DNA from: Georgenia subflava
GTDB lineage: Bacteria; Actinomycetota; Actinomycetes; Actinomycetales; Actinomycetaceae
Assembly (NCBI RefSeq): GCF_009193155.1
Contig: NZ_VUKD01000002.1
Coordinates: 620,001 to 684,000, forward strand
DNA length: 64,000 bases
Direction of reading: 5' to 3'
Part shown: piece after piece, positions 1 through 64,000 of the stretch
Position numbering within the stretch: position 1 is the stretch's first letter
How the letters are laid out: each line of letters starts with the position of its first letter
Notes under the pieces: model-generated
Seen by the model: the letters and a program-made list of their open reading frames with translations, nothing else
What the model was told of the DNA's origin: nothing
Databases searched by the model: none
Translations under genes and position numbers: made by a program

Positions 1-1
1 G

Positions 2-211
2 CACCTGGTGCTCGTGGCCACCGGGTCGGCCAAGGCCGAGGCGGTGCATCACCTCGTGGAGGGGTCGGTGAGCGCCATGTGGCCGGCCACGATCATGCAG
101 CACCACCCGCGCGCCACGGTGCTCGTGGACCCCGCAGCGGCCTCGCGCCTGCAGCTCGGCGACTACTACCGCGAGGTCTTCGCCGCCAAGCCGGCGTGGC
201 AGGGCATCTGA
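2..211 (+). CDS. nagB: Glucosamine-6-phosphate deaminase, C-terminal end (partial)
   Basis: Only the last 69 codons are present; the gene enters from the left edge. NagB converts glucosamine-6-phosphate to fructose-6-phosphate and ammonia in the cytoplasm, the final step of amino-sugar use. The visible part has the family's C-terminal pattern: TGSAKAEAV, then VEGSVSAMWPAT and LQLGDYYREVF. It would take GlcN-6-P derived from the MurQ and AnmK products encoded near 45-47 kb, although the two loci are far apart. The protein ends in TGA at 209-211. The missing N-terminus prevents a check of the catalytic Asp/His residues. A NagB-like paralogue is possible but less likely. Confidence 0.85.
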   Translation, partial: HLVLVATGSAKAEAVHHLVEGSVSAMWPATIMQHHPRATVLVDPAAASRLQLGDYYREVFAAKPAWQGI

Positions 212-248
212 CCCGCGTCGCGCACGACCACCACCGACGACGTCTGCT

Positions 249-260
249 TAGACTGGTCGC
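249..260 (+). promoter_or_regulatory. -10 element for a leaderless DUF3039 transcript
   Basis: TAGACT at 249-254 is followed by six bases and then the ATG at 261. There is no SD sequence before the start. With the usual 6-7 bases from -10 to +1, transcription would begin at the A of the ATG. The -35 region is not recognisable. This is one of several such promoters in the window. Confidence 0.55.
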
Positions 261-623
261 ATGAGCTCGACGACCCCCGACGGCCCCGCCGGTCCGCAGC
301 AGCCCGCCTCCCCGTCCGGCCCCGCCGGCGGCACCGGTGTGCTCGAGCGCGAGGAGCTGCGCGAGCAGGTGTCCCCGGGGGACGACGAGCGTTACGCGCA
401 CTACGTCCGCAAGGACAAGATCACGGCGTCGGCGGTCTCCGGCCAGCCGGTGATCGCCCTGTGCGGCAAGGTCTGGACACCCGGTCGCGACCCCAAGAAG
501 TACCCCGTGTGCCCCACCTGCAAGGCCATCTACGAGGGCATGAACGAAGGCGCCGGGTCCGGCAAGGGCCGCGGCTGGCCCTTCGGCCGCAAGGGCGGCG
601 ACGCCTCGGGAAGCGGGGAGTGA
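261..623 (+). CDS. DUF3039 family protein
   Basis: A 120-residue protein of unknown role, conserved in Actinobacteria. The N-terminal 35 residues are a low-complexity Pro/Ser/Gly tail. The conserved core (about residues 45-95) has ALCGKVWTPGRDPKKYP followed by CPTCK, so three cysteines could bind a metal, which is inference. The C-terminus is basic and glycine-rich. The start is the ATG placed just after a -10 element, giving a leaderless mRNA. Its TGA overlaps the GTG of the helicase gene by four bases (GTGA), so the two are probably co-translated. This DUF3039-helicase pairing suggests a nucleic-acid role, but no function is known. Confidence 0.85.
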   Translation: MSSTTPDGPAGPQQPASPSGPAGGTGVLEREELREQVSPGDDERYAHYVRKDKITASAVSGQPVIALCGKVWTPGRDPKKYPVCPTCKAIYEGMNEGAGSGKGRGWPFGRKGGDASGSGE

Positions 624-2452
624 CCGCCCCGCACCAGCGCCGGTCGTCGCCGACCCACCCTGCCGGGCCCGCAGCCGTCTCCACGGTCGCGGCCGAGCAG
701 CTGCCGCCCGCCTACCCGGCGCGCGCGGCGTGGGGGACGGCCTCGCGGCTGCGCGCCTGGCAGGCCGAGGCGCTGGAGACCTACCTCACCACCGAGCCTC
801 GTGACTTCCTCGCCGTCGCCACCCCCGGCGCCGGCAAGACCACCTTCGCCCTGCGCATCGCCACCGAGCTCCTCGCCCGCGGCGTCGTGCGCCGCATCGC
901 CGTCGTGTGTCCCACGGAGCACCTCAAGAGCCAGTGGGCCGACGCGGCCGGCCGGGTCGGCGTGCACCTCGACCCCAGCTTCAAGAACTCTCAGGGGCGG
1001 CACGGCGCCGGCTTCGACGGGGTGGCGCTGACGTACGCCCAGGTGGCGGCCAACGCCGCGCTGCACCGCGCCCGCACCACCGCCGAGCCGACGCTCGTGA
1101 TCCTCGACGAGGTCCACCACGGCGGCGACGCCCTGAGCTGGGGCGACGCGGTGCGCGAGGCGTTCGAGCCGGCCCGCCGGCGGCTGTCCCTGACCGGCAC
1201 CCCGTTCCGTTCGGACACCGCCGCGATCCCGTTCGTGGAGTACGCCCGGGACTCCGACGGGATCCGCCGCTCCCGCGCTGACTACTCCTACAACTACGGC
1301 GACGCCCTGCGCGACGGCGTCGTCCGTCCCGTGATCTTCCTCAGCTACTCCGGCCAGATGCGCTGGCGCACCAAGGCCGGCGACGAGGTCTCCGCGACCC
1401 TCGGCGAGCCGCTGACCAAGGACATGACCGCCCAGGCGTGGCGCACCGCCCTCGACCCCAAGGGGGAGTGGGTCCCGCAGGTCCTCGCGGCGGCCGACCA
1501 GCGCCTCAGCGAGGTGCGGCGCAGCGTCCCCGACGCCGGCGGCCTGGTCATCGCCACCGACCAGAGCGCCGCTCGCGCCTACGCGAAGATCCTCGGTCAG
1601 ATCACCGGCGAGCCGGCCGTGACGGTCCTGTCCGACGACGACGGCGCCTCGGCCCGCATCGAGGAGTTCGCCGCCGGGGAGCAGCGCTGGATGGTCGCGG
1701 TGCGGATGGTCTCCGAGGGTGTGGACGTGCCCCGGCTCGCGGTCGGTGTGTACGCTACCGCGACGGCCACGCCCCTGTTCTTCGCCCAGGCGGTCGGCCG
1801 GTTCGTCCGGGCGCGCCGGCGCGGCGAGACCGCCTCGGTGTTCCTGCCCTCGGTCGGCCACCTGCTCGGCCTGGCGAACGAGCTCGAGATCGAGCGCGAC
1901 CACGCGCTGGACCGGGTGCTCACCGCCGAGGAGAAGGGGACCTTCTTCACGCCCGAGGACAACCTGCTCGCCCAGGCCAACCGCAGCGAGCAGGCGAGCG
2001 CCGACCTGCTGCCCGGCTTCGAGGCCCTCGAGGCGCAGGCCACCTTCGACAAGGTCCTGTTCGACGGTGGCGAGTTCGGCACCGGCGCGGCCGTCGGGTC
2101 GATCGAGGAGCAGGAGTACCTCGGGCTCCCCGGGCTCCTCGAGCCCGAGCAGGTGACGTCGCTGCTGCGCGCCCGGCAGGCGGAGCAGATCAAGACGCAG
2201 AAGCGGCAGGCCCGCGCCGACGCCGTGAAGCACGCGAACTCCGGCGTCGACGACCACCGCCGCCGCGCCGCCGCACGCAAGGAGCTCTCGTCGCTCGTCT
2301 CGGCGTGGTCACGTCGCTCGGGCAAGCCGCACGGGGTGGTGCACACCGAGCTGCGCAGCCGGTGCGGCGGGCCGGAGGTGGCGCTCGCCCGGACCGAGGA
2401 GATCGAGGCGCGCATCGCGATGCTGCGCAAGTGGTTCGTCGGGCGCGGCTGA
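620..2452 (+). CDS. DEAD/DEAH-box (ResIII-type) helicase
   Basis: A 610-residue superfamily 2 helicase. Walker A (TPGAGKTTF) lies near residues 68-76, the DEVHH box begins at Asp163, and the GTPFRSD motif III follows. The second RecA-like half contains the motif V/VI region (RMVSEGVDVPRLAVGV, then QAVGRFVRARR). It probably uses ATP to move on or unwind DNA or RNA. No nuclease or methylase domain is visible, so it is not a complete restriction enzyme. The start is taken as the GTG at 620, which overlaps the DUF3039 stop. Reading further upstream would only extend the protein through the DUF3039 sequence. The C-terminus is basic and may bind nucleic acid. Confidence 0.88.
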   Translation: MTAPHQRRSSPTHPAGPAAVSTVAAEQLPPAYPARAAWGTASRLRAWQAEALETYLTTEPRDFLAVATPGAGKTTFALRIATELLARGVVRRIAVVCPTEHLKSQWADAAGRVGVHLDPSFKNSQGRHGAGFDGVALTYAQVAANAALHRARTTAEPTLVILDEVHHGGDALSWGDAVREAFEPARRRLSLTGTPFRSDTAAIPFVEYARDSDGIRRSRADYSYNYGDALRDGVVRPVIFLSYSGQMRWRTKAGDEVSATLGEPLTKDMTAQAWRTALDPKGEWVPQVLAAADQRLSEVRRSVPDAGGLVIATDQSAARAYAKILGQITGEPAVTVLSDDDGASARIEEFAAGEQRWMVAVRMVSEGVDVPRLAVGVYATATATPLFFAQAVGRFVRARRRGETASVFLPSVGHLLGLANELEIERDHALDRVLTAEEKGTFFTPEDNLLAQANRSEQASADLLPGFEALEAQATFDKVLFDGGEFGTGAAVGSIEEQEYLGLPGLLEPEQVTSLLRARQAEQIKTQKRQARADAVKHANSGVDDHRRRAAARKELSSLVSAWSRRSGKPHGVVHTELRSRCGGPEVALARTEEIEARIAMLRKWFVGRG

Positions 2453-2577
2453 GGGTCCGACGGGGCTGCTACCAGGGCCTACGGTCGCCGTTTCAAGATG
2501 CGGACCGACTGGGCCGCTGGGACGCTCGGAGCAACCGGCCGGCACCAAGCTCCGGCCCTCAACAGGAAGGACGTGTC

Positions 2578-2733
2578 ATGTCCCTCTGGCTCATCCTCAT
2601 CATCGTCGGTGTCGTGATGCTCATCCTGGGCGTCGCGACGGAGATCGGTTCGTTCCTCATCTGGCTCGGCGTGATCGTCCTCGTGGTCTCCCTGATCATG
2701 ACCTTCGTCTCGAGGGGCCGCACGCGCGTCTGA
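2578..2733 (+). CDS. Small two-helix membrane protein
   Basis: A 51-residue protein made almost entirely of two hydrophobic segments (about residues 3-20 and 24-44), ending in a short basic tail (SRGRTRV). The ATG has a good SD sequence, AGGAAGG, at 2564-2570. A strong hairpin follows at once, so it looks like a one-gene transcript. Many Actinobacteria carry similar tiny membrane proteins; no function can be assigned. Codon use and G+C content are like those of its neighbours. Confidence 0.7.
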   Translation: MSLWLILIIVGVVMLILGVATEIGSFLIWLGVIVLVVSLIMTFVSRGRTRV

Positions 2734-2750
2734 CTCGTCCCACCGCCGAC

Positions 2751-2780
2751 AGAGGCCGTCCCCGCGCGGGGACGGCCTCT
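2751..2780 (+). terminator. Perfect 13-bp hairpin terminator
   Basis: A perfect inverted repeat (AGAGGCCGTCCCC, loop GCGC, then its complement) begins 17 bases after the stop of the small membrane protein. There is no T-run, as is usual in high-GC Actinobacteria. Its right arm is also the first unit of the tandem repeat that follows. Confidence 0.75.
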
Positions 2781-2911
2781 GCCGTGTGCGGGGTCCGCCT
2801 CCGCCGTGGGCGGGAGGGCCTCCGCCGTGTGCGGGGTCGGCCTCGGCCGTGTGCTGGGTCGGCACTCTTTTCGTGTGCGTCCTCTGCCGTGTGCGGGGAC
2901 GGCCTCGGCGG
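2768..2911. repeat. Degenerate 22-bp tandem repeat array
   Basis: About seven units of roughly 22 bp, with core GGCCTCNGCCGTGTGC. The first unit is the right arm of the upstream hairpin, and the array runs almost to the stop codon of pncB. Units differ by point changes and small indels. No reading frame of interest crosses it. Confidence 0.8.
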
Positions 2912-2936
2912 TTTCCGGTGGACTGCGGGTCGACGT

Positions 2937-4298
2937 TCAGATGCGGGGGAAGTCGTCGTCAGCCTCGATGTCGATGTGCCTGGTGGGGATCCCCGGCTCG
3001 CCCTCGCTCAGGCGCCACGCGGCGTAGGGCAGCTCGGCGCGCGAGGCGAGGTGCCGCTCGGCCGCAGCGGTCAGCGCGTCCGGTCCCCGGTGCTCCTCGA
3101 CCGGCACCCCGTCGCGCACCAGCGGGAGCTGGAGCGGACGGGCACCTTGTCGCTCGACCTCCGCACGGCCCGCATCGTGGGTCCCGCACGCCACCACCAG
3201 CTCCTCGCTGGCGCGTCCGCCGGCGTCCAGCACCCGCCCCGCCACCTTGAGCCCGCCCACCGACATCTTCGAGGCCGACGCCTTCGCCACCTCCTGCATC
3301 CGGCCGTCGGCGCCCTCGCGCGACACCAGCTTGTAGACGAGCTCCGCCGTCGGGTGCCCCGATCCGGTCACCAGCTTCGTCCCCACGCCGTAGGAGTCCA
3401 CCGGTGCCGCGTTGAGAGCGGCGATGGCGTACTCGTCCAGGTCCGAGGTGACGGTGATCCGCGTCGTCGTCGCGCCGAGCGCGTCCAGCTGCTCACGGAC
3501 CGTGAACGCCTGCGCGACGAGGTCGCCGGAGTCGAGCCGCACCGCGCCGAGCTCGCCGCCGGCCGCCCGTGCGGCGGCGACCGCGCGCTCCACGCCCCGG
3601 GTCACGTCGTAGGTGTCGACCAGCAGGGTGGTGCCGGGGCCGAGGGCGGCGACCTGCGCGGCGAACGCGGACTCCTCGTCGTCGTGCAGCAGGGTGAAGG
3701 AGTGGGCCGCGGTGCCGATCGCGCGGATGCCGTAGGAACGGCCGGCCTCGAGGACCGAGGTGCCCACGAAGCCGCCGACGACGGCCGCGCGCGCCGCGGC
3801 GACGGCGGCCTGCTCGTGGGTGCGCCGGGCGCCCATCTCCAGGCACGGCCGGCCGTGGGCCGCCGTCGTCATGCGGGAGGCGGCCGCGGCGACCGCGCAG
3901 TCGTGGTTGAGGATCGACAGGACGACCGTCTCCAGGACGACGGCGTCGGCGAAGGTGCCCTCGACGGTGAGGATGGGGGAGCCGGGGAAGAAGCACTCGC
4001 CCTCGCCGTAGCCGCTGATCGAGCCGCGGAAGCGGTACTCGCGCAGCAGGTCGAGGGTCTCGTCGCCCACCACGCCGGCGCTCGAGAGGTAGTCGATCTC
4101 GTCGCTGCCGAAGCGGAAGCGCTCCACCGCGTCGATCACGCGGGCGATCCCGGCCACGACGCCGTAGCGCCGGCCGGCGGGGAGCCGCCGGCCGAAGACC
4201 TCGAAGACGCTGCGCCGCTGGGCGGTGCCCGAGCGCAGCGAGGCCTCGATCATGGTCAGCTCGTACATGTCGGTGAGCAGTGCCGTGGTGGTCCGCAT
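2937..4298 (-). CDS. pncB: Nicotinate phosphoribosyltransferase
   Basis: A 453-residue enzyme of NAD salvage that joins nicotinate to PRPP, with ATP hydrolysis, to give nicotinate mononucleotide. Family marks include [11 protein letters not shown] at the N-terminus, the EMGARRTHE segment, VDTYDV, and RLDSGDL in the phosphate/PRPP-binding region. The start is set at the ATG at 4298, because TAGCGT lies exactly six bases upstream and would make the mRNA leaderless there; a GTG two codons earlier is possible. It diverges from clpS, the same arrangement as Rv1330c/Rv1331 in Mycobacterium tuberculosis. Full length and intact. Confidence 0.95.
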
Positions 4299-4310
4299 GG
4301 CCACACGCTA
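4299..4310 (-). promoter_or_regulatory. -10 element for leaderless pncB
   Basis: Reading the minus strand, TAGCGT (4310 to 4305) is followed by six bases and the ATG at 4298. No SD sequence is present. Confidence 0.5.
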
Positions 4311-4365
4311 GTGCGCGCGCGATGGCGCGCCATCTCCGCCGGCGCGGGCGCCGGTTCGCACCTCG

Positions 4366-4378
4366 TAGGGTGGAGGAC
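4366..4378 (+). promoter_or_regulatory. -10 element for leaderless clpS
   Basis: TAGGGT at 4366-4371 is followed by seven bases and GTG at 4379. The GGAGGA in the spacer looks like an SD for a GTG at 4388, but it would lie upstream of the predicted transcription start. For that reason 4379 was chosen. Confidence 0.5.
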
Positions 4379-4687
4379 GTGAGCAGCGTGCGACTCGCGT
4401 CCGCCCCCGCGGAGCAGGAGTCACGGTCCGAGGCCCCCGAGGCCGCCGTCGAGCGTCCCTGGCGCACGATCGTCTGGGACGACCCGGTCAACCTCATGAG
4501 CTACGTGACGTACGTCTTCCAGACCTACTTCGGCTACGACGAGGCGACGGCGACCCGGCTCATGATGCAGGTGCACACCAGGGGTCGGGCCGTGGTGTCC
4601 TCGGGCCACCGCGAGCAGATGGAGGTCGACGTGCAGGCCATGCACTCCTACGGGTTGTGGGCGACCCTCGAGCAGGAGGGCGAGTAG
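4379..4687 (+). CDS. clpS: ATP-dependent Clp protease adaptor ClpS
   Basis: A 102-residue adaptor that hands N-end-rule substrates to the ClpA/ClpC-ClpP protease. The ClpS core is clear: [18 protein letters not shown], a helix with MMQVHTRG, then [22 protein letters not shown]. The first 20 residues form the flexible extension that works in the Clp pore. The start is GTG 4379 (leaderless) or GTG 4388. The DUF2017 gene begins at the base after the stop, so the two are coupled. The pair is conserved in Actinobacteria (Rv1331-Rv1332). Confidence 0.95.
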
Positions 4688-5374
4688 GTGCACGCCTTCG
4701 TCCCGGTGCGCGGCGGCTTCGCCGCGAGGCTCGAGCAGGCCGAGCGCACGGTGCTCTCCCGGCTGGTGGCCGACACCGCCGAGCTGCTCGGTACCCGGCT
4801 GACCGACGCGGGGTCGGGAGCCGGCGCGGCGGAGGGCGGCCCCGACCTGCCCGAGGTCCCGGGCCCGGCCGACGGCCCGCAGAACGGCGACGACGCCGTG
4901 CTCGCCGCGCTCGACTTCGAGCCGGCCGCCGACGCGGTCCCGGACGCACCCGCCGACCCGGCACTGGCGCGGTTGCTGCCGCCCATGAGCCACGACGACC
5001 CCAAGCTCTCGGCCGAGCTGCGGGCGCTGACCGAGTCCTCGCTCCGTGCCGGGAAGGTGAGCCGGCTCGAGACCGTGTGGCGCGAGCTGCGCGTACCGGC
5101 CGGGGCGCAGGGCGCCGTCGTGGTCCGTGCCGGCCAGGAAGGCGCGTGGCTCGCCGCGCTGACGGACGTGCGCCTGGTCCTCGCCGCCCGGCTGGGCATC
5201 GAGGACGAGGCCGACGCCGAGGAGGTCTACGCGCGCTCCCGGCCGGGCCGCGACCGGGACGCGGACGAGGACCGCGACGAGGTCGACGACGCGCTCGCCA
5301 CCATGTACGCCGCCCTGACGTGGTGGCAGGAGTCACTCCTCGAGGCCATGTTGCGCAAGCGGCGCGGCCGTTAG
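4688..5374 (+). CDS. DUF2017 family protein
   Basis: A 228-residue protein with the actinobacterial DUF2017 layout: an N-terminal [10 protein letters not shown] segment, a variable acidic middle (about residues 50-95), and a C-terminal half with [13 protein letters not shown] and a final helix ending in [17 protein letters not shown]. It starts with GTG directly after the clpS stop, so it is probably translated with clpS. Its constant link to clpS suggests a part in regulated proteolysis, but no activity is known. Length is normal for the family. Confidence 0.85.
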
Positions 5375-5385
5375 GCTCGACGGCT

Positions 5386-6210
5386 GTGGACGACGCACCT
5401 ATCGGCATCTTCGACTCGGGCGTGGGCGGGCTCACCGTGGCACGTGCGGTGATCGACCAGCTGCCCGGCGAGTCGGTCCTCTACCTCGGCGACACGGCCA
5501 ACACCCCGTACGGGCCGAAGCCCATCGCGCAGGTGCGCGCGCTCGCCCTGGAGGTCATGGACCGCCTCGTCACCTCGGGCGTCAAGCTCCTGGTCATCGC
5601 CTGCAACTCGGCCTCGGCGGCGGTCCTGCGCGACGCGCGCGAGCGCTACGCCATCGACGCCGGGGTGCCCGTGGTCGAGGTGATCCAGCCGGCCGTGCGC
5701 CGCGCCGTCGCCGCCACCCGGTCCGGCCGGGTCGGCGTCATCGGCACCCGCGCAACCATCGAGTCCGAGGCCTACCGGGACGCGTTCGCGGCAGCCCCGC
5801 ACCTCGAGCTCACGATGGCGGCGGCCCCACGGTTCGTCGAGCTCGTCGAGCGCGGCGTGACCTCCGGCCCCGAGGTGCTCGACGCCGCCGAGGAGTACCT
5901 CGCCCCCGTGCGGGAGGCCGACGTCGACACCCTCGTCCTGGGCTGCACGCACTACCCGCTGCTCACGGGGCCGATCTCCTACGTCATGGGCGAGCAGGTC
6001 ACCCTCGTCTCCTCCGCCGAGGAGACCGCCAAGGACGTCTACCGCACCCTGGTGGCGCACGATCTCCTCCGCGGCCCTGACGCCGCCCCACCGGAGCACC
6101 GCTTCCTGGCCACCGGCGACCCCGACTCGTTCGCCCGGCTGGCTCGCCGCTTCCTCGGCCCCGAGGTCACCGACGTCCACGCTGCCGACGAGCTGGCGGG
6201 AGCCCGATGA
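5386..6210 (+). CDS. murI: Glutamate racemase
   Basis: A 274-residue, cofactor-independent racemase that makes D-glutamate for peptidoglycan. The two catalytic cysteines are visible: Cys73 in ACNSAS and Cys187 in GCTHYP. Asp10-Ser11 (FDSGVGGL) and the PYG motif bind substrate. The GTG at 5386 was chosen because [11 protein letters not shown] must sit at the extreme N-terminus; TAGGCT eight bases upstream could provide its own promoter, overlapping the stop of the previous gene. The stop overlaps the next ATG by four bases (ATGA). Position between DUF2017 and the MBL gene is conserved in Mycobacterium. Confidence 0.95.
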
Positions 6211-7007
6211 GGCTCACCGTCGTGGGCTGCTCCGGCTCGATGTCCGGTCCGGCCTCCCCGGCCTCGTGCTACCTCGTGCAGGCCGACGGCGTCGACCCCG
6301 GCGGCCGCCGGCGGACGTACTCGGTGCTGCTCGACCTCGGTCCGGGGGCGATGGGCGCGCTGCTGAACCACGTGGACCCGGCGGCGCTCGACCTCGTGGC
6401 CATCTCGCACCTGCACGCCGACCACATGGTCGACCTCATCGGCATGCAGGTCTACCGGCGGTGGCACCCCGACGGCGGGCTCGCTCCCCTGCCGGTGCTG
6501 GCGCCGTCGGGCGCGCTCGCCCGGGTGCGCGGTGTCGGCGGCGACGACGAGGCAGAGGACTACGCCGGCGAGTTCACCTTCTCCGAGCACGTGCCGGGGA
6601 CCGCCGTGCAGGTGGGTCCGCTGCGCATCGAGTCCTTCCCCGTCAACCACCCGGTCCCCGCCTACGGCATCCGGGTCAGCGGGCCGAGCTCGCGGCCCGG
6701 TGGCCCGGCCGAGGTCAGCCTGGCGTACACCGGCGACACCGACGCCTGCGACGGTGTCGTCGCGCTCGCCTCGGGCGTGGACCTGCTGCTGAGCGAGGCC
6801 GCCTTCCAGGAGGGCCGCGACACCGTGCGCGGGGTGCACCTGACCGGCCGGCGCGCCGGGGAGGTGGCCGCGTCCGGCGGGGTGCGTCGTCTCGTCCTCA
6901 CCCACCTCCAGCCGTGGACCGACCCCGAGGTCGTGCGCGCGGAGGCGCAGGGCGCGTACCGCGGGCCGGTGGACATCGCGGCCGCCGGCGCCGTCTGGAC
7001 GCTCTGA
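6207..7007 (+). CDS. MBL-fold hydrolase, Rv1339-like cyclic-nucleotide phosphodiesterase family
   Basis: A 266-residue metallo-beta-lactamase-fold protein. The metal site reads SHLHADH, giving His68, His70, Asp72 and His73. Further conserved points are [14 protein letters not shown] at the N-terminus, [11 protein letters not shown], and YTGDTDAC. Its closest recognisable relative is Rv1339, an atypical class II phosphodiesterase, which also follows murI and precedes rph. The relationship rests on these motifs and on synteny; the substrate here is inference, and an RNase Z-like role is an alternative. It is translationally coupled to murI. Confidence 0.82.
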
Positions 7008-7144
7008 CCGGACGCGCACCCGCGGGTTGGCGGTACCTGTCCGCCTCGCGCCCGCGCGCGCCTCGACGGTCCTGCTCGCGACCCTGCTCGCGACGCCCGT
7101 CGACCAGAACGTGGTCCGGATGTCTCACCTACCGGCGGCGTGGG

Positions 7145-7157
7145 TAGCCTGCCGTCC
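7145..7157 (+). promoter_or_regulatory. -10 element for leaderless ppc
   Basis: TAGCCT at 7145-7150 is followed by seven bases and ATG 7158, with no SD sequence. It lies in the 150-base gap after the MBL gene, so ppc has its own promoter. Confidence 0.5.
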
Positions 7158-9857
<2,700 letters not shown>

Positions 9858-10197
9858 CGAACCCAGCGCGCCGCCAGCTGCTGTCGACACAGCCCCGGCC
9901 GCGCCAACGCGCTGCTGCCCCAGCACCGCCGTCCCTTCGTGCTGCTGCGCCAGCACCGCTGTCCCCACTCGCGTTGCCACACCGTTGCCCAGCCCGCCGA
10001 GTGACACGTTCCGGGCGTGTCTGCCGTGCGGAAGCCGCGCGGTTCGTGTCACTCGGCGGACCACTGACGCCCAGTGGCACGTTCCGGCGCACCTCGGCGC
10101 CGGGAAGTTGCGCGCTTCGTGTCACTGGGCGGGCAGCGGTGGCCGCGGAGCCGTCCGGTGGCGGTGGACGACGGCGGGCACCGGCACCACCGGCCGG
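9858..10197. repeat. ppc-rph gap: degenerate repeats and a twin-hairpin element
   Basis: No gene is visible in this gap. At about 9910-9966 there are two units of GCTGCTGCNCCAGCACCGC-like sequence. Two related hairpins follow. The first has perfect 15-bp arms at 9994-10008 and 10045-10059 (CCGCCGAGTGACACG and its complement). The second has 14-bp arms with one G:T at 10068-10081 and 10118-10131. In both, the left arm is followed by TTCCGG and the right arm is preceded by GCGCG(G/C)TT, so the two are copies of one element. They could end ppc transcription, or be a REP-like repeat. Confidence 0.75.
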
Positions 10198-10210
10198 TAG
10201 CCTCGGGTGC
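10198..10210 (+). promoter_or_regulatory. -10 element for leaderless rph
   Basis: TAGCCT at 10198-10203 lies seven bases before ATG 10211. No SD is present. The layout is the same as for ppc. Confidence 0.5.
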
Positions 10211-10987
10211 ATGGCTGAGCTGACTCCTTCCGAGACGACCTTCCGAGCCGACGGCCGCCGGCCCGACGAGCTGCGCGAGGTGCGGCTCACCCGCGGCTGG
10301 CTCGACGAGGCCGAGGGCAGCGTGCTCGTCGAGTTCGGCCGTACCCGCGTGCTGTGCGTCGCCTCCTTCACCGAAGGCGTGCCGCGCTGGCGGCAGGGGA
10401 GCGGGCAGGGATGGGTCACCGCCGAGTACGCGATGCTGCCGAGGGCGACCAACACCCGCAGCCCGCGCGAGTCGGTCAAGGGGAAGATCGGCGGCCGCAC
10501 CCACGAGATCTCCCGGCTGATCGGGCGGTCGCTGCGGGCGGTCATCGACGTCTCGGCACTGGGTGAGAACACCATCGTCCTGGACTGCGACGTGCTCCAG
10601 GCCGACGGCGGCACGCGCACCGCGGCGATCACCGGCGCCTACGTGGCCCTCGCCGACGCGGTGGCGTGGGGCACCGACGCCGGGCACGTCCGGCCGTCGC
10701 GGAACAAGCCGGTTCTCACCGACTCGGTGGCCGCGGTCTCCGTCGGGATCATCGACGGCCGACCTGTCCTCGACCTGCCCTACGTCGAGGACGTCAGCGC
10801 GGGCACGGACATGAACGTGGTGGTCACCGGGTCGGGCGACTTCGTCGAGGTGCAGGGCACCGCGGAGGGCGCGCCGTTCGACCGCCGCGAGCTCGACTCG
10901 CTCCTGGACCTCGCTGTCGCCGGCACCGAGCGACTCGCGCGATTCCAGGCCGACGCGCTCGCGCAGCCGCTGTCGCGACGCGCGTGA
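10211..10987 (+). CDS. rph: Ribonuclease PH
   Basis: A 258-residue phosphate-dependent 3'-5' exoribonuclease that trims tRNA 3' ends and forms a hexamer. Family marks: [36 protein letters not shown], and [19 protein letters not shown] with the conserved Asp residues, then [16 protein letters not shown]-like sequence near the end. The ATG directly follows a leaderless promoter. The stop overlaps the rdgB GTG by four bases. The rph-rdgB order is widely conserved. Confidence 0.96.
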
Positions 10988-11649
10988 CGGCGAGACCCGT
11001 GACGCCCGTGCCCGTGACCCCGCCGCCCGGGGCCCGGCTGGTCCTGGCGACCCACAACGTCCACAAGGTCCGCGAGCTGCGAGCCATCCTCAGCCCGTTC
11101 CTGCCGGGCCTCGAGCCGGCCGCGGTGGTCGGTGCCGGTGATCTGGGCGCTGACGAGCCCGTGGAGGACGGTGTCACCTTCGCGGAGAACGCGCTGATCA
11201 AGGCCCGGGCGATGGTGGCCGCGACCGGCCTGCCCGCCGTCGCCGACGACTCCGGGCTCTGCGTCGACGTGCTCGGTGGGGCGCCCGGAGTCTTCTCGGC
11301 CCGCTGGGCCGGCCGGCACGGGGACGACCGGGCGAATCTCGAGCTGCTGCTCGCCCAGCTCGCCGACGTGCCCGCACGGCACCGCGGCGCCCACTTCGCG
11401 TGCGCGGCGGCGCTGGTGACGCCGGCGGGCCTCGAGGTCGTGGAGGAGGGCACCATGCAGGGCGTCCTGCTCACGGCTCCGCGCGGGACGGGTGGCTTCG
11501 GCTACGACCCGATCCTGCAGCCGGTCGGGGAGTCCCGCTCGAGCGCGGAGCTGAGCCCGGCCGAGAAGAACGCCATCAGCCACCGGGGCAAGGCCTTCGC
11601 GGCACTCGTCCCGCACGTCGTCGCCACCCTCGCCCGAGCTCCGAGGTAG
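10984..11649 (+). CDS. rdgB: XTP/dITP diphosphatase (RdgB/HAM1 family)
   Basis: A 221-residue pyrophosphatase that removes XTP, ITP and dITP from the nucleotide pool. It has [15 protein letters not shown] at the N-terminus (nucleotide binding), [21 protein letters not shown] (metal-binding acidic residues) and [10 protein letters not shown]. The GTG at 10984 overlaps the rph stop and gives a 20-residue Pro-rich lead-in; later GTG codons (for example 10999) are possible starts. The last codons and the TAG stop form the first unit of a tandem repeat that fills the gap to DUF3054. Confidence 0.93.
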
Positions 11650-11819
11650 CGTCGTCGGTCGAGCTCGGGGGACAGCGCCGTCGGCCGGGCTCAGAGGTAG
11701 CGTCCCGCGCCGGGGCGAGCTCAGAGGTAGGGGCCGCGGCCAGGCCGGGCTCACAGGTAGGGGCCGCGGCCGGGCCGGGCTCACAGGTAGGGGCCGCGGC
11801 CGGGCTCAGAGGTAGCGCG
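11636..11819. repeat. 25-31-bp tandem repeats between rdgB and DUF3054
   Basis: About seven units with core GCTCAGAGGTAG followed by GGGGCCGCGGCC or GCGTC. The first unit contains the rdgB stop codon (TAG 11647-11649). The last contains the DUF3054 stop on the other strand (11806-11808). The whole space between the two convergent genes is repeat, and part of each unit is the palindrome GGCCGCGGCC. Confidence 0.85.
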
Positions 11820-12210
11820 CCTGCTGCTCGTGCCGGCGCTCCTTGATCTCGGGCACCACGCGCCAGCCGATCAGCAGGAGCGCCAGGACGCCGGCCGTGA
11901 CGAAGGGGAAGGCACCGGAGACGCCACCACCGGTGATCCCGCGGAGGACCAGACCCACGACGGTCGTCACCGCCCAGACGAGCACCCCGCTCGGCCAGAT
12001 GATCAGCGGCAGGGAGCGCACCCCGGGCAGCGCCCAGGCGATGCCGAGCCCGAGCACGAACGGCCACACCGTCTCGAAGAAGCCGGACGGCGGCGTGCCG
12101 TGGGTGAGCATCCCGACGACTGTGAACACCAGGACGCAGGCCAGGTCGAGGGCGAACCACTTCAGCGGGTGGCGGGAGCCGGGGACTGCCGGCTCGGGAG
12201 GGGTGTCCAT
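11806..12210 (-). CDS. DUF3054 family membrane protein
   Basis: A 134-residue integral membrane protein with four predicted helices (about residues 18-38, 50-66, 73-92 and 98-120), matching actinobacterial DUF3054. The pattern ALDLACVLVFTVVGMLTHG, then GFFETVWPFVLGLGIAW, is typical. The C-terminus is charged (PEIKERRHEQQARYL). Its ATG overlaps the stop of the upstream DUF4916 gene by one base (TGATG), so the two form an operon. Function is unknown. Confidence 0.85.
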   Translation of the reverse strand: MDTPPEPAVPGSRHPLKWFALDLACVLVFTVVGMLTHGTPPSGFFETVWPFVLGLGIAWALPGVRSLPLIIWPSGVLVWAVTTVVGLVLRGITGGGVSGAFPFVTAGVLALLLIGWRVVPEIKERRHEQQARYL

Positions 12211-12746
12211 CAGCGCAGCCTCCCCAGGTGGGCGAGCGCCTGCTTCAGCAGGATCGCGTGGCCTTCGATCATGTCACCGAGGATCTCGGGCGTCACGGCC
12301 TCCGCGGGCGTGAGCCACGTCAGCTCGAGCGTGTCGTTGTTCGGCTGACAGTCGCCGACCACGGGGACCACGTAGGCCAGCGAGACGGCGTGCTGGCGCG
12401 GGTCGTGGAAGGGGCCGCCCGGGGTGGGGAAGTACTCGCCGACGGCGAACGGCACGAGCGAGGTCGGCAGTCGCGGCAGAGCCATCGGTCCGAGGTCCTT
12501 CTCCAGATGCCGCTCCAGCGCCTCGCGGACCGTCTCGTGGTACAGCACGCGGCCGGAGACCAGCGCCCGGGACATCGTGCCCTCCGAGGTCGCCCGCAGC
12601 AGCAGCCCGATGGCCTCGAGATCGCCGCGGCCGTCCATCCGGGCGGGCACCGCGTCGATGTAGAGCATGGGCACCTTGCGGCGCACCAGGTCGAGGTCCT
12701 CGGGGGAGAGCCAGGGACCGAGGTCGCCGCTCGCGATATCACTCAC
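12210..12746 (-). CDS. DUF4916 / Nudix-like family protein
   Basis: A 178-residue protein related to Nudix hydrolases, enzymes that cut nucleoside diphosphates linked to another group. The Nudix-box region reads G-RVLYH-E-TVREALE-RHLEKDLG: Gly, the first Glu and Arg are kept, but the REUXEE core is RHLEKD, so most metal-binding glutamates are replaced. That is the usual state in DUF4916, and suggests a binding or altered catalytic role. The GTG at 12746 was chosen because TACAAA lies six bases upstream and no SD is present. It is first gene of an operon with DUF3054. Confidence 0.8.
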   Translation of the reverse strand: MSDIASGDLGPWLSPEDLDLVRRKVPMLYIDAVPARMDGRGDLEAIGLLLRATSEGTMSRALVSGRVLYHETVREALERHLEKDLGPMALPRLPTSLVPFAVGEYFPTPGGPFHDPRQHAVSLAYVVPVVGDCQPNNDTLELTWLTPAEAVTPEILGDMIEGHAILLKQALAHLGRLR

Positions 12747-13066
12747 GTGTTCTTTGTATCGTGCCCGGGCCGTCGAAGCGAGACGGCCTCGCCCGCAGCG
12801 GTGTTCCGACCGGCCCGCGGACGCTGCGTCGTCCGGGCGAGCGACGGCGTCCCGTCCTCCCACTGACTCGCCAGTTGGCGCGGTGCTGCCCGGCGGACGG
12901 CCGAACGGGCCGGCGCGGAGAGGTCCGGCGTCGCGGACGGCCGACCGGGCCGGCGGGGAGAGGTCCGCCGTCGCGGACGGCCGACCTGGCCGGCGGGGAG
13001 GGGTCCGCCGTCGCGGACGGCCGACCTGGCCGGCGGGGAAGGCTCCGCCGTCGGGAACCGGATCGG
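12747..13066. repeat. Gene-free gap with four 40-bp tandem repeats
   Basis: The array covers about 12893-13054. Units start at 12901, 12941, 12981 and 13021, exactly 40 bp apart, with core CCGGCGGGGAGAGGTCCGCC. Each unit can form a small hairpin (GTCCGC-CGTC-GCGGAC). The array lies just 3' of tRNA-Leu on the minus strand. The left part (12747-12890) carries a weak -10 (TACAAA, 12758 to 12753) for DUF4916 and nothing else I recognise. Confidence 0.85.
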
Positions 13067-13148
13067 TGCGCGAGAGGGGACTCGAACCCCTACGCCCGAA
13101 GGCACCAGGACCTAAACCTGGCGCGGCTGCCAATTACGCCACTCGCGC
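13067..13148 (-). tRNA. tRNA-Leu(TAG)
   Basis: A class II tRNA with an 82-base body. Acceptor stem GCGCGAG/CTCGCGC; anticodon stem CCAGG/CCTGG with loop TTTAGGT, giving anticodon TAG; long variable arm around TGCCTTCGGGCG; T arm with GTTCGAGTC. The discriminator base is A. The genome does not encode a full CCA (CCG follows). Confidence 0.95.
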
Positions 13149-13202
13149 TCGCGGGAGAGCCTAACGCGGGGACGGATCCGTACCCGCCTCGACCCCCGCT
13201 CG

Positions 13203-13679
13203 TCAGTCCAGCCCGAGCTGCTTGCGCAGCCGGGCGACGTGCCCGGTGGCCTTGACGTTGTACTGGGCGAGACTGACCGTCCCGTCAGGCGCCACCACGA
13301 CGGTGGAGCGGACGACGCCCACGTAGGTGCGCCCGTAGTTCTTCTTCTCGCCCCAGGCACCCCAGGCTTCCAGGACCTCGTGCTCGGGGTCGGAGGCCAG
13401 CGGGAAGGTCAGGCCCTCGGACGCGGCGAAGTCGGCCAGCTTCTGCGGGCCGTCGGGGGAGATGCCGACGACGCTGTACCCGGCGGCCTGCAGCGCCCCC
13501 AGCGAGTCGCGGAAGTCGCAGGCCTCGGTGGTGCAGCCCGGGGTGGCTGCCGCCGGGTAGAAGTAGACGATGACGCCCTTGTCGGTCTTCTTCCGGAGCT
13601 CGGCGAGCGAGACCGTGCCGCCGTCGGCGGTGGGCAGGGTGAAGTCGGGGGCCGGCTGGCCGACGTCGAGGGTGTTCAT
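13203..13679 (-). CDS. bcp: Thiol peroxidase, Bcp/PrxQ-type peroxiredoxin
   Basis: A 158-residue thioredoxin-dependent peroxiredoxin that reduces hydrogen peroxide and organic peroxides. The active site reads TPGCTTEACDFRD: peroxidatic Cys49 and, five residues on, resolving Cys54, the PrxQ pattern. The ATG at 13679 has GGGAG at a suitable distance, and MNTLDVGQPAPDF is a typical Bcp start; an upstream GTG would add nine unlikely residues. It stands alone between tRNA-Leu and DUF6098. Confidence 0.95.
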   Translation of the reverse strand: MNTLDVGQPAPDFTLPTADGGTVSLAELRKKTDKGVIVYFYPAAATPGCTTEACDFRDSLGALQAAGYSVVGISPDGPQKLADFAASEGLTFPLASDPEHEVLEAWGAWGEKKNYGRTYVGVVRSTVVVAPDGTVSLAQYNVKATGHVARLRKQLGLD

Positions 13680-13770
13680 GGGTCTCCCGGTGCGGTGAGA
13701 GGACAAGGAAGCCTCATCCTCTCACCGCCGGGCGCGCGGCCAGGGGGTGCCGCACGTCTGGTGCGTGGGG

Positions 13771-14235
13771 TCAGCGGAAGTCGCGGCACCGCCACGCGGC
13801 GTAGATGCTCTCGGCCTCGAGAAATGCTCCAGGTCCGACGACGGCGACCGGGGTCGCCCCGGCCACGAGCGGTTCGCCGTCGGCACCGCGTCCGGCGACC
13901 TGGCCGGTCAGCAGCCAGGCGCGGTTGCTCTCGCCCAGGAGGTAGGAGTGGCGGACGAGCTGGCGGGCCACCCAGACGGTCGCCCCCGCCGGCCACCACG
14001 GCTCGGGCTGCATGGTCCAGGCCGGCAGGCCCGGCAGCGCGTAGCCGCTCTCCGGGTGCCGGGCACCGGTGCGGACGTCCAGGTCCGGCCCGTTGCTCAC
14101 CCGCAGGAACATCTCACCGCGCCTGCGCTGGAGCTGAACCATCTCGCTCACGGAGTCCAGGACGGGCAGGGGCGGCGAGGCGGCGGCCCTGCGGTCTGCG
14201 CCGCCAGGCAGCTCGAACAGTTCGGCGGACGTCAT
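13771..14235 (-). CDS. DUF6098 family protein
   Basis: A 154-residue protein resembling DUF6098: a helix with VSEMVQLQRRRGEMFLRVS, then ESGYALPGLPAWTMQPEPWW and WVARQLVRH, then a C-terminal stretch with WLLTGQVAGRGADGEPLV. No signal peptide, membrane helix or catalytic motif is visible. It lies downstream of the GAF-ANTAR gene on the same strand, separated by 126 bases, so that antiterminator could act on it; this is only inference. The family assignment is from memory of its pattern. Confidence 0.65.
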   Translation of the reverse strand: MTSAELFELPGGADRRAAASPPLPVLDSVSEMVQLQRRRGEMFLRVSNGPDLDVRTGARHPESGYALPGLPAWTMQPEPWWPAGATVWVARQLVRHSYLLGESNRAWLLTGQVAGRGADGEPLVAGATPVAVVGPGAFLEAESIYAAWRCRDFR

Positions 14236-14361
14236 CGTGCGCTCCGTTCGTCATCGGCACCATCAGGTGCCACCGAGGTCCGGAGTGGCAGGGTCCGCCG
14301 GGGGCACGGGCGGAGCAATGGAGGAACGTTAACTGCGCACGGGAGGCACCGCAAGAGTGGG

Positions 14362-15063
14362 TCAGAGCCGCATCCCGACCTTCACGACGGCCTCGGCGAC
14401 GTCCCTGATCTTGGCGTTGTGCCGGCGCGCGTGCCGGCGGATGCGCTCGAACGCCTCGTCCACGCTCACGGTGTAGGCCTCCGCGATGACACCTTTGGCC
14501 TGCTCGATGATCACCCGTGTGTCGAGGGCCTGGCGGAGCTGCTCGTTCAGCTGCTCCTGCTGGTGATGGGTCGAGGCGTTGATGAGGTAGCCGGTGGCGA
14601 TGTCCGCGAGGACCGCAGCCGCAGCAAGGTCGTCCTGGGGCCATTCTCTGGGCGGCGCGGAGTACAGACTCAGCACCCCGTAGACGTCGCCGTCGAGGGC
14701 GAGCGGGATGGCCGCGGTCGCTGCTATCCCGCTCTCCCGGGCGACCCGGCAGTACCCCGGCCACCGGTCGGCGACCTCGCGGAGGTCGTTGACCGCCACG
14801 AGCTTGCCGCTCCGGTAGGCAGCAGCTCCCGGACCTTCCTGCGTCTCGTCCTCGTGGTGCTCCAGCGCGGCGAGCTCGGGCGGGATGACGGTGACCATCC
14901 TGATGCGGCCCTCCTCGGCGAGGCTCACCCCGCTCCCCGTGATCGTGAGCACGGCGTTGAGCCGTCCGGCCAGGTCGTTGAGGACCGTGTCGACGTCGTA
15001 GGGGCGCACCAACGTTCGGACGAACTCGGAGATCGTCTGGACGAACAGCTGATGGTCGTACAC
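14362..15063 (-). CDS. GAF- and ANTAR-domain transcription antiterminator
   Basis: A 233-residue cytoplasmic regulator. The GAF domain (about residues 25-150) senses a small ligand; the ANTAR domain (about 160-225, with LRQALDTRVIIEQAKGVIAE) binds paired RNA hairpins and prevents termination. The GTG at 15063 has GGAG five bases upstream and gives the usual VYDHQLFVQTISEFV start; an ATG at 15126 would add 21 residues with no SD. Its target is not known; the downstream DUF6098 gene is the nearest candidate. No paired hexaloop hairpins could be confirmed by eye. Confidence 0.88.
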   Translation of the reverse strand: MYDHQLFVQTISEFVRTLVRPYDVDTVLNDLAGRLNAVLTITGSGVSLAEEGRIRMVTVIPPELAALEHHEDETQEGPGAAAYRSGKLVAVNDLREVADRWPGYCRVARESGIAATAAIPLALDGDVYGVLSLYSAPPREWPQDDLAAAAVLADIATGYLINASTHHQQEQLNEQLRQALDTRVIIEQAKGVIAEAYTVSVDEAFERIRRHARRHNAKIRDVAEAVVKVGMRL

Positions 15064-15265
15064 GGGCTCTCCACTCCGTCGGCACTCACGGCGGCCTGGT
15101 GACATCCCTGCCGACATGGCCGGCAACGTGACTCCGTCGTCCCCACGACCCTAACCAGACGGCGCACGTACCGCCCGCGGGGATGCGGACCGGCTGGTTC
15201 CTCGGGGGGCAGGAGCGTGACTGGTTCCACAGGAACCGCGTTGGCTGGGGTCAGCGGCCTGGTGC

Positions 15266-15271
15266 TAAAGT
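15266..15271 (+). promoter_or_regulatory. -10 element of the tRNA-Lys promoter
   Basis: TAAAGT at 15266-15271 is preceded by TGC, giving an extended -10, about 30 bases before the tRNA. A TTGGCT at 15241-15246 is a possible -35, though the 19-base spacing is long. A small palindrome (GGTTCC-ACA-GGAACC, 15223-15237) lies just upstream. Confidence 0.5.
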
Positions 15272-15301
15272 CTCTATCCGTGCCGGACGCGTGTCGGCCA
15301 C

Positions 15302-15374
<73 letters not shown>

Positions 15375-15430
15375 CATCTCGGAGGTCCTCGTCCTGCGCA
15401 GCAGGGCGGGGACCTTCGTCGGTGTCGGGC

Positions 15431-15838
15431 TCATGCTCGGCGCGCGGCCTCGTCACGGTCCGGCTGCACGTCGGCCGCGCGCACGAGCACCGAGAGGACG
15501 GTCGCCACCAGCAGCAGGCCCGCGACGTCGCCCCAGAGATGGCCCAGATGGTCGCCGCTGAAGGACTGCACCGCCATGATCCCGCCGTGGACGACGCTGG
15601 ACCACACGGTGAACCGGATCAGGCTGCGACTTGCCCGCGGGTCTCGCGCCGCGTTCAGCAGGAAGACACCCAGCGTCGCGTAGATGCCGACGATCATCAT
15701 GAAGTACTCGGACGCGTGCGGCGGGCCGGCATGCCACTGCCACCCGGACGGCCAGACCGTCGAGAGCGGGTAGACGAGGAGGAACACCGCGCCGAACACC
15801 GCGAGAGCGAGCTGAAGAAGTCTGTACGCCGATGGCAT
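15431..15838 (-). CDS. DUF6632-like membrane protein
   Basis: A 135-residue protein with four hydrophobic segments (about residues 5-25, 44-62, 73-95 and 100-122). FMMIVGIYATLGVFLLNAARDP and SVVHGGIMAVQSF resemble DUF6632, a family of unknown function; that assignment is from memory. The ATG at 15838 begins MPSAYRLLQLALAVFG just before the first helix; extension upstream would add a basic, non-conserved stretch. It lies between tRNA-Lys and the methionine importer and shares no transcript with either, as far as can be seen. Confidence 0.65.
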   Translation of the reverse strand: MPSAYRLLQLALAVFGAVFLLVYPLSTVWPSGWQWHAGPPHASEYFMMIVGIYATLGVFLLNAARDPRASRSLIRFTVWSSVVHGGIMAVQSFSGDHLGHLWGDVAGLLLVATVLSVLVRAADVQPDRDEAARRA

Positions 15839-16085
15839 TCGTGCTCCCGTGTGCTGCGGGGGAGGTGCCGTCACGGTGCGCCTCCGCCCTGAGACCCGAC
15901 GCTCCTTGTCCCCAAGCGTTCCACCGGGCAGCGGTCGTTGCCAGGCCTGACCGAGGAGAACCCAGCGCCGGTGGCTGACGAGGCTCGAGAACCGCGGGAG
16001 CTCGTGATCACGGCGCACCACTTCGCGCACCGGTCATAGGGAGACCCGCCTGAGCCGCCCACCCGCCCGGCCGCCCAGCGGGCAG

Positions 16086-16748
16086 CTACCGGCGCAGCAC
16101 CCGGCGCGCGAGGTAGTTGCCGAGGAACTGGACGGCCTGCACCATCACCACGATGACGAGCACGGTGATGTACGTGACCGGCCAGTCGAAGCGTTGGTAG
16201 CCGTAAACCAGCGCGAAGTTGCCGAGCCCGCCGCCGCCGACCATGCCGGCCAGCGCAGACATGTCCATCACCGCGACGAAGATGAACGTGTAGCCCAGGA
16301 TCAACGGGGCAAGCGCCTCGGGGATGATGACCGTGAAGATGATCCGGAGCGGCGAGGCGCCCATGGAGCGGGCAGCCTCGATCATGCCCGGGTCGAGCGC
16401 CACGAGGTTCTGCTCGACGATCCGCGAGGTCGCGAAGGCGCACATCGTCGCGGCAGGCACGATGAACGCCTCCGTCCCGATCCGTGACCCGGTGATGGCG
16501 ATCGTCATGGGACCGATCGCGGTCAGGAAGATGACGAACGGGATCGGCCGGACGAAGTTGACCAGCACGTTGAGGAAGTTGAAGACGAACGAGTTCGCCA
16601 GCAGCCCGCCCCGGCGCGAGGTGTAGAGGATGATGCCCAGGACCAGCCCGACGACACCGCCGACGCCGAGGGCGACCCCGACGATGTAGAGCGTCTGCCA
16701 GAAGGCCTCGAAGAAGACGGGCCAGTTGTCCGCCCAGTCGAACTTCAT
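16086..16748 (-). CDS. metI: Methionine ABC transporter permease
   Basis: A 220-residue inner-membrane permease with five predicted helices. The EAA loop that contacts the ATPase reads MIEAARSMGASPLRIIFTVIIPEA. The NFVRPIPFVIFLTAIGPMTIAI stretch is typical of MetI. Its ATG overlaps the metN stop by four bases (ATGA). With MetN and MetQ it forms a MetNIQ importer for D/L-methionine. Full length. It is the last gene of the metQ-metN-metI transcript. Confidence 0.94.
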   Translation of the reverse strand: MKFDWADNWPVFFEAFWQTLYIVGVALGVGGVVGLVLGIILYTSRRGGLLANSFVFNFLNVLVNFVRPIPFVIFLTAIGPMTIAITGSRIGTEAFIVPAATMCAFATSRIVEQNLVALDPGMIEAARSMGASPLRIIFTVIIPEALAPLILGYTFIFVAVMDMSALAGMVGGGGLGNFALVYGYQRFDWPVTYITVLVIVVMVQAVQFLGNYLARRVLRR

Positions 16749-17812
16749 CGCTGCTCCTCCAGCTCGGGGTACTCCTGGACCGTCGTGAACTCGCGCAGGC
16801 CGGCCAGCGCGGCACGGATCGCCGCCTGCTCGCCGGACAGCGCGAGGGTGAGCGAGCCGAAGGGCCGCTCGCCGATCTCGGTGATGCCGCCGTAGACGAT
16901 CGCACCGTCGACGTCGTGCTCGGCGAGGGTCCGCATGAGCCGGGCGCTGGAGCCGGTGTCCTCCTGGACGCCGACGGTCACCAGCGTGCCCGGGTGGGTC
17001 GCGGCGAGCCGGCCCAGCACCTCGGGGCTGGGGCGGTCCCGCAGCGACGTGCCGACGAACCGTCGGGTCGCCTCCTCGCGGGGGTGGGAGAAGACGTCGT
17101 AGACCGCGCCGCGCTCGACGATGCGCCCGCTCTCCATCACCGCCACCCGGTGGCACAGGTGCTTGACGACGTCCATCTCGTGCGTGATGACCACGATGGT
17201 GACGCCGAGCTCGGTGTTGACCCGGCGCAGCAGCCCCAGCACCTCACGGGTGGTCTCCGGGTCGAGCGCCGACGTGCACTCGTCGGCGAGGAGGATCTTC
17301 GGGTCCCTGGCCAGCGCCCGGGCGATGCCGACCCGCTGCTTCTGCCCGCCGGACAGCTCCGCCGGGCGGGCCTGGGCCTTGTCGGCCAGGCCGACGAAGT
17401 CGAGCAGCTCGGCCACCCGCGCCTCGCGCCGCTCCTTCGTCCAGTCGTTCGCGGGGTCGTCCTTGGCCCGGCCCGCGACCCGCAACGGGTACGCGACGTT
17501 CTCCGCGACGGTCTTGGAGCCGAAGAGGTTGAACTGCTGGAAGATCATCCCGATCTCGGCGCGGACCGCACGCAGGTGCTTCTCCCGCAGCGCGGAGACC
17601 TCGTCGCCGTCGACCACCACCGTGCCGGAGGTGGCCGGCTCGAGCCCGTTGATCAGCCGGACCAGGGTCGACTTGCCGGCGCCCGAGTAGCCGATGACGC
17701 CGAAGATCTCGCCGCGCTCGATGTCCAGGGTGACGTCCTCGACGGCGTGCACCGCCCTCGGCCCGTCGCCGAAGGTCTTGTGCACGCCGTCGAAGCGGAT
17801 CATCGCGCTCAT
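16745..17812 (-). CDS. metN: Methionine ABC transporter ATP-binding protein
   Basis: A 355-residue ATPase. Walker A is GYSGAGKST, the signature LSGGQKQR, and Walker B ILLADECTSALD. The last about 90 residues form the NIL/ACT-like domain (LVTVGVQEDTGSSARLMRTL) by which methionine inhibits its own uptake in MetN proteins. Start set at ATG 17812 (MSAMIRFDGVHKTFG); a GTG two codons upstream and an ATG at 17803 are alternatives. It overlaps metI by four bases and follows metQ by a short gap. Confidence 0.95.
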   Translation of the reverse strand: MSAMIRFDGVHKTFGDGPRAVHAVEDVTLDIERGEIFGVIGYSGAGKSTLVRLINGLEPATSGTVVVDGDEVSALREKHLRAVRAEIGMIFQQFNLFGSKTVAENVAYPLRVAGRAKDDPANDWTKERREARVAELLDFVGLADKAQARPAELSGGQKQRVGIARALARDPKILLADECTSALDPETTREVLGLLRRVNTELGVTIVVITHEMDVVKHLCHRVAVMESGRIVERGAVYDVFSHPREEATRRFVGTSLRDRPSPEVLGRLAATHPGTLVTVGVQEDTGSSARLMRTLAEHDVDGAIVYGGITEIGERPFGSLTLALSGEQAAIRAALAGLREFTTVQEYPELEEQR

Positions 17813-17837
17813 GCGCACATCATCCAGGTAGCGCGGG

Positions 17838-18734
17838 TCACTCGCTCAGGCTCGCCTGGACCTCGGCGAGGATCTCCTGCAGCTCCTCGGCGGGCTGGTC
17901 CGCGATCGAGGCGGTGCCGCCGGAGTTCTCCAGCAGGGCGTCGGTGACGGCCTCGTCGTGGAAGATCTCGACCAGCTTCAGGTAGGTCTCGTTCTGGGCG
18001 TCCTCGGCGCGGGACACGAAGATGTTGATGTACGGGCGGGCGCCCTCGGACTCGGCGGAGTCCTCGAAGATCGCGTCAGCGGGCTCGAGGCCGGCGTCGG
18101 CGACGAAGTCGTTGTTCACCACCGAGGCGTCCACGGAGTCCAGCGCGACGACCGTCTGGTTCGCGTCGACCGGGGTGACCGTGACGCGGGAGCTCGCCTC
18201 GTCGATGTCGGTCGGGTCGGGCACCACGCCGGCGTCGTCGTTGAGGGCGATCAGGCCCGCCTCCTCCAGGACGAACAGCGCCCGCGCCTGGTTGGTGACG
18301 TCGTTCGGGATCGCGATCTCTCCGCCGTCGGGGATGTCCGCGACGTCGGTGTGCTCCAGGGAGTACACGCCAAGCGGGTAGACGGCGGTGGCGCCGATCG
18401 GGGTGAGGTCCTCGCCGTCCGCCTCGTTGTACTGGGCGAGGTAGAGGATGTGCTGGAACTGGTTGAGGTCCAGGTCGCCGTCGGTCAGCGCCGGGTTGGG
18501 CAGGGGGTACTCGGTGAAGTCGATGATCTCGACGAAGATGCCCTCCTCCTCGGCGAGGTCGGAGAAGATCTCCCACTGCGGGTCGGAGGCACCGACGACG
18601 CCGATGCGGACGGGGTTCTCCTCGGTGCCGCGGGCCTCGCCGTCGCCGGCGTCGGAGCCACCGCAGGCGGCGAGGGTCAGGGCGAGTGCGGCGGAGGCGG
18701 CCAGGGCGGCGCCGCGGCGCAGGCGGTGGGACAT
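17838..18734 (-). CDS. metQ: Methionine-binding lipoprotein
   Basis: A 298-residue NlpA/MetQ-family lipoprotein that binds methionine outside the cell and delivers it to MetI. The lipobox LAAC puts the lipidated residue at Cys24. Conserved MetQ segments include IGVVGASDPQWEI, DFTEYPLPNPAL, LNQFQHILYL, IPNDVTNQARAL and VVNNDFV. The ATG at 18734 is preceded by AAGGAA. The 198-base upstream region has two hairpins (18802-18817 and 18838-18858) but no SAM riboswitch that I recognise, so how methionine controls the operon is unclear. Confidence 0.94.
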   Translation of the reverse strand: MSHRLRRGAALAASAALALTLAACGGSDAGDGEARGTEENPVRIGVVGASDPQWEIFSDLAEEEGIFVEIIDFTEYPLPNPALTDGDLDLNQFQHILYLAQYNEADGEDLTPIGATAVYPLGVYSLEHTDVADIPDGGEIAIPNDVTNQARALFVLEEAGLIALNDDAGVVPDPTDIDEASSRVTVTPVDANQTVVALDSVDASVVNNDFVADAGLEPADAIFEDSAESEGARPYINIFVSRAEDAQNETYLKLVEIFHDEAVTDALLENSGGTASIADQPAEELQEILAEVQASLSE

Positions 18735-18932
18735 GTCGTTCCTTAGGTGGTGAGCAGGGCCGGTCCGGGCCGTGGTGCGGCCGGTTCCCGAGGGGGCAGG
18801 TGGCGCCGGTGGGCGCCGCCGTCGGGATCCAGAATCGCCGCCGCGCGGGCAGCGGCGGTAGCCCGAATCCGCTGTGTCTCATCATCTGAACGCCATGTCC
18901 GCCCATTGAGGCGAGGTTCACAGTGGCGCGGC

Positions 18933-19964
18933 TCAGGAGGACTCGCGCACCACGAGCTCGGTCGCCAGCAGGTCCGGCTCGGTGCCGCCCGACGAACCGA
19001 ACTGGCTCAGCAGCATCTCGACGGCGTGCCGGGCCATCTCGGCGGCGGGGTTGACGAGGGTGGTCAGCGCCGGCCGGAGGCTCGTCGCGAGCTCCATGTT
19101 GTCGAAGCCGACGAGACGGACGTCGTCGGGCACCCGGCGTCCCAGCGTCTCGAGCACCCGCAGGGCAGCCGAGGCCATGAGGTCCGACGCGACGAAGAGG
19201 CCGTCGACGTCGGGGTGTGCCGCGAAGAGCTCCTCGGTGGCCCGAGTCGCGCCGGCGACCGTGTAGTCGGCGTGGACGACGGCGTCGGTCGCGAGCCCGG
19301 CGGCCTCCGCACCGGCACGCCACCCGGCGAGGCGGTCGACCGAGGCGCCCATGTCCTGCGGCCCCGCGACGGTCCCGAGCCTGCGGGCACCTCGCGCCAC
19401 GAGGTGCTCGACGGCGAGCACCCCGCCGGTGAAGTTGTCCACGTCCACCCAGGTGACGGGGGTCTTCGCCGGGTCCCACGGCCGGCCGATGAACACCGAC
19501 GGCATGGGGGAGTCGGCCAGCACCTCTGCGACGTTGTCCATGCGGTGGTGGGAGACGACGATGGCGCCGTCGGTGTGCCCGTCGCGCAGGTAGTCGAGCA
19601 TCCGCGCGGACTGCTCGCCCTTGTGCCCGATCAGCAGGACGATCTGCAGGTCGGTGCTGGCCAGCGCCGTCGTGACGCCGTGCAGCACCGTGGCGAAGAA
19701 GGGGTCGGTGAACAGTCGCGAGTCGGACTCGGGGATGACGACGGCGATCGAGTCGGTGCGCCGGGTCGCCAGAGCGCGGGCGGCCCGGTTCGGCCGGTAG
19801 CCGAGCTCCCGGACAGCCGCCCGGACGGCCTGGAGGGCCTCGGGGCTGACCCGGTCGCCGCCGTTGACGGCCCGCGACGCCGTGGCGCGTGAGACACCGG
19901 CGGCCCTGGCCACCTCCACCAGGGTCGGCGCGGGCGCGCGGTCGTCGCCGGCCGGTCTGGTCAT
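18933..19964 (-). CDS. cebR: LacI-family regulator, CebR-like
   Basis: A 343-residue repressor. The LacI helix-turn-helix lies at about residues 14-35 (TLVEVARAAGVSRATASRAVNGG), followed by RVSPEALQAVRAAVRELGYRPN and the hinge ALATRRTDSIAV; a periplasmic-binding-like sugar domain follows. It sits downstream of the beta-glucosidase, separated by a hairpin. Two 14-bp palindromes upstream of the transporter operon match the known CebR site type, so this protein is probably their repressor, released by cellobiose or a related beta-glucoside; that is inference from motif and context. No such site was found before its own gene. Confidence 0.8.
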   Translation of the reverse strand: MTRPAGDDRAPAPTLVEVARAAGVSRATASRAVNGGDRVSPEALQAVRAAVRELGYRPNRAARALATRRTDSIAVVIPESDSRLFTDPFFATVLHGVTTALASTDLQIVLLIGHKGEQSARMLDYLRDGHTDGAIVVSHHRMDNVAEVLADSPMPSVFIGRPWDPAKTPVTWVDVDNFTGGVLAVEHLVARGARRLGTVAGPQDMGASVDRLAGWRAGAEAAGLATDAVVHADYTVAGATRATEELFAAHPDVDGLFVASDLMASAALRVLETLGRRVPDDVRLVGFDNMELATSLRPALTTLVNPAAEMARHAVEMLLSQFGSSGGTEPDLLATELVVRESS

Positions 19965-20007
19965 GCCTGCCCCTCGTGCCTCGTCGCCATGACCGAATTC
20001 TGTCGTA

Positions 20008-20053
20008 ACCGGCGCGCCGCGGCCCCGCCGTCTCGCGGTCGCGGCGCGCCGGT
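20008..20053 (-). terminator. Hairpin between bglC and the LacI gene
   Basis: Perfect 14-bp arms (ACCGGCGCGCCGCG at 20008-20021 and its complement at 20040-20053), starting three bases after the beta-glucosidase stop. It should end or attenuate the transporter transcript before the regulator gene. Confidence 0.75.
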
Positions 20054-20056
20054 GCC

Positions 20057-21520
20057 TCACGGCCCCGTGACGTCCGGGCGTGCCGGGCCCTCCAGCGTCC
20101 GGGTCCGGGCCACCTCGGCGTACCAGCGAGCGCTGGCCTTCGGCGTGCGCTCCAGCGTGTCGTAGTCGACGCGGACGATGCCGAAGCGCTTGGCGTAGCC
20201 GAAGGCCCACTCGAAGTTGTCCAGCAACGACCACACGAAGTAGCCGCGCACGTCGGCGCCGGCCTGCACCGCGTCCAGCACGGCCGCGAGATGGGTCCTG
20301 ACGTAGTCGAGCCGCTCGTCGTCCTGCACGAAACCGGTGGAGTCGGGCTCGTCGTCGTACGCGGCACCGTTCTCCGTGACGTACAGGCTCGTCCCGGCCG
20401 GACCGGTGTACTCCTCCTGCAGGCGGGTCAGCAGGCGGTACAGACCGTCGGGCTGGACCTCCCAGTCCATCGCCGTGCGCGGCAGGCCCCGCGGGAGCGC
20501 GCGCACCTGCTCGCTGCCCACGTAGGGGCTGCGCAGCTGTCGGCCGCCCACGGGCGCCGCCGGTTCGCCGTCCGTACCGGGTCCGGCCACCGCCCCGCCG
20601 TTGTAGTAGTTGACCCCGAGAAAGTCGACGGGCGCCGCGACGGTCGCCAGGTCGCCGTCGCGGACGAGGTCGGCGGGCCAGTGCGCGGCCATGTCCTCGA
20701 GCACGTCGGCGGGGTAGGTCCCGCGGAAGATCGGGTCGAGGAAGATCCGGTTGAACGCGCCGTCGACCCGGCGCGCGGCGTCGACGTCCGCGGGGTCCGC
20801 GGGATCCGCCGGGTCCGCGACGGTGAAGTTGAGGGTGATCCCCAGCGCGGCGTCGGCGTCGCGCTCCCGGAGGGCCTCCACCGCCAGCCCGTGGCCGAGC
20901 AGGAGGTGGTGCGCCGCGGCGACGGCCTCCGTCGGCTCCGTCCGGCCGGGGGCGTGCTCGCCCGCCGCGTGGGCGAGGAAGGAGGAGCACCACGGCTCGT
21001 TGAGAGTGATCCAGCTCCGCACGCGGTCGCCGAGGGCCTCGTGCACCGCGACGGCGTACTCGGCGAAGCGGTAGGCGGTGTCCCGGTGGGTCCAGCCGCC
21101 CTTCTCCTGGAGCGCCTGCGGCAGGTCCCAGTGGTAGAGCGTCAGCCAGGGGTCGATGCCGTTCTCCAGGAGCTCGTCGACGAGGCGGGAGTAGAACGCG
21201 AGCCCCGCGGCGTTGGTGGGGCCGTCGTCGGGCCGCACCCGGGCCCAGGAGGTGGAGAAGCGGTAGGCGTCGAGGCCGAGCTCGGACATGAGGGCGACGT
21301 CCGTGCGGTAGCGGTGGTAGTGGTCGACGGCGACCGAGCCGTCGTCGCCGTTGAGCACCGCCCCGGGTTGCCGGCAGAAGGCGTCCCAGATGGAGTCGGT
21401 GCGCCCGTCGGTCCACGCGGCGCCCTCGATCTGGAACGCGGCGGTGGCAGCACCGACGAGGAAGCCCGGGGGCAGCACCCGGCTGGTGGTGGGCGTGGCG
21501 GTGGTCAGGTCGGTGGTCAT
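20057..21520 (-). CDS. bglC: GH1 beta-glucosidase
   Basis: A 487-residue cytoplasmic family 1 glycosidase that cuts beta-glucosides such as cellobiose. The acid/base is Glu175 in TLNEPW; the nucleophile is Glu383 in VTENGAAY. FLVGAATAAFQIEGAAW, YRFSTSWARV and WSLLDNFEWAFGYAKRFG are standard GH1 blocks. The ATG overlaps the permease stop (ATGA), so it is the fourth gene of the importer operon, as in Streptomyces cebEFG-bglC. No signal peptide, in line with hydrolysis after uptake. Confidence 0.93.
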   Translation of the reverse strand: MTTDLTTATPTTSRVLPPGFLVGAATAAFQIEGAAWTDGRTDSIWDAFCRQPGAVLNGDDGSVAVDHYHRYRTDVALMSELGLDAYRFSTSWARVRPDDGPTNAAGLAFYSRLVDELLENGIDPWLTLYHWDLPQALQEKGGWTHRDTAYRFAEYAVAVHEALGDRVRSWITLNEPWCSSFLAHAAGEHAPGRTEPTEAVAAAHHLLLGHGLAVEALRERDADAALGITLNFTVADPADPADPADVDAARRVDGAFNRIFLDPIFRGTYPADVLEDMAAHWPADLVRDGDLATVAAPVDFLGVNYYNGGAVAGPGTDGEPAAPVGGRQLRSPYVGSEQVRALPRGLPRTAMDWEVQPDGLYRLLTRLQEEYTGPAGTSLYVTENGAAYDDEPDSTGFVQDDERLDYVRTHLAAVLDAVQAGADVRGYFVWSLLDNFEWAFGYAKRFGIVRVDYDTLERTPKASARWYAEVARTRTLEGPARPDVTGP

Positions 21521-22428
21521 CCCTTGACGGCTCCTTGCATGATGCCGGACACGAGGTGCCGGCCGGCGACGACGAAGACGAGGATCAGCGGCAGCGTCGA
21601 GGCGAGGACGCCCGCCATGATGAGTGAGTAGTCCTTGAAGTAGGAGGCCTGCAGCAGCTGGATCGCCACGGGCAGGGTCGGGTTGGACGCTCCCAGGACC
21701 ACGAAGGGCCAGAAGAAGTTCGTCCACGACCCGACGAAGGTGAACAGCGCCAGCATCGCGGCGGCCGGGCGGGCCGCCGGGAGGGCGACGTGCCAGAAGG
21801 TGCGGATCATCGAGCAGCCGTCGACGCGGGCGGCCTCGATGAGCTCGTAGGGGAGCGCCTCCTGCAGGTACTGCGTCATCCAGAAGACGCCGAAGGCGGT
21901 GACCATGCCCGGCACGATCACCGCCTGGAGCTGGCCCACCCAGCCCAGCTCCGACATGACGATGAACAGCGGCACGATGCCGAGCTGGGTGGGCACCGCC
22001 ATGGTGGCGATGACGAAGACGAGCAGCGGTCCGCGGCCGCGGAAGCGCAGCTTGGCGATGGAGTAGCCCGCCAGGGTCGAGAACATCACCACCGACAGGG
22101 CCGTCACGGTCGAGACGATCAAGGAGTTGACGAGCGCGGGCCAGAACTTGATGTCCGACTCGACGACGCGACGCAGGTTCTCCAGCAGGTTGCCCTCGGG
22201 CAGGAGGCCGGGGACCGGGCTCTGGGCGATCGTCGCGGCGTCGGACGAGGCGAGCAGCACCGCGTAGTAGATCGGGTAGGCCGAGATGAGCAGGACCGCG
22301 GCGAGGATCGCGTAGGTGACCCAGCCGGGCCTGCGGTTCGCCGCACCGGTGCCCCGCCGCCGGGCGGCCGCCCGGGCGGCACCGGCGCCGGCAGTCTGCC
22401 GGATCATCGGGACGGAGGGGGCGCTCAT
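21517..22428 (-). CDS. Sugar ABC transporter permease, CebG-like (MalG type)
   Basis: A 303-residue permease with six predicted helices after a 35-residue basic, Ala-rich cytoplasmic lead. The EAA loop is ELIEAARVDGCSMIRTFWHVALP. It pairs with the preceding permease to form the channel of a CUT1 importer; the ATPase is not in the cluster, and in such systems a shared MsiK-type ATPase is usual. ATG overlaps the upstream stop by four bases and the stop overlaps the bglC start. The sugar is inferred from the neighbours. Confidence 0.9.
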   Translation of the reverse strand: MSAPSVPMIRQTAGAGAARAAARRRGTGAANRRPGWVTYAILAAVLLISAYPIYYAVLLASSDAATIAQSPVPGLLPEGNLLENLRRVVESDIKFWPALVNSLIVSTVTALSVVMFSTLAGYSIAKLRFRGRGPLLVFVIATMAVPTQLGIVPLFIVMSELGWVGQLQAVIVPGMVTAFGVFWMTQYLQEALPYELIEAARVDGCSMIRTFWHVALPAARPAAAMLALFTFVGSWTNFFWPFVVLGASNPTLPVAIQLLQASYFKDYSLIMAGVLASTLPLILVFVVAGRHLVSGIMQGAVKG

Positions 22429-23429
22429 CGCCTGCCTCGCTTCGGTGCGGAGCCGGTCGAGGCGATGCGGCGGGTGAGCGCGAAGTTGACCAGGCCGATG
22501 GCGATGATGATCAGGAAGAGGATCCAGGCGACGGCGGAGGCCCGGCCGAAGCTCTTCTGGGCCCCCCACCCGAGCTCGTAGAGGTACATGGTCACGGTCA
22601 TCCACTGCCGGTCGGCGCCGCCCATCCCGAGCTGGTCGAACATGCGCGGCTCGTCGAAGATCTGCAGGCCACCGATTGTCGAGGTGATCACCACGAAGAT
22701 GATGGTCGGACGCAGCATCGGCACGGTGACCGAGAAGAACCGGCGCAGCCGGCCGGCGCCGTCGATCACCGCGGCCTCGTACAGGTCGCGTGGGACCGCC
22801 TGCATCGCGGCGAGGAAGATCAGGACGTTGTAGCCGGTCCACCGGAAGTTGACCATCGTCGCGATCGCGACATGGCTGGCCAGGACGTCGGAGTGCCACC
22901 CGATCGGGTCGATCCCGACACCGCCGAGGAGGGCGTTGATCATCCCGGACTGGTCGGCGAACATCTTCGAGAAGATCAGCGAGACGGCCACCGGTGCGAC
23001 CACGTAGGGCAGCAGCACCCCCATGCGCCAGAACGTCTTGGCGCGGAGGTTGGCGTCCAGGACCGCGGCGATGGCGATCGCGGTGACGATCTGCGGCACC
23101 GAGGACAGCAGGAAGATGCTGAAGGTGTTGCGCAGCGCCGTCAGGAACCGGGGCTGCTGGACGACGTCGACGAAGTTCTGCAGCCCGACGAACGGACCCT
23201 GGCCGCCGATGAGGTGCCAGTCGTGCACCGAGACGTACGCCGTGTAGGCGATCGGGAAGAGTCCGGCGATCGCGAACACCACGAAGAACGGCGAGATGTA
23301 CAGGTACGGCGAGAGCCTGACGTCCCACCGGCCCACGCGCTGACGCATCGCGAGCCGTCGCACGCGACGCTCGGGCTCGGGAGGTGGTGGCGCGGCGGTG
23401 GGCGGTGCCGCGGAGGTGGTGGTGGCCAT
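22425..23429 (-). CDS. Sugar ABC transporter permease, CebF-like (MalF type)
   Basis: A 334-residue permease with six predicted helices. The first 35 residues are Pro/Ala-rich and cytoplasmic. The EAA loop is DLYEAAVIDGAGRLRRFFSVTVPML. Start ATG 23429 has GGAG at seven bases. It overlaps the next permease (ATGA) and follows the binding-protein gene by 77 bases. It contributes one half of the membrane channel of the proposed cellobiose importer. Confidence 0.9.
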   Translation of the reverse strand: MATTTSAAPPTAAPPPPEPERRVRRLAMRQRVGRWDVRLSPYLYISPFFVVFAIAGLFPIAYTAYVSVHDWHLIGGQGPFVGLQNFVDVVQQPRFLTALRNTFSIFLLSSVPQIVTAIAIAAVLDANLRAKTFWRMGVLLPYVVAPVAVSLIFSKMFADQSGMINALLGGVGIDPIGWHSDVLASHVAIATMVNFRWTGYNVLIFLAAMQAVPRDLYEAAVIDGAGRLRRFFSVTVPMLRPTIIFVVITSTIGGLQIFDEPRMFDQLGMGGADRQWMTVTMYLYELGWGAQKSFGRASAVAWILFLIIIAIGLVNFALTRRIASTGSAPKRGRR

Positions 23430-23506
23430 CGGTGCTCCTCGGACGGGGCGGGCTGGGGGCCGGACGGGGTGGGGCGGGCCCTGGGACACGCCCCACCCCG
23501 GGCAGG

Positions 23507-24820
23507 TCAGCCGAGGCCGAGCTCGCTGAAGGCGGTAACTGCCTTCTCCCAGGAGGAGGCGGCGTCGTCGCTGGCGTTGACGTCCACCCGGACGATCGCG
23601 TCGGAGACGGTCTGGTGGATGGCGAAGTAGTTCGCACCCTTGAACGGCGTCACGTCGACGGCGTCGGCACGGTTGGCGAGGATCTCGCCCGTGGGGGCGT
23701 CGTTGAAGAAGGTGTTCGTCTGACCGAGCAGCTCCTCGCTCGCCAGGGCCTTGACCTGGCTGGGGAAGGTGCCCTTGGACACGAACGCCTTGATCTGCTG
23801 CTCGGGCGCGGTCAGCCACTGCGCCAGGGCCTTCGCCTCCTCCGGGTGCTCGCCCTGCGTCGGGACGGTCAGGAACGACCCGCCCCAGTTGCCGCCGCCG
23901 CCGGGATAGACGTCGGCGACGTCCCAGCCCTCGACACCCGCGGCGTTGCCCTCGATCACGCCGAGCATCCAGCCCGGGGCGAGCATCGTGGCGAACCCGT
24001 CGTTCTGGAAGGCGTTGACCCAGTCCTCGCTCCACTGCTCGAGGTGCGCGGAGAGGTCGTCCTCGACCGAGGCCGTCACGACGGCCTCGTACAGGTCCTT
24101 GACCGCCGCGTTCTCGGCCAGCGCGACCGGGGTGCCGTCGGACTCCTCGTAGGCGTTCGGCAGCTGGTTGACCATGCCCTGGTAGGTGGCCTGCCCGGAG
24201 TCGAACCACGGGACGTCCGAGCTCTCGGCGAACTGGCGGCCCACCTCGAAGTAGGTGTCCCAGTCGCCCTCGAGCAGCGCGGCCACCTCCTCGCGGTCGG
24301 TGGGCAGGCCCGCCTCGGCGAAGAGGTCGCTGCGGTACGCCACGGCCACCGGCCCGACATCGGTGCCGTAACCGATGAGCTTGCCGTCCGGCGTGGTGGC
24401 CTGCTCGACCTTCCAGTCCAGCCACCGACCCTCGACCGCAGGGTCGGCCAGGTCGACGAACTGGTCGGGGTACTGCATGAGCTCGGGCAACCAATCGACC
24501 TCGATCGCCTCGATGTCCGCGAGGCCGGAGCCGGCGGCAAGCCGGGTGTTCATGTTGTCGCGGGCTTCGTTGGAGGTGGCGGCCTTCTTGTGCTCGACGA
24601 CGATGCCGGGGTTGGCGTCCATGTACTCCTCGATGAGCTCCTCGTAGCCGAACTCGTTGAACGTCGCCACGGTGAGCGTGATCTCCTCCGCGGCGGCGCT
24701 GCCGTCTGCCCCGCCGGGCCCCGCGTCGGACTCGTCCCCGCCGGCGCCACCACAACCGGTGGCGAGGAGCGCGAGGGCCGCCATGCCCGCCGCTGCCTGG
24801 GTGAACCTCTTGGTCTGCAC
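23507..24820 (-). CDS. Sugar ABC transporter binding lipoprotein, CebE-like
   Basis: A 437-residue family 1 solute-binding lipoprotein. The signal peptide ends in LLATGC, so Cys23 is the lipidation site; an acidic Gly/Ser linker follows, then the bilobed domain. The GTG at 24820 has GGAG about eight bases upstream. It is the first gene of the operon and the one just downstream of the two operators at 24896-24943. Order (binding protein, two permeases, GH1 enzyme) matches Streptomyces cebEFG-bglC, so cellobiose or cellotriose is the most likely ligand. Sequence alone cannot exclude another beta-glucoside. Confidence 0.9.
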   Translation of the reverse strand: MQTKRFTQAAAGMAALALLATGCGGAGGDESDAGPGGADGSAAAEEITLTVATFNEFGYEELIEEYMDANPGIVVEHKKAATSNEARDNMNTRLAAGSGLADIEAIEVDWLPELMQYPDQFVDLADPAVEGRWLDWKVEQATTPDGKLIGYGTDVGPVAVAYRSDLFAEAGLPTDREEVAALLEGDWDTYFEVGRQFAESSDVPWFDSGQATYQGMVNQLPNAYEESDGTPVALAENAAVKDLYEAVVTASVEDDLSAHLEQWSEDWVNAFQNDGFATMLAPGWMLGVIEGNAAGVEGWDVADVYPGGGGNWGGSFLTVPTQGEHPEEAKALAQWLTAPEQQIKAFVSKGTFPSQVKALASEELLGQTNTFFNDAPTGEILANRADAVDVTPFKGANYFAIHQTVSDAIVRVDVNASDDAASSWEKAVTAFSELGLG

Positions 24821-25020
24821 GATGACTCCTTCGTCCACGGCGCTACCGCCGCCGGCTTGTGCGCGTCCGCCGGACCGGGCGGTCCGCCGTTCGCGTGGGA
24901 GCGCTCTCACGAACAGGTGGAGCAGAGCGTGGGAGCGCTCTCACGGGATGCGGATATGGTGGCGCGCCGGGACGGGGGCGTCAAGGGCCGGTGATGCCAC
25001 CCGAGGTCACGGTTCGATCT

Positions 25021-25110
25021 CGGCATCGGCATCGGCATCGGCATCGGCATCGGCATCGGCATCGGCATCGGCGGCATCGGCGTCGGCGTCAGGGCCGGCG
25101 TCGGCGTCGG
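25021..25110. repeat. Hexanucleotide (CGGCAT) microsatellite
   Basis: Eight perfect CGGCAT units (25021-25068) are followed by degenerate CGG/CGT units to about 25110. The repeat is in no recognised gene. Read in frame with the downstream ATP-grasp gene it would encode Ser-Ala repeats, but a promoter lies between the two. Confidence 0.85.
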
Positions 25111-25246
25111 GGGCGCGTGGGCAGTGCAGGAGGTTCGTGGGCGACGAACTCCCCGCCGGCCACGGTCAGCAGGGCGGAAGGTCGATGGCGCCCCGGGCGG
25201 GACGTGCGGGCGTGGGCGCTGGGCACGAGTCGTGGGGCCACCACGG

Positions 25247-25259
25247 TAGGTTGACCCCT
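25247..25259 (+). promoter_or_regulatory. -10 element for the leaderless ATP-grasp gene
   Basis: TAGGTT at 25247-25252 is followed by seven bases and GTG 25260, with no SD. Confidence 0.5.
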
Positions 25260-26174
25260 GTGTCGAAGCCGATCGTGACCCTGGCGACCTGCGCGGCGCT
25301 GCCGCAGCTCGCCGAGGATGATGCCCCCCTGCCCGACGCGCTGGCCGCCCGTGGGATCGAGCCACGCATCGCCGTCTGGGACGACCCGGACGTCGACTGG
25401 TCCGCCGCCGGTGTGGTGGTGATGCGGTCCGTCAACGACTACGCCACCCGCCGTGACGAGTTCGTCCGCTGGGCCGAGTCCGTGCCCCGGCTGGTCAACC
25501 ACGCCGACGTGGTCCGGTGGAACACCGACAAGCACTACATGATCGAGCTCGAGAAGCGCGGCATGCCCACGATCCCCACGGTGTGGCTCGAGCCGGAGCG
25601 CAACCTGTCCAAGCACCAGGTGCACACCCGGTTCCCGGCGAGCGGCGACTTCGTGGTCAAGCCCGCCGTGTCGTCCGGCTCGCACGACACCGGGCGCTAC
25701 ACGGCCGTGGACGCGAAGTCCCGTCAGGAGGCGATCGGTCACGCCATGGACCTCTTGGCCGAGGGGCGCTCCGTCATGGTCCAGCGCTACCTCGAGTCGG
25801 TGGATCAGCGCGGCGAGACCGCGCTGATCTTCATGAACGGGCTCGTCTCGCACGCCGTCGAGAAGGACGCGATGCTCCACGGGCCGTTCCGCCGGCACTC
25901 GGACGCGCCCGCGGAGGTTGCCCACGCCCGGGAGGCCACCGACGCCGAGTGGCGGCTCGGGGAGGAGGCCCGCGTCGCGATCCACTCCCTCATCAAGGAG
26001 CGCATGGGTCGCGACGAGCAGCTCACCTACTGCCGCATCGACGTCGTCGAGGGCGAGGACGGCGGCGTGCGCGTCATGGAGGTCTCCCTCGTGGACTCCT
26101 CGCTGTACCTCTCGACCACCCCGGGAGCGGTGGACAACTTCGCCGACGCGATCGCGGTGCGCGCCTTCTGGTGA
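25260..26174 (+). CDS. ATP-grasp domain ligase
   Basis: A 304-residue ATP-grasp protein, of the group that joins a carboxylate to an amine or thiol through an acyl phosphate. Visible marks: KHYMIELEKRGMPTIPTVWL, DFVVKPAVSSGSHDTGRY (ATP-lysine and glycine loop), MVQRYLESVDQRGETALIFMNG, and the C-terminal metal-binding YCRIDVVEGEDGGVRVMEVS. It resembles RimK/glutathione-synthetase-like proteins but lacks neighbours that would show the substrate. The GTG at 25260 fits the leaderless promoter. A strong terminator follows, so it is a single-gene transcript. Confidence 0.85.
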   Translation: MSKPIVTLATCAALPQLAEDDAPLPDALAARGIEPRIAVWDDPDVDWSAAGVVVMRSVNDYATRRDEFVRWAESVPRLVNHADVVRWNTDKHYMIELEKRGMPTIPTVWLEPERNLSKHQVHTRFPASGDFVVKPAVSSGSHDTGRYTAVDAKSRQEAIGHAMDLLAEGRSVMVQRYLESVDQRGETALIFMNGLVSHAVEKDAMLHGPFRRHSDAPAEVAHAREATDAEWRLGEEARVAIHSLIKERMGRDEQLTYCRIDVVEGEDGGVRVMEVSLVDSSLYLSTTPGAVDNFADAIAVRAFW

Positions 26175-26188
26175 CAGCCGCGGGGACA

Positions 26189-26222
26189 AGAACGGCCGGC
26201 TCCCGAGGGGGCCGGCCGTTCT
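26189..26222 (+). terminator. Hairpin terminator after the ATP-grasp gene
   Basis: Perfect 12-bp arms (AGAACGGCCGGC at 26189-26200 and its complement at 26211-26222) with a 10-base loop, 14 bases after the stop. It also lies downstream of tRNA-His on the other strand and may serve both. Confidence 0.8.
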
Positions 26223-26239
26223 CGTCTGCCTGGAGGCTC

Positions 26240-26316
26240 TGGGGTGAGTGACGGGACTTGAACCCGCGACATCCGCGACCACAACGCGGCGCTCTACCAG
26301 CTGAGCTACACCCACC
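26240..26316 (-). tRNA. tRNA-His(GTG)
   Basis: Cloverleaf with the extra 5' G (-1) opposite discriminator C, as expected for histidine tRNA. Acceptor GTGGGTG/CACTCAC; anticodon stem CCGCG/CGCGG with loop TTGTGGT, giving anticodon GTG; T arm with GGTTCAAGTCC. Here CCA is encoded (26240-26242). Confidence 0.95.
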
Positions 26317-26420
26317 ATCGCTGCCGCCGCGAAGCCGCGGCAACAGTGGACGAGCATAGCCGATCACCGACCCCGCCCAGAAACCTGTCCGGCGTGGTGT
26401 GGATCACGCCCTGCGCGTCG

Positions 26421-27119
26421 TCAGGCGCGCTCGGGCGCACCTTGGGCGGCCGGGTCGTCCGCCTGCGCGGACACCTGGGCCAGCGCCTCCAGGGCATCCG
26501 CGGACGGCGCGGCAGCCACCTCGGCAGCCGCCTTCTTGGCGGCGTCGGAGTCCGGTCCGTCGCCTGCCGGGAAGAGGACGGTGCGGTAGTAGCGCAGCTC
26601 GTCGATCGACTCCAGGATGTCGGCCAGCGCCCGGTGGCCGCCCTGCTTCGCCGGCGAGTTGAAGTACGCCCGCGGGTACCACCGGCGGGCCAGCTCCTTG
26701 ATCGAGGAGACGTCGATGATCCGGTAGTGCAGGTGATCGACCAGCTCGGGCATGTCGCGAGCGAGGAACGTGCGGTCGGTACCCACCGAGTTGCCGGCGA
26801 GCGGCGCCTTGCGCGGATCCGGCACCCACTGGCGGACGTAGGCCAGCACCTTCTCCTGGGCGTCGGCCATCGTGAGCCCGGCATCGAGCTCCTCGAGCAG
26901 GCCCGAGGTGGTGTGCATGGTGCGCACGACCTCGTTCATCTGCTCGACGCTGCCCGGCGTCGGTGCGATGACGAGGTCCAGGCCCGGATCGAGCGGGCGG
27001 AGCTCGGAATCGGTCACGACGACGGCGACCTCGATCAGGGCGTCCCTGCCGAGGTCCAGCCCGGTCATCTCGCAGTCGATCCAGACGATCGGGTCCTTGG
27101 GTGCTGTGCTTCGGCTCAC
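26421..27119 (-). CDS. orn: Oligoribonuclease
   Basis: A 232-residue 3'-5' exoribonuclease of the DEDDh family that degrades 2-5-base RNAs and linear pGpG. The acidic active site is seen in WIDCEMTGLDL (Asp15, Glu17), in GNSVGTDRTFLARDMPEL, and in the HRALADI motif; KQGGHRALADI carries the catalytic His. The last about 45 residues are an Ala/acidic tail beyond the normal length of about 185, as in several Actinobacteria. The GTG at 27119 is chosen because TACTCT lies exactly six bases upstream; a GTG two codons earlier is less likely. Confidence 0.95.
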   Translation of the reverse strand: MSRSTAPKDPIVWIDCEMTGLDLGRDALIEVAVVVTDSELRPLDPGLDLVIAPTPGSVEQMNEVVRTMHTTSGLLEELDAGLTMADAQEKVLAYVRQWVPDPRKAPLAGNSVGTDRTFLARDMPELVDHLHYRIIDVSSIKELARRWYPRAYFNSPAKQGGHRALADILESIDELRYYRTVLFPAGDGPDSDAAKKAAAEVAAAPSADALEALAQVSAQADDPAAQGAPERA

Positions 27120-27131
27120 CCGCACAGAGTA
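27120..27131 (-). promoter_or_regulatory. -10 element for leaderless orn
   Basis: On the minus strand TACTCT (27131 to 27126) is followed by six bases and GTG 27119. There is no SD. The layout is the same as for pncB. Confidence 0.5.
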
Positions 27132-27327
27132 CGTGCGTCACAGACACGCCCGCAGACTCCTCCCCGTCCGAGCATGAGCACAGCGAGCAGCACCTCGGTG
27201 ACATCGCTGCCTCGAGCGCTGCCACGGGTGACGTTCCCGTGCGGCATACTGGGCGGCGGGCCCGGGGCAGCGGTCGCTGGGCGGTTGCGGAGCTCATCGA
27301 CTCCGTCCCCACCGGATGCCCACCCTT

Positions 27328-27400
27328 GCCTCCGTAGCTCAGTGGATAGAGCAGGTCACTTCTAATGACAAGGTCGCAGGTTCGAGTCCTGCCGGGGGCG
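27328..27400 (+). tRNA. tRNA-Arg(TCT)
   Basis: A 73-base cloverleaf. Acceptor GCCTCCG/CGGGGGC, D arm GCTC...GAGC, anticodon loop CTTCTAA giving anticodon TCT, T arm GCAGG-TTCGAGT-CCTGC, discriminator G. No CCA is encoded. Confidence 0.95.
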
Positions 27401-27483
27401 CGCAGATCGGAGTCGGTCGACGGTGGTCGAGCGGCCACGGACAGCCTCCCCGCTTCAGGCCGTTGTCCGGCCACAATGGACGG

Positions 27484-29088
27484 GTGACCACGCCCAGCCC
27501 CATCGACCTCAGCGAGGCCGACTCGCCGCGACACCCGCGGCTGGAGGTCATCACCGACCTGCAGACAGAGGTCTCGAAGGTCGCCTTCCCCCTGGACCTG
27601 CCCGACGCGCCCGAGCTGCGCGAGCTGCGGGAACGGGTGCTCACCCAGCTCGGCGCCCGGCTGCTGCCCCGCCTGCGCCGGGCCGACGCGCCGGCAGTCG
27701 TCGTCCTCGGCGGTTCCTCCGGCGTCGGCAAGTCCACCCTGCTCAACTCCCTCCTCGGGGAGGAGGTCAGCGACGCCGGGGTGCTGCGCCCGACCACCCG
27801 CCGCGCCGTCGTCGCCGTTCACCCCGACGACGCCGCCTCCCTCGTCGGGCAGCCGCTCGCCGACCTCGCCGACGTGCGCACCCACCCGGCCGTGCCTGCC
27901 GGTCTCGCACTGCTGGACGCTCCCGACCTGAACTCCGTCCACGCGGACAACCGCTCGCTCGCGGCACAGCTGCTCGAGACCGCGGACCTGTGGGTCTTCG
28001 TCACGACCGCCGCGCGCTACGGCGACGCGCTGCCGTGGCGGCTGCTGACCGAGGCGAACGCCCGGGGCATCAGCACCGCGGTCGTCCTCAACCGGGTGCC
28101 GGCCCGGGTTCTCGGGCCGGTGCGCAAGGACCTCCTCTCCCGCCTGGACGGGCTCGGTCTCGGTGAGGCGCCGCTGTTCCTCGTCCCTGACGCCGGACCG
28201 CACGAGGGGACGCTGCCGGGCGACCTGGTGACCGAGCTGGACGCGTGGCTCGACCTCGTCGCCGACCGGCACCGAGCCGCCGGTGTGGTGCGCCGGACCA
28301 CGCGGGGTGTCTGGGCGGCGCTGCGCGAGCAGCTGCTCGTGCTCGCCGCCGGCGCCGACGACCAGGCCGAGGCCGCGGCGGCGCTGCGCGACCTCGCCGT
28401 CGCCGCGGCCGGCGTCCCCGCCGAGGCGGTGCGGACCGCCCTGAGCGAGGGACGGGCCGGGCTCGGCGCGCCGACCACCGTCTGGCTCTCGCTCGCCTCG
28501 ACCGGTGGCCCGCTCGCCCGGCTCGCCCACGACGGCGCCCCGGCGCGCGGCGGGTGGCGGGGCCGCCGCCTGGCGGCCAGAGAGGAGGCCGCCGCGCAGC
28601 TGGCCGACGAGGTCGCGGCCGCGCTCCAGATGGTCCTGGCGTCGGCGGTCCGCGCCGCCGACACGGCACTGCGACAGGCGTGGCGGGCGCCCGAGCTCGG
28701 CGCGGGCGATCTGCTCGCACGGACGGGCGCGACGGCCGAGCGCAGCGACCCGGCAGCCCGCGCCGAGGACGCGGTCCGTGCGTGGGCCGAGCAGGTCCGG
28801 AAGGACACCGCAGCAGACGCCACCCGATCGACCGAGGCCCTCGACGCCGCCGGGCTCGCCGCGCTCGTGCAGGCCGGTGCCGCCGGGGTGAGCGGCGCGT
28901 CCGACGCCGCACGCCGGCTGCTCGGTGACGCCACCGCCGTCGAGCGGGCCCGGACCGACCTGCTCGACCGCGCCGAGGACGCCGTGCGCGGCGCCGTCGA
29001 GCCGTACCTGGACGCGCTGGACGCCTTGGGCCCAGCCGGAGGCACCGGGCTGCGTCTGCGCGCGTCCGAGCTGAGGGAGCACGCATGA
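27484..29088 (+). CDS. Dynamin-like GTPase (first of a pair)
   Basis: A 534-residue P-loop GTPase. The P-loop is GGSSGVGKSTLLNSL (about residues 77-92), followed by LRPTTRRAV (switch-like), LLDAPDLNS in place of the DxxG motif, and VVLNRVP, an N-K-x-D-like site lacking the usual Lys-Asp. The C-terminal half is Ala/Glu-rich and helical, probably coiled coil. The GTG at 27484 is preceded by CACAAT at six bases. Its stop overlaps the next ATG (ATGA). Such pairs may act at the membrane or cell envelope in Actinobacteria; the role here is unknown. Confidence 0.8.
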   Translation: MTTPSPIDLSEADSPRHPRLEVITDLQTEVSKVAFPLDLPDAPELRELRERVLTQLGARLLPRLRRADAPAVVVLGGSSGVGKSTLLNSLLGEEVSDAGVLRPTTRRAVVAVHPDDAASLVGQPLADLADVRTHPAVPAGLALLDAPDLNSVHADNRSLAAQLLETADLWVFVTTAARYGDALPWRLLTEANARGISTAVVLNRVPARVLGPVRKDLLSRLDGLGLGEAPLFLVPDAGPHEGTLPGDLVTELDAWLDLVADRHRAAGVVRRTTRGVWAALREQLLVLAAGADDQAEAAAALRDLAVAAAGVPAEAVRTALSEGRAGLGAPTTVWLSLASTGGPLARLAHDGAPARGGWRGRRLAAREEAAAQLADEVAAALQMVLASAVRAADTALRQAWRAPELGAGDLLARTGATAERSDPAARAEDAVRAWAEQVRKDTAADATRSTEALDAAGLAALVQAGAAGVSGASDAARRLLGDATAVERARTDLLDRAEDAVRGAVEPYLDALDALGPAGGTGLRLRASELREHA

Positions 29089-30524
29089 GTGAACCTGACA
29101 TCGACGCGCTCGCGGCCCGTGCGGCCGAGCTGAGTGCGGCGCTGGAGACCGCCGGTGACCTGGTGGACCCGGCCGTCGCCGCCCGGGCGGAGCATGACAT
29201 CGCTGCCGTGGCCGCCCGTCTCGAGCTCGGCGCGGACCGCACCGTCGTTGCCCTCGTCGGCGGGACCGGCTCCGGGAAGTCCTCGCTCTTCAACGCCATC
29301 TCGGGCCTCGCGTTCGCCGACGTCGGTGAGCTCCGGCCCACCACGGAGGTCGCCGCCGCGTGCGTCTGGGGCGGCGACGCCGAGGCGCTGCTGGACTTCA
29401 TGGACGTCTCGCACGAACGCCGCATCCAGCGCGAGTCCGTGCTCGACGCCGACCGGGAGCGCGCCCTGCGGGGGATGGTGCTCCTCGACCTGCCCGACCA
29501 CGACTCCATCGCCGTCGAGCACGCGCAGCAGGTGGACCGGCTGCTGCCGCTGATCGACCTGCTCGTCTGGGTCGTGGACCCCCAGAAGTACGCCGACAGC
29601 GCGCTGCACGACCGTTACCTGAAGGCGCTGGCCCGGCGGCGCGAGAACATGCTGGTGCTGGTCAACCAGGCGGACACGTTGCCACCGGCTGCGGGGGAGC
29701 GGGTGCGCGACGACGTCGCCGAGCTGCTCGCAGCCGACGGGCTGCCCGGCGTGCGGGTCCTGCTCACCTCGGCGCTCGAGCACACCGGGATCGGCGAGGT
29801 GCGCAAGGTTCTCGGCGAGGCGGTCGGCCGGCCCTCGGTCGCCGTGCGCACGGCTGCGGCGGAGCTGGACGCCGTCGCCGCGCGGCTGGAGCCTGCGACC
29901 GGACGCGGACCCGGCGAGCTGGACGATCCCGAGCGTGCCACCGCAGCACTGAGCCGCGCGGCGGGCGTCGAGGCCGTCGCCGCCTCGGCCCGGTCCGCCG
30001 TCGCCGCGCCGGCGGGCGGAGCGGTCGCGAGCCCGGAGCCGCCGGCCGACGCTGCCGTCGCGGCCGTCCGTGACGGCTGGCTCGCCCGCGCGCAGGAAGG
30101 GCTGCCCGCCCGTTGGGCGGCCGCCGTCGAGCGGGCCGTCGCGCCACCGGACCGGCTCGGCGCGGCCGTTGCGCAGGCTGTCGCCGAGGTGCCGCGGCCG
30201 CCCTCGCGGAGCACCACAGGGTGGCGCCTGCTGATCGTCGCCGGCGTCCTCACCGCCGCAGCGGTGGCCTACCTCGTCGTCGCGCTGCTGGCCGGGCTCG
30301 GCTGGCTGGCCGCGGTCGGGCCCGCAGTGCTCGCCCTGGTGCTGGCCGTCGTCCTCGTGTCCCGGTCGGGCACCGTTCGCGGTCGGGACGCCCAGGCGGC
30401 GGCGGAGAAGTACCGCGCCGAGGCCCGAGAACGCACCGCCGGTGTCGTCGACGAGCTTCTCGTGCGCCCCACCGCGGAGGTCCTGGACCGGCACCGAACG
30501 CTCCGCAGCGCCCTGGACGCCTGA
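29085..30524 (+). CDS. YfjP/Era-like GTPase with membrane anchor (second of a pair)
   Basis: A 479-residue GTPase translated with its partner. G1 is GGTGSGKSSLFNAI, the switch region ELRPTTEVAAACVW, G3 LLDLPDHDS and G4 VNQAD. Two hydrophobic helices (about residues 388-408 and 412-432) lie near the C-terminus and are followed by a basic cytoplasmic segment, so the GTPase domain is tethered to the inner membrane. A soluble GTPase paired with a membrane one suggests mutual regulation, as in bacterial dynamin pairs; this is inference. An SSB gene follows after 129 bases. Confidence 0.82.
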   Translation: MSEPDIDALAARAAELSAALETAGDLVDPAVAARAEHDIAAVAARLELGADRTVVALVGGTGSGKSSLFNAISGLAFADVGELRPTTEVAAACVWGGDAEALLDFMDVSHERRIQRESVLDADRERALRGMVLLDLPDHDSIAVEHAQQVDRLLPLIDLLVWVVDPQKYADSALHDRYLKALARRRENMLVLVNQADTLPPAAGERVRDDVAELLAADGLPGVRVLLTSALEHTGIGEVRKVLGEAVGRPSVAVRTAAAELDAVAARLEPATGRGPGELDDPERATAALSRAAGVEAVAASARSAVAAPAGGAVASPEPPADAAVAAVRDGWLARAQEGLPARWAAAVERAVAPPDRLGAAVAQAVAEVPRPPSRSTTGWRLLIVAGVLTAAAVAYLVVALLAGLGWLAAVGPAVLALVLAVVLVSRSGTVRGRDAQAAAEKYRAEARERTAGVVDELLVRPTAEVLDRHRTLRSALDA

Positions 30525-30653
30525 GATCCACAGGGCCCGGTCGGTGCCACGGCGTCCACAGCCATGGTGTCCGGGGCAACCGCCCGGGTGGTGCGTGGCG
30601 GCAGTGTTCCTCGCGAGGCCGGCAGCGGGCCGGCACGGAGCCGAGGAGCGAGC

Positions 30654-31199
30654 ATGAGCAACGAGATCAAGGTCACCGTCCGGGGCTTTGTGGGCAGCGA
30701 GCCGGTGCGGCACGTGGTCCCGAGCGGCAAGACGTTCGCCCGGTTCCGGGTGGCGTCGACGTCACGGATCAGGGACAGCGCGACCGGCGAGTTCCGGGAC
30801 GGCGACACCGTGTGGTTCACGGTCAAGGCGTGGAAGGAGCTGGCCGAGAACATCCTGGCCAGCCTGCACAAGGGCACGCCGGTGGTGCTGTCCGGCACTC
30901 TCGTCAGCGAGACCTGGCAGAGCGAGCAGGGGGAGCGTTCGTCCAACGTGGTCAAGGTCGACGCGATCGGTCCCGACCTCAACACGGGCACCGCCAACTT
31001 CGTCAAGACGGTGCGGTCCACGGCCGCGGATGGGGACGGTGAGAACGCGTCCGACGACCCGGAGGACGAGAGCGGTGCCGGCGCCGTCGCCGGGCTCACC
31101 GGCCCGGACGGCGTGCGCTTCACCGGCGAGGAGCTGCCCGACGAGCCGCCCTTGGAGAGTCAGCAGTCGACCGACTACGAGATGGCATCGACGCTCTGA
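30654..31199 (+). CDS. ssb: Single-stranded DNA-binding protein
   Basis: A 181-residue OB-fold protein. Residues 1-110 have the SSB pattern: VTVRGFVGSEPVRHV, FARFRVASTSR, WFTVKAWKELAENI, KGTPVVLSGTL. The remaining 70 residues are acidic and disordered. The canonical C-terminal DDDIPF-type tip is absent (it ends YEMASTL), so this is likely a second SSB rather than the main replicative one, which usually sits with rpsF-rpsR-rplI. ATG 30654 has GAGGAG six bases upstream. A hairpin follows. Confidence 0.88.
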   Translation: MSNEIKVTVRGFVGSEPVRHVVPSGKTFARFRVASTSRIRDSATGEFRDGDTVWFTVKAWKELAENILASLHKGTPVVLSGTLVSETWQSEQGERSSNVVKVDAIGPDLNTGTANFVKTVRSTAADGDGENASDDPEDESGAGAVAGLTGPDGVRFTGEELPDEPPLESQQSTDYEMASTL

Positions 31200-31203
31200 A
31201 CAC

Positions 31204-31231
31204 GCGAGCGTCCACGGCCACGGGCGCTCGC
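31204..31231 (+). terminator. Hairpin terminator after ssb
   Basis: Ten-bp arms with one G:T (31204-31213 and 31222-31231) and an eight-base loop, starting five bases after the ssb stop. Confidence 0.6.
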
Positions 31232-31386
31232 GCGCTGGGTGCCCCCCGGACCGATGTGCCGAGCGGGCCCGGCCGCCGAGCGGGTCCGGGAGGCCCGGTC
31301 GCCGCGGACCGCGACGGCGGCCCGGCCGGGCCGGACCGGCCGCCTGCGGGGACGACGCCGGGAGGAGGGATCCGGGGCGCGTGTCC

Positions 31387-31426
31387 TACCCTGGACCCCG
31401 AAGCGGCCCGCCCGATCGGCGGGCCG
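31387..31426 (+). promoter_or_regulatory. ettA promoter -10 and leader hairpin
   Basis: TACCCT at 31387-31392 is a likely -10 and would give a leader of about 55 bases. A hairpin with 9-bp arms (CGGCCCGCC at 31404-31412, complement at 31418-31426) sits at the start of that leader. It may stabilise the mRNA or act in attenuation. Confidence 0.45.
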
Positions 31427-31452
31427 ACCCCACGTACGTGATGCGGAGAGCA

Positions 31453-33135
<1,683 letters not shown>

Positions 33136-33153
33136 CCTCCGCGGAAGCTCCCA

Positions 33154-33186
33154 GTCGGCCGCCACCGGGACCCGGTGGCGGCCGAC
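33154..33186 (+). terminator. Strong hairpin terminator after ettA
   Basis: Arms of 16 bp (33154-33169 and 33171-33186) around a single central base, so the real loop is a few bases wider. It lies 19 bases after the stop. Confidence 0.8.
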
Positions 33187-33319
33187 GGCTTTCCCCGGGC
33201 CAACGGGCCCGGGTCGGATGCCGGCACACACCCTTGGGAGTGATGCCGCGCCGCGGAGCGATGCCGCACCGCGCGACCGCGGCCGCCGCGATCGTTGCCG
33301 ACGGCTGCGGTCCGGTGGA

Positions 33320-33331
33320 TAGGCTCGCCGG
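33320..33331 (+). promoter_or_regulatory. -10 element for the leaderless serine hydrolase gene
   Basis: TAGGCT at 33320-33325 is followed by six bases and GTG 33332, with no SD. Confidence 0.5.
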
Positions 33332-34420
33332 GTGCGCACGAACACCACGGACACCATGGACACCAGCATCGACACCGCCGCCGTCGCCGCCGCGCTGACG
33401 ACTGCCGCGGAGCGCGACCACTTATCCGGCGCCGTGCACATCGCTCGTGGCCCGGACGTGCTCTTCGCAGGCGCCTACGGGGTCGCGTCGCGGCGCTGGC
33501 AGGTCCCCGTCCACGCCGGCACCCGCTTCGACGTCGCGTCGGTGACCAAGCTCTTCACCTCCGTCGCGGTGCTGCAGCAGGTCGAGGCGGGGACGCTCGA
33601 CCTCGACGACCCGGTCACGTCGCGCGTCGACCTGACGGGCACGACCGTGCCGGCGACCGTGACCTTGCGGCACCTGCTCACCCACACCTCCGGGCTGTCC
33701 GACGACGCCGACGAGGAGGCAGGGGAGTCCTACGAGGCGCTCTGGGCGGACCGTCCGAACTACGCGGTCACCGAGACGGCCGACCTGCTGCCCGGCTTCG
33801 CGCACAAGCCGCCGCGCGTGGAGCCGGGGACCGACTGCCGCTACTGCAACGCCGGCTACATCCTCGCCGGCCTGGCGCTGGAGGCCGTCACCGGCACGCC
33901 CTACCGCGAGCACGTGACGGAGCACGTCTTCGCCCGCGCCGGCATGACGTCCTCCGGGTTCTTCGACATGCGCTCGGCCGTGCCCGACGTCGCCGAGGGG
34001 TGGGAACCGGTCACCGGTGAGGGCGGCGAGGTGACCGGCTGGACGCAGAACATCTACAGCTACCCGCCCATCGGGTCTCCTGACGGCGGAGCCCACTGCA
34101 CCGCCGCCGACCTGGTCCGGTTCATCGACGCGGTGCGCGGCGGTGAGCTCCTCGGGCCCGAGCTCACCAGCGCATTCCTGACACCGCAGGTCCTGCACGA
34201 CGCGGACGACGATCGTGAGCTCCACTACGGCTACGGTCTGGAGTTCGTCGTCGAGCCGGGCGGCGCGCTGCGCTGCTACGACAAGGACGGCATCAACACC
34301 GGTGCGAGTGCCATCGTGCGCCACTACGTCCGGCCCGGCATCACCGTGGCGATCGTCGCCAACAGCGCCGACGCCGTCTGGGACCCGTTCTCCGCGATCG
34401 ACGACGCCGTCACTGCCTGA
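33332..34420 (+). CDS. Beta-lactamase/DD-peptidase-family serine hydrolase
   Basis: A 362-residue class C-like serine hydrolase. The catalytic Ser70 and Lys73 lie in ASVTKLF; Tyr171 and Asn173 in the YCN motif replace the YxN of the family. The substrate could be a beta-lactam, D-peptide or ester; such enzymes are usually esterases or peptidases of unknown target. No signal peptide is present, so it probably acts in the cytoplasm. GTG 33332 fits a leaderless promoter; the ATG codons at 33356 and 33359 are alternatives. It lies between ettA and a GH31 gene without shared transcription. Confidence 0.85.
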   Translation: MRTNTTDTMDTSIDTAAVAAALTTAAERDHLSGAVHIARGPDVLFAGAYGVASRRWQVPVHAGTRFDVASVTKLFTSVAVLQQVEAGTLDLDDPVTSRVDLTGTTVPATVTLRHLLTHTSGLSDDADEEAGESYEALWADRPNYAVTETADLLPGFAHKPPRVEPGTDCRYCNAGYILAGLALEAVTGTPYREHVTEHVFARAGMTSSGFFDMRSAVPDVAEGWEPVTGEGGEVTGWTQNIYSYPPIGSPDGGAHCTAADLVRFIDAVRGGELLGPELTSAFLTPQVLHDADDDRELHYGYGLEFVVEPGGALRCYDKDGINTGASAIVRHYVRPGITVAIVANSADAVWDPFSAIDDAVTA

Positions 34421-34497
34421 CCCGCCGGGGCGGGAGTGCCGGTCGCCCGGGGCGGGGAGCGGTCGGGGCCCCTGTTGTCCGGGCCGGGGAACCTCCG

Positions 34498-34511
34498 TAG
34501 CGTCGCCGTCC
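34498..34511 (+). promoter_or_regulatory. -10 element for the GH31 gene
   Basis: TAGCGT at 34498-34503 lies eight bases before ATG 34512. No SD is visible. Confidence 0.4.
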
Positions 34512-36947
34512 ATGAGCGACGGCGCACCCGAGTCCTCCGGCCCGCCCGCCCTGGGCAGGGCGCCGGCCCGACGCGAGGCCGTCGTGCAGGGCCCGACCTA
34601 CCGATTCACGGTCCTCACCTCCCGGCTCGTGCGGATGGAGCACAGCGAGTCCGGGGTCTTCGTCGACGCGCCGAGCCAGCTCGCCGTCGACCGGCAGTTC
34701 GACGTGCCGGCGTTCGAGGTGACGGAGTCGGAGGCCTCGCTGGAGATCCGCACCGAGCACCTGCGACTGTCCTACGACAAGAAGGCGTTCACGCCCTCGG
34801 GCCTGACCGTGACGATGCTCGGACGCGTCCAGTCCAGCCACCGCTCCACCTGGCACTACGGCAACCTCGACCCCGGGCTGCCCGGACGGCCGGGCAACCT
34901 CGGCGGCACGGCCCGGACCCTGGACGACGTCGACGGCCGGACCGACCTGGGAACAGGGCTGCTCTCGGGCAACGGCCACGCGACCGTCGACGACTCCGGC
35001 TCCCTGCTGCTCACCGACGACGGCTGGCTCGTCCCGCGCCCCGACGGCGCCGGGCAGGACGTGTACTTCTTCGGGTACGGCCGCGACTACCCGGCCGCGC
35101 TGCGCGACTACTTCCGCCTCGCCGGTCCGACGCCGCTGCTGCCACGCTTCACGCTCGGCAACTGGTGGAGCCGCTACCACCCGTACTCGGACGCGGAGTA
35201 CCTGGCACTGATGGACCGCTTCGCCGCCGAGGGGATCCCGTTCTCGGTCGCGGTGCTGGACGTGGACTGGCACGTGGTCGACGTCGACCCCAGGTACGGC
35301 ACCGGGTGGACCGGCTACACCTGGAACCGGGACCTGTTCGCCGACCCGGCCGCCTTCCTCGACGAGCTGCACGACCGCGGCCTGCGGGTGACCCTCAACG
35401 TCCACCCGGCCGACGGCGTGCGCGGCTACGAGGACGCCTACGCCGACGTCGCCCGTGACCTCGGCATCGACCCGGACTCGCACCAGACGATCCCCTTCGA
35501 CATCACCTCCCGAGCCTTCGCGGAGAGCTATCTCGCCCGCCTGCACCACCCGCACGAGGAGCTCGGGGTGGACTTCTGGTGGCTGGACTGGCAGTCCGGC
35601 AGCTACTCGCGCATCCCCGGGCTGGACCCGCTGTGGCTGCTCAACCACCTCCACTTCCGTGACTCCGCCCGCGGCGGACGGCGGCCCCTGACCTTCTCCC
35701 GGTACGCGGGCCACGGCTCCCACCGCTACCCGGTGGGTTTCTCCGGCGACACCGTCGTCAGCTGGGACTCCCTGCGGTTCCAGCCGGAGTTCACCGCGAC
35801 CGCCGCCAACGTCGGCTACTTCTGGTGGAGCCACGACGTCGGCGGTCACCTGGGCGGGACCAAGGACGACGAGCTCGCCACCCGGTGGGTCCAGCTCGGC
35901 GCACTGTCGCCGATCAACCGGCTGCACTCCACGGCCAGCACCTTCAACGCCAAGGAGCCGTGGCGCTACTCCGACCGGGCCGCCGCCGTCATGAGCCGCT
36001 TCCTGCGGCTGCGCCACCGCCTGGTGCCGTACCTGTACACGGTGAACTGGCTCGCCCACACCGACGGCGCCCCGCCGGTGCGGCCGATGTACCACGACCA
36101 CCCCCACGCCCCCGAGGCGTACGAGGTGCCGAACCAGTTCCTCCTCGGACCATCGCTCCTCGTGGCCCCGATCACCGAGCCGGCCGAGCGGCGCAGCCAC
36201 CAGGCCCGCGTGGACGCGTGGCTGCCGCCCGGGACCTGGTACGACCTGCTCAGCTCGCGCCGCTACGACGGCGGGTCGACCGGACGCCGGCTCGCCCTGC
36301 ACCGGTCGCTGGAGGCCGTGCCTGTGCTCGCCCGTGCCGGCTCGATCCTGCCGCTCGCGGCCGACCCGATGGCCGACGTCGCCGCGAACCCTGCGGCACT
36401 CGTCCTGCGCGTGCACGCCGGCGCGGACGGCGAGCTCACCCTCCTCGAGGACGACGGCGCGGGGGAGGTGACTGCCGAGAACCGGCACGAGACCCCGGTG
36501 CGGTGGCAGGAGTCGGGCGTGCGGGCCGAGCTCACGATCGCTCTACCCCGCGGGTCCGGGGTCCTGACCCGACGGACGCTGACCGTCGAGCTCGTCGGGA
36601 TCGCCGCCGCGCGGGTGCGCGTGGGCACGGGCGAGGACCTCGCCGAGCTCGCCGCGCCAGCAGTGACGCCGTCGCCGTCGGTGCTCACGATCGAGCTCGG
36701 CGAGGTCGACCTCGCCGGCGGGTACGCGGTGCGGCTCAGCGACGTCCGGCCCGCCGAGCCCGAGATCCGCAGCGAGATCTTCCGGCTGCTCGACGAGGCC
36801 GAGATCGACTACCGCGACAAGGAGATGGCCCACCGCGCCAGCCAGGAGCTCGACGACTCCGCGCTCGCCGGCTCGCTGTACGCCCTCGATCTGCCCGACG
36901 CGCTCTACGGCGCCCTGCTGGAGGTGCTCACCGCCGCGCGTCCGTGA
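34512..36947 (+). CDS. GH31 family alpha-glycosidase
   Basis: An 811-residue family 31 glycosidase (alpha-glucosidase, alpha-xylosidase or transglycosylase). The nucleophile region reads FWWLDWQSG with Asp359, a W-x-D-W form rather than the common WxDMNE. The acid/base is probably Asp413 in FSGDTVVSWDSL. SHDVGGHLGG and NRLHSTAS follow. The last 65 residues form an added helical domain (SEIFRLLDEAEIDYRDKEMAHRA) not needed for catalysis. No signal peptide, so it is intracellular. Substrate is unknown. The stop codon is inside the first unit of the following repeat array. Confidence 0.9.
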   Translation: MSDGAPESSGPPALGRAPARREAVVQGPTYRFTVLTSRLVRMEHSESGVFVDAPSQLAVDRQFDVPAFEVTESEASLEIRTEHLRLSYDKKAFTPSGLTVTMLGRVQSSHRSTWHYGNLDPGLPGRPGNLGGTARTLDDVDGRTDLGTGLLSGNGHATVDDSGSLLLTDDGWLVPRPDGAGQDVYFFGYGRDYPAALRDYFRLAGPTPLLPRFTLGNWWSRYHPYSDAEYLALMDRFAAEGIPFSVAVLDVDWHVVDVDPRYGTGWTGYTWNRDLFADPAAFLDELHDRGLRVTLNVHPADGVRGYEDAYADVARDLGIDPDSHQTIPFDITSRAFAESYLARLHHPHEELGVDFWWLDWQSGSYSRIPGLDPLWLLNHLHFRDSARGGRRPLTFSRYAGHGSHRYPVGFSGDTVVSWDSLRFQPEFTATAANVGYFWWSHDVGGHLGGTKDDELATRWVQLGALSPINRLHSTASTFNAKEPWRYSDRAAAVMSRFLRLRHRLVPYLYTVNWLAHTDGAPPVRPMYHDHPHAPEAYEVPNQFLLGPSLLVAPITEPAERRSHQARVDAWLPPGTWYDLLSSRRYDGGSTGRRLALHRSLEAVPVLARAGSILPLAADPMADVAANPAALVLRVHAGADGELTLLEDDGAGEVTAENRHETPVRWQESGVRAELTIALPRGSGVLTRRTLTVELVGIAAARVRVGTGEDLAELAAPAVTPSPSVLTIELGEVDLAGGYAVRLSDVRPAEPEIRSEIFRLLDEAEIDYRDKEMAHRASQELDDSALAGSLYALDLPDALYGALLEVLTAARP

Positions 36948-37068
36948 CGGCCCGGGCGGGACCAGCGCCCGCCGTAGCGCGCCCGTGATGGCCCCGGCCG
37001 GGACCAGCGCAAACCCTTGCGCGCACGTGATGGCCCTGGCCGGGACCAGCGCGCCGCCGAGATGTCTA
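36943..37068. repeat. Three 41-42-bp tandem repeats after the GH31 gene
   Basis: Units start at 36943, 36984 and 37026 and share CGTGATGGCC...GGCCGGGACCAGCGC. The first unit holds the GH31 stop codon (TGA, 36945-36947). The array ends next to the TAGGCT promoter element of the thioesterase gene. Confidence 0.85.
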
Positions 37069-37072
37069 GGCT
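37067..37072 (+). promoter_or_regulatory. -10 element for the thioesterase gene
   Basis: TAGGCT at 37067-37072 lies 28 bases before the ATG, so this mRNA has a short leader with an SD (GGAAGGA, 37088-37094). Confidence 0.5.
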
Positions 37073-37100
37073 GAGCACGACCCGACCGGAAGGACCTGCG

Positions 37101-37619
37101 ATGGCACGGCTCACCATCGACGTGCAGATGCGCTGGAGCGACATCGACGGCTACCAGCACGTCAACAACGCCCGGATGTTCACCCTCCTGGAGGAGGCGC
37201 GCATCGCCGCGTTCTGGGCCTCCACGCCGGGAGACAAGGGGTTCGAGCCCGTCGGCGGCGGCGTCGACCCCGCGCACGGCGCAGCGGTGCCGGGGACGAA
37301 GGTGCTGGACACCGGGCCCGGCTCGGGGACCAACACCTACATCGCCCGGCAGGAGATCGAGTACCTCGCGCCGCTGCCCTACACCCTGCGGCCGGTGCCC
37401 GTGCAGCTCTGGATCTCCCACCTCGGCGGCGCCAGTCTGGACATCTGCTACGAGATCCCCGGCCCCGACGGTCCAGCGGCCCGGGCGATGACGACCCTCG
37501 TCCTGATCGACGAGGAGACGGAGAGGCCCCGCCGGATGACGGCGGCCGAGCGGGAGAGCTGGTCGCACTACCTCGACGACCCGATCCCCTTCCGCCGTCG
37601 CCCCGTCCAGGACACCTGA
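37101..37619 (+). CDS. Hotdog-fold acyl-CoA thioesterase (YbgC/FadM type)
   Basis: A 172-residue hotdog thioesterase. The 4HBT active-site stretch is WSDIDGYQHVNNARMF, with Asp and the HVNN motif; RQEIEYLAPLPY and ASLDICYEI follow. It hydrolyses acyl-CoA thioesters; chain length cannot be read from sequence. ATG 37101 has GGAAGGA six bases upstream. It is followed by topoisomerase IB on the opposite strand. A longer insert (about residues 43-72) sits between the first two core strands. Confidence 0.88.
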   Translation: MARLTIDVQMRWSDIDGYQHVNNARMFTLLEEARIAAFWASTPGDKGFEPVGGGVDPAHGAAVPGTKVLDTGPGSGTNTYIARQEIEYLAPLPYTLRPVPVQLWISHLGGASLDICYEIPGPDGPAARAMTTLVLIDEETERPRRMTAAERESWSHYLDDPIPFRRRPVQDT

Positions 37620-37729
37620 GCCTCGGCCATCACGGGGCGAGCGCCCTGGTTGCCGACCCTGGCTCAGCACTCGCGGACACGAACCGTGACGCGAGTCCGC
37701 ACGGCGCCGCCGTCGAGGATCCGCTCTCC

Positions 37730-38746
37730 TCAGCCCAGCAGGTCGAGCACGGCCCGCTCGACGGCGCCGTGGGTGTCCGGGGCGACCGGTTCGTCCGGGT
37801 TGTCGGCGCGCCGGGCGAGAGTGGTGTCGATGGTCTTGCCCCGCTCGGCGAGGTCGAGCACGCGGGAGTCGATGTAGGAGGCCCGGCACACCGCCGGGGT
37901 GTTGCCCAGGTACTCGGCCACCGCGCTGACCGACTCGCGCTCCGCGCGCTTGCGCGCCGTGCGGGACGTCGCCCCCGGGATCCGCACGGCCAGCTCGAGT
38001 GCGGCCAGCACCGTGCCGTGCCACGTGCGGAAGTCCTTCGCCGAGGCCTCGGGCCCGAGCCGGTCCTTGACGTACTCGTTGATGTCGGCACTGGTGACGT
38101 CGCTCCACTCGCCGGAGCGCACGAAGGCGAGCAGCTCCTGCCCGCCCGTGCGCCGCCGACGCAGCCGGGTGAGCGGTGCGACGAGCGCCTCGTCGCGCAG
38201 CGTCAGGACCCGCGACTGACCGGACTTGGCGAGGTAGTCGAACGTGATGTCGCCGTCGCGGCCGATCCGGACGTGGTCCTTGCGGAGCGTGGCCAGCCCG
38301 AAGCTGCCGTTGTTCTCGGCGTAGCTCTCGCCGCCGATGCGGAAGAAGCCGCGGTCGAGCAGCCGGAAGGCGACGGCCATCGCGCGCTCGCGCGGCATCC
38401 CGGGCCGGGACAGGTCCATCGTCACCTGACGGCGGGCCTGCGGCAGGCGGCGGGCGAGGTCGAGGACCCGCTCGTGCTTGGCGGCGTCGCGGCTCTCGCG
38501 CCAGGCCGGGTGGTAGAGGTACTGGCGGCGGCCGGCGTCGTCGGTGCCCACGGCCTGGATGTGCCCGTTCGCCGCGGTGCAGATCCATACCTCCCGCCAC
38601 GCCGGCGGGATGACCAGGGCCTTGCACCGGGCCACCACCGTCGGGTCCGTCACCCGGGCCCCGTCGGCGTCGAGGTAGACGAAACCGCGTCCGGAGCGCC
38701 GCCGGGTCAGCCCGGGCTCGTTGGCGCCGACCCGCCGCAGCCTCAT
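37730..38746 (-). CDS. DNA topoisomerase IB
   Basis: A 338-residue bacterial type IB topoisomerase (poxvirus-like), which nicks one DNA strand through a 3'-phosphotyrosine and relaxes supercoils. The catalytic Tyr291 is in CRASYIDSRV. The N-terminal domain contains GFVYLDADG and the RCKALVIPPAW block; GESYAENNGSFGLATLRKDHV belongs to the catalytic core. ATG 38746 has GAGG about six bases upstream. It is not linked to gyrase or ligase genes here. Bacterial TopIB is an accessory enzyme. Confidence 0.93.
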   Translation of the reverse strand: MRLRRVGANEPGLTRRRSGRGFVYLDADGARVTDPTVVARCKALVIPPAWREVWICTAANGHIQAVGTDDAGRRQYLYHPAWRESRDAAKHERVLDLARRLPQARRQVTMDLSRPGMPRERAMAVAFRLLDRGFFRIGGESYAENNGSFGLATLRKDHVRIGRDGDITFDYLAKSGQSRVLTLRDEALVAPLTRLRRRRTGGQELLAFVRSGEWSDVTSADINEYVKDRLGPEASAKDFRTWHGTVLAALELAVRIPGATSRTARKRAERESVSAVAEYLGNTPAVCRASYIDSRVLDLAERGKTIDTTLARRADNPDEPVAPDTHGAVERAVLDLLG

Positions 38747-38813
38747 GGTCTACCTCGCATGCGGCAAGTGTGGCGGTGGCGTCCCGACGGCGCGCGTGGA
38801 AGCTCCCGAGGCA

Positions 38814-39437
38814 TCACCGGGCGGTCAGCGGGAGCTGCGCCGCCATCACCTGTCCCCACCCGCGGGGCTCGACGGTCCGTAGGCCCAGGTGCTCGTAGAA
38901 GCCGATCGCCGCCACGTTCTGCGACCCCACCCCGAGGTGGACCCCGGCCGCGCCGCGCGCGCCGACCGCGTCGAAGAACGTCTCCAGCAGCGCCCGGCCG
39001 TGCCCGTTGCCCTGCGCCGGCGGCAGCAGGTCGACGTGCAGGTGCGCCGGGTAGCGGGGAAGCCAGTCGCCGGTGGTGCGCAGCCCCCGGTGGATCGTGC
39101 GCACGAGGTCCGCGTCCGGGGAGTCATCGGTCTCCGCGGGTAGCGGGTAGCGCGCACGCAGCGGCGGCCACCACACCTCGTGGCACGCCTTCTCGAACGC
39201 GACCGTGTCCGCGGTGCCGACCACATAGCCGGCGGCGACGCCGTCGACCCCGCGGAGCACCCGGGCCAGCCCGGGCTCCAGGTGCAGGTACGCACCGAGG
39301 TAGACGTGACCGAGCAGCGCAGGGTCGTCGTGCCGGCCGCTCGCGTCCTGGCCCGCGTCGCCGGTGCGCAGGCAGATCTCGTACAGGGTGTCGTGGTCGG
39401 ACGGCCGGTACCGGTCGACGACGTAGCTCTCAGCCAC
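38814..39437 (-). CDS. GNAT acetyltransferase, O-GlcNAcase C-terminal-like
   Basis: A 207-residue GNAT-fold protein of the bacterial group that resembles the C-terminal pseudo-acetyltransferase domain of human O-GlcNAcase: EICLRTGDAGQDASGRHDDPALLGHVYLG is diagnostic, followed by EVWWPPLRARYP. The acetyl-CoA loop reads PPAQGNGHGRALLETF. GTG 39437 overlaps the upstream kinase gene by eight bases, so the two are co-expressed. Link to a GlcNAc kinase suggests acetylation of an amino sugar or a peptidoglycan fragment; this is inference, and its substrate is unknown. Confidence 0.85.
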   Translation of the reverse strand: MAESYVVDRYRPSDHDTLYEICLRTGDAGQDASGRHDDPALLGHVYLGAYLHLEPGLARVLRGVDGVAAGYVVGTADTVAFEKACHEVWWPPLRARYPLPAETDDSPDADLVRTIHRGLRTTGDWLPRYPAHLHVDLLPPAQGNGHGRALLETFFDAVGARGAAGVHLGVGSQNVAAIGFYEHLGLRTVEPRGWGQVMAAQLPLTAR

Positions 39438-40422
39438 GCTGCACCTCGACGACCAGGTCCGCCGGCTCCGGGGCCGGCCACCCGGCCGCCACCATGGCCA
39501 GCCGCAACGCGCCGACCACCGGGGCGGCGGCGTCGTGCACCCGCCACGCGGACAGCCCGGCGACGACGCCGTCCCGGACCGGGCCTGCGGAGGTGAGGAC
39601 CGAGCCGGCGAGCACCACGTCGGCGACGTCGGACGCGCGGTCCGCGACGACGCCCAGGGCCGCCAGCAGCGCGGTCACCGCGCGGTCGACGATCGCGGCG
39701 GCGACGGCGTCACCGTCGTCCGCGCAGCGGCTCACCGCCGACGCGAAGCCGCCGAGCTCGCTGGGGGAACGCGCGTCGACGAGGCGGACGAGGTCCTGGC
39801 GCGGGTCGCCGGTCGTCGGACCGAGGTCGGCGGCGAGCCGGGCGGCGGCGTCGGTGAGCGCGGTCGCCGGGCCGCGGCCGTCCAGGTGCGCCGCCGCGGC
39901 CCGCAGCCCCTCGAGCCCGAGCCAGACCCCGGAGCCGACGTCCCCGAGGAGCCAGCCGAGCCCGTCGCAACGGGCGACCTCGGCGTAGCTGGCCAGGCGG
40001 CACGCGACCGCGCCGGTGCCCGCCAGCAGCAGGGCGCCGTCGGGTCTCGGGGCGCCGGCAGCGTAGGCGACCACGGGGTCGGTGACGACGTCGAGGCGGC
40101 GCGGCGCCGGCAGCCCCGCACCCGCGACGGCCTCGCCGAGCACGGTCGCGGCCCGGTCCCGGCCCGCCGGCCCGGCACCGGCGATGCCGGCGGTCAGGGC
40201 CTCGACCGCCCACGCGCGCGAGCCGAGCGCCGTCGACGCAGCGTCGGTCGCCTCGGAGAGCGCCGCCCCGAGGTTCGCTGTCACGGCGCCGGGCGAGGAG
40301 CGGAAGTTCCCGCCGGGCCCCGTTGCCCGACCGAGGACCTCGCCGTGCTCCGCCAGCACGACGACCGTCGAGGACGTCCCGCCGACGTCGAGCCCGACGA
40401 CGGCACGCACGGATGACGTCAC
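39430..40422 (-). CDS. BadF-type N-acetylglucosamine kinase
   Basis: A 330-residue ASKHA-fold kinase. Phosphate-1 motif VVGLDVGGTSST, adenosine and phosphate-2 regions LLLAGTGAVACR and DGLGWLLGDVGSGVWLG, typical of GlcNAc kinases in the BadF/BadG family. It probably phosphorylates GlcNAc or GlcN with ATP in the cytoplasm. The GTG at 40422 has GAGG six bases upstream; GTG codons at 40434 and 40410 are alternatives. It diverges from the cell-wall-sugar importer operon, sharing a 154-base control region with it, and would phosphorylate the GlcNAc released by NagZ. Confidence 0.87.
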   Translation of the reverse strand: MTSSVRAVVGLDVGGTSSTVVVLAEHGEVLGRATGPGGNFRSSPGAVTANLGAALSEATDAASTALGSRAWAVEALTAGIAGAGPAGRDRAATVLGEAVAGAGLPAPRRLDVVTDPVVAYAAGAPRPDGALLLAGTGAVACRLASYAEVARCDGLGWLLGDVGSGVWLGLEGLRAAAAHLDGRGPATALTDAAARLAADLGPTTGDPRQDLVRLVDARSPSELGGFASAVSRCADDGDAVAAAIVDRAVTALLAALGVVADRASDVADVVLAGSVLTSAGPVRDGVVAGLSAWRVHDAAAPVVGALRLAMVAAGWPAPEPADLVVEVQRG

Positions 40423-40447
40423 GGTGTTCCTCACATCACAGTTTGGT

Positions 40448-40491
40448 GGTAACTTTCCGGCTTGAGACCAATCGGGAAACTTTGTTCCCCG
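40448..40491. promoter_or_regulatory. Candidate operator pair in the divergent amino-sugar control region
   Basis: An AT-richer patch between the kinase and importer genes carries AACTTTCCGG (40451-40460) and an imperfect palindrome CGGGAAACTTTGTTCCCCG (40473-40491). Both share AACTTT. The form recalls binding sites of ROK-family sugar repressors, but no regulator is in the cluster and the match is not to a specific consensus I can confirm. Confidence 0.4.
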
Positions 40492-40576
40492 ACGGTCCTG
40501 GTCCCATCCAACCAGCAGACCCGGCTTCCCACGGTGCAGAGCTGCACCGGGTACGCCACGCACAAGGAGAGAGAGC

Positions 40577-41896
40577 ATGAGACGACGTGTGACAGTGGCG
40601 GCGGCAGCCGCGATCGCGCTGACGCTCGCGGCCTGCGGTGGCGGCGGCGACGAAGAGACGCCGGCCGGCGGGGACGGCACCGGCGGCACGGAGGGGGCCG
40701 ACTACTCGGGCGAGACCCTCGACGTCTGGATCATGGAGGGCACCAACCCCGACGCGAGCGGCTTCTTCGACGAGGTCGGCGCCGCCTTCGAGGAGCAGAC
40801 CGGCGCCACCCTGAACGTCGAGTTCCAGCCGTGGGCCAGCGCCCACGACAAGTTCGTCACCTCCATCGCCGGCGGTACCGGGCCGGACGTCGCCGAGGTC
40901 GGCACCACCTGGACCCCGGAGTTCGCCGAGATCGGCGCGCTGGAGGACCTGACCCCGCGCATCGAGGAGGCCGGGCTCGACGCCGACCTCGTCGAGGGCC
41001 TGGTCGAGGCGGGCACGTTCGACGGCGGTCTCTACGGCATGCCGTGGTACGCCGGCGTCCGCTCGATCATCTACAACACGGAGATCTTCGAGACGGCGGG
41101 CATCACCGAGCCGCCGACGTCCTGGGACGAGCTCCTCAGCGCCGTCGAGGCCATCAAGTCCAGCCAGCCCGACGTCATCCCGTTCCCGGTGCCCGGCGAC
41201 AGCCAGTACGGCGCCTACCCGTTCATCTGGGGTGCGGGCGGGGAGATCGCGGAGCAGGAGGGCGAGACCTGGACCGCCACGATCAACTCCCCGGAGTCGG
41301 TGGAGGGCCTGGAGTTCTACACCGGGCTCGCCCTCGAGCACGACTCCTCGACGGCCGCCGCCACCACCTGGAACGAGGCCGGCTCGCTCGAGGCCTTCAT
41401 GCAGGGCAACGTCGGCATGATCGTCTCCGGCAGCTGGACCCCCGGGCGCATCGCCCAGGACGCGCCGGACCTGGCCGAGAAGATCGCCGCCTTCCCGATC
41501 CCGGCGAAGGACGGCGGCGTCGCCGGGTCGTTCCTCGGCGGCTCGCACCTCGGCGTGTTCTCCGACTCTGAGAACCCCGACCTGGCGTGGGAGTTCGTCG
41601 AGCTCATGACGACCGGCGAGTTCGCCGACGCGTGGGCGAGCCAGACCGGCTACTTCCCGGGTCAGGCGAGCCTCATGGAGGAGAAGGCCGCTACCGACGA
41701 CCCGCTCGTCGCCCCGTTCGCGAAGCAGATGCTCGAGGGTGGTCGCTCGGTCCCCGTGACGCCGATCTTCGGCCAGATCCAGGGCGCCAAGACCGTCGAG
41801 ACGATGCTCCAGTCCATCCTGTCCGGCGGCGCCTCGGTGCAGGAGGCGGCGGACACCGCCGCCGCGGACATGGACGAGATCTTCGCCGGCAGCTGA
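40577..41896 (+). CDS. Sugar ABC transporter binding lipoprotein (cell-wall-sugar operon)
   Basis: A 439-residue family 1 solute-binding lipoprotein. Lipobox TLAAC sets the lipidation site at Cys20; a Gly/Glu/Thr-rich linker (residues 21-42) leads to the bilobed domain with LDVWIMEGTNPDASGF and GGTGPDVAEVGTTW. ATG 40577 has AAGGAGAGAG upstream. It is the first gene of a six-gene overlapping operon ending in murQ. The ligand is probably a GlcNAc-containing saccharide such as GlcNAc-anhydroMurNAc or chitobiose, judged from the enzymes downstream. Confidence 0.9.
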   Translation: MRRRVTVAAAAAIALTLAACGGGGDEETPAGGDGTGGTEGADYSGETLDVWIMEGTNPDASGFFDEVGAAFEEQTGATLNVEFQPWASAHDKFVTSIAGGTGPDVAEVGTTWTPEFAEIGALEDLTPRIEEAGLDADLVEGLVEAGTFDGGLYGMPWYAGVRSIIYNTEIFETAGITEPPTSWDELLSAVEAIKSSQPDVIPFPVPGDSQYGAYPFIWGAGGEIAEQEGETWTATINSPESVEGLEFYTGLALEHDSSTAAATTWNEAGSLEAFMQGNVGMIVSGSWTPGRIAQDAPDLAEKIAAFPIPAKDGGVAGSFLGGSHLGVFSDSENPDLAWEFVELMTTGEFADAWASQTGYFPGQASLMEEKAATDDPLVAPFAKQMLEGGRSVPVTPIFGQIQGAKTVETMLQSILSGGASVQEAADTAAADMDEIFAGS

Positions 41897-42894
41897 TGTC
41901 GCAGGAAGCCCCCGCCCAGGCGGTCCTCGGACCGTCCGGGCCGGCACCGGTCGGCCGGAGCACCCGCTCCGGCCGGCCGGCCCGGAAGAACGCGAGGCGC
42001 CGGCTGGTACGGACCACCCGGCCGTGGGTGCTGCTCTCCCCGGCCCTGGTCCTGCTCGCCGTGCTGCTACTCGTCCCGCTCGTACGGGTCGCGCAGCTCT
42101 CCTTCCAGGACTACGGGCTGCGCGAGCTCGCCTCGGGGACGACGAACTACGTCGGGTTCGCGAACTACCTCGAGATCCTCGGCTCCGAGTTCCTCTGGCG
42201 CACGGTACTGCCGAACACGGTCGGCTTCGCATTCGTCTGCGTGGTCCTGACCGTCACGCTCGGCACCGTCGTCGCCCTCTTCCTCAACACGCTCGGCAAC
42301 ACGTGGCGGGTGCTGTGCTCGACGGCGATCATGGTCGCCTGGGCGGTCCCCGCCGTCACCGGCACCTACGTGCTCATCTGGATCTTCGACCCGCTCAACG
42401 GCCTGGTCGCCAACGTCCTGGCCGACGTCGGGATCATCGAGGCCGGTACGGTCAACTGGTTCACGGACCGCCTCGGCTTCTACGCCATCGCCACCCTCAA
42501 CGTGGTCCACCACGGCTTCCCGTTCATCGCCATCACCGTGCTCGCCGGCCTGATGACCGTGCCCACCGAGCTCTACGAGGCGGCGAAGATCGACGGCGCC
42601 GGCGCGTGGCGGCGCTTCTGGAAGATCACCGTGCCGATGCTCAAGCCGGTCTTCGCCGTCGTCACGATCCTCTCGACGATCTGGGACTTCAAGGTCTTCA
42701 CGCAGATCTACCTCATGCCCGGCGGCAACGGCGGGAACCCGGCCGTCTTCAACCTCGGCGTGTGGAGCTACATCGAGTCCTTCGCGCAGGGCAAGTACGG
42801 CATGGGCTCGGCCATCGCCGTCCTGCTGACGCTGATCCTGCTCTCGATCACCGTCGTGTACATGCGCACCCTGTTCAAGGAGGAGGACCTGTGA
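41896..42894 (+). CDS. Sugar ABC transporter permease (MalF type)
   Basis: A 332-residue permease, six predicted helices after a 40-residue basic lead. The EAA loop is ELYEAAKIDGAGAWRRFWKITVPML. The ATG overlaps the binding-protein stop by one base (TGATG); its own stop overlaps the next GTG by four. It forms the channel with the second permease. No ATPase is encoded in the operon, so a shared ATPase elsewhere is expected. Confidence 0.9.
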   Translation: MSQEAPAQAVLGPSGPAPVGRSTRSGRPARKNARRRLVRTTRPWVLLSPALVLLAVLLLVPLVRVAQLSFQDYGLRELASGTTNYVGFANYLEILGSEFLWRTVLPNTVGFAFVCVVLTVTLGTVVALFLNTLGNTWRVLCSTAIMVAWAVPAVTGTYVLIWIFDPLNGLVANVLADVGIIEAGTVNWFTDRLGFYAIATLNVVHHGFPFIAITVLAGLMTVPTELYEAAKIDGAGAWRRFWKITVPMLKPVFAVVTILSTIWDFKVFTQIYLMPGGNGGNPAVFNLGVWSYIESFAQGKYGMGSAIAVLLTLILLSITVVYMRTLFKEEDL

Positions 42895-43715
42895 GCCGCA
42901 AGGTGCTCGGCCGGACCGGCAAGGTGCTCGGCATCGTCGCGCTGCTGGTCTTCTCGCTCTTCCCGGCGTACTGGATGTTCACCACCGCGATCGACGCCGA
43001 CGCCGCCACCCGCGGTGCGTCGCTGCTGCCCACCGACCTCACGTGGGCGCACTTCGACCGCGTCCTCGACCAGGGCGGCTTCGGCACCTACATCAAGAAC
43101 TCGGTGCTCGTCGCCACCGGCACCGTGCTGATCTCGGCCCTCGTGGCGCTGCTCGCCGCCGTCGCCGTCGCCCGGTTCACCTTCTCCTTCCGCAAGGCCG
43201 TCCTGGTGATGATCCTCATCGTCCAGATGGTCCCGCTCGAGGCGCTGGTCATCCCGCTGTTCCTCCAGGCGCGCAACCTCCAGCTGCTCAACTCCCTGAT
43301 CGGCCTGGTCATCGTCTACCTGGCGTTCTCGCTGCCGTTCGCGATCTGGACGCTGCGCGGGTTCGTCGCAGCGGTGCCGAAGGAGGTCGAGGAGGCCGCC
43401 TACATGGACGGCGCCTCCTGGGGGCGGATGTTCTGGTCGGTGCTGCTGCCGCTCGTGGCGCCCGGCCTGGTGGCGACAAGCGTGTTCGCCTTCATCACGG
43501 CCTGGAACGAGTTCATCTTCGCGCTGACCTTCATGCAGGACTCCGACCGGTACACGGTGGCGATCGGCCTGCAGAAGTTCTTCGGGCAGAACACCGCCGA
43601 CTGGGGCGCCGTCATGGCTGCCTCCACGCTGATCACGCTTCCGGTGGTCGTCTTCTTCACCCTCGTCCAGCGCAACCTCTCCTCGGGGCTCGCGGCCGGG
43701 GCGGTGAAGGGATGA
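42891..43715 (+). CDS. Sugar ABC transporter permease (MalG type)
   Basis: A 274-residue permease with six predicted helices, shorter than usual at the N-terminus. The EAA loop is EVEEAAYMDGASWGRMFWSVLLP. It starts at GTG 42891, overlapping the first permease gene by GTGA. Its stop overlaps the nagZ ATG. It completes the membrane part of the importer. Confidence 0.9.
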   Translation: MSRKVLGRTGKVLGIVALLVFSLFPAYWMFTTAIDADAATRGASLLPTDLTWAHFDRVLDQGGFGTYIKNSVLVATGTVLISALVALLAAVAVARFTFSFRKAVLVMILIVQMVPLEALVIPLFLQARNLQLLNSLIGLVIVYLAFSLPFAIWTLRGFVAAVPKEVEEAAYMDGASWGRMFWSVLLPLVAPGLVATSVFAFITAWNEFIFALTFMQDSDRYTVAIGLQKFFGQNTADWGAVMAASTLITLPVVVFFTLVQRNLSSGLAAGAVKG

Positions 43716-45241
43716 CCGGGATGCCTGCCCGCCGGCCCGCAGTGGTCCCGACCGTAGGCGCGGACGACGTCCGCCGCGCCGTCCTCGGCGTGCTGATGCC
43801 CGGCTTCACCGGCACCCAGCCGCCGCCGTGGCTGCTCGACGCCGCCCGCGACGGGCTGGCCGGCGTCGTCCTCTTCGCCGGCAACACCCCCGACATCGCC
43901 ACCACCCGGGCCCTGACCGACGCCCTGCACGCCGCCGGCCAGCTGGTCGTCGCGGTCGACGAGGAGGGCGGGGACGTCTCCCGTCTGCAGGCTGCGACCG
44001 GGTCGGCGCTGCCCGGCCTCGCAGCCCTCGGCGTCGTCGACGACGCGGAACTGACCCGCCGGACCGGCGCCGCCCTGGGCGCCCTGCTCCGGACCGCCGG
44101 GGTGGACCTCGACCTCGCCCCGGTCCTCGACGTCGCGTCCGAGCCGCGGAACCCGGTCGTCGGTGTGCGCTCCCTCGGCGCCGACCCGGCGCTCGTCGGG
44201 AGGCACGGCGCCGCGCTCGTCGCCGGCCTGCACGACGGCGGGGTGGCCGCCTGCGGCAAGCACTTCCCCGGTCACGGGGCGACCACCACGGACTCCCACC
44301 TGGACCTGCCGGAGCTCGACGTCGACGCAGCGACGCTGGCCCGCCGGGACCTGCCGCCCTTCGAGGCCGCAGCCGCGGCCGGGATGGACGCCGTGCTCAC
44401 CGCGCACGTCCGGGTGCCCGTCCTCGGGCCACGTCCGGCGAGTCTCGAGCCGGCCGTGACAGCCCTGGCGCGCGGCCTCGCCGGCGGCTTCGACGGGCCG
44501 GTCATCACCGACGCGCTCGACATGGGCGCCGTCGCCCGCGACCCCGGCTTCGGCGAGGCCTGCGTGCAGGCCCTGGAGGCCGGTGCCGACCTGCTCTGCC
44601 TCGGCACCACTGCCGGCCGCGACGACGAGCGCCTCTTCCGCACAGCCCTCGGCGCCGTCACCGACGCGCTGGCGACGGGCCGACTCGCGGTGGCGCAGCT
44701 GACGGCCTCCGCGGCGCGCACCGACCGGCTGCCCGAGCGGGTGGCCGCCTACCGTGCCGCCGCCGGTGCAGCCGTGCCGTCCGAGACCGCATCGACCCGG
44801 CTGGCGGCGGTCGGCGCCGAGACCGCCCGCCGGGCCGTCAGCACCCGCGGCGACGTCGCCCGGAGCGGCACCCCGGTGCTGCTGGACCTGCGCCGCCAGC
44901 TCGACCACGCCGCCGGACGGACGTCCACGGCCTTTGCCGACGCCCTCGCAAGGCGCCGCCCGGGCACCGAGGTGGTGGCCACCGGCCGCGCAGCCGCCGC
45001 CCCGGTCGGCATGGCGCTGGAGCGGATCGACCCCGGGCGGCCGGTGGTCGTCCTCACCCGGGAGCCGCTGGCCGACGACGGCGAGCACGCCGACCTCGAC
45101 GCCGTGCTCGCCGCGCGCCCGGACGCCGTCGTCGTCCACGCCGGCACGTCCGCCGCCGCGCCGGACGTCCCCAACCTCGTGCTCGCGCACGGCGTCGGCC
45201 GCGCCAACGCCGAGGAAGCCGTCGGACGGATCACGTCGTGA
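43712..45241 (+). CDS. nagZ: GH3 beta-N-acetylhexosaminidase (NagZ type)
   Basis: A 509-residue family 3 glycosidase that removes GlcNAc from GlcNAc-(anhydro)MurNAc. The NagZ loop KHFPGHG begins at Lys183 and is followed by TTTDSHLDLP, which carries the catalytic His/Asp of this subfamily. The nucleophile is Asp267 in VITDALDMG. A C-terminal domain of about 170 residues is added to the catalytic barrel, as in Gram-positive two-domain enzymes. No signal peptide, so it works inside on imported sugar. ATG 43712 overlaps the permease stop and its stop overlaps anmK. Confidence 0.9.
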   Translation: MTGMPARRPAVVPTVGADDVRRAVLGVLMPGFTGTQPPPWLLDAARDGLAGVVLFAGNTPDIATTRALTDALHAAGQLVVAVDEEGGDVSRLQAATGSALPGLAALGVVDDAELTRRTGAALGALLRTAGVDLDLAPVLDVASEPRNPVVGVRSLGADPALVGRHGAALVAGLHDGGVAACGKHFPGHGATTTDSHLDLPELDVDAATLARRDLPPFEAAAAAGMDAVLTAHVRVPVLGPRPASLEPAVTALARGLAGGFDGPVITDALDMGAVARDPGFGEACVQALEAGADLLCLGTTAGRDDERLFRTALGAVTDALATGRLAVAQLTASAARTDRLPERVAAYRAAAGAAVPSETASTRLAAVGAETARRAVSTRGDVARSGTPVLLDLRRQLDHAAGRTSTAFADALARRRPGTEVVATGRAAAAPVGMALERIDPGRPVVVLTREPLADDGEHADLDAVLAARPDAVVVHAGTSAAAPDVPNLVLAHGVGRANAEEAVGRITS

Positions 45242-46431
45242 AGGTCCTCGCCCTGTCCTCCGGGACCTCTGTCGACGCCATCGACGTCGCGCTCGCCGAG
45301 CTCGACGACGATGCCGGCACCCTGGCGCTGACCCCGCTCGGCCACACCGAGGTGCCCTGGCCCGCCGAGCTGCGCGAGCGGATCCTCGCCGCGCTGCCGC
45401 CCGCTGAGATCGGCGTGGGGGAGTGGTGCCGGCTGGACACGCTCGTCGGGCAGACGTTCGCCGAGGCGGCGGCGTACGGGCTCGAGCGGCTCGGCCCGGC
45501 GGACCTCATCGCCTCGCACGGCCAGACCCTCTACCACTGGGTCGAGGAGGGCCGCGCCCGCGGCACCCTCCAGGTCGGGGCGCCGGCCTGGATCCACGAG
45601 CGCACCGGTGTGCCCGTGGTGCACGACCTGCGCAGCGCCGACGTCGCCGCCGGCGGCCACGGCGCCCCGCTGGTCAGCCTGCTCGACCACCTCTGGCTCG
45701 GGGAGCGCCGCACCGCGGCCCTGAACGTCGGCGGCATCGCCAACATCACGGTCGTCGGTCCGGCCGGCCAGACGGCGGGCGCGCGGGTCGTCACCGGAGA
45801 CACCGGCCCCGGCAACTGCCTGATCGACGCCGCCGTCGCGGACCTGACCGGCCGCCCCTACGACGCCGGCGGCGAACTGGCGGCCGCCGGCACCGTCGAC
45901 GGGGGCGCCCTGGAGGTCCTGCTCGCCGACCCGTTCTACCGCCGGGAGCTGCCGCGCAGCACGGGCCGTGAGCACTTCCACTCCCGCTACGTCGCCGAGC
46001 GGCTGGGCGCCGCCGGCCTAAGGCTGTCCGGCCCGGACCTGGTGGCCACCCTCACCGAGCTGACCGCGCGGACGGTCGCCGACCAGGTTCGCGGCGCCGG
46101 CGTCGAGCGCGTCGTCGTCTCCGGCGGCGGCGCCCACAACCCCGTGCTGATGGCACGCCTGCGCGACCTCCTCCCACCGGTGGTCACCGCGACCGAGCTC
46201 GGCCTCGACGGTGATGCGAAGGAGGCCTACCTGTTCGCCGTCCTGGGCTACCTCGGCGTCCGCGCTCTGCCGGGGACGGCGCCGCGGACGACCGCCGAGC
46301 CGGACGGCCCGCGAGCCACCGGTGCGCGGCACCCGGCGGTCCTGGGGTCCCTCACCCCGCCCGCGCCCGCACCGTGCGCACCGGCCACGGCGGCCGTGCG
46401 TCGCCTCGTGATCGTCAAGGAGCACCCATGA
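45238..46431 (+). CDS. anmK: Anhydro-N-acetylmuramic acid kinase
   Basis: A 397-residue ASKHA kinase that opens 1,6-anhydroMurNAc and phosphorylates it to MurNAc-6-phosphate. Family marks: LSSGTSVDAIDVAL at the N-terminus, ASHGQTLYHW, RTAALNVGGIANIT, TGDTGPGNCLIDA and SGGGAHNPVLM. The extra about 45 residues at the C-terminus (Pro/Ala-rich, ending VIVKEHP) lie beyond the usual AnmK end. GTG 45238 overlaps nagZ and the stop overlaps murQ. Its product feeds MurQ directly. Confidence 0.94.
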   Translation: MKVLALSSGTSVDAIDVALAELDDDAGTLALTPLGHTEVPWPAELRERILAALPPAEIGVGEWCRLDTLVGQTFAEAAAYGLERLGPADLIASHGQTLYHWVEEGRARGTLQVGAPAWIHERTGVPVVHDLRSADVAAGGHGAPLVSLLDHLWLGERRTAALNVGGIANITVVGPAGQTAGARVVTGDTGPGNCLIDAAVADLTGRPYDAGGELAAAGTVDGGALEVLLADPFYRRELPRSTGREHFHSRYVAERLGAAGLRLSGPDLVATLTELTARTVADQVRGAGVERVVVSGGGAHNPVLMARLRDLLPPVVTATELGLDGDAKEAYLFAVLGYLGVRALPGTAPRTTAEPDGPRATGARHPAVLGSLTPPAPAPCAPATAAVRRLVIVKEHP

Positions 46432-47390
46432 GCCGACCGGACAACGACTGGCGGCAGGTCCTGGGGCTGCGCTCACCCACGGAGGACCGCAACCCGCGCA
46501 CCGAGGCGATCGACCAGCTGCCCGCCGCCGACCTCGTCCGGCTCATCATGACCGAGGACCGCTCCGTCGCCGCGGCGGTGGAGCTCGCCGCCGGGGCCGT
46601 CGCGGACATGGTCGATCGCGCGGTTGCCGCGATCGTCGGCGGCGGCCGCGTCCACTACGTGGGGTCCGGCACCTCCGGCCGGCTCGGGGTGCTCGACGCC
46701 GTCGAGCTGCTGCCCACCTACGACGTCGGCGAGGAGACGGTCCGGGCGCATCTTGCCGGCGGGCCGAGCGCGATGATGGTGGCCGTCGAGGGGGCCGAGG
46801 ACGACGTCGACGCCGGCCACGAGCTCGGCGGGTCGGTGGCGGCCGGTGACCTCGTCGTCGGGCTGACCGCCAGCGGCCGGACCCCGTTCGTGGCCGGGGC
46901 CCTGGCAGGCGCCCGCGAGGCCGGGGCGACGACGGCACTGGTCTCGACCAACCCCGGCGCCCCGCTGGCGACAGACGTAGACGTCGCGGTCCTGGTGGAC
47001 ACCGGTCCCGAGGTGATCACCGGGTCGACCCGGATGAAGGCCGCCACCGCCCAGAAGCTCGTCCTGAACACCTTCTCCACGGCCGTGATGGTGCGTCTGG
47101 GGAAGACCTACTCCAACCTCATGATCGAGGTGCGGCCCACCAACAAGAAGCTCCGCGCACGGACCGTGCGGATGCTCGTCCAGGCCACCGGCAAGAGTCC
47201 CGAGACCTGCGCGGCCGTCCTCGAGGGGGCCGACGGCGACGTCCGGGTCGCACTCGTCGCCCTGCTCTCGGGCGCCGAGGTGAGCACCGCGGCGCTGGTC
47301 GCCGACGGTTTCCCGCCCGACCCGCGACGGGTGTCCGACCCGGCCGGGGTCCGCTCCGCCGTCGCCGTCATGGCAGAGGCGCAGGTATGA
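46428..47390 (+). CDS. murQ: N-acetylmuramic acid 6-phosphate etherase
   Basis: A 320-residue SIS-domain lyase that removes the lactyl ether from MurNAc-6-P to give GlcNAc-6-P and D-lactate. Seen are RNPRTEAIDQLP, HYVGSGTSGRLGVLDA-type SIS loop, GGPSAMMVAVEGAEDD with the catalytic Glu, GLTASGRTPFV, and STRMKAATAQKLVLN. ATG 46428 overlaps the anmK stop by four bases. It is the last gene of the overlapping set; its product requires NagA and NagB, the end of the latter being at the start of the window. Confidence 0.96.
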   Translation: MSRPDNDWRQVLGLRSPTEDRNPRTEAIDQLPAADLVRLIMTEDRSVAAAVELAAGAVADMVDRAVAAIVGGGRVHYVGSGTSGRLGVLDAVELLPTYDVGEETVRAHLAGGPSAMMVAVEGAEDDVDAGHELGGSVAAGDLVVGLTASGRTPFVAGALAGAREAGATTALVSTNPGAPLATDVDVAVLVDTGPEVITGSTRMKAATAQKLVLNTFSTAVMVRLGKTYSNLMIEVRPTNKKLRARTVRMLVQATGKSPETCAAVLEGADGDVRVALVALLSGAEVSTAALVADGFPPDPRRVSDPAGVRSAVAVMAEAQV

Positions 47391-47548
47391 CGGTCGCCGC
47401 GCCCTGACCGGCGAGGCACCTCGCCCCGAGACGTCCATCCAAACCCGATCGAAGGAGGCCATCCGCGAACAGGGCACCCGCCCGCCGGCCCCGCCACCCG
47501 ACGACGCGTGGCGGCGCCACCGACGAGACGAGAACGAAGGAGCAGGAC

Positions 47549-49123
47549 ATGAGACGACCGACCAGACGGACGATCGCCGCATTGGGGGGTTTTGCACTTC
47601 TGCCCGCACTGGCCCTGGCCGCACCGGCCACGGCCCAGTCCACCGACGTCGAGCACGCCGCAGCAGCCCAGGAGCAGTGGCGCGGTTACTGGGTCGACGC
47701 GTTCAACGAGGGCATCTACGACGCCGCCGAGGTCACCGAGCTGGTGTCCGAGGCCCAGGATCTCGGGGCGAACGCTCTCGTGGTCCAGGTGGGGCGCCGC
47801 TTCGACTGCTTCTGCAACGACGCGCTCTACCCGCGCACGGACGCCGGCATCGACCCGGCACCGTACGACCCGCTGGCCGAGGTCATCGACCAGGCCCACG
47901 CCGCCGGGATCGAGGTGCACGCCTGGGTCAACGCGACGACGCTGTGGAACTCCGCCACACCGCCGAGCTCGCCCGAGCACGCGTTCAACGCCCACGGCCT
48001 CGACGCCGAGGGCCGCGACCGGTGGCTGAACAAGCGGGTCGACGGCTCCGAGAAGATCGGCAACAACACCTACATCGACCCCGCCAACCCCGACGCCGTG
48101 GACTACGTGGTCGACGCCGTCACGTCGATCACGGAGAACTACGACGTCGACGGCGTCAACCTGGACTACATCCGCTACCCCGACTACAACACCGCCGGGG
48201 TCTTCGTGAACGACTGGGGCTACTCGGACACCTCGCTGAGCCGGTTCGCCGCCGAGACCGGGCGCACCGACGTGCCCGCACCCGACGACGAGCAGTTCAG
48301 CGACTGGCGCCGCGACCAGGTCTCCAACCTGGTGCGCAAGATCTTCGTCGCCATGTACCAGGTCGACGACTCCGACCGGCTCAGCATCAACGGCATCACG
48401 TACGCCTACGGGCCGGCGAGCTACGGCGGCTGGGAGGGTACGCGTCCCTACGCCGAGGTCCTGCAGGACTGGAAGGGCTGGCTCGACGAGGGGATCGTCG
48501 ACACCGTGACCGCGATGAACTACAAGCGGAACTGGATGCCCGAGCAGGCGCGGATGTTCACCGAGTGGAACGACGCGCTGATCGACTACCGCGCGGACCG
48601 CCACGTCGTCAACGGCCCGGCCCTGTACCTCAACGACATCGACGACGCCGTCGCCCAGGCGACGGAGACCGTCGAGGCGGGCTTCGACGGCTGGATGGGC
48701 TACTCCTACGCCAACCCCACCCAGGACGCGACCGCGTCTGGGGACCCGGCGGTCAAGGACGCCGAGCGGGCGGCCCTGGTCGACGCGCTGCGGGCAGACG
48801 TCTTCGCCGAGGACGTCGTCGTGCCGGAGATGACCTGGAAGACCGCGCCCACCACGGGCAACGTCTCGGGCACCGTGACGCTGGGCTCGCGTGACGCGGC
48901 CGACCAGGTCGACGTCGTCCTGCACCCCGTCGCCGGGACACCCGGGGAGAAGGTCTTCGTGCGCACCGACGGCTCCGGCTGGTTCGGTGCCGTGGACCTC
49001 GCCCCCGGCCGCTACCGCGTCCAGGTGGTCGAGGACGGCGCCGAGGGCACCGCGTCGACCTTTGTCCGCGTGGGCGCGGGCGAGGTTGCCGAGGTCGACG
49101 TGCGGGCCGAGTCGCTCAGCTAG
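47549..49123 (+). CDS. Secreted DUF187 (GHL10) family glycosidase
   Basis: A 524-residue exported protein. The signal peptide (residues 1-30) has PTRRTIAALGG before its hydrophobic core and may use the Tat route. The barrel domain (PF02638/DUF187, YngK-like) starts at QWRGYWVDAFNEGIYD and has HAWVNATTLW and VDGVNLDYIRYPDY with acidic catalytic candidates. A beta-sandwich of about 80 residues (GNVSGTVTLGSRD...) closes the protein. It may cut peptidoglycan glycan strands outside the cell and so feed the importer. SD GAAGGAG. It lies 158 bases after murQ; shared transcription is possible. Confidence 0.85.
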   Translation: MRRPTRRTIAALGGFALLPALALAAPATAQSTDVEHAAAAQEQWRGYWVDAFNEGIYDAAEVTELVSEAQDLGANALVVQVGRRFDCFCNDALYPRTDAGIDPAPYDPLAEVIDQAHAAGIEVHAWVNATTLWNSATPPSSPEHAFNAHGLDAEGRDRWLNKRVDGSEKIGNNTYIDPANPDAVDYVVDAVTSITENYDVDGVNLDYIRYPDYNTAGVFVNDWGYSDTSLSRFAAETGRTDVPAPDDEQFSDWRRDQVSNLVRKIFVAMYQVDDSDRLSINGITYAYGPASYGGWEGTRPYAEVLQDWKGWLDEGIVDTVTAMNYKRNWMPEQARMFTEWNDALIDYRADRHVVNGPALYLNDIDDAVAQATETVEAGFDGWMGYSYANPTQDATASGDPAVKDAERAALVDALRADVFAEDVVVPEMTWKTAPTTGNVSGTVTLGSRDAADQVDVVLHPVAGTPGEKVFVRTDGSGWFGAVDLAPGRYRVQVVEDGAEGTASTFVRVGAGEVAEVDVRAESLS

Positions 49124-49134
49124 CCGCAGGGTCT

Positions 49135-49166
49135 CGGGGTGCGTCGCCCTCGTGCGGCGCACCCCG
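49135..49166. terminator. Hairpin between the DUF187 gene and tesB (convergent)
   Basis: Thirteen-bp arms with one G:T pair (49135-49147 and 49154-49166) and a six-base loop. It lies 12 bases after one stop and 25 bases after the other, so it can serve both directions. Confidence 0.75.
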
Positions 49167-49190
49167 GGCGCTGTCCGGCACCCGAGTCGC

Positions 49191-50129
49191 TCAGGCCGTC
49201 GGTGTGGTGTCCGCGTCGGCGGGCACGCGCACCATGCCCTCCTGGGAGATGGTCGCCACGTGGTGCCCGGCGGTGTCGAAGACCTTCGCCAGGCCCAGAC
49301 CGCGCCCGCCCTGGGCGCTCGGGGACTCCTGGACGTACAGCAGCCACTCGTCCACGTGCACGGGCCGGTGCCACCACATCCCGTGGTCCAGGCTCGCCAC
49401 GCTCAGGCCCTTGGTGCGCCAGCTCAGCCCATGACGGCGCAGCACCGGCTCGAGCAGCACCTGGTCGCACGCGTAGGCCAGCAGCGCGCGGTGCTGCAGC
49501 TGGGTGATGCCCTCGGGCAGCGGCGACCGGGCCCGCATCCACAGCATCTGCGACTCGGCGGGCTCCGAGGAGGGGCGCAGGTAGAGGCTCTCCCCGACGT
49601 GCCGGATGTCGAAGGCGGCGATCGAGGACATGAAGGCGGCGACCGGATGGTCGACCTCGCGGAACAGGTCGATCGCGCTGGGCAGCGTCTCCGGGTCCGG
49701 CGCCGCTGGCGCCGTCGCCGCGTGCTCGCGGCCCGGCTGGTCCTCCTGGTAGGAGCTGATCAGGGAGAGGATCGGCTTGCCCTGCTGCAGGGCGTGGGTG
49801 CGGCGGGTGCTGAAGGAGCGGCCGTCGTGCAGCCGCTCGACCGCGAAGCTGATCGGCAGCTCGAGCTTGCCCGGGCGCAGGAAGTAGCCGTGCACGGAGT
49901 GGAGCTGGCGCTGGGAGCCGGGGAGCGTCGCGGCGGCCGCCAGCACCGACTGGGCGAGCACCTGGCCGCCGTAGACCCGGTTGTTCAGCTGGGGCAGCGA
50001 CGTGCCGGTGAACTCGTCCGGCCCGAGCCGCCGCAGCCGCAGGGTGGCCAGCACCGAGGCCATGGGTTCGACGTCGGTCTCCGGCACGTCGAGGACCTCT
50101 GTGGCAGGGGCGTCGGGCAGCTCGGGCAT
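49191..50129 (-). CDS. tesB: Acyl-CoA thioesterase II
   Basis: A 312-residue double-hotdog thioesterase that hydrolyses medium- and long-chain acyl-CoA. Typical TesB blocks: RVYGGQVLAQSVLAAAAT, SVHGYFLRPGK, GRSFSTRRTHALQQGKPI, and SLDHGMWWHRPVHVDEWLLYVQESPSA with the catalytic Asp. ATG 50129 is preceded by GAGGA. It follows glbO by 42 bases on the same strand, so a ptsI-glbO-tesB transcript is possible. Confidence 0.95.
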   Translation of the reverse strand: MPELPDAPATEVLDVPETDVEPMASVLATLRLRRLGPDEFTGTSLPQLNNRVYGGQVLAQSVLAAAATLPGSQRQLHSVHGYFLRPGKLELPISFAVERLHDGRSFSTRRTHALQQGKPILSLISSYQEDQPGREHAATAPAAPDPETLPSAIDLFREVDHPVAAFMSSIAAFDIRHVGESLYLRPSSEPAESQMLWMRARSPLPEGITQLQHRALLAYACDQVLLEPVLRRHGLSWRTKGLSVASLDHGMWWHRPVHVDEWLLYVQESPSAQGGRGLGLAKVFDTAGHHVATISQEGMVRVPADADTTPTA

Positions 50130-50171
50130 CGTGGTCCTCGGGAGGAGAAGTGACAGGGCGAGGGGGCCGCG

Positions 50172-50591
50172 CTACAGCAGCGACGACCGACCGCCGGGCA
50201 CGGGCGAGTTGACCATCATGTGCGCGGCGCGCTCGAGGTAGTCCCAGAGCAGCTCCTCGAGGTCGGCCGCGAGCTCCAGCTCGTCCACGCCGACCCGCAT
50301 GTGCGCCAGCCACCGGTCCCGGGCCTCGGGGGTCACCGTGAAGGGCAGGTGCCGACGGCGCAGCATCGGGTGTCCCCGCCGCTCCTGGTAGGTGGTCGGT
50401 CCGCCCCAGTACTGCTCGAGGAACATCGTCAGGCGCTCCTCGGCGCCCTCCCAGTCGTCCTGCGGGTACATCGGGGCGAGGACCTCGTCCTCACGCACAC
50501 CCTGGTAGAAGCGGTGCACCAGCCGCCGGAACGTCTGGTGGCCGCCCATGGCCTCGAAGAGGTTGCTCATCTCGTCCGGCTGCGTACTCAC
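50172..50591 (-). CDS. glbO: Group II truncated haemoglobin
   Basis: A 139-residue 2/2 globin of the TrHbO class that binds oxygen at haem. Visible: MGGHQTFRRLVHRFYQGV, with Phe/Tyr at the B10 and CD1 area, YQERRGHPMLRRRHLPF carrying the proximal His, and DELELAADLEELLWDYLERAAHMM. GTG 50591 with GGAG upstream was chosen over the internal ATG eight codons later. It follows ptsI by 14 bases and is probably co-transcribed. Confidence 0.93.
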   Translation of the reverse strand: MSTQPDEMSNLFEAMGGHQTFRRLVHRFYQGVREDEVLAPMYPQDDWEGAEERLTMFLEQYWGGPTTYQERRGHPMLRRRHLPFTVTPEARDRWLAHMRVGVDELELAADLEELLWDYLERAAHMMVNSPVPGGRSSLL

Positions 50592-50605
50592 CGCTCCATC
50601 ATCCC

Positions 50606-52339
50606 TCACAGACCGAGCTCGGCCAGCACCGGCAGACCGTCGCGGACCCGCGTGCGCGCCTCCAGCGCCGACTCTGCGTCGACGGCGGCTCGGGCCAGCC
50701 GCCGGCACGTGGCCAGATCCGTCGCCGCCAGCACGGCGGCGACGTCGGCCAGGGCGCGGGGCGTCATGGACAGGCTGGAGACTCCCAGACCGGTCAGGAC
50801 GACGGCGAGGGCCGGGTCGGCGGCCGCCTCCCCGCACACCCCCACCGGCCGGGACTGCTGGGCGCCGCCGGTGCAGGTGGCCTCGATCAGGCGCAGCACG
50901 GCCGGCTGCCACGGGTCGCTGAGCTCGGCCAGCGAGCCCAGCAGCCGGTCCGCCGCCATGGCGTACTGGGTCAGGTCGTTGGTGCCGATGGACGCGAAGG
51001 CGGCCCGCGCGAGGATCGGGCCGGCGAGCAGCGCGGCGCTCGGCACCTCGACCATCACACCTGCGGTGTCCAGACCGTGCCGGGCGCACGCCTCGACGAA
51101 GTCCTCGGCCTCGGCGACGGTCGCCACCATCGGCGCCATCACCCAGACGTCGGCCTCCTCCGCGGCGGCCGCGGCTGCGATCGCGGCGAGCTGGTTCTCC
51201 AGCACGTCCGGCGCCCGCCGCGCCGTCCGCAGCCCGCGCACCCCCAGCGCCGGGTTGGCCTCGTCGACGTCGGTGACGAAGGGCAGGGGCTTGTCGGCGC
51301 CGGCGTCGAGGGTACGCACCACGACCTTGCGGCCCGGGAACTCGGTCAGCACGGAGCGGTAGGCGCGCACCTGCTCCTCGAGCGAGGGCTCGGCGTCGCG
51401 GTCGAGGAAGCAGAACTCGGTGCGGAACAGCCCCACGCCCTCGGCCCCCGCCTCGGCGGCGGCCCGGGCCTGCGCCGGGTCCCCGACGTTGGCGACCAGG
51501 GAGACCCGGTGCCCGTCGGCGGTGCGGCCCTGCCCGTCGAACGTGCGGACGACGGCGGAGCGCTCCTCCGCCTGGCGCACGCGTTCGGCGTCGGGATCGA
51601 TCTCGACGGTGCCGGCCCCGCCGTCGACGAGCACGACCGTGCCCTCGGGCAGCGCCGCGAGCGCGTCCGGAAGGCCGACGACGGCGGGGATGCCGAGGCC
51701 GCGCGCGAGGATCGCCGTGTGCGAGGTCGGGCCGCCCTCGGCGGTGACGATGGCCCGGACCTGGGCGGGGTCCAGCAGGGCGGTGTCCGCGGGTGCGAGA
51801 TCGGTGGCGACCAGGACGAACGGCTCGGTGCGGTGCGGGACTCCCGGCACCGCTGCACCCGTGAGCTCGGCGATGATCCGGTCTCGCACGTCCGCCACGT
51901 CCCGGGCCCGCTCGGCCATGTAACCGCCGAGGGCGCGCAGCTGCTCGGCCACCCCGGCGGCGGCCTCCCAGACGGCTCGCGGCGCCGAGGTGCCGCCCTC
52001 GCGCACCTGCTTCACGGCCGCACCGACCAGCGTGGGGTCGGTGGCCATCTGGGCGGTGGTCTCCAGCAGCTCCTTGCGCTCGCCGTCCACGGTCGCCGCC
52101 GCGGCCTCGAGGGCGGCGGCGACCGCCTGCGCCGCGGTCGGGATGCGGTCGGCGTCGGCCTCGGCGGTCCCCGGTGGCGGCGGGTCGGCCGGCGGCTCCC
52201 CGGCCGGCGGGCTCACCTGTGCGACCCCGCCCGCGGCGAGGCCGGGGCTGACGCCGACCCCCTGCAGCAGTGCGCTTCGCTGCGCGGACTCCCGGGTGCC
52301 CGTGGGCGAGGCGTCGGTGCCTCGTCGGTCGGTGCTCAT
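50606..52339 (-). CDS. ptsI: Phosphoenolpyruvate-protein phosphotransferase (PTS enzyme I)
   Basis: A 577-residue enzyme I that takes phosphate from PEP to its histidine and passes it to HPr. The active His lies in GGPTSHTAILARGLGIPAVVG. The PEP-binding barrel has GLFRTEFCFLDRD, VVRTLDAGADKPLPF, VMAPMVATVAEA and the C-terminal GVCGEAAADP with the active-site Cys. The N-terminus is longer than usual and Pro-rich (about residues 45-70). ATG 52339 follows AGGAG. HPr is not encoded in the window. It stands divergent from a IIB gene. Confidence 0.95.
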   Translation of the reverse strand: MSTDRRGTDASPTGTRESAQRSALLQGVGVSPGLAAGGVAQVSPPAGEPPADPPPPGTAEADADRIPTAAQAVAAALEAAAATVDGERKELLETTAQMATDPTLVGAAVKQVREGGTSAPRAVWEAAAGVAEQLRALGGYMAERARDVADVRDRIIAELTGAAVPGVPHRTEPFVLVATDLAPADTALLDPAQVRAIVTAEGGPTSHTAILARGLGIPAVVGLPDALAALPEGTVVLVDGGAGTVEIDPDAERVRQAEERSAVVRTFDGQGRTADGHRVSLVANVGDPAQARAAAEAGAEGVGLFRTEFCFLDRDAEPSLEEQVRAYRSVLTEFPGRKVVVRTLDAGADKPLPFVTDVDEANPALGVRGLRTARRAPDVLENQLAAIAAAAAAEEADVWVMAPMVATVAEAEDFVEACARHGLDTAGVMVEVPSAALLAGPILARAAFASIGTNDLTQYAMAADRLLGSLAELSDPWQPAVLRLIEATCTGGAQQSRPVGVCGEAAADPALAVVLTGLGVSSLSMTPRALADVAAVLAATDLATCRRLARAAVDAESALEARTRVRDGLPVLAELGL

Positions 52340-52656
52340 GGCGTGCTCCTGTCCCTGATGCTGCCGCCATCATGCCGCCTGGCGCGCCGGCGGCGCGATG
52401 CCGCGCGGCGGAGCCGTGGTTCCGGGTCGGGCGGTGTCCGGTGGGAGCTCTGGTTCTGGCTGGAGCTGTGCCCGGCGGGAGCCTTGGTCCCTGTTGGGGC
52501 TGTGCTCCCTCGGCGCCCCTGTTCTCGAGGGGCCAGCGCCTGGTGGACGTCCTCGATCAGGTGGGACGCCGGGTGCTGCACAGGTAGGCTCGTCGGAGGC
52601 GGGCAGCCGGGGGACCGGACCCGCACACGCCGCTGAGACCTGTGGAGGAATCACCG
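52340..52656. repeat. ptsI-IIB divergent gap with 34-bp tandem repeats
   Basis: Units begin at 52410, 52444, 52478 and 52512, exactly 34 bp apart, with core GGAGCCNTGGTNCTG. Identity between units is moderate. The gap holds the start regions of both divergent genes but no clear promoter. TAGGCT at 52587-52592 could be a -10 for the IIB gene. This array is unlike most others here because it lies at gene starts, not ends. Confidence 0.75.
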
Positions 52657-52887
52657 ATGAGCAAGGCCGAGAGCATCCTGGCCGCCCTGGGAGGTGCGCC
52701 GAACGTCGTCGACGTCGAGCCGTGCATCACCCGTCTGCGCGTGGAGGTCCGGGACCCGGCCGTCGTGGGTGACGCGGACCTCAAGGCCACCGGGGCGTTC
52801 GGGGTGGTCCGCTCGGGCCGGGTCGTGCAGATCGTCATCGGCCCCGAGGCCGACGGGCTCGCCGAGGAGATCTCCGGGCTGCTGTGA
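52657..52887 (+). CDS. PTS enzyme IIB, glucose/GlcNAc family (copy 1)
   Basis: A 76-residue stand-alone IIB domain. The phosphorylated cysteine is in EPCITRLRVEV (Cys23). It receives phosphate from IIA and gives it to the sugar held by IIC. It is close in sequence and equal in length to the second IIB at 57217, so the two are paralogues. SD GGAGG. Separate IIB proteins are typical of actinobacterial GlcNAc systems (Streptomyces nagE1/malX1), which favours GlcNAc or glucose as substrate. Confidence 0.92.
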   Translation: MSKAESILAALGGAPNVVDVEPCITRLRVEVRDPAVVGDADLKATGAFGVVRSGRVVQIVIGPEADGLAEEISGLL

Positions 52888-52983
52888 GCCCGCACCGCCG
52901 CCGGCGGTGCGTCCGGGGCGGTGCCTGCTCTGGCAGGATCGGCGACTGATGCAGGCGATCGTCGCGGCGGAGTTAGGAGCCCC

Positions 52984-55146
52984 ATGACCTCGACCCCGGT
53001 GCCGGCCCCGGCGACCGAGTCACCCACCCCCGCCCTGCGGGAGCTCGCCGACGCCCTGGGTGTGGCGACGGAGTTCTGGGACTTCACCGGTCACCACCGC
53101 GTGGTCTCGGCGCCGACGATCCGGGCCGTGCTCGGCGCACTCGGTGTCGTGGCCGGCACGGAGGACGAGGTACGGCTCGCCCTGGTCGACGTCGAGCTGG
53201 CCCCGTGGCGCTCGGTGCTGCCGCCCTCCGTCGTCGTGCGGGCCGGGCGTGAGCACGACCTCCGCGTGCACCTGCCGGACGGCGCCGCCGTGAGCGTGCA
53301 CGTGGCGTTGGAGGACGGCGGACGCTGGGAGCTCACGCAGCGCGACGACTGGGTCGAGCCGCGCGAGGTCGACGGCGTCCGCACCGGCCGCGCGACCTTC
53401 GTCCTCCCCGCGGACCTGCCCGAGGGCTGGCACGAGATCGTCGCCGAGGTCGCCGGCGCCGGAGTGAGCCGGGCGCCGCTCGCCGTCACGCCGGACCGGC
53501 TGCCCGGCCCGGCCGTGGCGACCGGCCGCGGCTGGGGCGTCATGGCGCAGCTGTACTCGGTGCGCTCGCAGCGCTCCTGGGGCGTCGGCGACCTGGCCGA
53601 CCTCGCCGAGCTGACGAGCTGCTTCGGCGACCTCGGTGCCGACTTCCTGCTCATCAACCCGCTGCACGCCGCCGAGCCGAGCGGGCCGATGACGCCGTCG
53701 CCGTACCTGCCGGTGACCCGCCGATTCGTGAACCCGCTGTACATCCGGCCCGAGGAGGTGCCGGAGGCCGCCTACCTCACCGGCCCGCAGCGTGCCCTCG
53801 TGCAGTGGGCGGCCGAGGAGGTCCGGCCGGCCAACCGCACCAACGCGCCGATCGACCGCGACGCGTCCTGGTCCACCAAGCGCGAGGCGCTGGAGGTCGT
53901 CCATGCGGCCGGACGCACCCGGTCCCGGCAGCGCTCGCTCGAGCGCTTCCGGGCCGAGGAGGGGCAGGGTCTGGAGGACTTCGCGCTGTGGTCCGCCCTG
54001 CACGAGCGCTACGCCGGGCGGCAGTGGCCGGCCGAGCTGTCCGACATCGCCTCGCCCTTCGTGGCCCGCGCCCGCCGTGAGCTCGCCGAGCGCATCGACT
54101 TCCACGTCTGGCTCCAGTGGGTGGCCGACGAGCAGCTCGCCCGTGCGCAGCGGGTCGCCAAGGAGTCCGGCATGGGTCTGGGCGTCATGCACGACCTCGC
54201 TGTGGGGGTGCACCCCGGCGGCGCGGACTCGTGGACGATGCGCGATGCCTTCGCGCAGGGCATCGGCGTCGGCGCCCCGCCGGACATGTACAACCAGCAG
54301 GGGCAGAACTGGTCCCAGCCGCCCTGGCGTCCCGACGCGCTGGCCCGCACCGCCTACGCCCCGCTGCGCGAGATGCTGCGCACCGTGCTGCGGCACGCCG
54401 GCGCGGTTCGCGTGGACCACATCCTCGGCCTGTTCCGTCTCTGGTGGATCCCGGACGGCATGGGCGCCGAGGACGGCACGTACGTGCGCTACGACCACGA
54501 GGCGATGGTCGGCGTCCTCGTCCTCGAGGCGGCCCGCGCCGGTGCCGCCGTCATCGGCGAGGACCTCGGCACCGTCGAGCCGTGGGTGCGGGACTACCTG
54601 GCCGACCGCGGGGTGCTGGGCACCTCGGTGCTGTGGTTCGAGAAGGACGCCCACGGGCACCCGCTCGAGCCGGACGACTACCGCAGGCTCGTGCTCGCCA
54701 CCGTCGACACCCACGACCTGCCGCCGGTCGCGGGCTACCTCGCCGAGGAGCACGTGGACCTGCGCGAGCGCCTCGGCCTGCTCTCCGAACCGGTCGAGGC
54801 GGTCCGCGCCGAGGCGGGCACCGAGCGGCGACGCACGATCGCCCGGCTCCGTCAGCACGGCCTCGTCGGGACAGACCCGACCGAGCGTGAGGTCGTCGAG
54901 GCGCTGCACGCCTACGTGGTGCGCACCCCGGCGGTCCTCGTCGGGGTCTCGCTCACCGACGCGGTGGGGGAGCGGCGCGCGCAGAACCAGCCGGGCACGG
55001 ACACCGAGTACCCGAACTGGAAGCTGCCGCTGGCCGACGGCGCCGAGGAGGTCGTGCTCATCGAGGACCTGCCGGACTCACCCCGGCTGCTCTCGCTGGT
55101 CGCGACGGTGCGCGGCGCGCTCGGCGAGGACGACCGGCTGGCCTGA
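52984..55146 (+). CDS. malQ: 4-alpha-glucanotransferase (amylomaltase)
   Basis: A 720-residue GH77 enzyme that transfers alpha-1,4-glucan chains in maltodextrin and glycogen metabolism. The N-terminal about 150 residues are the actinobacterial extension. Catalytic residues are in RVDHILGLFR (nucleophile Asp), VIGEDLGTV (acid/base Glu) and TVDTHDLPPVAGY (Asp). LINPLHAAEPS and DMYNQQGQNW are standard. ATG 52984 has GGAG six bases upstream. It interrupts the PTS genes and ends at a strong two-way terminator. Confidence 0.95.
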   Translation: MTSTPVPAPATESPTPALRELADALGVATEFWDFTGHHRVVSAPTIRAVLGALGVVAGTEDEVRLALVDVELAPWRSVLPPSVVVRAGREHDLRVHLPDGAAVSVHVALEDGGRWELTQRDDWVEPREVDGVRTGRATFVLPADLPEGWHEIVAEVAGAGVSRAPLAVTPDRLPGPAVATGRGWGVMAQLYSVRSQRSWGVGDLADLAELTSCFGDLGADFLLINPLHAAEPSGPMTPSPYLPVTRRFVNPLYIRPEEVPEAAYLTGPQRALVQWAAEEVRPANRTNAPIDRDASWSTKREALEVVHAAGRTRSRQRSLERFRAEEGQGLEDFALWSALHERYAGRQWPAELSDIASPFVARARRELAERIDFHVWLQWVADEQLARAQRVAKESGMGLGVMHDLAVGVHPGGADSWTMRDAFAQGIGVGAPPDMYNQQGQNWSQPPWRPDALARTAYAPLREMLRTVLRHAGAVRVDHILGLFRLWWIPDGMGAEDGTYVRYDHEAMVGVLVLEAARAGAAVIGEDLGTVEPWVRDYLADRGVLGTSVLWFEKDAHGHPLEPDDYRRLVLATVDTHDLPPVAGYLAEEHVDLRERLGLLSEPVEAVRAEAGTERRRTIARLRQHGLVGTDPTEREVVEALHAYVVRTPAVLVGVSLTDAVGERRAQNQPGTDTEYPNWKLPLADGAEEVVLIEDLPDSPRLLSLVATVRGALGEDDRLA

Positions 55147-55255
55147 GGCGTCGCCGGACGAGAGGCGCATCGCTGTCCGGCCCGGCCTTGTCCGGCACGG
55201 CGCGGTCACGGACATCCGGGCATGGACCCGCCGGACCTTCGGCCGGGACGCGAAC

Positions 55256-55289
55256 GGTGCCCCGGTCCTCCGCTGAGGACCGGGGCACC
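55256..55289. terminator. Two-way hairpin between malQ and the IIC gene
   Basis: Perfect 15-bp arms (55256-55270 and 55275-55289) with loop CGCT, between two convergent genes. Confidence 0.85.
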
Positions 55290-55328
55290 GTGGCGCCGCG
55301 CTGAGCAGGCGTCGGGACCCTGCGCCGA

Positions 55329-56888
55329 TCAGGCCGGCGTGGTCCCGTCACCCTTCTCGCGGTCGCGCCGTCGCTCCTCGTACGCCTTCCCGGTCGCGCG
55401 GGCCGGGTCGTCGTAGATGGACGGGTCGGTGGTCTCGACCCGGCCGTGGTGGTCAGTCGCGTCGCCCGGCTCGGGCCGGTCCCGTCGCTGCTCGGGCGCG
55501 GCCTTGGAGACGTCCTCGGCGATCGCGCCGGCGGGGTCCGGGCGCCGCGAGGCGGGCGCTTCCGCGTCGGTGGCACGCTTGCCCGTGGAGACCGCGGCCG
55601 CCTCCTGTGCCTCGTCGAACACCGAGGGCGCCCCGGAGCCGACGTCGCCGTCCTCCTCACGCCCGGGCGTGCGCAGGTTCCACCGCTTGATCGCGAAGCT
55701 GAAGATCAGGTAGTAGATCGCCGCATAGCCCAGGCCGATCGGGATGATCCAGATCGGGCCGGTGGCGATGCCGAAGTTGAGCAGGTAGTCGATCGCGCCG
55801 GCGGAGAACGTGAAGCCGTGGTGCAGGTCGAGCCAGTTGACCAGGGCCAGCGACGTGCCGGTGAGCACGGCGTGGACCACGTACAGCGGGAACGCCACGT
55901 AGGCGAAGGCGTACTCCAGCGGCTCGGTGATGCCGGTGAGGAACGCCGTCAGCGCGACCGAGACCATGATGCCGCCGGTCACCTTGCGGCGCTCCGGCTT
56001 GGCGTGACGCCAGATCGCCAGGGCCGCGGCGGGCAGCGCGAACATCATGATCGGGAAGAACCCGGTCATGAACGTGCCGGCCGTGGGGTCGCCGGCGAAG
56101 AACCGGAAGATGTCGCCCTGGGCCACCTGCCCCGTGTCCGGGTTCGTGAACTCACCGAACTGGAACCACGGGAGGTTGTTCAGCAGGTGGTGCAGGCCGA
56201 ACGGGATCAGCAGGCGGTTGACCGTGCCGAAGACGAAGCCGCCGATGACGGTGTTGCCCTCGTCGGTGACCCACTCGCCGAACCCGCCGATCACGTAGTT
56301 GAAGGCCGGGTAGACCAGCGCGAACAGCACGGCGACGATGACCGCGACGAACGCGGTGATGATGGGCACCAGCCGGCGCCCGCCGAAGAACGCCAGGTAC
56401 GGCGGGAGCTTCGTGCGGTAGTACCGCTGCCACAGGACCGCGGCGATGATGCCGATCGTGATGCCGCCGAGGACGCCGTAGTTGATCGTCTCCTCGCCCT
56501 CGGCGCCGGCACCGAAGTACGGCGCGAGCGCGTCGAGGACCGCGGCGAACGTCAGGTAGCCCACGATGCCGGCGAGCGCCGTCGACCCGTCCGACTTCCT
56601 GGCGAAACCGATCGCCACGCCGAGGGCGAAGATGATCGGCAGGTTGCCGAACACGGCGTTGCCGGCCGCGGCGAGGACGTCGGCGACCGGCTGCATCCAC
56701 CCCATGCCGTTCCAGCTCGACACCCCCTCGGAGCCGAGCATGTCGGGCTGACCGAACCGCAGCAGCAGACCGGCGGCCGGCAGCACCGCGATCGGGAGCA
56801 TGAGCGAGCGGCCCACCCGCTGGGCCTGGGCGAAGCCAGGGATATGGCGCTTCTGCCGGGCGGTGCCGGTTGCAGCTGCAGTGGTCAT
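55329..56888 (-). CDS. PTS enzyme IIC, glucose/N-acetylglucosamine family
   Basis: A 519-residue membrane IIC with about ten predicted helices in residues 20-415. GFAQAQRVGRSLMLPIAVLPAAGLLLRFGQ, GLHHLLNNLPWFQFGEF, and FLTGITEPLEYAFAYVAFPLYVVHA are the Glc-family sugar-binding blocks. It carries no IIB or IIA domain, matching the separate IIB and IIA genes. A hydrophilic, charged tail of about 100 residues follows the last helix, which is not usual. The substrate could be glucose or GlcNAc (NagE2-like); sequence reading does not settle it. ATG 56888 has GGAG at nine bases. Confidence 0.9.
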   Translation of the reverse strand: MTTAAATGTARQKRHIPGFAQAQRVGRSLMLPIAVLPAAGLLLRFGQPDMLGSEGVSSWNGMGWMQPVADVLAAAGNAVFGNLPIIFALGVAIGFARKSDGSTALAGIVGYLTFAAVLDALAPYFGAGAEGEETINYGVLGGITIGIIAAVLWQRYYRTKLPPYLAFFGGRRLVPIITAFVAVIVAVLFALVYPAFNYVIGGFGEWVTDEGNTVIGGFVFGTVNRLLIPFGLHHLLNNLPWFQFGEFTNPDTGQVAQGDIFRFFAGDPTAGTFMTGFFPIMMFALPAAALAIWRHAKPERRKVTGGIMVSVALTAFLTGITEPLEYAFAYVAFPLYVVHAVLTGTSLALVNWLDLHHGFTFSAGAIDYLLNFGIATGPIWIIPIGLGYAAIYYLIFSFAIKRWNLRTPGREEDGDVGSGAPSVFDEAQEAAAVSTGKRATDAEAPASRRPDPAGAIAEDVSKAAPEQRRDRPEPGDATDHHGRVETTDPSIYDDPARATGKAYEERRRDREKGDGTTPA

Positions 56889-57016
56889 CGTCGGTGACTC
56901 CAAAGGTCGAGGGGCGTCCCGACAGCCCGTGCGCGTGGGACGCGCACCGCCGGGACGCTCCGGCGTCGACGGCGCCGCGCGACGGGCAGCACCCGACGTC
57001 CCGGGCCGACGCGCAC

Positions 57017-57045
57017 ACTGAAGCGCGGGCCGCAGGACCTGTCAA
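57017..57045 (-). promoter_or_regulatory. Consensus promoter of the IIC gene
   Basis: On the minus strand TTGACA (57045 to 57040), 17-base spacer, TTCAGT (57022 to 57017). The leader would be about 120 bases. The -35 is a perfect sigma-70-type hexamer. Confidence 0.6.
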
Positions 57046-57079
57046 GGAAGCGCGCCGTCGGACTGGCGGGCCGTTCGCC

Positions 57080-57109
57080 TTGACAGCACTCGGCGCCGCG
57101 CGGTGTCAT
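57080..57109 (+). promoter_or_regulatory. Consensus-like promoter of the IIB-IIA operon
   Basis: TTGACA (57080-57085), 18-base spacer, TGTCAT (57104-57109), leaving a leader of about 100 bases. The two divergent -35 hexamers are 34 bases apart; there is no clear operator palindrome between them. The rest of the 328-base gap (56889-57216) shows no gene or repeat. Confidence 0.55.
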
Positions 57110-57216
57110 CAGGATCACTGGACCGGCCCGGTCTGGCGCGAGCGCGCGAGAGCGCACGGCGGGGAGATCCCCGCCTGGAGGATCACGGACACGACCGTGA
57201 TGACAGGGAGCGGAAC

Positions 57217-57447
57217 ATGAGCCAGGCGGAGCAGATCCTCGCGGCGCTCGGTGGGGACGGGAACGTCCTGGACCTGGAGGCGTGCATCACCCGGCTGCGG
57301 GTGGAGGTCGAGGACCCGGCCAAGGTCGACGAGGCCGGCCTGCGGGCGGCCGGTGCGTACGGCGTCGTCCAGCAGGGTGCCGCTGTCCAGGTGGTCGTCG
57401 GACCGCAGGCGGACACCATCGCCGAGGACATCGAGGACCTGCGGTGA
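57217..57447 (+). CDS. PTS enzyme IIB, glucose/GlcNAc family (copy 2)
   Basis: A 76-residue IIB protein with the phosphorylation-site Cys23 in EACITRLRVEVED. It shares most core residues with the copy at 52657 (AALGG, CITRLRVEV, GVV, VQ-V-GP-AD). SD GGGAG six bases before ATG 57217. The stop overlaps the IIA start by four bases. It is the first gene of a IIB-IIA-HAD operon divergent from IIC. Confidence 0.93.
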   Translation: MSQAEQILAALGGDGNVLDLEACITRLRVEVEDPAKVDEAGLRAAGAYGVVQQGAAVQVVVGPQADTIAEDIEDLR

Positions 57448-57902
57448 CCCTGCGGGTCCTCGCACCCGTGGCCGGCACGGTCCTCGCGCTCGAGGACGTG
57501 CCCGACCCGGTCTTCTCCGGGGCGATCGTCGGTCCCGGGATCGCCGTCGACCCCGGCGACGTCGCGTCGGTCGAGGCGCGCTCGCCGGTGGACGGCACGA
57601 TCATGAAGCTCCACCCGCACGCGTTCGTCGTCCTCACGGGCGAGGGTCAGGGCGTGCTCGTCCACCTCGGCCTGGACACCGTCCAGCTCGGCGGCGAGGG
57701 GTTCACGCTCCACGCGGCGGAGAAGGACGCCGTCACGGCCGGCCAACTGCTCGTCACCTGGTCGCCGAAGGACGTCGCCGCCGGTGGCCGCTCCCCGGTG
57801 ACCCCTGTCATCGCCCTCGAGGGCTCCGCGGAGGCCCTGACCACCGTCGTCGCCCCGGGCGACGCCGTGGCGGCCGGCGACGAGCTCTTCTCCTGGGAGT
57901 GA
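57444..57902 (+). CDS. crr: PTS enzyme IIA, glucose type
   Basis: A 152-residue IIA(Glc). The phosphorylated His lies in GVLVHLGLDTVQLGG; SPVDGTIMKLHPHAFV carries the second conserved His. It takes phosphate from HPr and gives it to IIB, and may signal sugar status. GTG 57444 overlaps the IIB stop. Its own stop overlaps the HAD start (GTGA), so three genes are tightly coupled. Confidence 0.93.
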   Translation: MTLRVLAPVAGTVLALEDVPDPVFSGAIVGPGIAVDPGDVASVEARSPVDGTIMKLHPHAFVVLTGEGQGVLVHLGLDTVQLGGEGFTLHAAEKDAVTAGQLLVTWSPKDVAAGGRSPVTPVIALEGSAEALTTVVAPGDAVAAGDELFSWE

Positions 57903-58582
57903 GTGGTCCGGGCGCCCTGACGGCGCGGCTGGACGCCGCGCTGCGGGCGCCCGGCGCTGCGCTGCTCCTGGACCTCGACGGCACGCTCGTCGACTCCGAG
58001 CCCACGCACCGGGCGGCGTTCCAGACCTACTTCGCCCGACGTGGGTGGGACGTCACCGACCAGATGCTCCACGCCTTCGCCGGGCGCCGGGGTGCGGAGG
58101 TCTTCGCCTCCGTGGAGGGGCCGTGGACGGGTGAGGACCCGATGACGCTGGCCCACGAGGTCATCGCCTGCCTCGACGTCGGCCGCTACCCGGCCGCGCC
58201 CGTGCCCGGTGCCGCGGAGTCCGTCGCCGGCTGGCGCGGGGCCGGCGTGCCGGTGGCCGTCGTCACCTCGGCGACCGAGGCCTGGGCGACGGCGGCGCTC
58301 GAGCTGCTCGGCGTCGCGGACCTCGGCGTCGCCCTGGTCACCGCCGAGCTGGTCGAGGTCGGCAAGCCCGACCCCGCCCCGTACCGCCTCGGTGCGGAGG
58401 TGCTCGGCGTCGACGCGGCCGCCTGCGTGGCAGCCGAGGACACGCCCGCCGGTCTCGCCGCGGCCCGCGGTGCCGGTGTCGGGCTGGTGCTCGGGGTGAG
58501 CACCAGCCACGACGACGAGACCCTTCGCAGGGCCGGGGCGCACGCCGTGGTGCCCGACCTCACCGAGCTCGTCCCGCGCTGA
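57899..58582 (+). CDS. HAD-superfamily phosphatase/phosphomutase
   Basis: A 227-residue HAD hydrolase of subfamily I. Motif I LLLDLDGTLVDSEP (nucleophile Asp), motif II VVTSATEAW, motif III GKPDPAPYRL, motif IV AAEDTPAGLAAA. The cap and Glu/Pro pattern resemble beta-phosphoglucomutase and sugar-phosphate phosphatases, so a sugar phosphate made by the PTS is a sensible substrate; this is inference. GTG 57899 overlaps the IIA gene. Confidence 0.88.
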   Translation: MSGPGALTARLDAALRAPGAALLLDLDGTLVDSEPTHRAAFQTYFARRGWDVTDQMLHAFAGRRGAEVFASVEGPWTGEDPMTLAHEVIACLDVGRYPAAPVPGAAESVAGWRGAGVPVAVVTSATEAWATAALELLGVADLGVALVTAELVEVGKPDPAPYRLGAEVLGVDAAACVAAEDTPAGLAAARGAGVGLVLGVSTSHDDETLRRAGAHAVVPDLTELVPR

Positions 58583-59081
58583 CTGGGTCGCCGCCCCGCC
58601 GCGCGGCCGCCCCGCCGCGCGGCCGCCCCGCCGCGCGGCCGCGCTGCCGGTCTGGCCGCGCTGATACAGGCTGGTCGCGGTGACGGGAGGCCGCCCTGAC
58701 GAGCTGGTCGCGCTGAGACGGGCTGGCCGTGTTGCGCCCTTGTCGCCCCCAGCTCTGATTCACGTTTACCCGCAAACTTGACTGCCGATCTGGTCGCTAT
58801 AACGACCACATCAGCAGTCAAATTTGGTGGGTTCGGCCTGAACGGGTCCGAGGCCGGTGGCGGTGGCGGTTGCGGTGGCTTTGGCGCCGTCGGCTGGCTG
58901 GCGACTGCTGGCGGTCGGGGCTCGGGGCCGTGGGCACCCTGTGTGTCGGCGGGCCGGTGACTGCTGCAGTTGGCGCTCAGGTGCGGTGGGCCTCCTGCGC
59001 GTGGGCGACCGGCGACCGGTGGTGGTCGGGGCTCGGGGCGCGGTGGCCTCCTGCGCGTCTGCGGCTGGCGACCGGTGGCGG
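58583..59081. repeat. HAD-pepN convergent gap: repeats and a palindrome
   Basis: No gene is visible in this 499-base gap. From left to right: three perfect 16-bp units GCCGCCCCGCCGCGCG (58590-58637); a looser array of about 20-bp units with CTGGTCGCG (58650-58735); the 54-bp AT-rich palindrome (58773-58826); and four 55-56-bp units starting at 58901, 58957, 59012 and 59068. The last of these runs into pepN and contains its stop codon. Confidence 0.85.
58773..58826. repeat. 54-bp AT-rich near-palindrome
   Basis: The two 27-base halves match at 23 of 27 positions, from CAAACTTGACTGCCGATCTG to its mirror ending in AGTCAAATTTG. Inner core is TGGTCG-CTATAA-CGACCA. About half A+T in a region otherwise near three-quarters G+C. 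It lies about 190 bases after the HAD stop and 255 before the pepN stop. Confidence 0.85.
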
Positions 59082-61661
59082 TCAGGCTCGGGAGCGGTCG
59101 GCCTCCTGGGCGCGCAGGGCGCGGCGCGCGGCGTCGAGGTTCTCCGCGACGAGCCGCCGCAGCGCCGGCGGCGCCGTCGGGTGGTCGTCCAGCCAGGACT
59201 GGGTCAGGGCCACGACGTCGACACCGTGCCGATCGGCGAGCCCGGCGAGCTTGCCCGGGTACAGGCCCGTGACGATGTTCTGCGCCATCTCGTTGGTGCG
59301 CTGCTCCCACACCTGCTCCAGCGCCGCGAAGTAGCGCTCCGCGAACGGTACGAGCAGGGCGCGGTCGTGCACCTGCCCGAAGCCGCCGATGACGTTGGCC
59401 TGGACTGCGTTGGGCAGGGTGTCGGAGTCGACGACGTCGCGCCATGCCTCCGCCTTGTTCTCCGCCGTCGGGACCGCCGCCCGGGCCCGGGCCGCCTGCT
59501 GCTGACCCGTGGCGGTGGCGTCGCGCTCCAGCTCGGCGTCGATCTGACCGGTGCCGGCCCGTCCGCCCGCGACCAGCCCCTGCAGGAGCGTCCACCGCAG
59601 GTCGGTGTCCACGCGCAGCCCGGGCAGCTCCGCGCTTCCGTCGAGGAGTCCGGCGAGGACGTCGAGGTGCTCGTCCGCGACCGCGTGCGCGGCGAGGGCC
59701 CGGACGAGCTGGAGCTGGGTGTCGGAACCGGCGTCGGCGCCTCGGGCGAGCTCGAGTAGCCGCGCGGCGACCGAGTGGCCGACCTCGTCACGGGCCTCGG
59801 GCGCCACGTACGAGCCGAGCGCGGTGGCCACCTGCCGCAGCAGCACCAGGACGACCGAGGAGTCGGACTCGCCTGCGACGGCCCGCAGCGCCAGGTCCAC
59901 GAACTCCCTGGCCGACCACTCCCCGTCCCGGGTCATGTCCCAGGCGGCGGCGAGCACGAGCGCCCGCGGCAGCGAGTCGGTGAAGCCGCCCAGGTGCTCC
60001 ACCGCCGTCGCCAGCGAGGCCTCGTCGAGGCGAACCTTGGCGTAGGCGAGGTCCTCGTCGTTGACGAGCACGAGGTCCGGCTGGCGGCGGCCCACGAGGT
60101 CCGGCACCTCGGTGCGGGCGCCGTCGACGTCGATCTCGACCCGGACCACCCGCTCGAGGCGGGCGGCGGCGCCGTCGCCGACGACGTCGTACCCGCCGAC
60201 CACCAGGCGGTGCGGGCGCAGGGTCGGATGCTCGGCCGGGGCCTCCTGGACGAGCGCGAAGGAGGTGATGGTGCCCGTCTCGTCGGTGGCGACGTCCGGG
60301 CGCAGCAGCGTGACGCCGGCTTCCTCGAGCCACACCTTCGACCAGCTGGTGAGCTCGCGTCCGGAGGTGGCCTCGAGCTCGGTGAGCAGGTCGGACAGCT
60401 CGGTGTTGCCGTAGGCGTGCCGGGCGAAGTACCGACGCACGCCGGCGAGGAAGGCGTCCTTGCCGACCCAGGCGACGAGCTGCTTGAGCACCGAGGCGCC
60501 CTTGGCGTACGTGATGCCGTCGAAGTTGACCTCGACGTCCTCGAGATCGTTGATCGGGGCGACGATCGGGTGGGTGGAGGGGAGCTGGTCCTGGTTGTAC
60601 GCCCAGGACTTCTCCAGCGAGGAGAAGGTGGTCCAGGCGCTGGTCCAGCGGGTGGCCTCGGCGGTGGCCAGGTGGGAGGCGTACTCGGCGAAGGACTCGT
60701 TGAGCCACAGGTCGTTCCACCAGCGCATCGTGACCAGGTCGCCGAACCACATGTGCGCGAGCTCGTGCAGGATCGTCACCGCCCGTCGCTCGACGGTGGC
60801 CTCGGCCACCTTGGAGCGGAAGACGTAGTTCTCCAGGAAGGTCACCGCGCCGGCGTTCTCCATGGCGCCGGCATTGAACTCGGGCACGAAGAGCTGGTCG
60901 TACTTGGTGAACGGGTACGGGCAGTCGAACGCCTCCTCGTAGAAGGCGAAGCCGGCCCGGGTGATGGCCATGATCTCCTCGGCGTCGAGGTGTTCGGCCA
61001 GCGAGGCCCGGCAGTACACGCCGAGGTCGATCGTGCGCCCGTCCGTGGAGGTCAGCTCGCCGGTGACGCGGTGGTACGGGCCCGCCACGATCGCCGTGAG
61101 GTAGGAGGAGATGACCTGGGTGGGGGAGAACCGCCAGGTCGCGACGTCGTCACCGACCGGCTCCGGCTCGGGTGTCGCGGTGTTGGAGACGACGGTCCAG
61201 TGCGCCGGTGCCGTGACCGTGAACGTGAACGCGGCCTTGAGGTCGGGCTGCTCGAAGACGGCGAAGACTCGCCGGGAGTCGGCCACCTCGAACTGGGAGT
61301 ACAGGTAGACCTCGTCGTCGACCGGGTCTACGAACCGGTGCAGCCCCTCGCCGGTGTTCATGTACCGGCAGGTCGCGACGACCTCCAGCACGTTCTCGGC
61401 GGCCAGGCCCTCGACCGCGATGCGCGTGCCGTCGAACGCACCCGGATCCACCTCGTCCCCGTTGAGCACCACCCGCTCCACCGACTCGGCAATGAGGTCG
61501 ACGAAGGTGCTGGCGCCCGGCTCGGCGTCGAACCGGATGGTCGTCGTCGAGCCGAAGGCCTTCGCGCCGCGGGTGAGGTCGAGGACGACGTCGTAGGCCG
61601 AGGTGGTGACTGTCGCGGCCCGCTGCCGGGCCTCGGCGCGGGTGAGGTTCTCTCCGGGCAT
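59082..61661 (-). CDS. pepN: Aminopeptidase N (M1 family)
   Basis: An 859-residue zinc aminopeptidase. The exopeptidase motif is FNAGAMENAG, the zinc site HELAHMWFGD followed 18 residues later by NESFAEY. TRAEARQRAATV at the N-terminus is typical of actinobacterial PepN, as is the long C-terminal helical domain. ATG 61661 is preceded by GGAGCG. It is divergent from the Rv2466c-like gene, just as pepN (Rv2467) and Rv2466c are adjacent in Mycobacterium. Its final codons are repeated three more times, in decayed form, in the downstream gap. Confidence 0.96.
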   Translation of the reverse strand: MPGENLTRAEARQRAATVTTSAYDVVLDLTRGAKAFGSTTTIRFDAEPGASTFVDLIAESVERVVLNGDEVDPGAFDGTRIAVEGLAAENVLEVVATCRYMNTGEGLHRFVDPVDDEVYLYSQFEVADSRRVFAVFEQPDLKAAFTFTVTAPAHWTVVSNTATPEPEPVGDDVATWRFSPTQVISSYLTAIVAGPYHRVTGELTSTDGRTIDLGVYCRASLAEHLDAEEIMAITRAGFAFYEEAFDCPYPFTKYDQLFVPEFNAGAMENAGAVTFLENYVFRSKVAEATVERRAVTILHELAHMWFGDLVTMRWWNDLWLNESFAEYASHLATAEATRWTSAWTTFSSLEKSWAYNQDQLPSTHPIVAPINDLEDVEVNFDGITYAKGASVLKQLVAWVGKDAFLAGVRRYFARHAYGNTELSDLLTELEATSGRELTSWSKVWLEEAGVTLLRPDVATDETGTITSFALVQEAPAEHPTLRPHRLVVGGYDVVGDGAAARLERVVRVEIDVDGARTEVPDLVGRRQPDLVLVNDEDLAYAKVRLDEASLATAVEHLGGFTDSLPRALVLAAAWDMTRDGEWSAREFVDLALRAVAGESDSSVVLVLLRQVATALGSYVAPEARDEVGHSVAARLLELARGADAGSDTQLQLVRALAAHAVADEHLDVLAGLLDGSAELPGLRVDTDLRWTLLQGLVAGGRAGTGQIDAELERDATATGQQQAARARAAVPTAENKAEAWRDVVDSDTLPNAVQANVIGGFGQVHDRALLVPFAERYFAALEQVWEQRTNEMAQNIVTGLYPGKLAGLADRHGVDVVALTQSWLDDHPTAPPALRRLVAENLDAARRALRAQEADRSRA

Positions 61662-62050
61662 TGCGCTCCTTCGGGTGCGGGCGCGGCGGTGGCCGGACCC
61701 GGGCGGGCGGTGCGTCGGTGGCGCACCGGCCCCGATCCTGCCACCGCCCGTAGCAGCGGGCCGAACCAATTCCCACCGGTCCGCGGGGGAGATGACCGAC
61801 GGTGAGCGAGTGGGGACGGGTGAACTGCCGGCCCACCGTGCCGGGCAGTCCCTGCTGGCCAGTCCCTGCCGGCCGGTGCCCTGCCGGCTCCGTTCCGCAG
61901 GCCACGCCGTGGCACCGCGTGCCGCGCCGCGCGCCGCGCCGCGCGCCGCGCAGCGCCGCGCCCGCTGTCCCGTCGCTGCGACGGCACCGTGTGTCCACCA
62001 AGCGGTGGGACGGTTCGCGCGCGACGGCGGACCTGACGCAGGATGAGCCC
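61662..62050. other. Divergent pepN / Rv2466c-like gap
   Basis: No gene is visible. Around 61845-61890 there are three 14-15-bp units of the type CCAGTCCCTGCTGG. Around 61919-61958 there are short CCGCGCCGCGCG repeats. An AT-richer stretch near 61764-61775 may belong to the pepN promoter, but no clear -10/-35 pair was found. Confidence 0.6.
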
Positions 62051-62674
62051 ATGACCGACACGAACACCACCACCCACACCGCCGACTTCTGGTTCGACCC
62101 CATGTGCCCCTGGGCCTGGATGACGTCGCGCTGGATCGGTGAGGTCGAGCAGGTCCGCGACATCGACGTGCGCTGGCACGTGATGAGCCTCTCGGTGCTC
62201 AACGAGGGCCGGGACCTGCCCGAGGACTACGCCGCCCTCATGGACCGTTCCTGGGGTCCGGTGCGCGTGGTCAACGCGGCCCGCGAGCAGCACGGCGCGA
62301 ACGTCGTCAAGCCGCTCTACGACGCACTCGGCACCCGGATCCACCCCGGGGAGCGCGGCGACGACCTCGAGGCCGTCATCAGCGAGGCTCTCGCCGAGGT
62401 GGGGCTGCCGGCCGAGCTGGCCCGCTACGCCGACTCCGACGAGTACGACGAGTCGCTGCGCGCCTCCCACCAGCGCGCCCTCGACCTCGTCGGCGACGAC
62501 GTCGGCACCCCGGTCGTGTCCGTCGACGGCGTGGGCTTCTTCGGGCCGGTGGTCACGCCCGCGCCGAAGGGCGAGGACGCCGGCAAGCTCTGGGACGGGG
62601 CCGTCCTGGTCGCCTCGACCCCGGGCTTCTACGAGCTCAAGCGCAGCCGCACCTCTGGTCCCGTCTTCGACTGA
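62051..62674 (+). CDS. DsbA-family protein, mycothiol-dependent nitroreductase (Rv2466c) type
   Basis: A 207-residue thioredoxin-fold protein very like Rv2466c: [72 protein letters not shown] and a C-terminal ELKRSRT. The active site is Cys19-Pro-Trp-Ala22; the second Cys of the CPWC motif is missing, so it must work as a monothiol, with mycothiol as partner. ATG 62051 has GGAT upstream. Paired with pepN as in Mycobacterium. Its stop codon lies in the first unit of a repeat array. Confidence 0.88.
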
Positions 62675-62892
62675 CGACAGCGGGGTCCTCGACCGGCGAC
62701 GGCGGGGCGCTCGACCGTACCGGCGACGGCCGGGCGCTGGACCGGCGACGGCGGGACCTTCGAGACCGAACGACGGCGGGGCGCTGGACCGGCGACGGTG
62801 GGGCCTTCGACCGGACGACGGCGCGGCTTTCGATCGACCACGGCGGGTCGCTCGACCGGCGACGGCCAGGCCTTCGATCGGCGACGGCGCGG
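62666..62892. repeat. About ten 22-bp tandem repeats after the Rv2466c-like gene
   Basis: Units of 21-27 bp with core TTCGACCGGCGACGGCGGGG. The first unit contains the last two codons and the TGA stop (62672-62674) of the gene. The rest of the 337-base gap to 63011 holds nothing else that I recognise. Confidence 0.85.
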
Positions 62893-63011
62893 CACCTGGC
62901 ACCGTCCCGGGTCTGCTGAGAGGTGCACCACGGAACCGCAGCGGGACGTGAGGTTGCGCGCGTGGCGGCGTAGCGTGTCCGGCGACCTGTATCGCGAACG
63001 AGGAGTTGTGG

Positions 63012-63605
63012 ATGGCCCAGGCAGGTAACGGGCGGCTGCGCGGCGGCGAGATCGCGGTCGTCGTCCTTTCCGTCGTCCTGCTCCTCGCCTTCGCCGTCAT
63101 GCTCGCCCTGCGGCTGGGCGACGGCGCCACCACCGAGGATCCCAGCCCCGCGTCCGCCGCGCCGACGACGCCCACCACGCCCGCCACGCCTGCCCCCACC
63201 GTGACCGAGGAGACCACCGAGCCCCCCGGCGAGGACCTGTCCGCCGTCACGTGGGACTTCGTGAGCCCGAGCGGCAACATCGGCTGCAGCATCGACGCGG
63301 ACCGTGCGCTGTGCGGCATCTCCGCGTTCGAGTACGCCGACGAGATCCCGGAGGCGGAGGTCGAGGAGTGCGACGGCACCGTCGGCCACTTCATCGAGGT
63401 CACCGAGGAGGGCGCCGCCCTGGTGTGCGACACCTCCGGCCAGGAGCTGAGCATCGACGCCGCGGGAGTGCCCGCCCTCGGCTACGGCGAGCAGGAGAGT
63501 GCCCAGGGCTTCACCTGCGACTCGGACGAGACCGGCATCACCTGCACCCACGACGAGAGCGGCTACTCCTTCGCCCTGCGCCGCGCGGCGTACACCCTGT
63601 CGTGA
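63012..63605 (+). CDS. Membrane-anchored DUF6636-like protein
   Basis: A 197-residue protein: a short basic lead, one hydrophobic helix (about residues 14-35), a Thr/Pro-rich linker (residues 42-75), then an exported domain with WDFVSPSGNIGCSID and paired cysteines (IGC, LCGI, EEC, VCD, FTC, ITC), probably forming disulphides. The SPSGNIxC motif recalls DUF6636; the assignment is from memory. ATG 63012 has AGGAG six bases upstream. Function unknown. An MFS gene follows four bases after the stop. Confidence 0.75.
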   Translation: MAQAGNGRLRGGEIAVVVLSVVLLLAFAVMLALRLGDGATTEDPSPASAAPTTPTTPATPAPTVTEETTEPPGEDLSAVTWDFVSPSGNIGCSIDADRALCGISAFEYADEIPEAEVEECDGTVGHFIEVTEEGAALVCDTSGQELSIDAAGVPALGYGEQESAQGFTCDSDETGITCTHDESGYSFALRRAAYTLS

Positions 63606-63609
63606 CCGC

Positions 63610-64000
63610 GTGACGACGGCCCCGTCCGCCGGGCTGACCGGTGCGCTCCCGTCCCGCAGGCTGTCGGCGGCGCTGCTCGCCATGGCCGTGGGCAGCTTCG
63701 CCATCGGGACCACCGAGTTCGCGACCATGGGACTGCTGCCCCAGATCGCCGACACCTTCTCGGCGACCATCCCGCAGGCCGGCTGGCTCGTCTCCGCCTA
63801 CGCCCTCGGCGTGGTGGTCGGCGCCCCGGTGATCATCCTGGCGACGCCGCGCGCACCGCGCACCGGGCTGCTCGTCGCGCTCGCACTGGCCCTGGCCGTC
63901 GGCAACGCCCTCTCGGCGCTGGCCCCCACCCTGGCGACCGCGCTCGGTGCCCGCTTCCTCGCCGGAGTGCCGCACGGGGCGTACTTCGGGATCGCGGCCG
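63610..64000 (+). CDS. MFS transporter, N-terminal part (runs off the window)
   Basis: The first 130 residues of a major facilitator superfamily protein. Four hydrophobic helices are seen. FAIGTTEFATMGLLPQIADTFS and the later PHGAYFGIAA are typical of the AraJ/chloramphenicol-efflux (DHA1, 12-helix) group. It would export a drug or metabolite by proton antiport. GTG 63610 lies four bases after the previous stop, so the two may be co-transcribed; no SD is seen. The gene is cut by the right edge. Confidence 0.88.
   Translation, partial: MTTAPSAGLTGALPSRRLSAALLAMAVGSFAIGTTEFATMGLLPQIADTFSATIPQAGWLVSAYALGVVVGAPVIILATPRAPRTGLLVALALALAVGNALSALAPTLATALGARFLAGVPHGAYFGIAA

Follow-up and report, generated by a model that had tools for sequence, protein, structure and literature searches.

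Tandem arrays in the gaps of the window

The window analyzed here is a stretch of 64,000 nt (G000:C4:620001-684000) in a Georgenia assembly of 4.32 Mb, which consists of 11 contigs and has a GC content of 73%. The two top-ranking named matches to its M1 aminopeptidase come from Georgenia, with 84% and 81% identity. Genes were called with a purpose-built hexamer-model caller, and arrays were detected with TRF, for which a score of at least 60 was the usual cut-off. The features are listed below; those given without a strand are unstranded.

2750..2781, + strand: perfect 14-bp inverted repeat with a 4-nt loop, a terminator-like hairpin 3' of the 51-aa gene at 2578-2733 (sequence reading)
2766..2906: 22/43-bp array in a convergent gap, beginning at the 3' arm of the 2750-2781 inverted repeat (TRF)
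11640..11820: 30-bp array between the convergent genes rdgB and DUF3054 (TRF 11683-11805, extended by eye; Pfam)
12893..13053: 40-bp array of four copies, separated by 11 nt from the tRNA-Leu 3' end (13065-13148, - strand) (TRF)
25021..25112: 6/24-bp array in a divergent gap (24821-25274) (TRF)
33237..33273: 18-bp array of 2.1 copies in a codirectional gap (TRF score 60)
36936..37059, + strand: 42-bp array of three copies, the first unit containing the 12 nt that end the GH31 gene, TGA included (TRF; Pfam GH31)
52406..52505: 34-bp array of three copies in a divergent gap (52340-52656), with no gene 3' end (TRF)
58590..58729: 16/17-bp array beginning 7 nt 3' of the stop of a HAD-family gene (TRF, Pfam)
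58888..59092, - strand: 56-bp array of 3.7 copies, containing the end and stop of an M1 aminopeptidase (pepN-like) gene (TRF, Pfam)
61839..61956: two small arrays (14 bp and 12 bp) in a divergent gap (61662-62050) (TRF)
62665..62893, + strand: 22/45/67-bp array, which takes in the final codons of the Rv2466c-like gene at 62051-62674 together with its stop (VFD*) (TRF, Pfam)

An earlier, sequence-only reading of this DNA had claimed that its gaps hold tandem arrays, and TRF confirmed this at the places named, finding arrays in 10 of the 35 gaps of at least 60 bp (4 of 21 codirectional, 3 of 7 convergent and 3 of 7 divergent). The same reading had described one array whose first unit is a terminator arm and one that lies directly 3' of a tRNA; both descriptions were correct, for the 2766-2906 array and the 40-bp array, respectively. 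Its claim that the arrays are anchored at gene 3' ends stands as a tendency and not as a rule, because three of the ten array gaps (24821-25274, 52340-52656 and 61662-62050) lie between divergent genes, where no gene ends. Hairpins with a sequence similar to that at 2750-2781 were also found 3' of the orthologue of the 51-aa gene in the relatives G001, G005 and G006, in a comparison that leaves out loci L232, L236 and L237. The same comparison excludes most tRNA-Leu loci (L238, L239, L241, L242, L244 and L245). A plasmid search with the gap of the 2766-2906 array gave no match.

Abundance and position of the arrays

The number of arrays in the window is far above chance expectation. In an own-genome sample that comprised the window and 40 stretches of 20 kb (864 kb in total, coding fraction 0.86), TRF detected 92 arrays with a score of at least 60 in 474 gaps of at least 40 bp, compared with 1.45 on average and at most 4 when these gaps were dinucleotide-shuffled 20 times. 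Arrays make up about 10% of the gap DNA in this sample. The number of gap arrays was 104 in one count and 108 in others, because the gene model was retrained. The repeats had been said to be unrelated across loci, and this was borne out: 100 of 108 gap arrays had no match to another at E ≤ 1e-4, and the remaining eight matched another array in pairs only, so that the largest cluster had two members.

Array density per 10 kb (score at least 60) was 14.4 in convergent, 9.8 in codirectional and 6.5 in divergent gaps, and 1.06 in coding sequence. Occupancy per gap of at least 60 bp depended weakly on class (convergent 22/80, codirectional 53/253, divergent 20/102). Coverage by arrays rose from 0.04 in the final 30 nt of genes to 0.20 at 90-120 bp past the stop; ahead of starts, it was 0.015 within the closest 30 bp and reached 0.15 only at more than 200 bp. 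Of the 107 array edges in the own sample that face a stop, 30 run across it; of the 101 that face a start, 1 does. Distance from starts alone does not explain the gradient among the gap classes, because it remains at 150 bp or more from any start, where coverage was 0.149 in convergent, 0.090 in codirectional and 0.057 in divergent gaps. A larger share of regulatory DNA in divergent gaps, or a real 3' mutational bias, may lie behind this residual gradient. As a separate observation, the top-scoring gap array of the sample (L016:4631-5029, 59 bp x 5.4) lies 15 nt past a stop and has two exact neighbouring copies, and is therefore probably young.

Densities per 10 kb in convergent, codirectional and divergent gaps were 18.1, 4.8 and 2.2 in a sample of the relative G006, and 18.6, 8.0 and 2.9 in neighbourhoods from eight relatives. 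We also analyzed a wider sample of 80 loci, from which nine unplaced or metagenome loci were excluded, leaving 71 named loci in Georgenia and five other Micrococcales groups. In five of these six groups, arrays were most dense in convergent gaps, although the counts are small, and the Microbacteriaceae group yielded a single gap array, which was codirectional. The three densities were 13.9, 9.8 and 7.6 in Cellulomonas-type genera (72-75% GC) and 4.7, 1.3 and 0.5 in Arthrobacter-type genera (60-70% GC); the rates for the Arthrobacter-type and Microbacteriaceae groups are rough, because gene calling was poorer there (coding fraction 0.79 and 0.75). An E. coli K-12 control of only 50 kb contained no arrays.

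Gene ends as founder units

Four arrays of the window had been described as including the last codons or stop of a gene, and we confirmed this for rdgB/DUF3054, GH31, pepN and the Rv2466c-like gene. It had further been proposed that gene ends are copied into the gap. This proposal was upheld in all three window cases that could be tested, in which the copied end is conserved in relatives that lack the array in question. The gene end is ancestral in these three cases, and it is therefore the founder unit. The window and six of the eight relatives have VFD* or IFD* as the end of the Rv2466c-like gene, and the remaining two relatives have IFS*. All eight lack an array at this gene end, and their gaps there are 103-192 bp long, compared with 337 bp in the window. 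The aminopeptidase tail RAQEADR, which is repeated by the window array, is kept in G003, G004 and G005 and is similar in the other five relatives. By eye, the copied end of this pepN-like gene extends further into the gene than the 11 nt given by TRF. The DUF3054 gene end reads, on the + strand, TCAGAGGTAGCGCG in G001 and CTAGAGGTAGCGCG in G006, and no rdgB/DUF3054 array was seen by eye in either genome. In the window, the units at 11640..11820 bear GAGGTAG, which is the DUF3054 3' end; this motif recurs throughout the gap, and the unit is present at both stops, that of rdgB and that of DUF3054. The founder of the GH31 array could not be polarized, because this gene has no orthologue in the eight relatives, two of which showed just weak partial matches.

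The end of rdgB was compared between the window and five of the eight relatives (L195, L196 and L201 were left out). In these five readable relatives, the protein ends in ALTA, in ALG, in LLG (twice) or in a longer unrelated tail. In the window (11600-11650), its end is RAPR*, and array sequence comes next. The neighbouring array may thus have replaced the C-terminus of rdgB in the window, apparently bringing a new stop codon.

Turnover among relatives

The arrays are lineage-specific. Five of the ten array-bearing window gaps have orthologous gaps (in 1, 3, 4, 6 and 8 relatives), and in none of these five comparisons did the orthologous gaps contain the unit of the window gap. Separate arrays are present in G003, G005 and other relatives, in these gaps or in different ones.

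We then compared G001 and G006, which are both single-contig genomes, are about 95% identical (94.7% in one estimate) and match over 206 kb, mostly in collinear order. For this pair, an array had to score at least 50 in TRF and lie no more than 40 nt from the gap, which places a few in the flanking gene. Turnover is quick: one or both genomes contain an array in 41 of 115 orthologous gaps, and 21 of these 41 are one-sided. By class, 7 gaps were one-sided and 5 had arrays in both genomes among 18 convergent gaps, with corresponding counts of 11 and 13 among 76 codirectional gaps and 3 and 2 among 21 divergent gaps. When the gaps were read by eye, the differences were mostly whole arrays; an automatic screen for tandem indels of one unit, with a strict criterion that proved too narrow, retrieved 2 of 96 indels of at least 8 nt. 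In one codirectional gap, G001 repeats the gene end and its TAG (26 nt x 3.8), whereas G006 has the gene end once, and in another gap the two genomes carry unrelated arrays. Gene ends themselves were little changed by arrays. In 15 genes with an array over the stop, a mean of 9.0 of the last 10 residues were identical, compared with 8.8 in 21 genes with an array near the stop and 9.4 in 139 genes without one; 1 of the 15 had a rewritten end.

Indels of at least 8 nt numbered 26 in 1.8 kb of convergent, 60 in 12.9 kb of codirectional and 10 in 3.7 kb of divergent gaps, or 145, 46 and 24 per 10 kb, counts to which the arrays themselves contribute. In array-free gaps, which are a small sample, substitutions amounted to 0.163 in convergent, 0.043 in codirectional and 0.065 in divergent gaps, and small indels also peaked in the convergent class, which here consists of 6 gaps with 331 aligned bases. 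Divergent gaps without arrays thus evolve faster than codirectional ones, and therefore the order of the classes differs from that of the arrays.

Apart from the arrays, palindromes of the form GTTGTTGC...GCAACAAC within longer inverted repeats were observed in gaps at L260 (G006:C1:1150562-1150598) and L259 (G001:C1:2597122-2597158). The exact pattern has a single site in each of G001 and G006 and is absent from G000, and looser palindromes of this type were seen by eye in other G001/G006 gaps.

A proposed origin by short-homology duplication and selection

We propose that the arrays are probably de novo minisatellites that arise by short-homology tandem duplication and are then sorted by selection. 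Homologies of a few bases, which are common in DNA of 73% GC, would allow replication slippage to duplicate a segment of 12-80 bp in tandem, and the array would subsequently grow, drift and disappear. Such duplication would occur across the whole genome. Inside genes, the survivors would be almost exclusively in-frame; beside start codons they would be very rare, because leader and ribosome-binding sequences are constrained; and past stop codons, most of all between convergent genes, the majority would be tolerated. A gene is unharmed when a duplication spans its stop, since the stop is retained in the first copy. Since such duplications are harmless, arrays in short gaps would often copy the gene end or a terminator arm. 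We thus infer that the molecular step is slippage and that the positional gradient results from relaxed constraint.

A reading-frame filter was evident from the periods: among arrays located wholly within coding sequence, 208 of 221 had a period that is a multiple of 3, compared with 96 of 222 gap arrays; for exact two-copy duplications in genes, the figure was 45 of 46. Therefore, duplication also strikes genes, and selection filters its products there. Exact two-copy duplications are also flanked by extra homology: the mean extra flanking match was 7.4 nt in gaps (n = 50, including one outlier of 58) and 4.6 nt in genes (n = 46), where 0.87 is expected by chance. Slippage between short direct repeats would leave such a trace, to which partial copies in older arrays contribute. 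We also observed that, in the gap arrays of the nine Georgenia genomes, periods divisible by 3 are mildly overrepresented (the same 96 of 222), and missed small genes or misplaced starts could be behind it.

Is a transcription-end process needed?

The sequence-only reading had attributed the position of the arrays to a process tied to transcription ends. We therefore compared the inclusion of stops with a neutral founder model, in which the founder unit is placed randomly and a stop-straddling duplication is harmless to the gene, using two start margins. The pooled set covered nine Georgenia genomes (1.96 Mb, 211 arrays); stretch L178, which overlaps the G006 block, was omitted, and the shorter G001/G006 neighbourhoods were replaced by blocks. 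Pooled stop inclusion was 58 of 239, compared with 48.5-53.9 expected (P = 0.034 and 0.225 for the two margins). The pooled set thus agrees roughly with the model, and the own genome taken alone showed a mild excess (30 compared with 21.9-24.3; P = 0.018 and 0.054); in the other Georgenia genomes, inclusion was 28 of 130 with 26.9-29.8 expected (P = 0.434 and 0.725). An earlier null, which allowed an overhang of up to half the array, predicted 24.0 stop crossings (sd 3.6) in the own sample. When the overhang was limited to half a period, 13.6-14.8 were expected in the own sample, giving a strong excess (P printed as 0.000, 1000 simulations). This limit is not favored, however, because several observed overhangs equal a whole period.

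Two further analyses gave negative results. Within 60 nt of stops, there was no association between hairpins and arrays (odds ratio 0.83, p = 0.48), an array being near 27 of 115 stops with a hairpin and 133 of 492 without one. The 195 arrays within genes of at least 600 nt showed no 3' bias, with 17 lying within 100 nt of the stop and 23 within the same distance of the start, where 15.7 were expected. Hairpin-driven slippage as a general cause was therefore ruled out, since stops with a hairpin are not enriched in arrays, and a 3' bias within genes was ruled out by these positions. With stop inclusion roughly neutral as well, the claim of a process tied to transcription ends was not supported, and no such process is needed to account for the arrays. 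A modest mutational bias towards 3' ends may exist in addition.

It nevertheless deserves consideration whether R-loops, positive supercoiling where genes converge, replication-transcription conflict or terminator-hairpin slippage seed the arrays at transcription ends, with selection shaping them later. The class order of coverage that remains at 150 bp or more from starts speaks for this process, as do the mild stop-inclusion excess in the own genome and the two arrays with a terminator-like hairpin at their beginning (the window array 2766-2906 and, in G006, an 8-bp expansion). However, neither the hairpin comparison nor the in-gene arrays support it, arrays occur in 20 of 102 divergent gaps even though these lack a 3' end, large indels overall show a steeper class gradient than arrays, and the other Georgenia genomes are neutral. 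We regard such seeding as unlikely. A related idea, which appears rather doubtful to us, is that, atop selection, the 3' ends of GC-rich actinobacterial genes, especially convergent ones, are hot spots of tandem duplication, which would seed minisatellites from transcription-end DNA and occasionally rewrite a neighbour's C-terminus, as may have happened to rdgB.

Arrays could also be retained for a function, whether as terminators in tandem, as a reserve of stop codons in more than one frame or as regulatory 3' UTRs, and their units do frequently contain stop codons. On the other hand, no unit was common to orthologous gaps in the five of ten array-bearing window gaps compared, half of the array gaps (21 of 41) are one-sided at about 95% identity, hairpins are not enriched, and the majority of gaps are array-free, so that functional retention seems very improbable. 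Insertion of a single mobile or dispersed repeat family at gene ends would agree with the six weaker partial matches that the 40-bp array has elsewhere in the genome. Yet the array-versus-array comparison contradicts it, as the arrays are not homologous to one mobile family (8 of 108 resemble another, and no cluster exceeds two), and the founders are local gene ends wherever testable; this explanation was ruled out with near certainty. The same applies to an assembly artefact, for which no evidence emerged and which we hold to be scarcely conceivable, because arrays of the same type are present in the single-contig genomes G001 and G006, and the units are diverged, not exact copies.

Relation to known repeats

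REP and BIME are dispersed families of palindromic short extragenic repeats, often near gene 3' ends. The Georgenia arrays are likewise short extragenic repeats that often lie near gene 3' ends, but they form no sequence family. MIRUs are one related unit family dispersed over the Mycobacterium tuberculosis genome, a description that does not fit the Georgenia arrays, 100 of 108 of which lack similarity to any other at the above E-value. A closer likeness is to bacterial minisatellites or VNTR, which share with the window arrays head-to-tail units of tens of bp (10-100 bp), locus specificity, rapid turnover and a mostly intergenic location per base. The Georgenia arrays differ from these in filling about a tenth of own-sample gap DNA and in founders that often include a stop or terminator arm. 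VNTR copy number varies between isolates of one species; for the Georgenia arrays, the comparison was between species (closest pair about 95% identical), and it revealed differences in presence and unit.

In our literature search, which did not extend to most subscription journals, we recognized no paper on gene-end-founded arrays. The nearest described case found is the rnc-fpg1 array (ETR-F/VNTR3239) of the Mycobacterium tuberculosis complex, which is lineage-specific and intergenic and starts 40 bp past the rnc stop; the gap is 1-54 bp in the listed mycobacteria without the array (PMC2734929). It resembles the Georgenia arrays in being a lineage-specific intergenic tandem array of an actinobacterium. 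However, it ends at the start codon (PMC2734929), a position rarely used by the Georgenia arrays (1 of 101 edges).

If short-homology duplication with selection is indeed the origin, the intergenic DNA of GC-rich bacteria can renew itself via short duplications, often founded by gene ends; in Georgenia, the arrays turn over within a few percent divergence. Simple geometry would explain why they frequently contain stop codons. Caution is warranted when orthologues are compared, since C-termini and stop positions can be array-derived. Furthermore, the Georgenia arrays offer a comparative system in which mutation bias and selection can be separated.

One other repeat was observed in the window. 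A palindromic element at 58755-58835, between the two arrays of the HAD/aminopeptidase gap, is by eye GC-poorer than its surroundings. Partial copies of 80-91% identity are present at nine other sites of the own genome and at one site each in G003 and G006. Judging from these copies, the element belongs to a small dispersed REP- or MITE-like family that is distinct from the arrays.
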